DNA from: Buxus sempervirens
Taxonomy: Eukaryota > Streptophyta > Magnoliopsida > Buxales > Buxaceae
DNA: 64,000 nt
Reading direction: 5' to 3'
Assembly (NCBI GenBank): GCA_947561395.2
Contig: OX387187.1
Coordinates: 30,795,829 to 30,859,828, forward strand
A program made the position numbers and the translations under genes. The notes beneath the pieces are model-generated. The model was not told the origin of the DNA and made no database searches. It saw only the letters and a program-made list of their open reading frames with translations. Below, piece by piece: positions 1 to 64,000 of the stretch; position 1 is the first letter of the stretch; each line of letters begins with the position of its first letter.

Positions 1-2097
1 ACCAAGCAGGGGAAAAACAATTTCCAATTCTTACACTCCTGGCACTAAATGTCCATGCAAGGAAGAGAAGGTGAGGTGAAGCGGGTAATCTTGAACACAT
101 CATACCTTCACAGCATGTTGTTTGGTGATCTAGGTGGTTGACTCCAGTAGCTTTGGGTTATATTCTGTGAAAAACTGGAATCAGAAAACACAGCTGGGGG
201 ATTATAAGGATTCTAAAACATACAAAGGCGTAACCTGCACAAAATGAATACATCATATTGGCATGAAATTCTTTTACCAATTTTTTATACATCTTTCATG
301 GATCCAACCTCCATCAAAAAGTTCCCAAACCCCAAATTCTCATTGTAAAGCAAATTAGATTATAACGCTAGTTACACAGTTTGTTTGGATAGAGTTAGAC
401 ATGATTTCTCACTTTTGTTCAAGAAGCATCGCTTGTAGCATTTTGAAAATCAATTAAGTTTTTTGGTAGACTTTAGCTGCTTCCATGGCATTTCAAAATA
501 AAATGAACCACGGTATTTTAATTAGCATAAAGCAAACAGTGTATATGTTTAACGATGATTCATGCATTTGCAGTCATAAGCAATGAACATTATTTATGTT
601 TGACATAACACAATACCAAAAAAATTTCACAGTATGACAAATATTAACCAAGTGTCATTTGCAAAACTAAATAAAATGAATACCTAAACATTACCCCAAG
701 ATCTAAATGTTAAAACACAAGAGGCAAGTGATCTGGTCACAGTGCCATTGAATACAGTGGGTGTAATAAAAGTGGCATGCATACCTTTTCGGCTCCAAAA
801 AGCTTTGATTGCAGCCCATTTATCAACTGGTATTGTGTAAAAAACACTTGCCAACCCAAGACATTTAACTCTTAACCCTAAATTATGTTTTATGACATTC
901 TTTATCAAGAAATATTAATCGAAAAGATAAAGATTGTCTGATGAAAGGCTTCAAACTTGGGAACCTTATGAAATGTTGGATTTTGCATGTTGCAGCTTAT
1001 TTGGAGAGCTCCACTTGCCCCATTATTTCATTCACGTGTCCAATGTGCTAAAATTTAAATCCGTAGGGATTTAATATTAAGTCGCTATGGAATAATCCCT
1101 AATAGCAAATACAACAATTGCATATATCTATATAATGCAGCAAAATAATTACCTTAAGGCTCGTTACCTTGTTCCTTCTAACCTCCAATCATCAAGCAAA
1201 TATATATTGATGTGGATCACATATAATATACATAGAAATTAACAGTATGTGGAATTTTTCATTGTTGAAGAATATTAAAATTTAAAATTTAAAATTAACA
1301 CATACTACTTTGCATAAGAGTTTTCATGGTATGGATGTCTTATCAAATTTAAAATTCCTGGCCACGACACCTCTTAGTACCTCCACTACCATATGACGCT
1401 GCCCTCTTGATAAAAAAGCACCATCGATAATGCATACAAAGCATATTCATACCTCAAAGATGCCATAACAAGATAAGGGAATCCACCATTGACATCTCCA
1501 AGACAGAAACAGTAGCTCTACAAAAGCGAAGTTAGCGTGCATAAGATAAATCGCAGTCGAAATCGAAAAGTACTTAACAATTGAGATAGGAATTCAGAGA
1601 CGAAACCCAGTACCAAACCAAGAACCAAAGATGCATCAACATTTCTCGCCACAACACATCGCTCCAACAACTCCCCATATGACTGATCACAAAATGGAGT
1701 CATTAATTGTGCATGGTCAATGCGAGCTCGTTCCAAAACATACGCAACATGCGTAGCCGCATAAAGTCCTTGACACTTGATGGCAAAGGATTTTCGTGAG
1801 AACAACAATATAGCATAACAAATGAAACATAGTTCAAGATAGAGATACTAATGTAATGCTCAAGGAAACCCAGTCTTGTAAACCAGTATCCGACTGAACG
1901 ACACGTGACACAATTTCGACCATCACCAAATCTATTGGTAGGGAGTCAATCCCAACACCAAGGTGGGTTGAGTCATCACGAGCAATAGGCTAGGTGAAGG
2001 AGGAGTCAAAAAAGCACGCCCATTATATCATATATCCATGGTATACACGTTAAAGTAACGTATTAAAAATAAATAAAACTATGCAATCACTTACTAT
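1..2097. other. Intergenic DNA, no recognisable gene
   Basis: This AT-rich stretch has no open frame I can assign. The minus strand at 1518-1808 could encode 96 residues of ordinary composition (it includes CQGLYAATHVAYVLERARID and then GELLERCVVARNVDASLVLG). That reads more like a real exon than random sequence, but I do not recognise the family and see no partner exons. A shorter minus frame at 684-908 is equally unassigned. No RNA gene or transposon end was seen. Confidence 0.4.
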
Positions 2098-4424
2098 TGT
2101 GAGACACGGGAAAAAATCACCGGAATGATCATCCCTCCGTCAACACACGGGGATCGACGCCAAAGTGGGAGAGTCGCCACCATTCAGAATTTTGGGGTGT
2201 GAATGGACACCTAAAAGTTCAAAGATATGCAAAAATAGCCAAAAGACAAATTCTAGGGTAAAAATAACCCTACTTGAAAATCAAATCCAGAGATGGGTAA
2301 GGGGATTAGATTATGAACGGGGGAAGGTGTTACCACCCCCATTCACCCACACAAGGTGGTTTTCAAGTGTTTGTTCATGCAAAAAAAGAAATAAGAAAGC
2401 TTGCTAAAAATTATCAAAAACCTTGAAAAAGGAACAAATGTATGATATATTCACACGAAGATCCAAATGGATTCTAGATCTTCTCTTATGTCAATATCAT
2501 TTCTGAAATGTCATAAAAGGATAAAAAAATCCAAGCAAAAGAGTGTACAAAGCCAAGTTGAATCAAATCCGGAAAATTCGGTGAAAAGTAATGCCATTTG
2601 TCTTGAAATCATTCAAATCCAATTTTAAATTGAACCAAACCAAATCCATTTGAAAGATCTTGGTAAATAAGAGACTCATGCAAAATTTCAAGTCAATCCG
2701 GTTGAAATCCTAGGAGTTATGCTCATTTAAAGTTGCTGCTGGGGATGATTAAAAGCAACAAGTAGGCAACTTTGGAAAATCACCTAGAAACATCTACTCC
2801 ATAGAAATCCGTGAAATTTGGTGTCAATGAAATCTGTATGGCCATCTTTTAAAAGAAACTAGCCTCATACAAAAACTCATTCGGATGTGCCTTGGGTGAC
2901 TTCCCGAACAGGCCCCGAAGATCACAGATTTACCCAGAAAAGTACTGATGAACAGTTCTGAGTAAATCCGTTACCAATAATTCAAATGGAGTCAAAAAAT
3001 TATGAAACCAATTGGATTTGAAAATAGACTCATAAAGGAGTGCCCAGAAACAAAAATCACTCGAATCGGATTTAAAACGAACACATGGCGCTCCGTCGAA
3101 GTGACAAGTTCTGTATTTGAACCTGAACTGTCCAATCAACTTCGACAGAGAGGTGTCAAAAATCCGCTCACTAGAAATTAATGAAATTTGGTAGATATAA
3201 ACTAGACAGCCTCACCTTTCCCATGGTTCTAGAATCACTCCAAAATTCATCCGGACGATGAAGTTATGAGTGTCCGAAGTCGGGGTACAGTTGCTGTCAA
3301 GTTAAGCCTTTTTTTGGAGAAAAACAACGCAAAAATGTGACAAAGCGTGTGCAATTCGTGCAAGATGAACACAAAACCTTTAAAAATCATCCAAAGACAT
3401 TCCAGAATTGATTGAGGCCATTTATTTGAGATTTATCACAATGAATGTAATAAATCCCCAAATGTGAGCCTATCCCACCAAAATAGTGATATGTATGTGC
3501 AAGTGTGAAAAACAAAACAAGATCAATAGCATGCATACATATTCATCAAAATAAGGTTCTAAAACAGCCTAGGGTTCCGTTCCATTATCGTTTCCCTCTG
3601 TTCTCTCTCCCCGTTAAACACGGTTCTTCAAAATAATCAAGGGTACTTTGAATATGAAACAGTTTACAATCAATCAAAAGGCTTTATGCTACATAGGTTC
3701 TAGTACTAAGGTCAATCCACAGTCTCGTTTCTCCTAGATCCCGCCTTCACGTTTTACGGCTAGGGGGAGTCTCGAGATACTTTGAGCCGGGGAAGGATTT
3801 TCACACACAAAGAGGGCCTTACTCTACAGAAAGGTAGAAGAAGAGATCTAGATCTAGAAATGTAAAGACAGAAAATAAAAGAAAAGTTTGAGGCTTACCT
3901 GGGTTCTGGAAGCACTTCCGCAGCGGTTTCCTTCTTCTCTTGGAGTTCTTCTTGGTGAGAATTCAAAACAATAGTTAATGGCCATTTGCTTAAGGAGGAG
4001 CCTCCTATTTATAGGCAAAGGTTAGGGTTAGGGTTGCTGAGAATGGTAGATACAATATAATGTCTATAGCCCACTAACCTTAACCCTAAGGCTATTTCCG
4101 AGATTTTCCCTCATTTAATGAGGTACATGATGGTAAAAGTGAAAAGCTCTCGGAAAACCCTAATTTTGAGCAAAACTTATGTATCCGGCATATCAGGCCG
4201 GATACACAAGTGCCTTAATGTATCCGGCCTATGATACCGGATACACTGAGGTCTGCTTGTATCCGGCATGTTCAATCGGATACGAAGAAAAACACTTGTA
4301 TCCGGCCTGAGTTGCCGGATATAAGGAAAAAACTCATTTTCTCAAATTCTGTGCTGGCCTTCAAGGAGATAATGATTTTTGGTAATTATTGATCATTTTG
4401 ACAGTGCAATTTGGGGTGTCTACA
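2098..4424 (-). mobile_element. Solo LTR A, Ty3/gypsy-type (Tat/Ogre-like group)
   Basis: Read on the minus strand the element starts TGTAGACACCCCAAATTGCA and ends in GTGTCTCACA, the TG..CA ends of an LTR. It is flanked by a perfect 5-bp target duplication, ACTAT (2093-2097 and 4425-4429), and has no internal region, so it is a solo LTR left by LTR-LTR recombination. Seen on the minus strand: a TATAAAT box (4007-4013) and, upstream of it at about 4180-4325, four near-palindromes with arms of the type TATCCGG/CCGGATA. It is closely similar to solo LTR B (25141-27420). The intact duplication suggests a fairly young insertion. The family call rests on LTR B's relatives, one of which keeps a primer-binding site. 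Confidence 0.9.
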
Positions 4425-4429
4425 ACTAT

Positions 4430-6482
4430 AAAAGGTCATTTCGATAATGAACAATAGGAGGAGGCGTGGGGAGCACCATAATTGATCTAGGTAGAACCAA
4501 CCTAAAAATTCTGCACAAAACAACACCCAATTGATCACTCATAATCTGAACCTACCACGGTGATAATGAAGCACGGAAATTGTAAAACAACATTGCAAAA
4601 TGCAAGCATTCAACATAAATTTAAGTGCATATATATTGGACAGTGGTTATGCACGGGCAGGAAGAATGTACGTAGTTCTATAAAGTACACTATAATGTGA
4701 CCATCGCTCACAATGGATAGTGGTGTGCACGGTAATGCAAAACTCACCAAAGATAGATTCACATGCTTGTGAATGTACATGTGAATTCATTTCTATATCT
4801 ACACACATGAAAGAATATTAAGAGCATTTCTACCGTTTTCCTCTTTTTGGTTTTATAGATGAATTGCAATCCAAAGATTAAAAAGAATTATAACCCATGA
4901 TAAAGTTTGTTTTTCTACTTGGAAGTACTTTAGTAAACAGGGAAAATCATTTCAATTGTATCACAAAACAGAACACAAAAAAATAAAAAGATGCAAGGCC
5001 TTTTCTCTTAATCCTTTTTCATTTCTTTTTTGTACTTTTGTCTCTTTGATGATAGTGTCAAATTCAGATCTTTTGGACTTGTCAAGTGTTTGTCTATTAA
5101 TCCCAAATCTTAATTATGAAAATTAGATATCATACCCATTACTCAACTTTTGTATTTTATTTATTTACAGAAGGAATAATTTTGATTTAAACTTCATTTG
5201 ATATATTTTAAACTTCATGTGCATGCATGTGTCGGCTGAACAAAGACATGCATTTTATCATTAGTGCTAATCAAAATCTCCCAAAAATTCAAAAAAAAAA
5301 TAAATAAGAAAAAAGTTATAAATCTCAAACAACTTACAGCTATACAATCATGGACTTGCTGGCTAAAAATGGCACAAAAGGGAATATATCAGAAGGTGGT
5401 TATGAAACAATCCCTTGATATAATTCGTATCAAGGATGTTCTGAGATGGATGTTCCCAAATACGGCACACACACAGCAAGTGCACCTCCTTACAATTGAA
5501 GGATGCACAATTCATACAGCTTTTTCATATGCAGCACCGTGGAGGAACCATCGGCTCTACCTATTTCCAACATGTTGCATGAAACCTCATTCAAAGACTG
5601 AAATTGCAGAGATCAGTATCCATCAAAGAACGAGGGTTTCGCAAAAAAGCAATATCACCGTGTGTGTTAGAAATAGGTTTCAGTATCTGAGAAAGACCTT
5701 GTTTTACAAGCACCCATCCCAAACGCACTCTACAATGCGCAGGAGTGCATCTGAGGTAGGTTGTCTAAAGCATGGGAGTGGAACGGCACTATTAACCTTT
5801 AGCAATAATTAGATATCGGCACCACAAACGGCGATGGGTGGAAGAATACCTGTGATTGAGGAGGCGGAGGGCAAAAGCAGGAGGAATAACGCTGCGGGGG
5901 AAGAGGGGTGGCAATTGGGGATGCCGTGGCTCACCAACACAGATGCACAACAGGGGCTCCTACGCTTTGGCTTCATCCCATACTCATGTAAAGACGTCAG
6001 TGGCAGCAGCCGCCTGTTGGCAGCCAATGGTAGAGGAAGCTCGGCCATGATGACTACAACTTGAGATTATAGAAGGTTGGAGGGAGAAGAAGTGATGTGA
6101 AGGGCCTTGCTGTGCAGCAACAGCCAATGGGCGAACCCTAGAAGCAGAATCGTAGAACCCTAGAAACAACGACCAATGGGTGAAGGAGAGGGTGTTGCTG
6201 TGTTGGTGATAACTTGGGGAAGAAGAAACGTGGAGACGGTGTCTTATATCAAAAAAACAAAAAAAGAAGTGGAGACGGTGTCGGTGATAACTTGGGGAAG
6301 AAGAGACAATGGAAGGGTCTAACCAATTCCGTAAATACATGGGGGGAGGAAGGGCAATTCGGGTAGTTCGATAAGTCGGATGAAAACCGCAAAACCTTCC
6401 CTTTTAAGTACAGTTTGTAGATATATGCAAAAGGGTAAGAGAGAGGGCCTGTTGGGAAACAGATGACCGTTGGACCCATAGA
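4430..6482. other. Intergenic DNA, no recognisable gene
   Basis: The longest open frame (5264-5812, plus, 182 codons) begins in a lysine-rich low-complexity run and matches nothing I know, so I do not call it a gene. Around 6203-6310 there is a short direct duplication of a segment containing GGTGATAACTTGGGGAAGAA and TGGAGACGGTGTC. Nothing else is supportable. Confidence 0.4.
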
Positions 6483-6899
6483 TCGTAAGAAATGGCGAAA
6501 CTGCTATAAGAAATAGATCAATATATATCCTGAAGAGAAGGGTAATGAAATGAAAACAAAGAACAAGACGGAGATTGATACAAATATACGTGGTTTCGCA
6601 TTAAATGCCTACATTCACGGGTGTATGTACAAGGTGAAGTTATTCTACAAGAGAGATCAGTAATTTCCTACCTACTTCGAAGCTATAAATAAAATTATAG
6701 TCCCTTTTGGACCGCCAAAATTTCGTGACCCCATCGTTAAATTCAACACATCTACATCACAAGGCTAGCATTGGGAAACTCAAATTTCTCTTGTGGTTTT
6801 TTTTTTTTACTTGGCGAGGCAATATACAAATAGAAAATCAAATTTCTCTGTAGTTTTGTTGGTTAGAAGAAGCACAGAGATTTGTGAAAAGGGGTATAA

Positions 6900-6932
<33 letters not shown>

Positions 6933-8074
6933 GGACTATATAACAATAAAGGTAAACATGGTGGAGCTACTCCATGAAAGATATGTTGGTCCAATGGTAA
7001 AGCATGGGTGTGCACACTAGCTTCATACGACGAACTTGTACACATCTTTCATCCTTGGTTATAATAGATCAAAATAGCCAATTATTGCTCCTACTGATAT
7101 TTTAATCCCATTTTTCAGTCCTAATAAAATTCAAAATTTTGGTTAGTTGAATAACACAAAGAAGAAATTGAAAAAAGGTCAATATCATTAAAGATTTGAA
7201 TCATCTACGGTTGGACCATCTTTAAAATGGTCCAACTGTAGCCAATTCCATGCAGCCACATGGACCTACATGGCTAGCACAGACCTGACAAATGTTTGTG
7301 CCGGCTGGCTACATGGTATTGGCTATGGTCGCCAAGTAAAAATGCCTAGAACAAAACAGTAATAAAACAAAACAAAGAATATGGAGACACAAATTTACAT
7401 GGTTTGGCCTTAAATGCCTATGCCCACGGGCATTTAGTGTGAAGTTATTCTATTAGAGAACAAGCTAGCTAGGCAAATACAATAGGATCTTCTGAGCGCC
7501 ATCACTACTCTCTCAGAAAACCTAAACCTTTGTCAAAACAACAAAATGCAACACGCACTGAAGGACCTAATTTCCCCCTTATATAATACTCCCAAAACTT
7601 TGTGGCCCCTTATATAATACTCACAAAACTTTGTGGCCCCAACTAATGAACTTTCCGGTTTGTTAAATTCAAGACATTACATCACATGGAACAACATTGG
7701 AAATAAAATTTTGTATTATGGTTCTTGCTTTGAGGTAGAATAAAAATAGAAAACCAAATTTCTCTTTGATTTTTTTTGCTTGAAAGAAAAAGCACAGATA
7801 TTTAAAAGTGACTACAAAGAAAAAAGAATAAAATGTTTCTAAATAAGCAAGATTTGGGAGAGATTTTTTGAAATCTGTGTGAGGTCTCGAAATCCACATT
7901 GCTTAAGAAGAAGGAAGTGAAGTTATATATATATATATATAATCTTGTAACTCCCTCAAATGACGAGTCCTTTTGGGGTAAAACCCAAAAGCAAAACCAT
8001 GAGGCCCAATAGGCTAAAACAAACAATATTGTTGCTCATGAAACTGGGGCATTACATAATGATATAAGAACTAG
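6483..8074. repeat. Dispersed 1.6-kb repeat, copy 1
   Basis: This segment aligns along its length with 57565-59198. Shared landmarks include GACGGAGATTGATACAAAT, a CACGGG block after TACGTGGTTT, ATGGTCCAACTGTAGCCAAT, and a common right border AAGAACTAG. It holds a (CTTTT)n tract (about 6900-6935) and a TA run (about 7926-7942). No coding potential was recognised, and no terminal repeats or target duplication were found at its ends, so the class of element is unknown. Part of it (about 6972-7190) is repeated again in tandem at about 8090-8310. Confidence 0.7.
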
Positions 8075-8567
8075 ACCCGATCGGCCATTCCATGTAAGAT
8101 CTGCTGGTCCAACAGTAAAGCTTCATACACAAATTTGGCATATATTTCGTCTTTGGTTATAATAGATCAAATAGGCAATTGTCTAAGAGACATTTAGCCC
8201 ACTACATATCGATGCATGAAAAAAATAATAAAATTCAAAATTTTGGTTGGTTGAAGAACACGAAGAAGAAAGCGAAGAAAAGTCATGTCAATATCATTAA
8301 TCCTTTATATAATCAACACATTAAATTAAATAAGGATGAGAAAGTCATTAAGGCGATAAAAAAAAACCTTGAAATTCCAATTGGATAAGATAGACAGGAA
8401 CTAAACACTTTTTGGCGGATTAATGAATTTCTAAACATCGAAGAAAGAAAATTAAATAAAAGTTTCAAATCTGTTCAAAAAGGAACCTTGGTGCAATGGC
8501 CAATGAAACCTTTCTTCATAGATAATATCGAAGACTTGACCTCTCAAAATGAACCGATTTCTTCTAT
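8075..8567. other. AT-rich stretch with a partial tandem copy of the preceding repeat
   Basis: About 8090-8310 repeats 6972-7190 in diverged form (GGTCCAA.AGTAAAGC, then GGTTATAATAGATCAAA, then AAAATTCAAAATTTTGGTT). It is followed by AT-rich sequence to about 8560. One frame there (8179-8388 and onward) has a lysine- and asparagine-rich, organelle-like composition, but I cannot assign it. Confidence 0.4.
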
Positions 8568-8651
8568 AGCGAGAGCTTTTACAGCGATGTCTACTGGGTC
8601 AAGCTCCTATTGACATGTGGACACAGCAATCTCGTGAATGGCACGTGAGAC
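8568..8651 (+). repeat. Inverted-repeat partner of 17950-18033
   Basis: About 84 bases beginning AGCGAGAGCTTTTAC and ending GGCACGTGAGAC recur in reverse complement at 17950-18033 with scattered differences, roughly four-fifths identical by eye. The two copies bracket 9.3 kb that includes the RPS3/MSL mosaic. No target duplication was found outside them, so they may be two copies of a common repeat and not the ends of one element. Confidence 0.6.
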
Positions 8652-8654
8652 GAC

Positions 8655-11600
8655 TGTGACGTCCCGGACTCGGACATGTTCATTAAAGGTATATGCCGGT
8701 TCCTTGACATCAGGTGAGGTCCCAGAAATGCATTCCTAAGTTTAAAAAAACTAACCAAAGCAGTTATATTCAAATCCTAAAATTTTCGGAAAAACGGCTA
8801 TATAAGGCCTGTATTTACAAGAATGGGCTAAGCCCCCAATACCTGATAGACACAAGATAAACATATAGACAATGTACATCATTCCAAAAACTAAACCATC
8901 CAACATCTACAGATTTAAAATAAAGTTCACTAAGGTTTTCACTCTCTTTCTCTCTTTCTCATTTACAATTTATACAAGATCCAAAAAATAGACGACTACA
9001 AAAATATATACTGCCCAACCCTATCCAGGATAATAATAATCGTCAGGGTGTTAGTCATCATCAGGTTCGTTATTTCTGTCTACCCCAGTTTGTGCTCGCT
9101 CTGCAAATTTATCTGAAAACAAAATGGGTAAAACAAAACGCTTGAGACTAACGTCTCAGTAAGCAGCATAATGCATGATAACAACATTTTATGCAATTTC
9201 AAACATTAAAGTAGCATGATAATGTAATATACAATCAAACTCTTGCAACTCATGTTAAAACCATATCAATTTCATGTAATAACATTACTTTGAATTCAGT
9301 GGAATCATAAAACAGATAAAATCAGATTAATCCAGACCACGATCTCAGCAAAATCTCATGTAATAACAATGATTTAATTCACTTGTCCAATTCGCCACCT
9401 CACGACTTACAATGGAAAGATCTAGCTAGGATCGCTCTTCCAAAGCGGAGCACTCAAGCATGAGACATGCATGAGCTGGCAAGTACAACCCAGTCCAACC
9501 ATAGCAAGTTAGTGATCTCTTCAGACCATCGAGTTAGTGATCTCTATTAGACCATCGAGTTAGTGATCTCACTAAGACCATCTAGCTGACTTTTCGGGTT
9601 GCTGTGGCACATTCCGAGGAGGATGCAAGTTCAAAACCCCCGGCCCCTCATGAGCTAGGGTGAACTGCCGTCCTCAACCCCCAAAATCCATGTCTGTAGT
9701 GGATGCAGGTTCACTACCCCCAGCTCTCAATAGCTAGGGTGAACGGTAATCTACTACCCACAGAGATAATAATACCATATCATGGCTATTTAAATACCAT
9801 AGGCTAACACAAATTATTTACACTTTGTTTGCAATTGCTACTTACTATGTAAATCTACATTTAACTAATGAATTGAATACTAAACCTGATCCAATATATA
9901 AGGAATTGATATATGTACCATATATTGTTAGAAAGATCTACGAATCTAGTTTCCAACGCAATAGACGGTTCGTAATTCAGAGTTTCCTACAGGAAGTTAT
10001 GGCTGTTTTGCTACAGGGGGTTCCAAACAGCCGCGAAACCTATTGGACGGAAATCATCCATTTTTCTGGATTTTTTTTGCAATACCTCAAGTTCCGATTG
10101 GTCCCAAACCAATTCCATTCAACTACAAATACCCTAAATTAAATTTTAGACTATTAATATAAATTTTTATGCAAAGATTCTTAGCCTTCGCAAGCCACAG
10201 AAATTTTAGACTACTGACCTCATCTTAAGGTTCTCTAACCGAAGGTAGCCTAGACAAGTCTCATTTTCACAGCCCCATTTTAGAACCTAACTCAATATTT
10301 TCTCCTGCCAAATCAAACCTAAAATCAAAACCTAAATTAAAACTCTCATCACAAATAGAGGTCTCTTGAAATTACTAGAAAAACCACTGTAATCTCTAAT
10401 AAGAAAACCATAGAGAATCCTTCATGATTCTTAACTACTAGAAAAACCACTGTAATCTCTAATAAGAAAACCATAGAGAATCCTTCATGATTCTTAACTA
10501 CTAGAAAAACCACTGTAATCTCTAATAAGAAAACCATAGAGACCAGATCGTGTAGACTAAATAATGCGTATGGTAACATCTACTTCCATAGAAAATGAAA
10601 AATCATGAAAGTGACTAGCTGTAATTGAATTGATCTAGTTTGACAGGTGTTTTATTTGTAAATATACTATTTAAACATCATCCCAAGATGAAGAATTAAG
10701 TACGTAAGACCTAATTTCAAATATAAGAAAATCCAAACTAGAACAAACCTACTATCACTTCAAAAACAGAACCATCGTAACAGCTTTATTGCTTAGAACA
10801 AACCTACTATTATCTAATTTCTTTCAATGCCCCAATAATATGTAAATTTCTACTTTAGTCACAACATACCCTCCCAAAAACGTCCAAGGGAGACAAAATA
10901 GATCATGGGGTCAATAATTTTTTATTCATCTCTCTAGTATGAAGGTAATTTTGGATTTAGTTTCTTGTCTTTGTGATTATTGTTGAAGAAAGACCACCAA
11001 TAATAAATTTTTTCAAAGCCGTCATCAACCCAAGCATGGAAGACAAGCTTATGGAACAAGGTTTATACGATTGCTACTGGACATTAACTCCATGAAGCAT
11101 ACGTCCCATTCACCACAGAAAAGAAGAAAACGGTGGATGCAATAACAAAGACAGGGAAATTTTTTTAGAAACATACCAATAACGGCCACTAAATCAAACC
11201 ATTCACACTAACAAATCAGAAAACCAAACGAGGATCGATCGAATCGAAGAAAACTATGCTACTTACCTAAATCGCACAATCCAATCACCCAGAACAGAAA
11301 TACAACCGTCTCACGCACGACCAAGATGGAAGAATCTCTCTCTTCCTCCTCTTCTTATTCTTCTTTTTCCTCCTGCGATTCTTTCTTCAATGTTTCCCCT
11401 GGGTTCGTTTTCTTCTTCTAACCCTAATGACCCAAGCACCAAAAACCCCCAAATGCCAAATCGTCCATTGCTTGAGTTTTTTTTTTTGTTAAACCATTGA
11501 ACCAATAGAACCCTTGAACCATTTGAACCGGTTCAATTAAACTAAACCAAACCCCATTGAACCATTAAACTAATCAACCCATTAAACCAAATGGTTTGAA

Positions 11601-11676
11601 TTAAATTTAATTCTCTATTGTTTTTACTGAACCTATTAATTAATTTTATTTTTTTTTTCTCAAAATCCTAGGTCGT
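8655..11676. other. Non-coding stretch, possible diverged LTR sequence
   Basis: It starts TGTGACGTCCCGGACTCGG, a start typical of some plant gypsy LTRs, but I could not find a matching CA end or target duplication, so no element is called. A repeated phrase GAGTTAGTGATCTC occurs several times at 9505-9570. A 63-bp tandem array lies at 10375-10545. No gene is recognisable. Around 11330-11420 the sequence is pyrimidine-rich (CTT/CCT repeats). Confidence 0.35.
10375..10545. repeat. 63-bp tandem repeat, about 2.7 units
   Basis: The phrase CTAGAAAAACCACTGTAATC starts at 10375, 10438 and 10501, giving a period of exactly 63 bases with almost no differences. Because 63 is divisible by three, a minus-strand frame stays open and encodes a 21-residue hydrophobic repeat. 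That frame is a by-product of the array and is not evidence of a gene. Confidence 0.9.
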
Positions 11677-13048
<1,372 letters not shown>

Positions 13049-14083
13049 AGGAATGCTAGGGCTGCTTTTGGGGACAAGCTTCCATTGTAGCATCTTCCTT
13101 GACATTCTTAGGATTTTAAAGATGTTTCCAAGTTTGAAAGCATAAAACTTAGGATTTCATGGTCAGTGGTGTTTTAAGATGTTTTGTTCTTCATATTTTA
13201 AATACTTTCATTTTTGTGTTATTTTCTTTCTGCATTTTTAATTATCATGAGAGGTTATTGTCATCTGTAATGAGTGATGGATTATAACCCATTTCCTTGA
13301 TTGATTGCGTTGCCCCTTCTTCTGCTTCTTATCTTTTTAAGCATCCTACGTTTCTAACTGAGTTTTGTGTTACCTTCTGCTTGTGGGACCTTTTGATCAA
13401 ACTACCATTACTCATAAACTGGACTAATGTCTACAGACTCAGCTCGAACTTTACCCTGAATTCAGACTTCCTCTGCCTGCAACTCTTTTCTTTCTTTCCG
13501 TCTGAATTCTTTCATACGTTTTAGATTTCTCTTCCCATCTGGCTCTGTATTCTAATAACTGAAAATTTTGAGTCTCTATTTAAGAAAATTTAAATAGAGC
13601 AAGAATGAAACTCTGGCAGTTGAGTTCTTTAAGCTTATATTGAAGTATGTATTGCATTGTTTCATGTAAGAGAATTCCCGAAGCAAATTATCCTCGCCGT
13701 GCACTGAGAATTATTACATCCAATCCAATCTAGTCCAATGAACTAAAACGGGAATTTGATTGGCATCTTTTCAATCAAATTACAGCTTCCAGAGTACAGG
13801 GATTATTACAAATATACAAGAAGAGAATCATCACAAGGAGAGTGAACGGAAAGGAAAATTCCAAGCATTTTTGGATTGTCTTTAGCTCCACACAAACAGA
13901 GCAATTTTTTTATGACATTCCATTTTTTAATTTGTAAACAACAAAGTAATATAATTGTGGAGATCCCACATCACCCCTGCTGATTCACAATGTTGAAATT
14001 AGCAAGCTCGTTACATCAAGGCTAACAGCTAACAGATGCTTTCATGTTTGTCATGATCACTGGTTAAAATAAAATATAAGGCA

Positions 14084-16241
14084 AATTCTAGTTTTTAGAT
14101 CTCCAATGCTCTCAATTGAAGTAGAAACATCAACTGCAAACTCCACTGTGTCACTTATTTGTGGACTTCGGTAATAATTGCTGATAGGCTTTGTAGCCAA
14201 AACTGAATTTGGATAGAATATCTTCTCATTGTCATATTTCAGGAAGACAGTTGTTAAGATGTTCATCTCTTCAACAATCATCTGTCAGGTTACAATTTAT
14301 CAAACCCGACTAACCAAGTATCCATAATATAATTTATTATGTGCTGTAGAGAGTAAGTTACCTGCACTACATCAATGACACAACGATCACCAACATCAAA
14401 TGGATGTGTCACAAAAACAAATGATGGCTTCAAATACAGTCTTGCAGGTGTTTCCAAACATGAATGCAACCACCAACATCTGAGATGAAATGAAAACAAA
14501 CAACTTGGTCGTTGCAAATCCCATCAAAAGGAGAGATACAATAATGATTAGAACAATCACAACCGCTGAGGCAAGCCTGTTCAATTGTTTGACAGCTGTT
14601 TTGGTATCATTCAACAAATGCACAAGCGATTTGAGATCAAGATAAACCTTCACCTTCAGATGAGAACATTATGAGAGTTAGTAAGTCCAATTTTCCTCCA
14701 ACAGACAGTTCCCTGTTCCTTTCCATGAAATGAGAAGGAAAATAACAACAGGTTGTTATACAAAAGAGGTCATGCATAAAACCAAAGTCTATTTTGCATA
14801 AGCCCAAGTTTTCAAATGAACAATAACATACAACCAAAGACGACTGATCGTGTTTTATAATAAGGCATAGTACTCACCTTGTGCTCCTGCCATTATTTTA
14901 AAGCAACATGTGTATGGCACATAGAAACACATGTTTCATTGTCTCAAGTTCTCGGTTCATACGGGAGAGGGAGAATTGTGTAGAGTGTTTTGAACCAAGC
15001 TAGCCAATTGGGATCTTGTTATAAAATGGTCTGGAGGAATTTTAGTAATTATTTAGGTTTCTTTTAAGTGATGGAAAGAAGCTTTGCGGAGCTTGTTGGG
15101 TTTCAATTAAAGAGAATTTCAGGATGTTCCAAATGAAAAAAAATGACAATTGGTTGAAAGGATGATGCTTTGCTAAATCCATGCAGGCATACTTGTATTT
15201 TCATATGATCTCCTCCACACTCAGAATTTACTGCTCAATTTTGATGGTTTTTTGTGTTTCAAGATCATGGAGGGGGATACCAATTTCCAGCCCAGGTGAT
15301 AAAGAAGTGGCTATAGGCTAAAGTTATGTCCCCTTTATCTGGTTTTGGAGAGCTGACAATAATTAGTTGATGAACTCCTTTGGAGACATAAACTTGGCTC
15401 ATTGATTGGGTAAAGAGTGACACGATAGGCTCTTGGAAGCTTGAAGGTATCTAAGATTAAATAGGAGAATGGCGGCATTACCAAGCATCTCTCCATTTAG
15501 TGCCAATTTCAGCTGATGAAATGGCAGATGAGATAGACAAAAATGGGGTTAGAAGGGTTCTATTTCTACAGGCAAAGGGCTTACAGAGTGAATGTTGTTG
15601 TCCTGTTTTTACTGTTTTATCCATTTTTTTATCTTGTTTTTTTTCTACGCATGTTGTATCTTTGGGCCTCTTGGTCCTCACTGTACGATTTCCAAATTTT
15701 TTCTTTTGATAAAATTTCTTGTATTCATAAGAAAAACAATGATAAATGAATAGAGGGTAAAAAAACGATAACATAATTTTACTAAACCAGGATAACAATT
15801 TAGAGATCTCATACCCAGAGATGATTTTGGAAGCATAAACTAGTCAAGGAAAAAGTCAAAAAAAAGTCTTACCACCCAGTTTCTCAAAGTTGATTTCTTG
15901 ATTTTGCCGGTCTCAACTGCTTCAGGCAACAGTGGAAGCACACTATCCACCTCTTCCTTTTTCATGAATCGCAGGAGGTCCTCCTCATCGATATACCTAT
16001 TCCATTGAACAAAATAGACAGGTATAAGAACAGAAGAACCGATCATTGGAAGATATAAGCACTTTTTCATTTTTAGTAGATTTTCCCACTTGCAGCCAAG
16101 CCTTGCAACGTTCCGGAAAATCTGGAAAGCAGCGGCTTTCGCTTCCCACTCATTGGTAATCTCCTTATCCCTTTTTTCACCTCCCTCGTCATCAAAACTC
16201 TCATCAAGTGTGTTTGAAATAGTAGATAACTCCGTCGCCAT
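14084..16241 (-). pseudogene. Mechanosensitive ion channel (MSL10-like) gene fragment
   Basis: Four minus-strand exons match plant MscS-like channels of the MSL4-10 clade. They are 16241-16090 (LSTISNTLDESFDDEGGEKR to NVARLGC), 15996-15873 (YIDEEDLLRFMKKEEVDSVL to LRNWV), 14653-14362 (VKVYLDLKSLVHLLNDTKTA, then membrane helices, FISSQMLVVAFMFGNTCKTV, HPFDVGDRCVID) and 14281-14084 (MIVEEMNILTTVFLKYDNEK to DLKTRI). Intron phases fit. Such channels open under membrane tension. Exon 3 is 292 bases, one more than a multiple of three, with the frame change just after FEAI. No usable donor follows the last exon, and both the N-terminal half with its membrane helices and the C-terminal tail are missing. 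Before LSTISNTL the reading begins with an unrelated ATG-GCG-ACG-GAG start. This is a captured, non-functional fragment. Confidence 0.85.
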
Positions 16242-16393
16242 TGAAGTCAGAGATGCAGAGGCGGCAGCGATTCCAAAGAACAGAGACAGGACTCAGTGAG
16301 AAGGACAAAACAAAAAAACAAAAAACACGGATCCAAATGGCTGCCACTGTTAGGAGGTCGGACAAGACAAATGATTCGCCGTCGGTGAATCTC

Positions 16394-17059
16394 CTTCTGA
16401 ATGACAGACATCAGTTCCCTGATCCTCCTTCCCTTCTCGCCTAAAACAAATCCACCACATCATAGTTAACGAAACCTAAAACCCAATCACCGAGATCAAC
16501 CAACAAAACACCGGGCATCATCGAAAACACCAACAATCAGAATTTACCCAGAACATTCTGAGTTCGAGTGGCCCTGATGATGATCTCTGTTCGCATCGGC
16601 GTAACCCTGACCTCGACGCTCGAGTATCCGTCCACAGCAAGCTCTCTAGTGAGCACTTTATTAAGCTCCGCAAAGAAAACTCCATCGGCTACGAATTGTA
16701 ACGAACAAACACAGCCAAGAGATCCGAGAAACCATAAAACACTGCTGAAATGCTGAACCTTTAGTCGGGAAGAGAGAGAGAGAGAGAGATGAAGAATATG
16801 TTCAGCAGAGAAATGCTGAACCTTTAGTCCAATTGGCATTTTTTGATTTCCTGCCAACAAGAGGTGGGATTTGCATTTTCGTTCGAGGGATTTCAACGAA
16901 ATGAGGCTTTCAAACGTGGCTCCAATCGAGCCATTTTGAGGATTGCAGCTGAAAAATCTCTCGCTCGGCTGATCGTCACGGCTGAAACGAGTGGGAAGCG
17001 TGTCGTCTCCAGAACGCATGTCGGAGGGTTCGTAAGAGGGTCCGTCGCAGAAGAAAACG
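16394..17059 (-). repeat. Right arm of inverted duplication, second RPS3 fragment
   Basis: Reverse copy of 11677-12350. It holds the RPS3 exon [12 protein letters not shown] (16695-16548, minus), its intron, and the first 47 bases of the next exon (16440-16394), where similarity stops at GTTCAGAAG-like sequence. On the minus strand a single frame of 186 codons (17097-16537) runs from ATGAACCTGGGG through sequence of unknown origin into the RPS3 exon. The left arm does not keep this frame because its CT tract differs. Whether the chimera is transcribed is unknown. Confidence 0.9.
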
Positions 17060-18621
17060 GTCCCCAGCCGGCTCAGTTCCCCAGCCCCCAGGTTCATCTA
17101 TTCGTTTCAGGCTTTCAGCAATGGCGCCATGCTTGCCAAATGATTTCGCGCCCCTCCGTTTTTTGTTGCTGCAAGCATTTTTTGCAGAATACATTTGGCT
17201 AAGAATAGTTGCTTCATGGTGGATTAGCAGCAGACCTGATTTTAGGGGCTGAAGTTTTCCCAGAAGGAAATATTTTGTTCTTGCAGAATACATTTGAACC
17301 CTTCTTCTATCTTTGCTTTTTGCAAATCCTGGTAAGTTAATTAAATCCCCACTCCTTTTTCCCTTTTTATCCTTTTTTATTTGTTCTTGAATCCACATTG
17401 CACAATGCGATGGCACATCTTATTAGATCTTTAATGGCCAAATCGGTAGTAATTTCAACAGTAGATGACTTTGAGTTCGTTGGTAGCGGCGTGATTGATC
17501 ATCGGATATTGGCTTTGGCTTTGACGAATCATGTTATGTAGTAAATTGAATAATTCATAGCTCTGTTATTGTAGATGTCTGTTGAAGCATGTTCGAGAAA
17601 CCGCAAAAGGTGGTTATCTGGTTAGCAAGTTTATTGAACTTCTTGATTTATTGTTTTTTATTTTGAGAGCAATTGGGAATCAATCAAGCATTGATAGAAG
17701 AACCAGATGGTGAGATGTTAGAGCTGGTCTTCTGCTTGGGTTGTCTTCTTCCTCTTTGCTGCTCTTCCTCTTCTTCTTGATGTTTGCAGAGACGAAGAAA
17801 GGTTTCGAGTGAAGAATGAAGAATGGCTTTTCTAAGGGTTCCTCTTTGTCTGGTTTTGAAATTTAAATTTCAAAATAATAGGGGCTTAAATCACCCGGGC
17901 TGGGGAATTGAGACGGCTGGGTAAAAGAATAAGGGGCTGAGTGTTAGCTGTCTCGCGTGCCGCTCACGAGACCACCGTGTCCACGTGTCAAGAGGAGCTT
18001 GACGCAGTAGACTTCGCCGTAAAAGCTCTCGCTGTTGAGGAAATCAACTGTCTCACAATCAACAAAATTTATATAGAAAGAAACAAATAATTATAAGTTA
18101 TTAAATGAGGATAAGTAGATCATTCAAATAAAAATAAGTAAAAATAAACAGAAACAGAACAAAACGCCTACGTAAAAGCAAGTTAGATATAAGAAAGCTA
18201 AACGAGAGGCTGTTTGGTAACAATTTTTATTAAAACAATTTGAAAACCATTTGGTAACATTTAGTTAAAATCAATTATGACTTTAAAAATCAGCAAAAAT
18301 ATGTTTGATAAAGTTTTTACAATAATTTATATTTATAATTTCTGTTAGCTATGGTTATATGGCAGTAATTAATGTTAATGATAGTGGTTGTGATGATGTT
18401 GATTGTGGATTCATGTGATGATGGTGGTGATGATGATGGTGTTAGAGGTGCTGGTTATTGTGGTGGTGGTTATAGAAGTGGTGGCAGAGTTGGTGATGGC
18501 AGTGGTTGAGGTGGTCCTAGATGTGCTGATGAAGGTGGTGGTTGTGGCGGTGGTCTTGGAAGTTGTTGTGGTGGCAGTTGTGGATGTGGTGGTGGTGGTT
18601 GAAATTTCAGAAACTGGGATG
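17060..18621. other. Intergenic DNA with GGT/GAT-rich tract
   Basis: No recognisable gene. A small plus-strand frame at 17410-17541 (MAHLIRSLMAKSVV..) is unassigned. The diverged inverted-repeat partner of 8568-8651 lies at 17950-18033. From about 18370 to 18602 the plus strand is a GTG/GAT trinucleotide-rich tract. It creates a valine-rich open frame (18403-18738) that I regard as low-complexity and not coding. Confidence 0.5.
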
Positions 18622-18651
18622 TTTCAAAAGCATATTACCCACATGCATATG

Positions 18652-18683
<32 letters not shown>

Positions 18684-20331
18684 TATATACATATATATGT
18701 ATATATATAAGTGCATAATATACTTAATACAGTTTTGATACTTAATAATAATATACTTAATACAGTTTTGATACTTAATAATAATAAATGATATATCTAT
18801 ATAAGTGCATTTTAAGTATAATAATATATATACTAAATTATATTAAGTATGACAACTACTTAATTATACTAAATAATAATAATTCCATCAATATATTTTA
18901 GTATATTTTATTATACTAAATAATAATAATGCCATCAATATATATTTTAGTACATTCATTTTCTCGAATCCAAATATGTCAACATCGTTTATTTTAGTAT
19001 ATTTTCTGGAATCCGAATATTTCAGCATAATTTATTTAATCCGAAGATGTTACAATATATATATATTTTAATTACATTCATTAATTTTATTAAATGTTTT
19101 TAGTATTAATTTTTAGTGTATTTGACTGGTCAACATCCCTAATTACAAGGCAACGTAACCTGAAAGGGAACTTTTAAATTTTCTTTTGGAATAAAAGATG
19201 ATTGTGAAAAGATCATAGCACCTAACACCTCATATACGACACCGGATGATACAATTAATAGCTTTATTAAAAGCAAACATTAACAGAAATAAAGTATAAT
19301 AATCTTTACCAAAAAAGAAATAAAGTATAATAATACTCTAGGTTTATTTGAAGAACAATGAAGAAGATACCAAAAACGATTCGTTTATCGTTACTCTTTT
19401 ATATTAAATAAAAACAAAATTGCAAGTAAGTGAGGCATATAAAAAGATGGACACAAGATGAACAAAGGTGTTGGTAGTCCTATTCTAAAGGGCCCACCAA
19501 CGCATCCCTCCAGGAGTGACCAAATTAATCAATGACCTCTAGGAACAAATTCGTAGTATAAGCAGAGGATCGGCCCAAAGGGAAATGAAAGTTGATAGCC
19601 TTTGTTTCTTTTCTAATGTCTAGCTCCCACAAAAGTTTAAATGCCCAGACTTTGAGAAATTCGATGGTACCGAATGCCCCACAACTCATCTAATATCATA
19701 CTGCAGAGCTATGGTAGGATATACTTGAGATGAGAGACTGATGATTCAATTCTTTCAAAGGTCCCTAATAGGGCAAGCACATCGTTGGTTTTCCACCCTT
19801 GACCCTGTTCAAATTCGCAACTGGCCAGATCTAGCACACCTCTTCATGGAGTAGTTCAAATTTAATTCTGAAGTCCTGCCGACACGAATGGAATTGATGA
19901 GATTGTCAAAAAAGAATAATGAATCGATCAGGGACTACGCTCGTAGATGGAGGGAACTAGCCATGCTAGTGCAACCACCATTGACTGAGGAAGAGATGGC
20001 CACCATCTTCATCTCAACCTTAGGCTAACCCTACTATTCCCATCTAATTGTCCAATATGCGACAAGCTTCAGCTCACTAGTCCAAATCTCTTACAGGGTC
20101 AAAGGAGGAATCAAGTTCGGATTGATCATAGGAGGCACAGCCGGAGGGACACAGAGGAAACCCCTAAATGGTAGTAAGAAGCTAGAAAATAGAAGGGAAG
20201 AGCCAACTGTCAACCATACAGAGTCTGACCAAACCCTCCATTTCCAACAAAGAAGTAAATCCTTCCAATGCAGGGGCCACGAGAATGCCGCATCAAAGCA
20301 ATCAGATCACCAAGGAAGACACAGGTGTGTG
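18622..20331 (+). mobile_element. Fossil gypsy retroelement fragment with gag, copy 1
   Basis: About 19600-20330 carries the signature of a Retrotrans_gag domain (for example the short motif RDYARRWRELA near 19935-19970), followed by a zinc-knuckle-like part near 20270. This is a broken fragment; no pol, LTR pair or target duplication was found. The first half (18650-19100) is AT-rich with ATAC/TA microsatellite and a 36-bp tandem duplication (about 18715-18785). 18622-20131 is repeated at 36922-38403 at very high identity. This copy is the longer one, since gag sequence continues past 20131, so it is probably the source. Confidence 0.75.
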
Positions 20332-21801
20332 GCCCACAAGATATTCACTTGGTGGGCCCCACACTTGTGTGTCTTGGTGTATGGTTGTATGGAGTATCTT
20401 TGTTGTAGATGATACAGCCCAACCCAAAGATAATGCTGATTTGCACAGGAGTTTGCTTGTAGTTGGTACCATGGAAGCTTTGCTGGAATGACAGGGCTGA
20501 ATAGTTGAATTGAGTTGATTATTTTCAAGTATTTCATCATTGAGACATTGTGAGGTGGTTGTCATTTGGCTTATTTTGCAAATCTTGCTTATGAACAATG
20601 TTTATTTGCAATGATCGTTGAGGCGATGGAAACCATCGTTTTTCATCTTTTTGGATTGGTTGGTAAATGGATCAGTCTTCTATTGAACAAAACTTTAGCA
20701 TTGGTAAACATCTAATGATTTCATGCAAAATTACTATCCCTTAAATTACTATAATTCATCTAATTCGTGTTACTTTTCATTTCAAGTCCTCAGGATATGC
20801 TTTACTTCCTCAGACGCATATGCCTTGCAGATTCATTCAACAGTGATTCAGGTGGAGAAAGAGATGCTTCTGGGCAACAACACCACCAATTTGCATTCGC
20901 AGGCGGACTCCCTAACTTCACTTCTCCTTAGGTTTCACATAGTGCTTTTATCCCTTTTCGGACACTTGGTGGCAATTCCAGTGGTGGACTAAGAGTAGGC
21001 AATGATAATATACCAGCACCTAACATAGAAGCTCAAGAACAATTTCTACGGCACCAGATTGAGGTATTATATTTTTTTTTGTCAGTTATGTGATTACTCC
21101 TGCTTTGTAATCATCATCTGAAAAATCATTGTTGATAGTCCTTAACCCTTTCTCTCTTTTAAAGTTTAACTTGATTTTGTAATTTCCACTAATGCTGGTT
21201 TCCTATATTTTAATCTCTCACGCACTAGTAGGTCAAAATAAGAAACTATTACTTCACACTCGTATGGGCTTGACGTGGTTGAATATTTTATCAATTTTTA
21301 GTTCAATGGTTGCGTGTAATATGCTTGGACTTTGGATTCTAATCTCTGTATTTTTTTTTCTTTTTTGGTGAATAATGAGGTAGTGTATTAAAAGAAACCT
21401 AAGTAACAGTCTAGGAGAAAAACATGAAGGCAAAAACAGAACGTAGTACAGCCCATGTAATATCGCTTGCACTATTGCTATATGTTATCAGCTCCTCAGT
21501 TCCATAAGACTTAAAACTCTTCCTTGATACAAACACCGGATACAATCATGGAAAAGATATCCTCCAAAATTCTCAGTTTCATCACCTTGGAAAATCATTT
21601 ATTTCTTGCTAACCATATATAGCAATCCTTGCAAAAAAGAAAAAAGAAAAAACTGCATGGTACATAATTTTCCCTTTCGTCTGCAATGTAGGGAATCGCC
21701 ACTGTTTTGCCAAATCAGATGGAGTTCTAGGGAACACCTGCTTCAATCCAATCAAATTAAAAATATAAGACCATATAGTGCCTGAAAATTCAGTGTATGA
21801 A
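20332..21801 (+). other. Possible exon of an unrecognised host gene, otherwise non-coding
   Basis: An exon-like stretch at 20782-21063 is preceded by a plausible acceptor (TTTCATTTCAAG) and ends at GAG followed by GTATTA. In that frame it encodes a Gly/Ser/Asn-rich sequence ending NIEAQEQFLRHQIE, but one TAG interrupts it. A phase-matched stretch occurs at 36628 (see findings). I do not recognise the protein. An imperfect hairpin (ACACAGGTGTGTGGCCCAC and its partner) sits at about 20320-20375. The rest shows nothing assignable. Confidence 0.3.
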
Positions 21802-22079
21802 TGTAGACACCCCAAATTGCACTTCAATATAAGAGAACAGTCAAAAAGAACTTTAAATGTTTTATTTGAGCCTTGACATATGTCAAACATTCAAAGATAC
21901 TCAAGAATGGTGCTAACCGCACTGAATATACGGTTTTTGAGAATTTTGTCTCAACCGCCCTGTATGTGCAGTTGCGACCGCACACACAGCACGGTTGATG
22001 TTCATGCTTCTTGCGTAAGCTGCCACGTGGCTTCTAGAAGCTTTGGCCGTTGAGCCACGTCGACAGCAATCATGACGAG

Positions 22080-24573
22080 TGTGCGCACCCCATTTCGGGC
22101 CGCACGACGAGGTGCATGCGAAGTGATGCTCGCCTCGGAACTGATTTGGAGTCGCCACTGCCTGAGAGGTGCAGGCAGACACAAAAGGGGCACCTATTCG
22201 GGCCTAATTATTCTGGTCTGCGACTTATTAGAGTTCTAAGTAAGTTCTCGGTTACGTCTAGGGAAGCCCGAAGCCACCTTAGCCCACCCCGTCGATTGAC
22301 AGGTCCCGTGGGTCTCCTTGGTCTTGAGTCAACTTAATTCTCACCTTTCCTAGACCAGCATGCACACTTATTTGGTCTAAGTGGGGACCATTGATGGTGT
22401 AGGTTCCCCTTTTATTTGATTTTATCTTTTTATTATTTGGTGAAGTGAGTCGGCTACGGGCCCTATTGGAAGTCCCGTTGGGATCCAAATTGGGCTTAAG
22501 TCAAGCCCAAGGCCCAGTCCGGGTTATTGGGTAACCCTTATTGGATTATGGCTATTTGGTTTAAAGATTTATTTATATTTACAAAGTTAGTGGATTGATG
22601 TCTTTTAGGGCCCAATGGGCTTGGATTTGGCCCAATGGCAATTTAATCATGTGGCCTTTAATCCGTTTATCAAAACGGGCTTTGGTTAGGCTAGTCGGGA
22701 TGTGGGCCCCATTGAAGGGCCCACGAAGCCTTGGTGGGCCCACTTAGGCCCATAGTCTCAAAATAGGCTTGGAAAAGTCCAAGAAGCCCAATGGGTCAGA
22801 TTATGCAAAAATGGATCGGATTAGGTCCAACCGGGTCGGAAAAATGGTTTTTTAAGTTACTTTATCGAGTGACCGTATTTAATTCACAGTCTAGTCAAAA
22901 CCGTAATTTTAATACGGTTCAGGCAAGACCGTAGATTAACTACGGGCACGCCTGAACCGCTCTGAGTATACGGTTTTTGCTCAATTTCGCCGTTTTGCTC
23001 CGATTTCGATTGGGATCAACTTGGTCAGCTTCCTGGATATTCTCTCGACTTCTGTTGAGGTTCTCAATTTCTTGAAGGTGCTGCATTTACTTTGTTTGGC
23101 CTAAATGACCTCTTTCTCCTTTTCTCTTGCATTCTTTGAAGCCATCCTCTTTCTTAACCTTTCATGACTGTTCTCAAGAAGGGAAGGAGAGGGAAAGAAC
23201 GTGGGGATACAGCAAACTTTATATGGAGGACAAATCCTTCATAATAAACAAAACAAAAAAAATGAGGTAGGATAGATTAAAGTTAATCCCAATGTTCCTT
23301 TCTTATTTAGGATTGTTCTTTTGCATTTATAGGGAAACCACCTTGTATCAAGCCTCTCGTGGTGCACAATAAACAGCAAATGGGTTAGAAATGTTATGGT
23401 AACAATAGAATGTAGAAAGGAAACAAGAAGAGATATTAACAAAAATTACATTCTACTTATGTATCAAAAATACTTACAAAATAGTCTCTTTGCTTGTTTT
23501 ACACTTTTGTGGTTCTCTGGAAATTCTGACAGCGCTTCCACACCCTGTTGGATTCTTAGGATTGGTTTTGAAAGGGTCTTGATAGGTTGATTATGCTTAC
23601 AAGATGAAAGGAGAGGTTGGGCAGCACTCCAGGGGCAAAATGGGTATTTTTGGGTTGGGTATTGGGGCGGCGAGGTTTGGGCAGAGTTTGGACGTGGAGA
23701 AGACAAAGAAGGAGAGGGGGGCCAGCAAGGAGGACCAACTTGCACAAATGGGGGGGCTGGCCCCCTATTTATAGCCAAAATTTTCGTGCCCGTATTTGAA
23801 GTACAGGCATGCCTTGCCCGTACTTCAAATACGGGCGTGCCTTGCCCGTAATTCAAATACGGGCGAAAAACGCACATTTTCAAATCTCGCAAAATCGGCC
23901 ATACGGGACGCGTGTCCTGCTGTACAGCGACACGTGTCCCCTTCTAGAAGCTTGCCCATATTTGAAATATGGGCGTGCTTCATCCGTACTTCAAATACGG
24001 GCGCGCGCGTTTTTAAAATGCCGGATTTCAAATGCTTTATTAAATCTAATTTATTTAAAGATTTTTTGATTATTTTATTATAAAGACGAGATTCTTTTAT
24101 TAAAATATTATTAAAAAATAAAGATATTTCTATTAAATGATTATTTCATTTATTTAATTCATTTATTCTGCTTTTAGCTGCTGTTTTGCCACATGGGCAG
24201 CTTTCTTTGAAACTTTCACTGCCCATAACTTTTCCGTCCGATGTCCGATTTCAGCAAATTTGGTGTCGTTGGAATCAGCTCGGAACACACTATCCACTGG
24301 GATTAAGTTTGGCAGCTGAATTGGGGTCGAGCAAAAAGTCAACTTTCGCTTCCCCAAAAGTTTGACCAGCTCATAACTTCCTCATCCGGACTCCGATTCT
24401 GGCAAACTCGGTTGCGTTAGAACCGTGTCGAAATACTCTTTTCAATGAGAGGAAGTTTGATGGCCAATTCTCTTTGGATCAAAAAGTCAAACTTTGGCCC
24501 CCTCAAGGTTTGACTTTTTAATTGAAATTTTCATTTTCTTCATTTTTGGGGGTGCAAAAATCAGGTGCTAACA
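22080..24573 (-). mobile_element. Solo LTR C, nested in LTR D
   Basis: Minus-strand ends are TGTTAGCACCTGATTTTTGC and GGGTGCGCACA. The flanking 5-bp duplication is near-perfect (ACGAG at 22075-22079, ATGAG at 24574-24578). The host LTR resumes on both sides exactly where LTR E is continuous (about 60680-60695), an independent empty-site proof. Minus-strand TATAAAT at 23767-23773. A U3 array of near-palindromes with CCCGTATTTGAA-type arms lies at about 23785-24003, and others at 22845-22980. About 2.5 kb, different subfamily from A and B. Confidence 0.85.
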
Positions 24574-25140
24574 ATGAGTGTAACTGAATTGGAACCGCCC
24601 TGTATGTGCGGGTGAGGTGAATTTGCATGGAAACCACATATAGAGTGACGGTTCTGTGGAAACCGCACTATGTATGCGGTTTTGCTTGTTTCGAGGATTT
24701 GCGAAAAGTCTCGATCTCTGAGCCTTATTTACGCATATTACCTCTCTCTTAGGGACTTGAACTCCCTATATTACCCTCCGAAACCTCTAGATTTACATCA
24801 ATTCAAGGCTTTAACTTGAATTGGAATAATCTAAAGAGATTTTTGGGCATACCCTTAGGACTTTATTGCCCTTGGCTGTGCCTATAAATAGAGGAGTCCT
24901 CCTCTTGCAAGTGGCTGGCAATTTGAAGCATTGGAGCTCTATAAGAAGAAGGGATACTCTGCTGGATTGTCTACTCAAGGCTCAAGCTACCAAGGTAATG
25001 CTCTATTTAGCTTTCTAGTCTTCTTCTTTACAATTCCAACTCCCAACTTCTACCTTTCTGTAGTGTAAGACCCTAAGTGTTCTTTTTGTAGCCCCAAACC
25101 TCATCTAAAGTACCTAGAAATTGTCTCTAGCCGTAAAACG

Positions 25141-27420
25141 TGTGAGACATGGGAAAAAATCACCGGAGTGATCATCCCTCCGTCAGCACACGGGCTCAAC
25201 GCAAAAGTGGGAGAGTCGCCACCATTCATGATTTTGAGGTGAGAATGGACACCAAGAGAGATAAAAAATATGCAAAAAGTGTAAAAAGGCAAATTCTAGG
25301 ATAAAAATAATCCTACTTGAAAATCAAATCCAGAGATGGGTAAGGGGATTAGATTATGAACGGGGGAAGGTGTTAGGCACCCCCATTCATCCACACGAAG
25401 TGGTTGCCAAGTGTATGTTCATGCTAAAAAGAAAATAAGAAGCTTGCTAAAAATCATGAAAAAGCCTTGAAAAAGGAACAAATGTATGATATATTCACAT
25501 CAAGATCTAAATGGATTCTAGATCCTCTCTCATGTCAATATCATTTCTGGAATATCTCAAAAGATGGAAATCAAAGCTCAAGTTGCTCAAAACCAAGTTA
25601 AATCAAATCCGGAAAATTCGGTAAAAAGTATGCCATTTGCCTTGAAATCATTCAAATCCAATTCTGAATTGAACCAAACCAAATCCATTTGAAAGATTAG
25701 GGTAAATAAGAGTCTCATGCAAAATTTCACTTCATTCCGACGAAAAATCTAGGAGTTATGCTCCTTTGAAGTTGCTGCTGGGGATTTTTAAAAGTGGTAA
25801 GTGGGCAACTTTGGAAAATTGTCTAGAAAAATCCACTACATAGAAATCCACGAAATTTGGTGTGATTGAAGTCTGTATGACCATATTTCCAGAGAAACTA
25901 GCCTCATACAAAAATCCTTTCGGATGTGCCTTGGGTGGTCTCCCGAACAGGCCTCGAAGATCATAGATTTACCCAGAAAAGTGCAAATGAGCAGTTCTGA
26001 ATAAATCGGCTACCAATAATTTAAATGGAATCCAAAAATTATGAAACCAACTGGATTTGAAAATAGACTCAAAAAGGAGTACTCAGAAATAAAAATCACT
26101 TGAATCGGACTTAAAACGAACACATGGCGGTCCGTCGAAGTGACAAGTTCTGTACTTGAACCTGAACTGTCCACTCAACTTCGACAGAGAGGTGTCAAAA
26201 ATCCGCTAGATGAAAATTCATGAAATTTGGTGGACATAAACTAGACAGCCTCACCTTTCCCACGGTTCTAGAATCACCCCAAAATTCATCCGGATGATGA
26301 AGTTATGGGCGTCCGAAGTAAGGGTACAGGTGCTGTCAAGTTAAGCCACTTTTGAAGAAAACCAAATCCGAAAATTTATAAAAAGTGTGTGATTCGTGTG
26401 AGATGAATCCAAAACCTTTGAAAAACATTTTAAAACATTCCAGAATTTGATTGAGGCCATTTATTGGAGATTTATCACAATGAATGTAATAAATCCCCAA
26501 ATGTGAGCCTATTCACCAAAAATGTGTAATATGTGTGCAAAAGTGAAAAAACCAAGCAAGATCCATACACATGCATATAGATTCAACAAAATAGGTTCTA
26601 GCATAGCCTAGGGTTCCGTTCCATTATCGTTTCCCTCTGTTCTCTTTAAGATAATCAAGGGTACTTTGAATATGGAACGGTTTTCAATCAATCAAAAAGG
26701 CCTTATGCTACATAGGTTCTAGCACTAGGGTCAATCCCCAGTCTCGTTTCTCCTAGATCCGCCTTCACGTTTTACGGCTAGGGGAGTCTTGAGATACTTT
26801 GAGCCGGGAAAGGATTTCCACACATACAAACAAGGCTTTACACTACAGAAAGGTAGAAGAAGAGATCTAGATCTAGGAATGTAAAGACAGAAAATAAAAA
26901 GAAAAGTTGAGGCTTACCTGAATTCTGGAGGCGATTCCACAGCGGTTTTCTTCTTCTCTTGGAGTTCTTCTTTACGAGAATTCAAAACAAGAGTTGTGTC
27001 CCATTTGCTTGAGGAGGAGGCTCCTATTTATAGGCAAAGGCTAAGGTCATTGGTAGACACAACTTAATGTCTAGAACCCCTCCAACCTAAACCCTAAGGT
27101 TATTTCCGCAATTTCCCCTCATTTAATGAGGGACATGATGGTAAAAGTGAAAAGCTCTCGGAAAACCCTAATTTTGAGCAAACTTAAGGTATCCGGTATG
27201 TCAGACCGGATAAAAAAGGGCCTTAAGGTATCCGGTACCATGTACCGGATACACTAAGGCTCACATGTATCCGGTATGAGTATCCGGATACGGGAAAGGG
27301 TACTTGTATCCGGCCTGAGTATCCGGATATAGGTAAAAGTTTATTTTCTTCAAATTCTGTGCTGGCTTTCCAGGAGATAATGATTTTTGATGATTGTTTG
27401 TGCAATTTGGGGTGTCTACA
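25141..27420 (-). mobile_element. Solo LTR B, nested in LTR D
   Basis: Same family and orientation as LTR A (2098-4424). Ends on the minus strand are TGTAGACACCCCAAATTGCA and CCATGTCTCACA, with a perfect target duplication AAACG (25136-25140 and 27421-27425). LTR E is continuous at the matching site (about 61255), confirming the insertion. Minus-strand TATAAAT at 27026-27032. Four near-palindromes with TATCCGG/CCGGATA-type arms lie at about 27187-27335. No internal region. Confidence 0.92.
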
Positions 27421-29013
27421 AAACGTGAAGAGAGAACCTGGGGAAAAAGATGGTGGAATGGACCCTCTAGGCTTAGAACCTACAAATGATGAAGAGCATG
27501 CTGTTTGGTTATTTTGAGCCTATGGTTGATTTCTCTGATGTATTATGCATTTGTCTCTGGAGAGGATGTGCGAATCCTTGCTCTCAATAGCAATGGATTC
27601 CAGCCTTCTCCTAGAAAATTTGATTTCCATCACCACCAAGCACACTTTTCACTATTTTTTGCAAGGATCAGCTAGATCTTGGATTTCCATGTTTAATACA
27701 GGAAATCTGAGATTATTGGCTTTAAAATGAATCTTAGAACTTCATGAGATTGTTTTTCTTGATTTTCAAGTGTTTTGGTCGAATCCACTTGCACACATGC
27801 ACTGGTTTTGGACTCTTTCTTCAAAAATCTTCAAAATAGGACAGCATCTGTGGCCTGTCTTAGAATGCTTATAACTTCATCCTCCGGATGAATTTTTGAG
27901 TGATTCCAAAGACATGTAATAGATGAGCATGTCTAGATTGTATCTGGAAATTTTCGTTCATTTTTATGGAGCCAATTTTTGATACCATCTGTTCAAAGTC
28001 TGTAAGTCAGTTCAGCCCAGATTGCTGAACTTGCCGCTTTGATGGTGCACAATTTGCTCAATTTTAATCCGTTTTGAGTGATTTCAATTTCTGTGTTTTC
28101 CTTGAGGAGTTTATTTTCCATTCCAACTGGTTTCAACAGTTTTTGATCTGATTTATGGCTTGTGTGATTGATTGACTCAGAGTGGCTCTGTAACAGAGTT
28201 CTGGGTTAATCTGTGATCCTCTAGGCATGTTCAAGAAGACACACAAGTCACAAATGGATTGAGTTTGGTGCAAGGCTTATTTCGTTTGAAAGATGGCACC
28301 ATATACTTGATCCATGCGAGTTTTTACGAATTTATATGGAGCCAAACTCCACAAATAGAGTTTCAAAAATGCTTACTCGCCACTTTATTATGAGTTACAA
28401 TAGCAGATTTTCTTAGAATACTCTTCTCTTGTTTTAAATCAGAATAAGCTAATTTTTTCATAGAATATTCTACTTCTTACCAGCTTTCAAATGGCTTTGG
28501 TTTCATATGATTTGAATTTAAATTGAGTGATTTGTGGTCAATCGAAGCTTTCAAGTTCTTATAATCTGATTTTTCCAGATTTGTCTTGAATTGGTTTTTC
28601 TTCAAATTTTACTTAGATTTTTCTTCACTCATAAAGTTCTAAAGTGATATATCCATGAGGAGAGTCCAAGTTCATTGGATTACTCATATGGAATAATCAC
28701 ATACATTTTGCTTATTTTAAGCATCCTTTTTTTTATTTTTAATTAGCAAACAATTCTTAGCATGAGCAAGCGTGTGGCAACCGTCTTAGATGGATGAGTG
28801 GGGGTGCCTAACACCTTCCCCCGCTCATAAATAATTCCCCTTACCTGATCTCTGGATTTTTCCTTGTATTAGAGCTACTTTGGCTCTATTTGGCTTTTAT
28901 GAACCCTTTGGTGTCCATTCACACCTTAACTTGTATGGTGGCGACTCTATATCTTTTTGAACCCCGCGTGAGGATATCGGAAGTAATCTTAGTTGACATT
29001 TCCATGTCTCACA

Positions 29014-29785
29014 ATTGGCGACTCTGCTGGGGACTAATGGAATTGAGCCATGTTTGTTTGTTTTTTCATGTTTTGATTGATTTTATGTGATTGTTTGTTG
29101 TCTTGTTTGGGTGTAATAAGCATTTTGATGTGAATGCTTCTGTTTTAGAGAATGCAAGACCCATGAGAATAGGGTGTGTTATTTCCATGCTTGAGTATGT
29201 TTAGAACCATGCTTAGGAAGGCCTCATTAGTCTTACCATGCTAGATCACCATGTCTCTATGATAGCATGCTTTGTTTTGTGATTAAAAGCCATGAGCATG
29301 AGATCTGAATTTCTTTGAAAGATGTTTTGAATATGTCAAAAACATGCTCACCATGATTCATTGCTTTTTGTATAACATAATAACATGCTCCCATGTTTGT
29401 ATGATGTTTGTGTAAATACATGTTTAGATTGAGCATGCTAGGTATTTTAAGATTGCCTTGATATGCAAGTGTTTATTCTTTCCAAATATGATCTCTATAT
29501 CATGCCTGGGTGAATGTGGTTGTGTTTGCATGGCTACGAAAAAAGAGTGGCAAGGGTGGGACGTTGTGATGAATGTGACCCACTTTTTCAAACGCACTTG
29601 TGCGCTTTTTTTTTTTCATTTTTTACACAGCCTACCTATCACCAATAGGAAGTTGAACACGAATGTGTGTAGCTTGGCGCACCGAGGTCGTTACTTCGGA
29701 AAGCGAAAGTGAAAACATTCACCTTAGAAGCTTTGAGCCAATGATGTGATGACATGGTGGATCTAGAATTCTGGTCATACACTAA
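29014..29785 (+). mobile_element. Start of internal region of the LTR D element, with primer-binding site
   Basis: Two bases after the LTR end comes TGGCGACTCTGCTGGGGA (29016-29033), an 18-base sequence that reads as the complement of a tRNA 3' end finishing in CCA. Similar PBS sequences are known from plant Tat/Ogre elements; I do not assert which tRNA. What follows is T-rich leader-like sequence with no gag or pol visible. It is interrupted at 29786 by the CACTA element and may continue after 34209. Confidence 0.75.
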
Positions 29786-30112
29786 CACTACAAAAAAAGT
29801 CCTTTTATTACGGCACTTCAAAAGTGCCCTTATAATATGAAAAAATGCCGTTATAACATATAACGGCATTTTGATAAGGTGCCGTTTTAAGTGGTGTTGC
29901 ATTATGTTATAGCGACAACTTATAACGACACTTTGGAAAATGCCGCTACAAAGTGACTTTTTACGGCATCTAAAAATGCCGTAAAAATGTAAACTATTAC
30001 GACATTTTTTTAAAGTGTCATAATAAAATTTATCAGCACTTGAAGGCTTTAGCGACAACCACCAAGTGCCGCTAAAAGTTTATTAATTTAAAAAAAATTA
30101 ATTCCCACCCCA

Positions 30113-30116
30113 CCCC

Positions 30117-30153
<37 letters not shown>
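30113..30153 (+). repeat. Poly-C run of about 40 bases
   Basis: An almost pure C tract following CCCACCCCACCCCA. Its exact length should be treated with caution because homopolymers are error-prone in sequencing and assembly. It lies between the CACTA sub-terminal repeats and the 144-bp tandem duplication. Confidence 0.85.
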
Positions 30154-30155
<2 letters not shown>

Positions 30156-30166
30156 AATTAATTCAC

Positions 30167-30454
30167 CCACCCCTGGAAATCTCCATTATTAGTGGTTCTG
30201 ACTCCTGGAAATCTTTGAAACCACCCTGAATTGTTTTATATGTTTAAGGTGTACCAGTCCCACACGCTTGGTGGTCCATCCCGGAAAACTCAAGTTCTTG
30301 CAAGCACATACCACCCCTGGAAATCTCCATTATTAGTGGTTCTGACTCCTGGAAATCTTTGAAACCACCCTGAATTGTTTTATATGTTTAAGGTGTACCA
30401 GTCCCACACGCTTGGTGGTCCATCCCGGAAAACTCAAGTTCTTGCAAGCACATA
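30167..30454 (+). repeat. 144-bp tandem duplication inside the CACTA element
   Basis: 30167-30310 and 30311-30454 are identical by eye, starting CCACCCCTGGAAATCTCC and ending TTGCAAGCACATA. The near absence of differences means the duplication is recent or was not resolved in assembly. No coding content was recognised. Confidence 0.9.
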
Positions 30455-31039
30455 CATAGAGATAAGTGTTGCCGTTGTGCACATGAAATGAAAAATCTAG
30501 TCTACCTAACACATGCTACTGTTCACTATACCACCCAATAACTCATGTAATCACCTTGTCTTTCCTCTGCATCATCTATCTCAATACAGAATACAAATGG
30601 AGTAAATAATGTCACCTTGTCTACCATGGAAGCCCCAAGGTTGACTGACCATATTCCTTGAATCCATGCTCCAGCCCGCACTATATTTATTTAAGCATTA
30701 CAATAGAAAATGTTCATAAACAGTGAAACAGGCCGTGCCTCCTGAAACATCATTCTTTTAAAAACTATAGATATAGATAAACTAAATATGATTCAAGCAC
30801 AATAAATAGACATCCAAACCTGAAGGAAAAACTAAAGATAACTATCAAACACCACTAATAATTCAAAGTCAGAGATAGACTAAACACCAGAGACTTGCTC
30901 TCTTCATACTGTCTTTTACAGTCCCATGTTTGCTTACATGATTGCACAACTATCTGTCATACATGTAAAGATTTTAGTACAGAAAACATGGAATCAACTT
31001 TTACAGCTTTAATATACTCGCATCACATATAGCTGCCCA

Positions 31040-31175
31040 AAATCTCAGCAATATAGAGCGTATTACTCCTGCTGTACAGACATCAGCTTCTGGCCCATAA
31101 TTAATGCTTGCAGAGTACCCCAGGAGCAACATAATATGGAATTCCAACGACATCGGTGAAAACTTACTTGAAGCA
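31040..31175 (-). pseudogene. Captured calcium-dependent protein kinase (CDPK) fragment
   Basis: On the minus strand one frame reads VFTDVVGIPYYVAPGVLCK and an overlapping frame then continues NYGPEADVCTAGVIRSILL. Together these are kinase subdomains VIII-IX of the plant CDPK/CRK family, whose consensus is VFTDVVGSPYYVAPEVL followed by YGPEADVWSAGVILYILL. The invariant APE glutamate is a glycine here, the frame shifts between the two parts, and the WSAG tryptophan is a cysteine, so it is dead. No other kinase exons were recognised nearby. Its position inside a CACTA element indicates capture of a host gene segment. Confidence 0.75.
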
Positions 31176-34100
31176 GCAAACATATACATTGGCGAACAGA
31201 GGACTATTACCTTTATAGAAGTACCTAATCCATGCTCTCACTTCCATTTCTCCGCGTTGTCAAACAGCCAACAAAACAAGTCACGGCAGTAGAGACGAAG
31301 CAAAGTGAATCCAACAACAGCAACAACAGAGGGATGCATTTACCATTTTTGAGTTTCTTACAATAATACAAGCAAAATCCACTTCTCAGCTCCTGTTCTA
31401 TGTGTATATGTGGATTATTTTCATTGGGGCATATTTTGGATTCAAAGTGGTTCAATTTGCTCAACATTAGGGACTACTACTTCAAATTCTCACTTTAAGA
31501 GAGCACTAGGAAAGGTTGATACCCAAGCCTAAAATATATTGAATAATCAAAGATGAGAGAAGAATATAAGGAACATGATGGTAAACCCAAACACCATCTA
31601 TGATTCAGTGGATCAATCCTATAGAATGGGCAGCAAAAATCATCTAAGTAGGTTGATTTACTTAACTCTGTTTCATTCTATGGTCCAGATGGTGAAACAG
31701 GCGTACAAATAGACACCCAAGGACTAAACAGTTATATTAACTTCATAACAGGTATATATGAGGCTAATTAAATGTCATAGATGACACAGAAAGCATTTGT
31801 TACATTACTTGATGAAGCTGAAGAATTAATAGGTGCTAAATATCAAATCTAGTTAAATCAAAAGAAAAGGTATTCATTCATTTTGATTATATAAAATAAT
31901 TAACAAAACATATTTGCATTCAAGACTTACCATAATGTTTTTATACTACATGAAGGACGGAGCAACAAATACCATAACAAATTGTTGGAAGGCAAATAAA
32001 GGAACGAATTTTTAGCAGCGGTCATAGCTCATTGCTAAAACCCCATTTTTCTTTAGTGACTATTAGAATCAATTGCAACGTGGAACACAAGTTGATTGAT
32101 GATACCTAGTAGCAACATGTATTTGTGTTCACCGCAAAATTTGTGTTACTAAAAAAATCAATATTTTTTAGTGCAAGTGGGTTAGATCATGTGACCACTA
32201 AATTCCATTGATTCTAGGAAGCCAACCAAGCTACAAATATCAAGCCTAATCCGTATCATATACGCAAAAGAATGAGATTAAAGGGGTTGATAAAGCAAAT
32301 GCTAATTGCTAGTATCTCTGGACCAAGTGTAAATCTCTTTTCTTCTATAATCCTATTCGTTAAAAATTTATAAGAGTAATAATTGGTGAATGTGTGTTGA
32401 CTATTGTACAAACGAAATAGCACACAACAAACATACTTGAGAAAATCACAACACCCTCTCCATTATAGTTTCTGAGAAATTTCATCGTTCTGAATGGCAT
32501 TAACTTCCCCCACCAAAACTGGGATGAGGTGTCAAGAGAGGTAATGAATTAGTCATACCATCACTATCCTCTTTCACAATACCCTTCACAACGATCCCTT
32601 CCCCTCTCCTACATCCCATAACAATCTATCAGCTATGTGTTTTAGCAGCCTAAAATGTTTTTTTTTTTCTGTCCGCTATTCTCATGCTTGATATCTTTGG
32701 CAGTGCAAAAATTGATGGCAGAAATGGTCCATGTTGGTGAGAGGCGCAAACAAGCATCATCCTTTTATTTATTATATATAGAAGATGAGAGGCGCAAACA
32801 AGCATCATGAAGATTTAAAAGAAAAAGAATAAACATAAAACATTGATTCAAAAACCTAACCATCACCAGAAACTCTAACCGAAACACATTAAAAAAGGCT
32901 AGACAAACAGTAAGCAGAACACATCGATTACAAATGAAAAGGAATTAAAAAAAAAAACTAACCATTACCAGAAGGAGAAGGAAGGAGAAGTGCCTAATCT
33001 ATTCAGAAACATACCTGAAGCCTTGGAAATACTGATTTCAAAGATAGAAGTCGAAAGCTTTGTGCTCCTGTTTGGTTATGGAGCGTAAGAACTTGAAGGA
33101 ATAGTTGAATGAAGAGTTGATTACCGGAAACGTTATTGTTCAGATAGTTGAGTCGCCCGGAAAGAAGGAAGATCGCCTGAGAATGCAATCGGGTCACAAC
33201 TGGAGACTGTTTTGAATCAAATTTGTTTTCTCGTCACTTTGCTGGTTATTGCCAACAAACATACAAGGAAAGAACAATAGATCTAGAAATCAGATCCACA
33301 ATATTGAAAACTACATAACGATTCCACAAATCAAATATGCAAACTCGAAAATCGATCTATCAAATCTTCAAACAAGATGAAACTTATGAAAGAGATCTAG
33401 AAACATACCTCCGACGCAAACGAATCTGTTTCAGAAATCAAAACCCTAAGGCTTCATTAGGCATATCCATGTACTATTTTTGTTGTAGAGAGCGCGAGAA
33501 AGAGTAATCGACTATTTTGTTGCAGAGAACGCGAGAACGCCCTAATCCGACAGGTCTTCTGTTCTGTTCTGTTTCATTCGTTGAGTGTTCTGTTTTGTTT
33601 CATTCGTTGAGCGCATTGACAACCCAAAAAAAGGAAAAATCGGTTTTTAGGGTTTTTTTTAAAACTAATTCATATTCAACCATCCAATTCTTTCAAATTG
33701 GTAATTAATTATGTTTTCTTTAAATAATTAAGAACTAGTCTTCTTTCAAATAATTTCATGACTGTATCTGAATTATTTTCATAATACATCAATTAAATAA
33801 ATTTACCCAAAAAATTTACTTTATTTTTAATAATTATTTTATATTTATAGCGGCATTTCATAATAAAGTGCCGTAATACAATATTTTATAATTATTGTAT
33901 AGCGGCATTTGATAGATAAGTGCTGTAACAAATTGTTTTATAAGGGCATTCAGTTAAAGAATGCCGTAATAAATTATTTTATAACAGCATTCACTAGGAA
34001 AATGCCGTAATAAATTGTTTTATAGCGGCATTTTTCTAGGAAATTCGGTAATAAATAGTTTTATAATGGCATTTTTAAAAAAATGCCGTAATAAATTGTT

Positions 34101-34209
34101 TTATAACGGCATCTGCATATGAAATGCCGTATTTAGGCACTTATAAGGGCACTTTTTTATACGTGCCCTTATATTAGTGTCGTTATATCACTTTTTTTTT
34201 GTAGTGTAA

Positions 34210-35159
34210 GCTTGAGTTCTAAGTTGCCAATAAGCCAAATCCTAGAACCCCTACGCTTGAAGGTGGAAAAACACATTTTTGGCCAAAGTAAACCAAATGC
34301 GAGGGGAAAAGGGTTTGTAATGAGGGAAGGCCGTCTTGCATGGCTCAGGTGATCCAAGGTATGATATAGTCACCATCTGGAAGGTAAATATGAGATAACA
34401 AGGTATTTTCAGTCTATTTCTTGTAATGGCCACTATACTTTGTAAAATCAAGCTCATGGTGTCCATTTTGTTGGGATTTTGTTTTTCCCAGAAAGTTGCT
34501 ATTATCCTAGGATTGGTGTAGCCCTTAGAGAGAGTTTTTACTCTTCTTAGATGTCATTCTACCCAAATACTCTTAGGAGGCACCCAAAAGTCCAAAATCC
34601 ATGCATTGGGTGTCCATTTTGGGAGGGAGCCTAGGCTCTCCTCTGTTTAAATATGGCTAATCCTCTTTTTTGCAAGAAATTTGTGTTTGAAGGCCCCCAG
34701 GAGCTGCTAGTACAAAGGGTCCATCTCTTGTTAGTTTAGAAATTTTCTTTCTCAAGCCCAAAAAGGCTAAATTGTATTTTTTATTTTTTTTGATTCATGC
34801 CCTTGAAGGCAAATTTGTATTATAGTTCATTTCCTTTATTGTAAAGGATCTTTTTGCATATTTGTAAAGCCCTTTGTGCAATCTCATAAAGTTCATGGTA
34901 TACATGGATTTTAATACCATTTGATGTGTCAAATGCCCAATTTGGGGCAGTCTAGAAGCCAACCAATGGGGAACAATGAGTTTGGACAAGTAATCAAGCT
35001 AATAAAACCAATTGGAAAAGGAAACAATTCGAAAATCTGATTTCTGGCTTAAAACCATCTTGAGTATGTGGTTTCCTGCATTTTTGCTGCAACCGCAGGA
35101 TATGTGCGGTTTAAGCCAAACCGTTCTGAGTGCACGGTTTTAAGCCGAAATCCTGTTTC
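34210..35159. other. Repeat-derived DNA, probably retroelement remains
   Basis: No coding frame. At about 35050-35145 there are three near-palindromes of the same style as the U3 array of LTRs D and E (AACCGC..GCGGTTT and AAACCG..CGGTTTT arms), so part of this is likely a remnant of that LTR group, but no LTR ends were found. The rest may be the continuation of the internal region cut by the CACTA element. Confidence 0.4.
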
Positions 35160-35640
35160 AGCCATCTTTAGCAAACTTTTCTGGGTTCTTCCATCCCTAA
35201 ATAATATAAGCAAATGGTCAGGGGTTCCATCCCTAAATAATACACAATAATCAGGGGAAACAAAGTGAAAGGGGCTTGTTTCCCCAATAAACATCATGCC
35301 AAAAGCTGAGAGAGGATCCCAACTGAAGTTTAAAGGAAACTGAGGGCTGAAAATAGGCTTGAGGGCCGAAATTTCTTTCCAAGGGCAAGTTCAATTGGGT
35401 CTAATTGTAGACTTGAAGTCTCGTCCATTTCCTTGTACGCAAAATTCACTTGATATAACTGAATCTCGCAAAGAACCTTTCTCTTCCGCTAACCACGAAA
35501 GCCACTTTCCCAATAGAGCTAAGTTCTAAAGATGAATGTTTCCTAATCTCAAATCTCCTGAGCTGATTCTAGTACACACCTCACTCCACCTCACCAAATG
35601 GTGTTTCCTTGACTCTGCCCCTTCCTAAGAAAGTTTCTAT
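35160..35640 (-). mobile_element. LINE (L1-type) fragment, region after reverse transcriptase
   Basis: The minus strand reads HHLVRWSEVCTRISSGDLRL and then LALLGKWLSWLAEEKGSL, the conserved stretch downstream of the reverse transcriptase domain of plant L1 LINEs (usual form: HLVSWDKVCKPKKEGGLGIR..NKALLGKWLWRF). It is short, has in-frame stops and lacks both element ends, so it is a dead fragment. Exact borders are uncertain. Confidence 0.55.
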
Positions 35641-36837
35641 TCTCTTTTAGGTTTATAATTTATGATGTGTTTCCACTTGGATGATATTTGGCTCATTATA
35701 AAGGTCTTTTAGAGATCTATAATAGCTATTTCTACTAAATTATTGAGATTTTAATGTTTTGGTCTTCAAAATAGGGTTGAAGTAGCATTACAAAGTAAGT
35801 TATGATTTTATAAAGGTATCCTTGACATGATAATTTTATTTAAAATGTTATGTGAGTTTAAGTGTTGTTTATGTTTTTCAAATATTTTGATTGAACTAAA
35901 AATGTAAATGTTATGTGAGTTTTAAGAAAAATCGTATCAGTTTGTCTTTCATTTATGTTTATTTGAATTCAAAGTGTAAGTACTATAAATTAGATTAATA
36001 GAAGTTAAGATTAGTTACTTGGTCTTACGTTTGTTTTTGGTTTCATTTATTATGAATAGATTGATCAAATTGTTGTTCCCTTGCTTCTTAAGAGAGATGT
36101 TTTGGTGATTGTGAATATTTATGTAGATATATCAAATAGTAATTACCTTGCACATAAATGTGCTCCGCAATTTGAGATCTCACTAGCTGGGAGATCCAGA
36201 GAAAGTCATGCATTGGATTTGTGTATTTGATCAAGTTATTGTGTTCCCGAAGGTGTATGTACAATGTTTTATTCCAAATGCTAGTTATTTAAACCGGTTG
36301 ATCATAGAATGGATTTTGCTTTACATGAGGAAATATCTGTCAGAATGGAAACAATGAATTGAATATACCTGTGTATGTAAAAAGATATTTTGATGCAACA
36401 AGTGTCTCTGAATTACTAATCCAAGTTGGGCTGAATGCAACTAGGCCAGCTTATAAATTATAAAAGACATATTTTAAATGCAATTAGTATAGAGCTGAAT
36501 GCTATGTCTATTATATTTTGTTAAGATTCTCTGATATTCCATCCAAAATTATGAGGAACTATTAATTTGGCTATTTTACTCCTGTTGATTCTTTTCTGTC
36601 CCTTCAATATACTTCATTAGGTCTTGCAAAACCTGTTGCAGATTATACATCAGCAGAAACCAGATGAAAACAAGGGCCAAGGCCTCAGTTTATCATTAGA
36701 TAACAAGTGAGAGACTGCTGCATCCTCATCTTCCTCTAATTCCGCCTGCAGCCGTCATGGGGAGATCGAAGAGGTCAACATTAGGTGAAATTTCATACAA
36801 TTGCTAATGTCGAACAGGCTAGGAGGAGAGGGTACAG
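35641..36837 (+). other. AT-rich DNA with a possible exon of an unrecognised gene
   Basis: An exon-like stretch starts at 36628 after ACTTCATTAG. It encodes VLQNLLQIIHQQKPDENKGQ and GLSLSLDNK, then TGA, then a Ser-rich run followed by SACSRHGEIEEVNI in the same frame. The codon phase matches the end of the stretch at 21063. I do not recognise the product. The remainder is AT-rich with nothing assignable. Confidence 0.3.
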
Positions 36838-36951
36838 AAACTGTTGTGCTACTTGTACAAAATCATTTGGGGTTGCAGTTTTGCTTAGAAGTCTGGCAAG
36901 AAATCGCTTTGGGTAATATGCTTTCAAAAGCATATTACCCACATGCATATG

Positions 36952-37001
<50 letters not shown>

Positions 37002-38514
37002 AATTGTGTGTGTGTATAATATACTTAATACAGTTTTGATACTTAATAATAATAAATGATATATCTATATAAGTGCATTTAAGTATAATAATATATATAC
37101 TAAATTATATTAAGTATGACAACTACTTAATTATACTAAATAATAATAATTCCATCAATATATTTTAGTATATTTTATTATACTAAATAATAATAATGCC
37201 ATCAATATATATTTTAGTACATTCATTTTCTCAAATCCAAATATGTCAACATCGTTTATTTTAGTATATTTTCTGGAATCCGAATATTTCAGCATAATTT
37301 ATTTAATTCGAAGATGTTACAATATATATATATATATATTAATTACATTCATTAATTTTATTAAATGTTTTTAGTATTAATTTTTAGTGTATTTGACTGG
37401 TAAACATCCCTAATTACAAGGCAACGTAACCTGAAAGGGAACTTTTAAATTTTCTTTTGGAATAAAAGATGATTGTGAAAAGATCATAGCACCTAACACC
37501 TCATATACGACACCGGATGATGACAATTAATAGCTTTATTAAAAGCAAACATTAACAGAAATAAAGTATAATAATCTTTACCAAAAAAGAAATAAAGTAT
37601 AATAATACTCTAGGTTTATTTGAAGAACAATGAAGAAGATACCAAAAAAGATTTGTTTATCGTTACTCTTTTATATTAAATAAAAACAAAATTGCAAGTA
37701 AGTGAGGCATATAAAAAGATGGACACAAGATGAACAAAGGCGTTGGTAGTCCTATTCTAAAGGGCCCAACGACGCATCCCTCCAGGAGTGACCAAATTAA
37801 TCAATGACCTCCAGGAACAAATTCGTAGTATAAGCAGAGGATCGGCCCAAAGGGAAATGAAAGTTGATAGCCTTTGTTTCTTTTCTAATGTCTAGCTCCC
37901 ACCAAAGTTTAAATGCCTAGACTTTGAGAAATTCGATAGTACCGGATGCCCCACAGCTCATCTAATATCATACTGCGGAGCTATGTTAGGATATACTTGA
38001 GATGAGAGACTGATGATTCAATTCTTTCAAAGGTCCCTAATAGGGCAAGCACATCGTTGGTTTTCCACCCTTGACCCTGTTCAAATTCACAACTGGCCAG
38101 ATCTAGCACGCCTTTTCATGGAGTAGTTCAAATTTAATTCTGAAGTCCTGCCAACACGAATGGAATTGATGAGATTTTCAAAAAAGAATAATGAATCGAT
38201 TAGGGACTACGCTCGTAGATGGAGGGAACTAGCCATACTAGTGCAACCACCATTGACTGAGTAAGAGATGGCCACCATCTTCATCTCAACCTTAGGCTAA
38301 CCCTACTATTCCCATCTAATTGTCCAATATGCGACAAGCTTCAGCTCACTAGTCCAAATCTCTGACAGGGTCAAAGGAGGAATCAAGTTTGGATTGATCA
38401 TAGTTTTTGTGCTACTTGGATTTTGTACAAGTAGCACAAAAACTGTTGTGCTACTTGTACAAAATCATTTGGGGTTGCAGTTTTGCTTAGAAGTCTGGCA
38501 AGAAATCGCTTTGG
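36838..38514 (+). repeat. 1.5-kb filler insertion between 75-bp direct repeats (copy 2 of 18622-20131)
   Basis: 36922-38403 is a near-identical copy of 18622-20131, including the fossil gag. It is flanked by a 75-bp direct repeat of the local sequence (36838-36912 and 38440-38514). The left junction is a hairpin, GGGTAATATGCTTT (36911-36924) against 36927-36940. The right junction is a hairpin, TTTTTGTGCTACTTG (38404-38418) against 38428-38442. No LTR, inverted terminal repeat or poly-A is present, so this is not ordinary transposition. Confidence 0.85.
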
Positions 38515-39299
38515 AAATGGTGCTGTGAGTGAACCTTGCCTTTTGCATGTTTATATTCTCAATCAACATGGAAACCAAATGCATTATACAAGCATTGCTA
38601 GTTTTGTTTGTTCCTAGTTTGTCGTAATAAGATATGGTTAAATATCCATTGATTCTTATGTCGCAGTTTTTGGAAAAGAAATTTGATTAATGTGGTCATG
38701 GCAAATCTGCTTCCCAGGAATTGATCCTTCTGCAACATTTCATATAAGTCTCTGATTGGTTACGTATTCAAAAAATACAGTTTCCTTTTGCAAAGGACCA
38801 ATCAATCACACGTTTTTTTTGCAGAAAAGGAAATGTTGCAGACATCTGGGCTTAACAAGTCTCCGAGCAAATGTTTTGTGAAATTGAGATAGCGACCTAG
38901 ATTTGAACATGTGTTGCCTTCATTGATCTGTCATTTGTATGGGTTTTATTATGCCCATGCATTTGATCTACAGGCCAATTAAAAGATAGCTAGCTATGCT
39001 TGTTAGTCTCCCAAAGTTGGTTAGGTCCTATTTGACGTAGGAAGCACTTCTCTGTCCCAAAAACGCTTCCTCGCTATGGGTGAGGTGTATGATTTACTAA
39101 GGTTTTCAGTTTCGGTGCCAATGGATGTGGTGCTGCACCTGGGAAAAAGTAGCACATCAATGAAATTTTGTCTAACGATTCTGTCGAAATTTTGCGGAAT
39201 GCACTGGAGATATTGGGCTTTTGGAGGGGTGATTACTTTGGATTCACTAGACGATTCACTAGGAGTTGAGATAGGATTTGTAGCCGTCATCGAATGCAC
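38515..39299. other. Intergenic DNA, no recognisable gene
   Basis: Overlapping short frames on both strands at 39021-39303 (75 codons plus, 92 codons minus) do not match any family I know. No transposon ends seen. Confidence 0.35.
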
Positions 39300-39797
39300 A
39301 TAGTGCCCATATGGTGGGTCATTCTCAAAATATTTAAATGAATTCTTCTATGAGACTTGTGGTGAACTCCTATTCTAGTCCAAAGTGATTAGCAGTGAAA
39401 CTGGGTTCGAATGATTGAGTTATAGAAGACTATTCAAATTAACTTCATTTTAGTCCAACAACTCCAACCCAAAATGAAATTAGTTTAACCAAAAGTGAAA
39501 TTAGTTGTAGAAGACTATTCAAATTAACTTCATTTTGTTAACTATTTTTATTTCATAACCATAACAAACTTCTATAAAATGTGAATTGTTTTGCATTTCA
39601 AAAGCTGAATATTTTCTGCTTTTATAATCCTAGAATACTTTTAGACTTTCCTTTTTTTTTTTTTTTGGTTAAAAAAAAAATCTTTTTGAAAACTGTCCTT
39701 GCCCAAACAATTTCAAATTTTTATATTGAAAAAAGAAAAAAGAATCTTTGTTAAAGAGTTTCAAACAACAATTAATGGTAAATTACTATTAATCCTT

Positions 39798-40003
39798 TTT
39801 TTTTTTTTTCGGAACTTAGGGTATTTGGGCCCGCTTACGCTCAACCGACTAATCCCTGATGGCCCATGCAAGACCCTGCAACTCACATGGCCCGGATAAG
39901 TCCAAGGCCCATAAACCTTATACAGGTAGCCCCAAGAGATTGTGCCTGAGAGAGTTCGAACTTGAGACCTCAGAGGGAGCATACCTTTAGACTCCAAATA
40001 TTG
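39798..40003 (-). mobile_element. tRNA-derived SINE, copy 1
   Basis: Read on the minus strand it has a tRNA-like head with a box B (AGTTCGAAC), a body with GGGATTAGTCGGTTGAGCG, and an A-rich tail (T run at the left on the plus strand). A 13-bp target duplication differs at one base: ACTATTAATCCTT (39785-39797) and ACTATCAATCCTT (40004-40016). The paralogous site near 42655-42667 reads ACTATCAATCCTT without the SINE, which confirms the insertion. Same family as 48815-49033. Confidence 0.85.
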
Positions 40004-40554
40004 ACTATCAATCCTTGTTGCATCACTATAGTTGTGGGGTATGGTACATAACATGCCACATTTTGTTTTAATTGTGATGGGATTTGTACTTGAGTTTTAA
40101 TCACATCCAGAGTGTACAAACGGTTGGACGTTCTTAGGCTACATATTAAAATGAATTCTTTTGTAACATTATCTTTGGTGACTTCTACTTCCAAATCGCT
40201 ATAGTTACTAGGTGGACATGATCACATTTTGTATTATTCGTGATGTGATTTGTAGTTCGGTCTTTAGTTCGGTCTTCTTTTTTGGTAGGAAGTAGCTCGG
40301 CCAATTCAAATTCACCAAATGGTTGGTTGTTTTTAGACTATTCAGAGATTCTTTTGTAAGATATATGAGGTGACTTGTATTATTCTTTTTAAAATCAAAT
40401 TAAAAACTATTCTTGCCAAATACAATTTCAGTTAAATGAAAAATAAATTTGTAAAAGGGGTTTCTTAATTGCATCTAGTATTACGAACACTATCGTTGAT
40501 CCTTATAAAAATTGTCAGAGCGCGATTCTTCTCAAATCTTTAGTCCTGCCCTTG

Positions 40555-40659
40555 TATCAGTCTCCAATGAGAGTGGTGCATGTACCTGTGAAATTTAAAT
40601 GCAAGGAAAAGCTTAGAAATTCGGGAGGGTACGTGCTTTAGTCTCATTGGAGACTGATA
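40555..40659 (+). repeat. 105-nt foldback unit
   Basis: The arms TATCAGTCTCCAATGAGA (40555-40572) and 40642-40659 pair perfectly over 18 bases. Inside them TGCATGTACC pairs with GGGTACGTGC-type sequence near 40627-40636. Related units lie at 43907-44072 and 44265-44379, and a half unit at about 40865. It could be a small foldback transposon or a hairpin-RNA precursor; sequence alone does not decide. Confidence 0.6.
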
Positions 40660-43325
40660 GAAGAAAAGGACCGAAGATCTTAAAGGAATTGCTTGGTTAC
40701 GTCAGTTATAATTGTGGGGTACCTTGCACGAATGTCACGTTTTGTACTAGCTAGCCAAGATAATTTGGTCTCATTAAATGCATATTGTATGCAAATTCTC
40801 GGTTGCTCTCAAACTATTCAACGTTATGAGCCATTCCTCTCAAAGCTTCTGTCATCCTCTTGTATTAGTCTCCAATGAGACTGCAATAGGTTAAGAATCT
40901 TAAATGCAAGGAAAAAGCTTGACAATTTAGGAGAGAAAGAATAGGGTAATCCTTAAATGCACAAGGAGGAGCCCACACATGCCGCACATGCGCATGGGGT
41001 TTATCAAAAAAAAAAAGCACATGCGCATGGGGAAACGCTGATGCGGCTGGAGGTCGTCCGCTGCCTCTAGCAGGATTTTTTTTATCCTGAGATCTTTTCT
41101 AAGAAGTTTTAGGGCATAAAACATGATGGTTTTCGATTAAACAGACGCAAAATTATCTGGAAATTTCAGTGAGAAATAAACTTATGAATTTGATGTTATT
41201 TTATGTAATTGAAAATTTTTCATATTTTTGGGTTCAAGATTAAACCTTCAACTCGTGCATGTTTAAGTCAAGAATAATGGGGCAAAATACATTGAACTAA
41301 ATCTCAAGAAGATGGATGGCTGAAATCCAGTGAATCAAACTTTTAAAATCTGGCCAAATCTAATTCGAGAAAAAACCACTGTTTTTCTGGTTTTTTAATT
41401 TATTTTAAATTATGAAAATCCCAAATCTAAGTATGGAATTACTCGCTTTGATACCAATTGTTAGCTTCAATCTATTATCCACACACATAAATCTAGAATA
41501 AATTAAACCGATTTATAGGTTTACCTACGGAAGACATGGCTGCTTTTATTTCTTTAATTTTCTGCAAAATAATATTGGTTAGGACTAAATCTTCCTCTCC
41601 TTGCTCCCCTTAATCAGATTTTGTTAGATGGGAGATATTAGATTACGTAATGTTCTGTCATTTAAAACTAGGAGACGAGAGGGGACCTAGCACATTTATA
41701 ACATAATAGTCCTTCCATTAAGGACTTGGATCTTGAATAAGATTCTATGAAGACTCCTTACCCAATATGGTCTTCTATTCTACATAAAACTTATATCACA
41801 TATCAAATACAAAGAAAATATGCTTGTATAATTAAGGTGCACTAAACCCAATTAAATTGATCATGCATAATATTGGGTCAACCATAATATCATCATAAAC
41901 TATATATTCAACTTTTTTTAATAAAATCAAAAATCTATACCATATATAACGAGAATAGGTCCATTAGGAAGCGTGCGAACAACTTTGCATGACTTCCCCA
42001 AAAAGTGCTTACTCTACATGTTCATTGTGGCATAATTAATATAGGGTTAAAATAGTCCAAACCCTATCTAATCATTTAAAATCTGAACTGATGTAAAACT
42101 ATTCCCTCCCTTTATGTGCACCCCGCTAGTACAATTAATGTGAGCCCACATAAAAAAAAGTCTATACGTTTATGTGGATTGAAGAAAGAAAAGAAGAGAG
42201 AGAACAAAAGAATTTTCTTTTGCTTCATCTTTCATTGATTTTGATAAACATGTATCTATAGCTATACATTGGGAGAAAGTTCACATAATTACAATAGTAA
42301 GATTATAGCCTGAATGTTGGCAGCCACGTCGTCTGCAAAAGATATTTGATTTTCAAAATCTTGTGATTCAATATGGGTTCAATAGAAAATGAAATTAGAT
42401 TAATCAAAAGTAAAATTACAAGAATTGCACTAAGAACTCTAAAGAACATTTTGTTAATTTCAAAAGCTGAATTTTCTGCTTCTATAAGCCTAAGCTCTCT
42501 TTAGATATTTTTATCTAAAAAATCTTTTTGAAAACTGTCCTGTTTTTTGGTTTGAAAACTGTCCTTGCCCTGCAATATTTCAAATTTTTATATTGGAAAA
42601 AGAAAAAAGAATCTTTGTGAAAGGGTTTCAAACAGCAACTAATGCTTCTGTACTATCAATCCTTGTTGTGGCTATAGTTATGGGGTATGGTACATGACAT
42701 GCCACATTTTGTTTTAATTGTGATGGGATTTGTACTTGAGTTTAATCAAATGCAGAGTGTACAAATTGTTGGTCGTTGTTAGGCTCCTCAAATGAATTCT
42801 TTTGTAATATTACCTGTGGTGAGTTCAATTTTCCAATCGCTATAGTTGTCCGGAATGGTACGGGGCATGTCACATTTTGTATTAATTGTGATGGGATTTG
42901 TTGTTCGCTATATTCAGATGCACAAAGTGTCCAAATGGTTTAGACTATTCAAATGGAATCTTTTGTGACTTGTATTTTCAATCCAGAGTGATTAGTGGCG
43001 AAAATGGGTTGGATTGGATTGAGTTGGTTGTATATGTGGGTTCAACACAAGAAGGAAATTAGATTAACCAAAGTAAAATTATAAAAAATGACACTGAGAA
43101 CTATAAAAAAAAAAAAAAGATTTCCTTTTCTTAAAAGCCGAATCTTCAACTTCTATAAACCAAGGTTATTTTGGTATTTTTTTTAAAATTAAATAAAAAA
43201 CTATTCTTTCCATATACAATTTCAGTTTTTGTTTTCAAAAATGAAAAATCAATTTGTAAAAAGGGTTTCTTTATTGCATCTACTTACTTTATTATGGATC
43301 CTTGCTACATTGTCAGAGTGATTCT

Positions 43326-43875
43326 TAGGGATGGCAACAATTCGGTTAAAGTCGACAAACTGAACCGAACCGAACCTATTAGGATCAGTTTTGGGTCTTC
43401 AATAATTGGTTTCAGTAATGTTTTGGTTTTTAACTGAAAAAACTGATGCAGTTTCGGTTTGGTTGCGATTTTAAGGGGAAACCAAACCAAAACCGAACCG
43501 ACTACATACAATATGCATAAGGTTTGAGTTGCACAATTGCACAACACACTAGTCGATTAGCTCATAAGGGATTTATTAAAAATTTTAGAGATGGAATAGT
43601 ATTAGAGAAGAGGAGGCTGACAAGCTTTGATACAGTTTTTCATTAATGAGCACATCCCTGTGTAAACACGGCATAATAATAGAAAATTTAATTTATTTGA
43701 ACTTCCAAAAAAGGCGAAACGGCTCAGTTCAGTCATGGTTTCAATAATATGAAAATTAAATGGTTTTGGTTTTAAAATTAGTAAACCGTAACGGTTACAG
43801 TTCTGTTATGGTTTTCATGGTCAACTTGTCAGTTTGGTTTTGATTTTTTGCAAAACCAAACCATTGCCATCCCTA
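43326..43875. mobile_element. Non-autonomous hAT element (MITE-like), 550 bp
   Basis: Terminal inverted repeats TAGGGATGGCAA and TTGCCATCCCTA are flanked by a perfect 8-bp target duplication GTGATTCT (43318-43325 and 43876-43883), the hallmark of the hAT superfamily. The interior carries repeated GAACCGAACC and GGTTTGGTTTT-type motifs in both orientations. No coding capacity. The paralogous position near 40520 lacks the element. Confidence 0.93.
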
Positions 43876-44500
43876 GTGATTCTTCTCCAATTTTTAATCT
43901 TGCCCGTATCAGTTTCCAATGAGAGTGGTGCACGTACCTTTGAATTTTAAACTTGAGGGGTAAAGCTTAGCATTTCGGGAGGGTACAGATGGGATGCGGT
44001 GCATTAGTGTTGGTATAATCGCACCATAAAAATTCAGGAGGGTACATGCTTTAGTCTTGTTGGAGACTAATAGATGGACTGAAGATCTTAGAGGAATTGC
44101 TTGGCTACATCGTTATAATTGTGGGGTACCATGCACGAATGTCATGTTTTGTAGTAGTTGAGAGAATTCGGCTCATTAAATGCATATCGTATGCAAATTC
44201 TTGGTTGCGCTCAAACTATTCAACGTCCGAAGCCATTCCTCGCAAGTCTTTTGTCCTCCTCTTATATCAGTCTCCAATGAGACTGCAACAGGTATCCATA
44301 AATTAGTTTAAGAATTCTAAATGCAAGGAAAAGCTTTCCAATTTAAGGATATGTGTATCAATCTCATTGGAGGATGATATATAAAGAGACAACACAAGAT
44401 CTGAGAGGAATTTCTTCTACAACCATCATCTTGCCCTTTTAGATTAATCAATAATATGTCCAAATGGTACCATAGCGTGAAACGGACTTGACACATGCAG

Positions 44501-46044
44501 CCATTCAATAGGGGGCCCTACACCCCAAAAAAAATTCCAATCAGTGGTACACGATAACATCAGATCTGGGGCCAGAGGAAATGCGTTTGTCCAAATTTCC
44601 AGAGGATTTTGTTTGGATTGACAAGTATGATCAAACTACCGCGTTGGGTTGAAATATTTTTCAATGCTTTACTGCCTTGTAGACTGCTATGGGTGTGAGA
44701 TGCTATCATCTGGAGAATCTCATGATCAATTATTTTTTTTAATAAAAAAACATTGACCATGAGGTGCTCTACATGACATCATCTCATGCCCACAGCAGTC
44801 TGCAATGCAATAAAGCATTGCATAAGATTTCATCTTGCTTTAGATGACTTATGTTTGAGGTAATGATGCATGTGAATCCTGTACTCCTAACCAAGCCAAT
44901 ATTTCATTTGCTTAGTCGTTATTTTTTCATTTTATTGTATCTTTTGTTCTTTTATCACGAACCTCGTTTTTCATGTTTTGTGCATAAGAGCATTTTCTTA
45001 TCATAAATCTTTATGTTGTTTGAAAGGTAGACATTCTTCCATGCATTATTTCTTAATGTTGCTATATATTTACATTTTTAACCTTATATTTGTGTTATTA
45101 TACATTTACATTTTTAATCTTATGATTAGAAAATTTGGTTGAAATAAAAATATACTAGTGGTCGCACATGCATACTGCACGTCTTGAACCCAATAATTGT
45201 AGCAAAAAAGTAGGGATGGAGTTTAAATTTGAAAGCGAAAAGAGGGGTGGATATGGTGGTTATAATTAAGGATTCTTTTGGTTGTGAAGGGTAATCTTTA
45301 GAAGAAAAAAAAATGGAGAGTCAGAATCTAAGGAATATTCCCCCCAGTTGGCTTTACTAATAGTAGAGATAAAGTACTTTTGTTGGTTTTTTTTACTAAA
45401 TAACCATAATAACGTTCTATAAAATATGTATTAACTTTCATTCTTCCTCTACTTTAAGATTTTTACATCTATACCCTCCTATCATTTTTCACATTTGTTA
45501 CATTAATATTTTGGGCATTAAAAACTAAGCCTCGTTTGGCATTCATTCAGAATCTGAAATCCCTAGGAATAGGTGAGTTTTAAGTTTAGTAACAAATTAT
45601 TAATTCTCTTAGAGGTTATAAATATTATAAATATTACAAGTTTGCCGTTGTTATAACTTAAAAGAAGTTTTCATAAATGACAAGTCTGTCCTTGCCATAT
45701 AGATATTATAAATATGCCATTGCACTTTTGCATTTTGAAAATCTAAAAACATGTGTCGGTTTGATTCCTTCATCTATTGTATTTTTTTTCTTAAAACTTA
45801 TTTGAGGAAAACTTATTAACAAAATGGAACCGAACACCTAGTTTACTACTGAAATTAGTTCCAAGCCCTAGAACATATTCCAAAAATTAATGCCAAATTA
45901 TGCCTAAATTTATATCCATTTCTTTTCATAAAATGATCAAATAACTTTACATTAATAATTTTTTGATCAAAATTAAGAAGAAAACAAAATAAATTCTTAT
46001 AACTTTATCAACTTGACCTAAGGTATTACTACACCATTTGATAT
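44501..46044. other. Intergenic AT-rich DNA
   Basis: No gene recognised. At about 45145-45175 ACTAGTGGTCGCACATGC with a GC-rich imperfect hairpin resembles, weakly, the 3' end of a Helitron read on the minus strand. Confidence 0.35.
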
Positions 46045-48272
46045 TGTAGACACCCCAAATTGTACTACAAAAATCAATGGATGAATGCATGCATAAAGGG
46101 TTTTTGAGCATAGCTAATTGAAATCGGTTATATACTACTCTTTTGTAATCGATCACTAATAAATGGTTGTTGACCGAGATTTTGCAACGATTTAAGGCTA
46201 ATGTGGCATCTAGAACCTTCAACAGCTATGCCACATCAGCGAAGGCACGTGGGATTATAACTGATTTGAACCAATATGTTATATCGGTCAAACAAGCTTT
46301 CTTTGTAACCGATTTATTATATCGGTTATAAACTGTTTCTTTGTGACCGACCTGAGATATTGGTTCACCTCAAAAAGGTTCAATTTGAAATTCCCATTAG
46401 TCTTCTCTTATTTACCATATAACCTTTCTCTAGAAGGCTTTATTTGTCAAAATTGGCCTCCGAAATTGGCCAAATTCCTTCTAATTCATGCTTTAGCCTT
46501 TAATTGGAAGCATCTAGAGACACTTTTGTGTCTACCATTAGGACTCTTCTACTCTCACTTGTGCCTATAAATAGAGGGCCTCTTCTCCATGCAAAGGGCT
46601 GGAAATTTGAGATCTAAGAGCTCCTGCTGGGGGAGGGGAAACTCTGCCCAAGTGTATTCTCAAGCATCTAAGGTTTCCAAGATCAACCAAGGTATAATAC
46701 CTTTAATTTTCAGCAAACTCTTTACATTTCAAGCACTCTCTCATTTGTGCTCTTTTTCAATGTTAGGCATGATTTCTTAGATCTACTATGCTCAATATGG
46801 TAGATCTAAGAATTTGGCCTTAAAATAAAATTTCAGGATCATCATGATGTTTTATATTTAACCTTAATCACTAGGAGAAGGTCTCATGGCTCCTTAGATC
46901 TAGGAATTTCCTTATGCAATTTGGGTTCAAACTCTCCAAATTACGAGAGATTTGGACTAAATTCTTGTCCTAGATGTTTTTACAGATCTCCTAACTCATT
47001 TGCATTCGTTTGGATTTGATTTCAAGAGCTGGATGCTCAGATTTAAGGATTTGGTATAGCCTCTACTCAATTTTTTTACAGATCTAGACAGAACCTGTAC
47101 CCTGTATTGGATCATTCATCACTTCATCATATGGATGAATTTTTGAATGATTCTAGAGGCATGTAAAAGGTAAGGAAGTCTAGGTTAATCCTGTAAAATT
47201 TAAGCAATTTATATGAAGCCGATTTTTCAAACCATTTGATTGAAGTTGATGAGTCAGATAAGAACAGATTGTTGTACTTGTCACTTTGATTGAGCACCAA
47301 AGGTTCATTTTAACTTTGATTTGAGTGATTCTAATTTCTAAGTCTTCCTTTATGAATATAATTTCAAATACAATTGGTTTCATAACTTTTCACTTTGATT
47401 TTAGCTCTGTGTGCTTGATTGACTATGTGCTGCTCAGTAGCAAGTTATAGAGTCAATTTGTGATCTTCTAAGCATGTTTGAGAGAGCACACAAACTACAA
47501 ATGGATGAAGTTTTGAATGAGACCTATTCCATTCGAAAGATGACATTTCATACTTCATTCACACCAATTTTCAAGGATTTATATGAAGCGAATCTCCATG
47601 AATAAGCTTTCAAAGTTTGCTACTTATCACTTTTTCTGTTTTATATCAGTAGATTTTGAACAAGTATATCTCTTGTGATTTTAATTGGATTTGAATGAAA
47701 TTTTTACTGAGACTTATACTTCATATAACCTTTCAAATGGTTTTAGTTTCACTCAATTTGAGTTTTGATTAAATGATTTATGGTTGATTGAAATTTCCCA
47801 GCTGAAATAGCATGATCTTGTATTGATATTTCCATATTTGATTTGATATGTTTTTCTTCAAGAATTATATTGATTTTTCTTGATCATGAAGCTCTGAAGG
47901 TGATGTATCCACAAAAAGAGTCCATAATCAATTGGATCACTCATGTGGAGAATCACACTTTTGTTTTCTCTTGTTTTTGTTCATTTTTGGTGTGAAATAT
48001 ATATGTGCAAGCATGAAGCATGAATGAGCATATGGTAACCACTTTGTGTGGATGAGTAGGGGTGCCTAACACCTTCCCCTACTCATAACCAAACCCCCTT
48101 ACCCAATCTCTGGACTAGACCACGAATTAAAGCTACTTTAGCTCTATTTCATTCTTTTATGCTCACTTTGGTATCCATTCACACCCTAAACTTGAATGGT
48201 GGCAACTCCTTGCTTTTATGAATTCCGTGTAGATGATTAGGTAGTCACATGGGTGATTTCCATGGTCCCACA
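46045..48272 (+). mobile_element. Solo LTR F (same LTR group, older)
   Basis: Starts TGTAGACACCCCAAATTGTA and ends CCATGGTCCCACA. TATAAAT box at 46565-46571. U3 near-palindromes with ATCGGTTAT/ATAACCGAT-type arms at about 46125-46375. Flanking pentamers GATAT (46040-46044) and GCTGT (48273-48277) agree at only three of five bases, so this is an old insertion or the duplication is not preserved. The 3' half is recognisably related to LTRs D and E (for example GGGGTGCCTAACACCTTCCC near 48060). No internal region. Confidence 0.8.
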
Positions 48273-48814
48273 GCTGTAATAATTTAAATGCTACAAAATA
48301 ATTGTCAATTTTCGATGAATTTTGTATTTTTATTTTTTTTTTCTCTACTTTTGATATTAGTGCTCTACATAATTATTATTATCTGTCAATGATCTTATTG
48401 TCATGAGTTACATAAAGATTGCAGTTACTTTAGATGATAAAACTATACATGACGTTGGCCTAATGTGTCAATGGGTGTGAGTATGAGTCCTTCAATCTTC
48501 TTATAATTTCATATTAAAATACACCACCTTCTAATCAAGAAAAGCATAAGGTGTACACATAGACACAGTTTTGCTTAAATTCACGTTTATGTATATGAAG
48601 GTGTCTCACCACAGCTTTATTTTGACATTGTGATGAGACTATGGTCGAAGCAAGGCACTTTGTGCTCAAATATCATTAGAATAGCTTTTACTTCTATATT
48701 GACTTTTACATAATATACTATAAACTTTAAAAGCATTATGAATTTGTACGTACATGCATGTAGCCTTAATTACAATTTATACCTTCCTATTTTAAACAAG
48801 TAACTTCAATTAAC
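48273..48814. other. Intergenic DNA
   Basis: AT-rich sequence with no recognisable gene, RNA or transposon end. Confidence 0.4.
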
Positions 48815-49033
48815 CCCAGTCAAGGCTTAGGGCCTAGGGGTGTGCTCCCTCCAAGGTCTCAGGTTCAAAACCTCTTAGGTGTTATCAATTCTTTGGGGCT
48901 ACCTGCATAAGGTCTATGGGCCTTAGACTTAACCAGGCCATGTGGGTTGCAAGGTCTTGCATGGGCTCTCAGGGATTAGTCGGTTGAGCGTAAGCTGGCC
49001 TGGATACCCTGAGTTTCAAAAAAACAAAAAATT
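48815..49033 (+). mobile_element. tRNA-derived SINE, copy 2
   Basis: Same family as 39798-40003, here on the plus strand: tRNA-like head with box B GGTTCAAAACC near 48871, the shared body (CTTTGGGGCTACCTGCATAA, GGGATTAGTCGGTTGAGCG) and an A-rich tail ending near 49033. A clear target duplication was not found, so the left end is approximate. Confidence 0.8.
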
Positions 49034-50404
49034 TTACAATTTCTAGCTTTCCATCACGTGTGCCTCTCGTCTAATTATATACTAGCAAACAGCCATTGGC
49101 ATCGTATGTAGAGTTAAATATAGTATAATGTTTGTTAAGTTATTATTTTTCCCTTTTTAAGGGTTCAACTATTTTTGCTTCTATGAAGAAAAGGAAGAAC
49201 ATAAATTTTATTTTAAATGTATAAAGCACCTTTCGTTTTTGCTTTTCTCATAAGTTATGTCTCATTTTAATAAATATAATATATATTAATTAGATAATAA
49301 TATTACTAGTTGTTAATAATATTATTACTATTTAATATTTATTAATAATAAATTATAAGAGACAACTCCTCGATAACATAACTCGAACCTCCCTCACTCT
49401 TCGCTGCAATAGAGAAAGTGAAATCAATTACGTATAGCACATTACGATGACGATGATCAGCTCGGTTTTCATGATTAAACAATACAAACGACCACGAAAG
49501 AAGCCACTAAAGATGAATTTGCGGCAATGCATGCAATTATTTTGTTATTATTAGGCATCAAATAGTGTGTGGACAACAAATGAATTAGAAATTAAATAGG
49601 TTAATTTGGTTTTTTATTTTATTTTATTAGTACTTGAAGAAACTTGTTCTGATAGCTACAAATTTTATTAGGTGATTATTTAAGAAAATCATCAAAAATA
49701 TCTAATTTAGTCCGAATGAGCACAAAGATCAAGAAAAATTCCACTTTAACGAAAAGTGGAGGAAGGAGACGACAGGAAAAAGGAGAAAAGATTCGAGAGT
49801 GATTAAAAATTAAAATAAAATACTCCCTCCCTCCCTCTCTCTCTCGCTCTTTCAAAAAGGAGATGGAGCCGATGGGATTTTGCCAGTCTCAAGCCATGGT
49901 GCACTGGTTTCTATAGCGGTCGTTCAAAAGAGTAGGTGATTAATTGGGAGAGAGGGAAGTCGATTGGGGATATTGGAGCTCTCCCTCTTTGTTAGCCAAA
50001 ACGTCATTGTAAACGATGCGTCTCCTTAAGCTCAAATAATCAAATCTAGATAAATTTTAAATATATATATATATATATATAGTAAGAGATAAGTCTTTCA
50101 ATTATATTAAAAAGTGTCACTACTTTCTAATTACCAAAAACTAAATGATTGAATCTAGATTATTTTTTAAAAATTCTCCTTCTAAGGAGACGAGGGGCGT
50201 GGGTGGGGCCGCCAATACAAACATGAAACACAAATGACACACGTCTCGATTCCCTTCTAGCTACGTGCACCTCCACTAAGGGATCTGGATTCCAGATTTA
50301 GAGACGTTTCTTGTTTCTAAAGAAGCTTAGATCCTTGCTTTCATGGCTCCCCTCCTAAATGGCCCTACACGAACATGATCGTACACTACATTATAATAAT
50401 GACA
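49034..50404. other. Intergenic DNA with microsatellites
   Basis: AT-rich. Contains a CTCCCTCC/CTCT tract (about 49825-49850) and a TA run (about 50058-50082). No gene recognised. Confidence 0.4.
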
Positions 50405-50412
50405 CGGTAAAC

Positions 50413-53400
50413 TTAGGGGTGCGCGGCGGGCCGGCCCGGCACGGCCCGGCACGCCTCAGGTGTGCTCGGGCGGGCCGCGGGCCAGCCGTGCCGCGGGCCT
50501 GACGTGCCGCGGGCCTGGCGGGCCGCGGCACGCCAGGCCCATTTGCCCCAAACCCAAGCCCGGCACGGCACGCCCCAGCAGGCGTGCCGTGCCGGGCCTA
50601 GCCCGCCGGGCAGGCGGGCCGCCGCCGGGCCGGCGGGCCAATTAATTTTTTTTATTTTTAAAAATCCCAAAAAATCCCAAAAAAATCCCAAAAAATCCCC
50701 AAAAAATCCCAAAAAATTTCTGTAAAATACTTTTATTATTCACAAAATTGTTTTACACATATTGAGATAAATTTTGCTCAAAAAAATATAAATTCATTAA
50801 TTAGCATAAGTACACTTACAACTTTGCAAAAATTACATAATTACTTGAACAAATAATACTGCATCACTATAGTATAAGCACATCCCAACTAGGTTGGCAC
50901 CCACTCATCTATCTATCATTTGCAGTTTAAAAGAAACAAAAAAAAAGAGAAAGTACAATTCCTATACTTTGATTACAAAAATTATAACAAAACTTAGACT
51001 ACTCTAGTTGACTAAAATCAATATTCAAATCATCAAAGTCTCCAGCAAGTTGATCATCTTCATATTCTTGTTCTCTCAGTTCTGCCCTTAACCAATCTGT
51101 AAGACTAACACATGCTTGCACCATCTCCGGCGTTAATCTGCTCCTGTAATCATCCACGGTTCGTCCACCTGCACTAAAAGCTGATTCCGATGCAACTGTG
51201 GACACCGGAACCGTTAGTAGATCACGTGCCATGGCGGAAAGCACAGGATAATTAACCTGATTTTGCTTCCACCATGTCAAAATGTTAAAAGCATTATGCT
51301 CTTCTATAGTATTAAAACTCATTGGGGGGCTTTCTAAAAAAATCATTAATTCAGATGATCCCCCACTACTAGAAGCTGGTTGTTTTCCCTTTCTTCTCCC
51401 ACTTAAAAAATTCCAAGCGGAATTATTTGGTAGTGTTTGTTGGGTTCGTGTATGACTTTGTATGCTACTACTAGTATCGTATTCACAAAAAAGTCTTTCT
51501 AATAGATTTCTTATTTTACGTATATCTATTTGAAAAGTAGAATTCATATTTTCATTTATTCCATCTATTAAGTCTTCAACTCCTAATTTAATCCTAGGGT
51601 CCATTGTAGTAGCTAAACAATATAAATTAGGCATCTCTTGCCAATATTTTAAAAATTTAATTTCCATTGCAGGGATAATTTCCTTAGCAATGGGTACATC
51701 TCTATATTGTTTAAAACAAATACTTATTTGATATAAACAAGTTATAATACTTGAAGATGTTGGGTAATAAACTACTGATAAATATCTTGTTGCATCATAA
51801 AAAACTTTTAAAAAATCTCTTAAAATTTCGGCTATTTGCCAATCAAGATCCTCTAAGTCACTTTCAGGCATTTTACTTTTATAAAATATTGTAATTTCTT
51901 GTTTTAATCCTAATGCAGCTTCTAGCATTATATATGTTGAATTCCACCTATGTTCAACATCTAGGGTAATTTTTTTATATTGTTTTCCTAAAGTTTCACA
52001 ATAATATTTAAATTCTCTAGCGGTTGTGCTAGATTGTTTTATAAATCTTACTGCATCTCTAATATTTATTAAATGATGTTGAACAATTTTTAATCCATCT
52101 TGCACAACTAAATTAAGAATATGACAAGCACACCTAACATGAAATAAACTTCCATCTATATTTAAGTTTAATTGTTGTCTTAATATTCCTATTGCAACAT
52201 TATTAGCACTTGCATTATCAAGTGCTAGAGCCATTATTTTATTGTGTATTTTATAATTTCTTAGATTTCTACTTATAGCATTTGATATATTTATTCCAGT
52301 ATGGCTAGCATCTAGTGGTTCAAAAGTTATTATTCTTTTTTCCATATTCCAATTTTCATCAATATAATGTGCGGTTATAGCTAAATAGCTTATTTGTTGT
52401 CTACTTGTCCAAATATCTGAAGTTAAAGCTATTTTAAAAGTACTGTTTGACAAAGTTTCTATTAATGCAGTTTTCATTTTTCCATATAATTTTATGGCAT
52501 CCTTTCTTAAAGTGTGGCGTGAAAAAGGTTTAAATTGTGGTGCTAAATATTTAGTTAGTAAACGGTGAAATCTTTTAGAATCTATTAATCTAAAGGGTAA
52601 TTCTTCTTGAATTACCCACTTTACTATTTCAAGCCTAGTTTCTTCTTGATTAAAAATAAAATTACTTATAGCAACACTACTAGTAGAAATTTGGGTTTGC
52701 CTAGGGTCAATTTGGCCATGTTTTGGAAGGCATTTCTGCAAATGCCGGTTCAAGTGGCCTGTACCACCTTTGCCTTTACAACTAAACTGTTTTTTGCAAT
52801 GGTTACACACTGCCTTCTCTTCACTCCCTACACTTTCAATTGTAAAATTAAGCCAAACACTAGAGGTTCTACTCCTCTTAGTGCTCCTAGGTGGTAGGGA
52901 AGACGATCCCATATCCTGTGAAGGGAATTCTGTTTCAAGACCTTGGATGGGAGGGTCATTATATTGGGGTTGGGTTATATCATCAGAAAATACTGGGTCA
53001 GAAAGGGGTCTAAGATATTCCCTTTCTTCAGTGTCAAAAAACATAGGATACCTAGGGTCCATTATCAAATTTTTTGAAAAAAAAAATTCTTAATAAATAA
53101 TATTATAATAACTATTTGGTGATATTAATTTATAAGAAAGGTAGAAGGAGAGACTTACTTATAATAATAATATTTATACTAATTTTAAAATCAGAAAATT
53201 AAATAGAAGAATACCTCTTTAGAATGAATCTTGAACTTTGCAATTGAAGCCTTCAACCTCCAGAGTCCAATTTCCCACTTTTGATGCTTGAACAATTAGA
53301 AGAGATTGAGTATCACCAATTTCCAATTACAACAATTAGAGCAAAGAACTATTTGATAATCAATTAGAAGAGAGTAGGAGATTGTAGAAGTGGTGTGGTT

Positions 53401-53926
53401 TGGAGTGGGAAAGGGAGTGGCTATTTATAGAAATTAAAAGTGGCTTTTTACTACCTCTACCATTCAATATGACTGTTATTTTGCAGTTGGAAGGGTAGAA
53501 AAGGTCTTTTTATCATCAATTACAACTATATCCCCCCAATATAGTTGTTATATGGCTGTTGGGGGGGTAAAATAGGCATAAAAATGGCTAAAAGCCACTT
53601 GTATGGAGGGAAAAGAGAGCTAGCCAACGGCTAGCTCTCTGGCGGGCCAGGCGGGCCGCCGGGCGGGCCGGCCCGCGTGCCCAACGGGCTCGCGCGCGGG
53701 CCAGCCCGCTTGGGCCCGCGCGCGCCCGCGCGCGCCCACGCCGAGCGCGGGCCCGGGCTGGCACGCGGGCCCGCGTGCCGCGGCCCGCGTGCCCTGGCGG
53801 GCCGTGCCCAAACGGGCCGTGCCCCCAGGGCCCTAGGCCCGTGGCGTGCCCGGGCCAGCCCAGGCATGCCACAGGCGTGCCGGGCCGTGCCGGGCTCGGG
53901 CCGGCATGGCCCGTTGCTCATGCCTA
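50413..53926 (-). mobile_element. Apparently complete hAT transposon
   Basis: A 3514-bp element flanked by a perfect 8-bp target duplication CGGTAAAC (50405-50412 and 53927-53934). Ends are TTAGGGGTG on the left and CATGCCTA on the right, so the short terminal repeat is imperfect, with one extra T at the left. Both sub-terminal regions (about 50420-50640 and 53640-53920) are extremely GC-rich, with dense GGGCCGGC/GGCACGGCCCG repeats in both orientations, the presumed transposase-binding sites; they contrast sharply with the AT-rich core. One uninterrupted transposase gene lies between. The intact duplication and intact frame suggest recent movement. Confidence 0.95.
50999..53068 (-). CDS. hAT transposase (BED zinc finger, RICESLEEPER-like)
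   Basis: A 689-residue single-exon protein that cuts and pastes hAT DNA transposons in the nucleus. Residues about 69-117 form a BED zinc finger (C88-x2-C91 and H105-x3-H109, in VCNHCKK and HLNRHLQKC). The RNase H-like core follows, with the hAT catalytic aspartates in TSDIW (D218) and LALDNASAN (D284). The glutamate lies in ASESAFSAGGR (E628), within the C-terminal dimerisation region that includes LTWWKQN and ends near TDWLRAEL. The length is normal for plant Ac/RICESLEEPER-type transposases and all key residues are present. The AT-rich coding sequence lies between the GC-rich ends of its own element. The start at 53068 is the first ATG of the frame; a second in-frame ATG is two codons later. 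About 860 bases upstream, inside the element, would hold its promoter. It could be an active enzyme or a very recently silenced one. Confidence 0.95.
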   Translation of the reverse strand: MIMDPRYPMFFDTEEREYLRPLSDPVFSDDITQPQYNDPPIQGLETEFPSQDMGSSSLPPRSTKRSRTSSVWLNFTIESVGSEEKAVCNHCKKQFSCKGKGGTGHLNRHLQKCLPKHGQIDPRQTQISTSSVAISNFIFNQEETRLEIVKWVIQEELPFRLIDSKRFHRLLTKYLAPQFKPFSRHTLRKDAIKLYGKMKTALIETLSNSTFKIALTSDIWTSRQQISYLAITAHYIDENWNMEKRIITFEPLDASHTGINISNAISRNLRNYKIHNKIMALALDNASANNVAIGILRQQLNLNIDGSLFHVRCACHILNLVVQDGLKIVQHHLINIRDAVRFIKQSSTTAREFKYYCETLGKQYKKITLDVEHRWNSTYIMLEAALGLKQEITIFYKSKMPESDLEDLDWQIAEILRDFLKVFYDATRYLSVVYYPTSSSIITCLYQISICFKQYRDVPIAKEIIPAMEIKFLKYWQEMPNLYCLATTMDPRIKLGVEDLIDGINENMNSTFQIDIRKIRNLLERLFCEYDTSSSIQSHTRTQQTLPNNSAWNFLSGRRKGKQPASSSGGSSELMIFLESPPMSFNTIEEHNAFNILTWWKQNQVNYPVLSAMARDLLTVPVSTVASESAFSAGGRTVDDYRSRLTPEMVQACVSLTDWLRAELREQEYEDDQLAGDFDDLNIDFSQLE

Positions 53927-53934
53927 CGGTAAAC

Positions 53935-54830
53935 ATTAACATTAACAAAGCTCATCGTTTCTTATAGCTTGTAGGTTTGCGGGGCCCATCTGTACCAAAC
54001 ATGCATTGCTTAAAATATCTGTTGCTTTTTTTTGGGGTGAAAATTTTCTCTTTCTTATATGGACTCGTACTCATACGGAGCATTAAATGGGGGACGTGCG
54101 GAACAAGGTGACGTGTCGATCATATTTAAATAAAGTATCACAAAATCTGAATTATTTTGAAAAAATATCACTGTACCAAACAGGCGTTGCTTGAAATATC
54201 TGTGGCTTTTTTTTTTCTTTTCTAAGAGTATTAACAACAGATTCCCTAAGGAAATTTGCAACTTTTGTATTTTAGGAATCCTTCAACCGATATCAGATTC
54301 CCTAAAATAAATGATGAAAATATTAAAATATTACTTGCTTTTTAAACATCATTACTTTTAAGCATTTTTTATGGTTTTTTATTATAACAATTTGACATAA
54401 AACATACCGATTTGACATAAATTTAAAGTGGTTTGAGATTAAAAAAGTTACCGTAGTTCCTTAAATTTGAGAAAACACTGTAGCAATCTCTAAATATATT
54501 TAAAGAATAATATAAGGATAGGGAAGCTGTTACAAGTTAAATTTTGCCTTATTCCTTCATTTTCTTCATTATTTTAAAGATAAGGAGTAAAATAAAGAAT
54601 TTGCTGCTAATGCTCTAATGTAGACTTGTACTGATAATGAGCATTAAATGGGGGACGTGCGGAACAACCTTACGCATTGAACTTATTTAAATAAAGTATC
54701 ACTAAAAACCAATTGTCCTGCAGCCCAAAACCCTGCGAGCCAACCACCCAAGACGCCACTGCAGCCCCGCTTAATATAATAGATTATTGTACGGCCTTAT
54801 CCTCTCAGAGCCCGCATGTGCCTTAAACAT
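53935..54830. promoter_or_regulatory. Upstream region of the ankyrin gene with duplicated blocks
   Basis: Two blocks are repeated. GAGCATTAAATGGGGGACGT.. with a following TATTTAAATAAAGTATCAC occurs at about 54079-54140 and 54640-54701. TGTACCAAACA.GC.TTGCTT..ATATCTGT occurs at about 53991 and 54172. GACGTGTCG (54110-54118) looks like an ACGT-core (ABRE/G-box-type) site. These are sequence observations; regulation is inferred. Confidence 0.5.
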
Positions 54831-54840
54831 CTATAAATTA
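54831..54840 (+). promoter_or_regulatory. Likely TATA box of the ankyrin-PGG gene
   Basis: CTATAAATTA lies only about 30 bases before the first ATG (54866). With the usual 25-35 base spacing, transcription would start at or near 54862-54870. The first ATG would then be missed or poorly used, favouring the in-frame ATG at 54920. Confidence 0.55.
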
Positions 54841-54865
54841 GGATTCCCGGCCCTCTAAATCTTGC

Positions 54866-57219
54866 ATGTCTTTAAAAGCTTCCAAGTTTTTGGCCTCCAG
54901 TGCACCATTTTCATTAGAGATGTCTGAGGAAATTAAGGATCTGCGAAAAATAATAGAGGCTCTGAAGATCGTTCGTGAGGCGGAAGTCATTGATCGATTG
55001 TACTCATTAATTATGGATCTGCAAAAAATGGACCCGGAGTTGAAGAACGCTGCAGAGACTGGAGACATTGATAAATTGTACTCATTAATTGAGCAAAACC
55101 CCTCCATTCTCGATGGTCTTGATGCACTCCAGTTCGTTGATACTCCCCTGCACATAGCAGCAAGGGATGGGAAAGCTGATTTTGCGATGGAGATTGCGAA
55201 TCTAAAGCCTTCGCTGGCTAGCAAGCTAAACAAAAAGGGGCTCAGTCCCATGCATCTGGCTCTGGAAAATGGACACGAGAGCATAGCGAGAGGGCTGGTG
55301 CAGGTTAACAAAGAACTCGTCCGTGTCAAGGGAAAAGGAGGGAGAACTCCACTCCACGATGTGGCTTCTACTGGGAATTTATCTCTGTTGAGCGTCTTTC
55401 TCGATGCTTGCCCAGCTTCTGTTGAGGACACGACAGTTCAACTGGAGACTGCTCTTCACCTTGCCGTGAAATCCAGCGAGTTGAAAGCGTTTTCGCTTCT
55501 GTTGAAATCGCTGGAAAGGCAACATAAGAGTGAGATCCTGAGCTGGAGGGATAACCATGGCAACACCGTGTTGCATGTGGCTACCTCAGAGTATATTCAA
55601 GTATATTCTTTATATATATATCGATATATCTTCATACATTCTTCTTTGGTCGATCCCCTTCAATTAATTATGTCAGGCATTTTTTGACTTAAATTAAGAT
55701 TAATGCTCTGGCAGGATTTTCAAGTAAATGATATTAATACAGAGGGAAAGACAGCCCTGGAAGAGGCTCTGAACAACGTTGCTGAGGCGGGAGACATCAA
55801 TGGCTTGTACTCATTAATTAAGCAAAACCACTCCATTCTTGATGGTCTTGATGCACTCCAGTTCGTTGATACTCCCCTACACATAGCAGCAAGGGATGGG
55901 AAAGCCGAATTTGCGATGGAGATAGCGAATCTGAAGCCTTCGTTGGCCAGAAAGCTAAACGAAGACGGGCTCAGTCCCATGCATCTGGCTCTGGAAAAGG
56001 AACACTGGAGCATAGCGAGAGGGCTGGTGCGGGTTGACAAAGAACTCGTCCGTGTCAAAGGAAAAGGAGGGAGGACTCCACTCCACGTAGTGGCTTCTAC
56101 TGGGAATTCAGATCTGTTAAAGGTCTTTCTCGATGCTTGCCCAGCTTCTGTTGAGGACACGACTGCTCAACTGGAGACTGCTCTTCACCTTGCCGTGAAA
56201 GAGGACACGACAGTTCAACTGGTGACTGCTCTTCACCTGGACACGACAGTGGACACGACAGTTCAACTGGAGACTGCTCTTCACCTTGTGAAGAGCAAGG
56301 TGAAGGGCAAGTGGCAAGCTTTTTTGCTTCTGTTGGAATCGCTCAGAAAGCAAGATAAGAGTGAGATCCTGAGCTGGGGGGATAACCATGGCAACACCGT
56401 GCTGCATGTGGCAACCACAGAAAATAAGCACAAGGTAGGCTTGGCCTGTTGAGATATATATCGATAGATCTTCATACATTCTTCTTTGATCGATCCCCTT
56501 CAATTAATTAACCTCGTATGTCAGTCATTTTTTTTACTTAAATTAAGATTAATACTCTTGTTGTTATGCAGTTTGTTAAGAAGCTGCTCCGGCAGGATTT
56601 TCAAGTAAATCATATGAATACAGAGGGAAAGACAGCCCGGGACATATTGTTGAAACAAGGAAAGCAAGGGCACAAGCTAGAACGTCCCTTCTGGCAGGCC
56701 GGGGCTTTAAGGTCGGATGAGATTTTATCTGATAAGAGAGGCATGGTACTTGTGATGGCGTTGATCCGAAGGAGATTCTTCTCGTGGAACTTCATCGCCT
56801 ACCTCCGGTACAATCCGTGGATAGACTCCCAAGAAAGTATGCGCGATGCACTTCTGGTGGTGGTGGGGCTGATCGCCAGCGCCACTTACCAGTCGGGGAT
56901 CAGCCCTCCCGTCGATAAATGGCCGCACAAATTCCAATTTTATTGCTATTTATTTCTCAACTCTCTGGGGTTTGACGTGTCTCTCGCAATGCTGATGATC
57001 CTCACAAGGGGTTTACCTCTGCAAGGTGTGCTGGCATTCGCCCTGCTGTCCATGTGGGCTAATTACGGCTATTCAATGCAGAGCATAGCACCACAAGGAC
57101 ACGGTCTAATGTTCTTTCTTTTCGGTTATGTTTTCCCAATTCTCAGCACATTCACTTGTGTGTTAGTGTGGGAACTAGCGCAGAAAGTAAAATTGGCGTG
57201 GAAAGTTTGGCTACGTTGA
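54866..57219 (+). CDS. Ankyrin-repeat protein with PGG membrane domain (ACD6/ITN1-like)
   Basis: Three exons, all joined in phase 0: 54866-55600, 55715-56434 and 56572-57219, giving about 700 residues. Introns are GT..AG (GTATAT..GGCAG and GTAGGC..TGCAG). Exons 1 and 2 each encode about five to six ankyrin repeats (DTPLHIAARDGKA, LSPMHLALENGH, GRTPLHDVASTGN, NTVLHVAT). Exon 3 encodes the PGG domain with four predicted membrane helices at about 578-595, 606-629, 634-653 and 663-687 (ALLVVVGLIASATYQSGISP is the PGG signature). This family (ACD6, ITN1 and relatives) sits in the plasma membrane or endomembranes and acts in salicylate-linked defence or salt-stress signalling; which role applies here is unknown. 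Exon 1, its intron and exon 2 are an internal duplication. From the TATA box position, translation may begin at the second ATG (54920, MSEEIKD). The frame is intact, so the gene is probably functional. Confidence 0.88.
55045..56571 (+). repeat. Internal exon-intron duplication within the ankyrin gene
   Basis: About 730 bases beginning AACGCTGCAGAGACTGG (55045) recur from 55776. The copy includes the intron, since both introns share ATATATCGATA and TCATACATTCTTCTTTG. In the upstream copy the counterpart of the first 21 bases of exon 3 (TTTGTTAAGAAGCTGCTCCG region) is missing, and a CAG that is coding in exon 3 (56591-56593) serves as the acceptor at 55712-55714. Confidence 0.85.
56155..56292 (+). 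repeat. Intragenic minisatellite in exon 2
   Basis: A unit of about 39-48 bases (GAGGACACGACAGTTCAACT, then GGAGACTGCTCTTCACCT) is repeated about three times with a 12-base partial unit. Exon 1 has it once (55425-55470). The frame is kept, but the fifth ankyrin repeat of exon 2 is stretched into VQLVTALHLDTTVDTTVQLE-type sequence, probably disrupting its fold. Confidence 0.85.
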
Positions 57220-57564
57220 GCCACAGGCGAATGTTAGAGATGCAGACTCCTCCGTGGAAATAAATTAATTGTAATGGGGTTGAGTGAAATAAACTTAATT
57301 GCAGTGTTAGTTCTTATATATTAATGGTTGCATCTATATATGTTTACTTAGTCTTAATTTCTAGAGTCCTTTCTATTGAACCTTCAAGAGTCGACTCTTG
57401 TAAATGGCCAGGCATTATCAATGGAGCGATCTTCTCTTTTCGTGATCTGCATATAATAAAAAAAACTGGGGTTCTGATGCTTTGTTCTAACTGATTTACT
57501 CTCTACTTGTTCAGAGTCCATTAGTTGGCTCTGATGGCACTAGGTCAAACTTCTTCACCTCTAA
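57220..57564. other. 3' flank of the ankyrin gene
   Basis: Presumed 3' untranslated region and downstream DNA. GAAATAAACTTAATT near 57287 is a candidate polyadenylation context. Nothing else assignable. Confidence 0.4.
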
Positions 57565-59198
57565 ATCATAAGAAATGGTTAAACTGCTGTAAGAAATAAA
57601 TAGATCAATATCCTGAAGAGAACGGTAATGAGAAACAGAGAACAAGACGGAGATTGATACAAATTTACGTGGTTTTGCCCTCAATACCTAAATTCACGGG
57701 TGTACAATGTGAAGTTATTCTGCAAGAGTGATCATTAATTTCCTCCCTGCTTCAAACCTATAAATAAAATTTTAGATAAGCGTCCCATCAAAAGATTAGA
57801 AAAAATTTATAGATAAGAGTTGTACGGTCCGCTTTTTTTTTTTTTTTTTTGGGTACGGTCCGCTTTTCGAACTCCAAAACTTCGTGACCCATTGTTAAAG
57901 TCAACACATCTACGTCACAAGGCCACCATTGGAAAACTCAAATTTCTTTTGTGGTTTTTCCTTTTTTTTTTTTTTTTCCTTTTTCTTTTTTTTTTGGCTT
58001 GGCGAGGCAATATACAAATAGAAAATCAAATTTCTCTGTTGGAAGAAGCACGGAGATTTGGAAAAGAAGGTATAATTTTTTCTTTTCTTTTTTTTCCTTT
58101 GGACTATAGTAACACATACAATATATAACAATAAAGGTAAACATAGTGGAGCTACTCCATGAAAAATACGTTGGTCCAATGGTAAAGCATTTGTGTGCAT
58201 GCTAGCTTCATACGACGAACTTTACACGTCTTTCATCTTTGGTTACAATAGATCAAAATAGCCAATTATTGCTCCTACTGATATTTTAATCCCCTTTTTC
58301 AGTCCGAATATAATTCAAAATTTTGATTACTCGAATAACACGAAGAAGAAATTGAAAACTAAAGGTCAATATGATTAAAGATTTGAATCATCTATAGTTG
58401 GACCACCTGTAAAATGGTCCAACTGTAGCCAATGCCTTGCAGTCACATGGGCCTACATGGCTAACGCAGACCTGACAAATGTCTGTGCCTGGCTGCATGG
58501 CATTGGCTACGGTCTCCAAGAAAAAATGCTTATAAAACAAAACAGAGAATATGGAGAGACAAATTTACATGGTTTGGCCTTAAATGCCTAGTCCACAGGC
58601 ATTTAGTGTGAAGTTATCCTACTAGAGAACGAGGCGAATACATTAGGATGATCTTCTAAGCTCCATCACTATGCTCTCAAAAAACCTAAACCTTTGTCAA
58701 AACAAAAAAATGCAACACACACTGAAAAGGACCTAATTTCCCCCTTATATAAAACTCCCAAAACTTTGTGGCCCCAACTAATGAACATTCCGGTTTGTTA
58801 AATCCAAGACATTACATCACAGTGAACAACATTGGAAATAAAATTTTGTATTACGGTTTTTGCTTGGAGGTAGAATAAAAATAGAAAATCAAATTTCTCC
58901 CAGATTTTGTTGCTTTGAAGAAAAGCACAGATATTTAAAAGTGACTACAAAGAAAAAGGAATAAAATGTTTCTAAAGAAGCAAGATTTGGGAGCGCTTTT
59001 TTGAAATCCATGTGTGACGTCTCGAAATCCACATTGCTCAGGAAGAATGAAGTTCTATATATATAGTCTTGTGACTTCCTCAAACGACGAATCCTTTTGG
59101 GGTAAAACCCAAAAGCAAAACCGTGAGGCCCAATAGGCCAAAGCAAACAATATTGTTGCTCATGGGACTGGGGCATTACATAATGATATAAGAACTAG
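57565..59198. repeat. Dispersed 1.6-kb repeat, copy 2
   Basis: Second copy of 6483-8074 in the same orientation, starting near ATCATAAGAAATGG and ending AAGAACTAG. Differences are mostly small indels in poly-T tracts (about 57833-57851 and 57960-57995). No coding potential seen. It is directly followed by a Helitron-like 3' end. Confidence 0.7.
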
Positions 59199-59225
59199 CA
59201 AAAACCCCGTGCGATGCACGGGCTA
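59195..59225 (-). mobile_element. Candidate Helitron 3' terminus
   Basis: On the minus strand the sequence reads CCCGTGCATCGCACGGGG, a strong hairpin, followed by TTTTTG and CTAG and then T. This is the textbook 3' end of a plant Helitron (hairpin, short spacer, CTRR, insertion before T). The 5' TC end, which should lie at higher coordinates, was not found, so the extent is unknown. The adjacent repeat copy at 8074 also ends in CTAG but lacks the hairpin. Confidence 0.5.
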
Positions 59226-59942
59226 CCGAAGAAATGACACTTTGAACAATTTATAATAACTACAAGGAAAAAAATACTATAATATATAACAGGTTTACAA
59301 ATGGGATATTATTTGAAAAAAAAAACCACCTTACAACCAACTTTCAAGTTACAAAATAAGAAGTTGCAAGTAGCAAAATCATCTATTTTTTCTAAATTAA
59401 TGGAATGGTATCGTTATATGGTTATACAATAATAGGACATGAGCACATTCTCCTTTACAAAATCATAAGATGAAACTTCCCAGAACTTTGGTATAAACCT
59501 TGCCCAATAGAAAATTAATGACAACACTTTCAACTTCAATGCAGCAGTCCTCTGGCCCTTTCTTTCGAAAATACAACTGTTTCTTCCCTTCCATAATGTC
59601 CAAAGAATCTTTCGTCGGCATAAATTATACAAATGAGCTTGCCTACCCCCTCCCACTTTCAACCCGAACAACTTAATGCTGCCTCTAGTAGCTTCTTTGG
59701 CCTAGACCAATTCATATCAAACCTACAAAAATGTAATTCTAACCCTGTTAGGCACAACAATAATGAATGAAAATGTGACTTAAGGAAATTATAGAAAATC
59801 CAACCTATCTCAAAATTTCTCAATGAAACAATTAAGCAGTTAATGAACTAAAATATATATCATTTGGATGTTTAAGTTCATATCATTTGGAGGTGAACAC
59901 CTTATCATGATCACTCACAATCCTTCAATTCATGTGCATAAC
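59226..59942 (-). mobile_element. LINE (L1-type) C-terminal fragment and flanking DNA
   Basis: Minus strand 59671-59414 reads RRKILWTLWKGRNSCIFERK followed by LKVLSLIFYWARF, the characteristic end of plant L1-type ORF2 proteins (usual form WxIWLERNxRIFxxK..LFxWxxA). It is a short truncated fragment. The surrounding AT-rich DNA (59226-59410, 59680-59942) shows nothing else. Confidence 0.5.
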
Positions 59943-62818
59943 TGTAGACACCCCAAAATTGAACGATTTTTTATAAATCTTGAAGGAGAGAAATATTTTA
60001 TTGGAATTTTCAATTCTTAGCATTGGATTTGAGATCCTTAACCCATTTGAATCCAAAGCCGCAAAGGAAAATGCCCGAATTCAATCTTTTATGCAAAGTC
60101 AAACTTTTTCGGGTTGAATTTTGTTGACTTTTGACCCCAGAAAATGAAATATTTTTTAAAGCAAGATTTCAAGATAATTTTTCCCCGTAATCAGGTTTTT
60201 AGCAATGTTATTGCATAAATGAATTTTTTGAGATTTTAAATCTTGATAAATACCTTTGTATCAACATGTTAAATCTTTTTACCGGACCTGAAAAACCGGA
60301 ATTTAGCCTGGAACTGGAAAGTTGACTTTTTATTCACTTGGAATTTGGGTCTGGAAATATTTTTAATGGATTCAAATTGGGGGGGAGGGGGGGTGTTTGC
60401 TTATTTACATGTAATATCTTAAGTAAATGAAGATTAAAAAATACGATGACATTTACTTAAACGATATTACATGTAAATAAGCCTGGCCTGTGCAGTTAAG
60501 GCTCAAAACCAACCAAAAATGTGCTGACCGCAGTATATGTGCGGTTTTGGTTAATTTGGTCTGAACCGCCCTGTGTGTGCGGTTTCGACCACATACACAG
60601 CACGGTTGAGGTTCATGCTTCTTGCGTGAGCTGCCACGTGTCTTCTAGAAGCTTTGGCCATTGGGCCACGTCGACAGCAATCATGGGGAGCATAACTAAA
60701 TTGGAACCGCCATGTATGTGCAGTTAAGATGAATTTGCATGAAAACCACATTTAGAGTGACGATTCTGTGGAAACCGCACTGTGTATGCGGTTTTGCTTG
60801 TTTCAGGGATTTGCGAAAATGCTCGATCTATGAGCCTTGTTTACGCATATTACCTCTCTCTCATGGACTTGAACTCCCTATTTCACCCTCCGAAATTGCT
60901 AGATTTACAACAATTCAAGGCTTTAACTTGAATTGGAACAATCTAGAGAGATTTTTGGGCATACCCTTGGGACTTTATTGCCCTTGGCTGTGCCTATAAA
61001 TAAAGGGGTCCTCCTCTTGCAAATGGCTGATAATTTGAAGTTTGGAAGCTCTGCAAGAAGAGGGGAAACTCTGTTGGATTGCTGCCTTAAGTGTTCAAGC
61101 TACCAAAGGTAAAGCTCCATTTCATTTCTCACTTCTCCTTTACATTTCAACTCCCAACTTCTACCTTTCTGTAGCGTAAGGCCATTTGGTGATTGTTTGC
61201 AAGCCCCAAACCTCTTTCAAAGTACCTGGCAATCCTTTCTAGCCGTAAAACGTGAAGAGAGAGCCTTGAGAAAAGGAAGATGGAATGGATCCTTTAGGCT
61301 AGAACCTACCTTGAATCATTTGCATGTTATTTCTATATGCTGATTATTTGTGCTATTTGAATCTAGAGAAATTAACATGATCCATGCTCTCAATAGCAAT
61401 GGATTTTAATTTTCTCCTAGATATGTGTTTTTTACCAATATCATACACTTTTTCACTGTTTTCATCAAGAATAGGTTAGATCTTGGATTCACCATGTTCA
61501 ATGTGGTAAATCTGAGATCCTTGGCCTTAGAATGAATTCTTAGGACTTCATGAGAATATTTTTGATGATTTGAAGCCATTTTGGTCGACTCTACTTGCAC
61601 ACATGCACTGATTTTTGCCTTTTATTCAAAAATCTTCAAAACAGGGCAGCATCTGTGGCCTGTCTTGGAATGTTTATAACTTCATCCTCCGGATGAATTT
61701 TTGAGTGATTCCAAAAACATATGATAGATGGGAGAGCCTACTTTGTATCTAGAAATTTTCGTTCATTTTTATGGAGCCAATTTTTGACACCATCTGTTCA
61801 AAGTCTGTAGGTTAGTTCAGCCCAAATTGCTGAACTTGCCGCTTTGATGGTGCACCATTTGCTCAATTTTAATCCGTTTTGAGTGTTTTCAGTCTCTGTG
61901 TTTTCCTTGAGGAATCTATTTTCTATTCCAACTGGTCTCAATAGATTTTAATTTGATTTGTGGTTTGTGTGCTTGATTGACTCAGAGTGACTCTGTAACA
62001 AAGTTCTGTGTTAATCTGTGATCCTTTAGGCATGTTCAAGAGAACACACAAGTCACAAATAGATGGAATTTAGTGTAAGACCCATTCCGTTTGAAAGATG
62101 GTACCACATACTTCATCCATGCAAGTTTTTACGAATTTATATGGAATCAAACTCCACAAATAGAGTTTCAAAAATGCTTACTCGCCGCTTTTCTCTGAGT
62201 TACAACAGCAGATTTTCATAGAATATTTCTCCCTTGTTTTAAATAGGAATGAGATGATTTTCTTACTCAATATTCTATTTCATACCAGTTATCAAATGGC
62301 CTTGGTTTCATTTGATTTGAATTTAAATCAAGCGATTTATAGTTGATTGAAATTTTCAAGTTCTTATAACCTGATTTTTCCAATTTTACGTTAGTTTGGT
62401 TTTTCTTCATTTTTATCTTGATTTTCGTTCACTCATGAAGTTATAAAAGTGGTATATCCATGAGGAGAGTCCAAATTCATTGGACTACTCATGTAGAATA
62501 ATCACATACATTTACTTATTTTTAAGCACCCTTTGTCTATTTTTGATTAGCAAGCAACCCTTAGCATAAGCAAGCATGTGGCAACCGTCTTAGGCGGATG
62601 AATGGGGGTGCCTAACACCTTCCCCCGCTTATAAATAAATCCCCTTACCTGATTTCTGGATTTTTCCTTGTATTAGAGCTATTTTGGCTCTATTTGGTTT
62701 TTATGAACCCTTTGGTGTCCATTCACACCTTAACTTGGATGATGGTGACTCTTTATTTTCATCGATCCCCGCGTGACGATATCAGAAGTCATCTTAGGTG
62801 ACATTTCCATGTCTCACA
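59943..62818 (+). mobile_element. Solo LTR E (same subfamily as LTR D)
   Basis: Starts TGTAGACACCCCAAAATTGA and ends CCATGTCTCACA, with a perfect 5-bp target duplication ATAAC (59938-59942 and 62819-62823). TATAAAT at 60995-61001. U3 near-palindromes with ACCGC/GCGGT-type arms at about 60526-60610 and 60703-60800. It aligns with LTR D outside the two nested insertions and serves as the empty-site reference for both. An extra segment near the 5' end contains a small foldback (60399-60482). No internal region. Confidence 0.92.
60399..60482. repeat. 84-bp palindromic foldback inside LTR E
   Basis: The arms GCTTATTTACATGTAATATC (60399-60418) and its exact reverse complement (60463-60482) enclose 44 bases, and the inner bases also pair (AAGTAAATG with CATTTACTT). 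It follows a G-rich run. It resembles a tiny foldback or MITE insertion; no target duplication could be fixed. Confidence 0.75.
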
Positions 62819-62823
62819 ATAAC

Positions 62824-64000
62824 AATAAAAGTGGATAAAAGAAGCCAAACAAGGAGAACATGAAGTTTCAAGAAGCAAAATCCAGAGTTATCTATGTTTG
62901 GCTTATCCTAATTTTAGTAGCATGGGAACTAAATTAATAATTACAAAATAAACCCTCCTAGGATTCAAACATTTGCATTTCATTCAATCCTAGCTATAAA
63001 TATGCCAAATTAGAAAGAATGTAGTATGTCTTAAAAAAATAAAGCTTACTTGTAAGGGTATAAAACATCTTGTAGTCACATGGTAACAAGTTAATTTCCT
63101 ACAAATTTCTCTCCCAACTTCATTGTGCTAGCCTCTTCCTTCAAATTCAACGTCTTCCCTACTCAGATTCATCTCTTTAACAATACAATTGTGAGATGAG
63201 TCCAAACTTTCTAACTTGCATCCAAGAGTCCAGGAGTTCTCGGTCGTTGGGATAATTAGATCCTATCTGCCATTCCCAAAATGCCAGTCTATGTGGTATA
63301 GCTGAAAAGAAACAAAAGAATAATGTTAGACCTGTTGCATATTTTTCGAAGTTTCGCCTTAATGGGATGATTTGAGTAATGAAACACAAGAAATGGTGAA
63401 AATAAGAGGAGATGATATGCTAATGATATAGAGTATCATGCAAAAAGTGGAACAAATTGAGTCTGCAGAGAATGTTGAAATGGAAATAGAATATATTAGG
63501 ACAACTCAAGCAGTTTAGTTTCTTAGCCCTAGGAATCAAAATAATTAGCCTAAAAAAATTCTAATAGAGAAATACATCCAAGCATAAGGTGTAAGAGACC
63601 AGGAAGTACAATCCATTTAGTCACACCAGTAATTCTTTCAAATAAATAAAAAATGATAGTACTCAAAGGCAATTGGATACTCTGTATATATAGACATAGC
63701 ATACTATAATCAAACATAAAGGCAACAAATGCCAATTTTCAGCTTTTTCATCCGACGACCTTATGTTTCTATCACGATTTCCATTCAACTTTGACTAAGA
63801 GTTTGATAATTTAGGACCTATTGAAGGTAAAAGCAAGTTTTTTGTTCCTTGCTAGCAAAAAGCATGAATGTTTCATTCAATATGCTTGGAATTTTGTTGA
63901 ACTAAAAAACCTGAAATATCTAGAGACCATATGATGGTGATCTGGCTTCAATGTCAAGCCTGTGGACTCGTAAAATGCATATGATTTGAAGATAGATATG
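62824..64000. other. Intergenic AT-rich DNA
   Basis: No recognisable gene or transposon end to the window edge. Short minus-strand frames at 63177-63389 and 63550-63735 are unassigned. Confidence 0.4.

Follow-up and report, generated by a model that had tools for sequence, protein, structure and literature searches.

Palindrome arrays in Ogre/Tat-like LTRs of Buxus sempervirens are variants of one 21-bp dyad and candidate sites of a family-specific DNA-binding protein

Why would palindromes upstream of a retrotransposon's TATA box differ in their arms between LTR subfamilies, with both arms of a unit changed together? The question is raised by a 64,000-nucleotide stretch of the Buxus sempervirens genome (the window), in which an initial annotation had reported about three to six near-palindromes in each of six LTRs. 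We recovered these arrays in all six (Table 1), LTR A lying outside the interval 21802..62818 that had been given for the group, and added two that had been overlooked, a second array in LTR C and one in the element of LTR D. The latter stretch (35053-35139) was considered as a seventh LTR and rejected, the evidence indicating the leader of D's element. A two-array layout like that of LTR C recurs, as judged by eye, at other listed places in the genome. An exact target duplication was looked for at the flanks of LTR F and none was found.

Table 1. LTRs, dyad arrays and one insertion in the window. LTR letters (A-F) are separate from clade letters (T, M, A); dyads are given by position.
Feature	Position	Strand	Description
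LTR A	2098-4424	-	solo; 5-bp duplication ACTAT; clade T; ends checked
LTR A array	4183..4320		4 dyads: 4183, 4222, 4261, 4300; period 39; flavour ATCCGG
LTR D	21802-29013	+	split by C and B; clade A; PBS-like sequence at 29016; ends checked
LTR D array, part 1	21915..21996		dyads 21915, 21953, 21976; flavour AACCGC
LTR C	22080-24573	-	nested in D; duplication ACGAG/ATGAG (one mismatch); ends checked
LTR C second array	22871..22975		3' of C's TATA box; dyads 22871, 22899, 22927, 22955; period 28
LTR C U3 array	23788..24002		dyads 23788, 23816, 23844, 23954, 23982; flavour GCCCGTA
LTR D array, part 2	24593..24681		dyads 24593, 24661; a degenerate unit of 22 bp near 24633
LTR B	25141-27420	-	solo, nested in D; 5-bp duplication AAACG; clade T; ends checked
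LTR B array	27191..27328		4 dyads: 27191, 27230, 27269, 27308; period 39; flavour ATCCGG
CACTA-type insertion	29786..34206	+	splits D's leader; TAA on flanks; by eye, ends checked
Leader array of D's element	35053..35139		dyads 35053 (degenerate), 35091, 35119; flavour of D's LTR
LTR F	46045-48272	+	sister to clade A, long branch; ends checked
LTR F array	46269..46365		dyads 46269, 46307, 46345; period 38; flavour AACCGA
LTR E	59943-62818	+	solo; 5-bp duplication ATAAC; clade A; ends checked
LTR E array	60526..60793		dyads 60526, 60564, 60705, 60773; flavour AACCGC

The palindromes in the window are versions of a single 21-bp dyad, RHCCG-N11-CGGDY, with CCG and CGG at positions 3-5 and 17-19 in all types and variation at positions 1, 2, 6 and 7. 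The earlier description of arms that differ by subfamily is correct for these variable positions but not for the CCG/CGG core or the 21-bp length, which the types have in common. Each half-site comprises the seven bases around CCG, facing half-sites are offset by 14 bp, and dyads recur with a period of 28 or 38-39 bp; half-sites alternate at 14-bp steps within 23788-23864 of LTR C's U3 array, and in LTR F both CCG and CGG are intact only in the dyad at 46307. The window contains 25 instances of CCG-N11-CGG compared with 1.4 per shuffle (maximum 4 in 20 shuffles), the N10 and N12 spacings occurring 5 and 6 times, and 24 of the 25 sites fall within the LTR arrays or the leader array (the exception is at 28962). 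Across the source genome (676 Mb), 127,402 matches to the N11 dyad compare with 3,922 for N10 and 7,517 for N12. A motif-free palindrome search, which required 6/6 complementary outer bases in array-bearing stretches totalling 4,232 nt and was compared with 200 dinucleotide shuffles, returned 22 matches at unit length 21 (shuffle mean 1.7, maximum 8). Lengths 19 and 23 gave 19 and 16 matches, mostly at the same centres as length 21, lengths 20 and 22 gave two each, and several lengths of 24-38 were modestly raised (5-11).

To look beyond the window we used 60 LTR loci from one contig (0.14-8.13 Mb), picked without regard to their U3. Seven had no clear start or no clear TATA box and were set aside, and the remaining 53 formed 22 clusters at 93%. 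Every one of the 53 scorable copies has one or more dyads, in agreement with the expectation that most family members would have arrays. The 22 non-redundant U3s hold 74 dyads, compared with none in the 32,243 nt 3' of their TATA boxes. The last perfect dyad lies 199-209 bp upstream of the TATA box in 8 of 9 clade M and 4 of 6 clade A representatives, and 156-167 bp upstream of it in 6 of 7 clade T representatives. At least four half-site spellings, or flavours, were seen; the letters flanking the invariant CCG are clade-specific and largely uniform over all half-sites of one LTR. The accompanying LTR tree, from which L016 and L027 were omitted, tests only the clustering of flavours, whose labels came from the arms themselves. 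L019 and L047 are oddly placed in it, probably through nested or neighbouring LTRs.

Uniform arrays with regular periods (28 and 39 bp) could also arise as plain tandem repeats, a palindrome multiplied by slippage whose copies are alike through recent duplication and serve no function. One clade T element offers a further point in favour of this, as its U3 and internal arrays are 75% alike over 105 bp in inverted orientation, and the two may share an origin within the element. Against it, units of one LTR agree better in their arm letters outside CCG (0.77) than in spacers (0.58) or flanks (0.41), the 21-bp CCG geometry persists across clades whose half-sites and periods differ, and dyads are absent from the 32,243 nt of remaining LTR sequence. 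Moreover, between LTRs A and B none of 24 core positions has changed, compared with 11 of 28 spacer positions. We therefore regard functionless repetition as highly improbable. Two other counts weigh against the binding-site reading proposed below: between A and B whole arms (7/56) change as fast as other U3 sequence (22/191), so that the CCG core alone is unchanged, and LTRs D and E differ at 2 of their 24 core positions.

The centre of the dyad had been described as recurring, and this is strongly so in the clade of LTRs D and E, where 14 of 16 distinct units match CTGWGTAT with at most two mismatches. In the A/B clade the recurrence is less marked (5 of 22 units, in reversed orientation), and in the GMCCGTA clade 2 of 23 units match, no excess over shuffled spacers. 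The dyad centre is thus found in both orientations.

The proposal that both arms of a unit switch together holds in part: paired arm changes are in excess across all units and within a flavour, but not significantly so within single LTRs. Permuting partners within each LTR lowered arm pairing from 0.803 to 0.782, with 187 of 2000 shuffles reaching the observed value in a test that has little room (attainable pairing 0.713 to 0.844). Joint switching of the arms thus chiefly reflects change across the entire array, and not hairpin-type compensation. This bears on the suggestion that hairpins in RNA, or cruciforms in DNA, were selected, for example for packaging or dimerisation of genomic RNA. 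Seven-bp arms with a 7-base loop could be stable, a full-length transcript would be expected to hold the U3, leader and 3' arrays, and in clade T the partners at position 6 are linked across LTRs (p 0.005). However, pairing beyond array uniformity is not significant within LTRs, where power is limited, and the 48 mismatched cells give no preference to sense-strand G.U (GT/TG 7, AC/CA 17). Position 2 in clade M has no partner linkage either (p 0.23) among 11 hand-picked LTRs, one per near-identical pair, with 25 of 29 units usable and 4 outside the 2x2 table, and the centre occurs in either orientation. The transcript-hairpin cause put forward by the initial annotation thus failed to gain support, and we consider selected hairpins unlikely.

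The other cause put forward there, a dyad binding site, fares better, as the fixed 21-bp geometry, the common CCG core and centres in either orientation all point to protein recognition. The coding content of the elements suggests where such a protein may come from. By sequence, these are Ogre/Tat-like Ty3/gypsy elements with an antisense ORF, resembling the Ogre lineage of Tat elements in their large LTRs, second RNase H and antisense ORF (PMC6317226, PMC9289625, each in part). In one clade T copy the domains run RVT_1, RT_RNaseH, RVT_3, Integrase_H2C2, rve, with an additional RNase H separating RNase H from integrase as in Ogre, and an Ogre-like antisense ORF lies at the 3' side of T, M and A elements (one copy each). 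The clade A antisense exon matches the plant mobile domain PF10536 (41.5 bits against a cut-off of 34.9, one copy); the T and M exons match this domain or DUF7745 below cut-off only, and their C-terminus is by eye charged and coiled-coil-like. An upstream exon of the antisense ORF was looked for in the T copy and not found; immediately before the T exon stand a pyrimidine tract and TTTGCAG. Between M and T elements gag compares at 59-60% and the antisense ORF at 65-79%, so that the antisense ORF, differing less than gag, is not specially fast. A PBS-like sequence, TGGCGACTCTGCTGGGGA, follows the LTRs; an Ogre PBS would be complementary to tRNA-Arg.

All seven internal arrays scored, whether from the leader or from next to the 3' LTR, fit the U3 profile of their own clade; some leader arrays lie over 1 kb in. 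Family-specific arrays accordingly occupy several noncoding regions, U3 with leader and/or 3' side, as in VANC/VANDAL systems; an array beside the 3' LTR was not found in two of the three fully seen internal regions (L071 and L073). Gag-only copies still carry arrays, which is what a trans-acting factor would predict.

Drawing on the sequence of one genome, we propose that the dyads are sites of a dimeric, family-specific DNA-binding protein, perhaps the antisense product, that activates its own family or counters its silencing, and we give this reading about an even chance. Each Ogre/Tat-like family spells its half-sites in its own way, in U3 as well as in the 5' leader, and also next to the 3' LTR in those copies that have an array there. 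A dimer would bind these dyads; that the dimer is the element's own antisense product we infer with less weight. Such a protein would recognise its own family and activate its promoter and leader or keep them unsilenced, and site and protein would diverge together, a course already proposed for VANDAL transposons and their VANC proteins. The site might instead belong to a host transcription-factor family, dimeric on CCG half-sites, with LTR clades fitted to different paralogues and the array serving as an enhancer or repressor site. Retention of CCG and the N11 gap in all flavours is what one factor family would need, the arrays stand at set distances from the TATA box (199-209 bp in M and A, 156-167 bp in T), and a factor family would leave marks like those seen; a site tracking a changing host factor, as first suggested, is possible. 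Yet a single flavour extends over separate arrays of one element, including leader arrays more than 1 kb in, and a literature check covering LBD factors found no described plant factor with such a site. We hold the host-factor reading to be a real but minority prospect. Because separate arrays match in flavour and an antisense ORF is present, an element-encoded factor appears at least as likely as a host factor.

VANDALs are DNA transposons. Like their VANC-bound motifs, the dyads described here are short, stand in dense arrays at several noncoding places within a single element, vary between related families and change together within an array (PMC5735166, PMC10398659, each in part). VANC binding and demethylation have been experimentally tested in Arabidopsis (same sources). 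Arrays of the VANC21 motif, YAGTATTAY, keep to a single orientation, and the available portions of these papers do not describe this motif as a palindrome. Here, by contrast, LTR retrotransposons carry the arrays, the site is a dyad of 21 bp whose gap is fixed and the binder is putative; we claim no VANC/VANDAL membership. In Ogre, the plant mobile domain occurs in an antisense ORF near the 3' LTR, and 57% of elements carry it (PMC6317226, in part); the available text of PMC6317226 and PMC9289625 mentions no dyad arrays, and 'palindrom' is absent from the main text of the former. Retand elements likewise have an antisense ORF between pol and the 3' LTR, with suggested DNA binding, and regional tandem repeats (PMC11963269, in part). 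Retand TRP28 was rejected as a candidate binder: PF04195 had no match in the source genome, but control genomes were also silent, so that this result does not prove its absence. MAIN and MAIL1 share the plant mobile domain with the clade A antisense ORF and are tied to transposon silencing and a short promoter motif, DOWN; the quoted site, CATGCAGTTT, is not a CCG dyad, and their direct DNA binding is putative (PMC7156037, PMC9899485, each in part).

Searches beyond the source genome returned little. The LTR-start pattern found no external relative, the PBS pattern matched one bacterial-looking viral-set contig (61% GC), and the array patterns had no match in viral contigs; among genome contigs, one search with them gave none and another a single Betaproteobacterial MAG.

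Antisense ORFs of plant LTR retrotransposons are called unknown in function in the available part of a review (PMC7264820). With a candidate target site defined in at least four spellings and matched over 100,000 times in the genome, that function becomes a direct binding question. More specifically, and tentatively, Ogre antisense plant-mobile-domain proteins may be dimeric self-recognition factors that read their family's CCG-N11-CGG spelling in U3, leader and 3' region, thereby activating or unsilencing their own copies, and co-evolve with the site array-wide, a version that we think somewhat improbable as yet. If it is true, the plant mobile domain would gain a candidate molecular function as a DNA-reading module, which could explain the promoter-motif link of MAIN and MAIL1. 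VANDAL-type self-specific regulation would then have a counterpart in LTR retrotransposons that uses a different protein, and the arrays would let changes in such specificity be followed family by family.

Self-comparison and reading by eye, with ends re-checked, showed the window to be plant DNA with many nested LTR retrotransposons, including the six LTRs (A to F) whose U3 palindromes had drawn attention in the initial annotation. These palindromes are variants of one 21-bp near-palindrome, RHCCG-N11-CGGDY (the dyad), built of half-sites of seven bases around CCG. The window contains the pattern CCG-N11-CGG 25 times (mean 1.4 and maximum 4 in 20 dinucleotide shuffles), and the N10 and N12 forms, with gaps one base shorter or longer, 5 and 6 times, both somewhat above their shuffles. 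A motif-free palindrome test requiring 6/6 complementary outer bases likewise peaked at unit length 21 (22 matches; shuffle mean 1.7, maximum 8); because its 4,232 nt were picked for holding arrays, it informs on preferred length, not on excess over the window. Lengths 19 and 23 gave 19 and 16 matches, mostly at the same centres; there were 2 matches at each of lengths 20 and 22, and modestly raised counts at several lengths between 24 and 38. Half-sites flip orientation every 14 bp in both C arrays, part of D and the array at 35053-35139.

LTRs and other repeats of the window
Feature	Position	Strand	Observation
LTR A	2098-4424	-	exact 5-bp duplication on flanks
LTR B	25141-27420	-	exact 5-bp duplication on flanks
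LTR C	22080-24573	-	flanking 5-bp duplication, one mismatch
LTR D	21802-29013	+	carries C and B as nested insertions; primer-binding-site-like sequence after it at 29016
LTR E	59943-62818	+	exact 5-bp duplication on flanks
LTR F	46045-48272	+	on a long branch beside clade A; no flanking duplication recognised
CACTA-type element	29786-34206		CACTACAAAAA ends; TAA duplication at both sides; within leader of D's element; numerous subterminal repeats resembling GCCGTTATAA
Exact 145-bp head-to-tail duplication	30167-30455		directly after long C run (self-comparison); possibly a recent event or assembly effect
Open frame, 696 aa	50999-53089	-	BED zinc finger, hAT RNase-H-like and hAT dimerisation domains
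Ankyrin-repeat frames	54842-57219	+	then weak PGG-domain match; 431-bp repeat at 90%
Direct repeat, ~1.5 kb	18622-20131 / 36922-38403		95% identity

To sample LTRs independently of U3, we used as bait a motif in U5, well downstream, of which the genome has 9,574 copies, and fetched 60 loci, all from contig C1. A recognisable start and TATA box were present in 53 of the 60, and all 53 carried at least one U3 dyad (52 at least two). After collapse at 93% identity into 22 clusters, the representative U3s (10,912 nt) held 74 dyads, against a mean of 0.66 and a maximum of 3 in 100 single-base shuffles; the 32,243 nt from TATA box to U5 motif of these representatives held none. On the same contig, eight same-strand U5 motifs at 15.32-kb spacing (C1:8462647-8569921) form a tandem block of units of element size.

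In a maximum-likelihood tree built from R-U5 (63 rows), three clades separated, each with its own letters around CCG, or flavour. Clade T (window LTRs A and B) has ATCCGG or ATCCGA, clade M has mostly GMCCGTA, and clade A (window LTRs D and E; 100/100), which F adjoins on a long branch, has AACCGC/T. Flavour labels required 4 changes on this tree, where 3 is the minimum and shuffled labels needed 24.3 on average; the additional change is L019, probably a neighbouring LTR. Dyad steps are mostly 28 bp in C and clade M, 38-39 bp in clade T and F, and mixed in clade A (38, 23, 68 and >100 bp). The last perfect dyad ends 199-209 bp upstream of the TATA box in 8/9 M and 4/6 A representatives, and 156-167 bp upstream of it in 6/7 T representatives. 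Across the 676.5-Mb genome, in which the window is C9:30795829-30859828, RHCCG-N11-CGGDY has 127,402 matches, the N10 form 3,922 and the N12 form 7,517; backward-read control patterns, which constitute a different motif (GGC/GCC), have 42,338 (N11), 26,371 (N10) and 28,658 (N12). The N12 count may partly reflect a 22-bp unit of clade A, since four N12 places among the matches listed sit within fetched A-clade loci (L029, L030, L033 and L038).

Arm statistics were computed on 61 distinct dyads of the 22 representatives. Position 1 was A or G in all 61, position 2 was never G, and position 6 took all four letters; partner arms matched at positions 1, 2, 6 and 7 in 0.93, 0.84, 0.72 and 0.72 of units. 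Mean arm pairing was 0.803, compared with 0.386 when permuted over all units and 0.665 within flavour (each 0/2000 as high), and 0.782 within LTR (187/2000 as high). The proposal that both arms had switched together thus holds: arms do co-change, but mainly through half-site spelling shared across an array, because within-LTR permutation hardly lowers pairing. A weak partner-specific effect may still exist, as the within-LTR test could reach 0.844 at most. A partner link across LTRs was found at position 6 in clade T (p 0.005), and no significant one at position 2 (A or C) in clade M (p 0.23, 25/29 units). Sense-strand wobble preference was absent, with 7 GT/TG and 17 AC/CA among 48 mismatched cells.

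Letter agreement between units of one LTR (96 unit pairs) was 0.77 for non-CCG arms, 0.58 for spacers and 0.41 for flanks, with pair orientation set in favour of spacer and flank. LTRs A and B differ at 0/24 CCG core positions, 7/32 other arm positions, 11/28 spacer and 28/96 linker positions, 22/191 positions of other U3 and 239/1898 of R-U5. The core is therefore held between A and B, whole arms (7/56) change about as fast as remaining U3, and array linkers and spacers change faster. Between D and E, changes number 7/84 in arms and 9/42 in spacers (six units), and 2/24 in the core (four units compared). The centre CTGWGTAT recurs in 14/16 clade A spacers and, in opposite orientation, in 5/22 of clade T; its 2/23 in clade M did not exceed shuffled spacers. 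Positions 9, 11 and 13 are A or T at 0.92, 0.85 and 0.95 overall, versus 0.60 in U3.

Further arrays occur within the elements, as seen in five copies (internal region whole in three, 3' end alone in two). Leader arrays lie about 1.2-1.6 kb past the primer binding site in T (L072, L074) and M (L071) copies, and others 0.3-0.7 kb upstream of the 3' LTR in T (L072), A (L075) and M (L076) copies; L071 and L073 showed no 3'-side array. Internal arrays match their own LTR in flavour, usually also in step size, and fitted the U3 half-site profile of their own clade best in 7/7. These seven are not independent of each other, because the leader arrays of the two T copies share 90% identity and, within an element, U3 arrays also resemble internal ones to some degree; arrays of one element may share descent. 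The best reading of the array at 35053-35139 is a leader array belonging to D's element, because the leader pieces on both sides of the CACTA-type insertion, with an expected separation of 496 bp, are 491 bp apart in one other copy and 496 bp in another; a third such pair, on contig C8, is 3.8 kb apart.

One T copy encodes gag, a G-patch domain, RT, two RNase H-type domains and integrase, the order given for Ogre and Retand (PMC6317226); scanned ORFs of L071 and L072 contained gag and no pol domain. An antisense ORF sits between pol and the 3' LTR in T, M and A elements. That of T (299 aa) has at least 131 copies at 96-100%, scored from 5,863 first-look candidates, and its exon (L073:571-1470) follows, by eye, a pyrimidine tract and a splice-acceptor-like TTTGCAG; antisense genes of retrotransposons could keep introns because these are not spliced out of the sense transcript. 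The M ORF is 73.6% identical to that of T over 295 aa. The clade A exon encodes a plant mobile domain (41.5 bits) and has at least 150 copies at 90-100%, scored from 3,435 candidates; T and M exons matched this domain or DUF7745 below cut-off only. Eight pairs of A-clade leader and plant-mobile-domain exon were recognised by eye among 40 and 150 places listed, the exon lying 12.7-19.9 kb downstream on the opposite strand, as would be expected of two ends of one element. The integrase ends of M (L076:262-576) and T (L073 pol) share 94% identity over 104 aa, although the two families are far apart in their LTRs and in gag; pol may have been exchanged between them.

Because geometry is fixed, centres occur in either orientation, the core is common and flavour is array-wide, the dyads would be sites of a dimeric DNA-binding protein. 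We consider reading by such a factor, whatever its origin, probable, with the caveat that the sample comprises 60 loci from a single contig and five element copies, all from the same genome. Among the open-licence papers listed, none had a title or abstract beginning that describes such arrays. A host factor family is a possible binder. The common flavour of an element's separate arrays suggests a factor that would read the whole element, with the antisense ORF product as candidate. The plant mobile domain of the clade A antisense ORF also occurs in MAIN and MAIL1, host proteins whose direct DNA binding is putative and which have roles in silencing transposons and at genes carrying a promoter motif (PMC7156037, PMC9899485). 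We give about even chances to a dimeric factor for which the element's own protein is the likelier source; speaking against it, M and T are less alike in gag (59-60% identity) than in the antisense ORF (65-79%). Such reading by an element-encoded protein would resemble that of the anti-silencing VANC proteins and VANDAL transposons, in which family-specific motif arrays in noncoding regions change together (PMC5735166, PMC10398659); we propose that the present dyads may likewise allow whole elements to be read.
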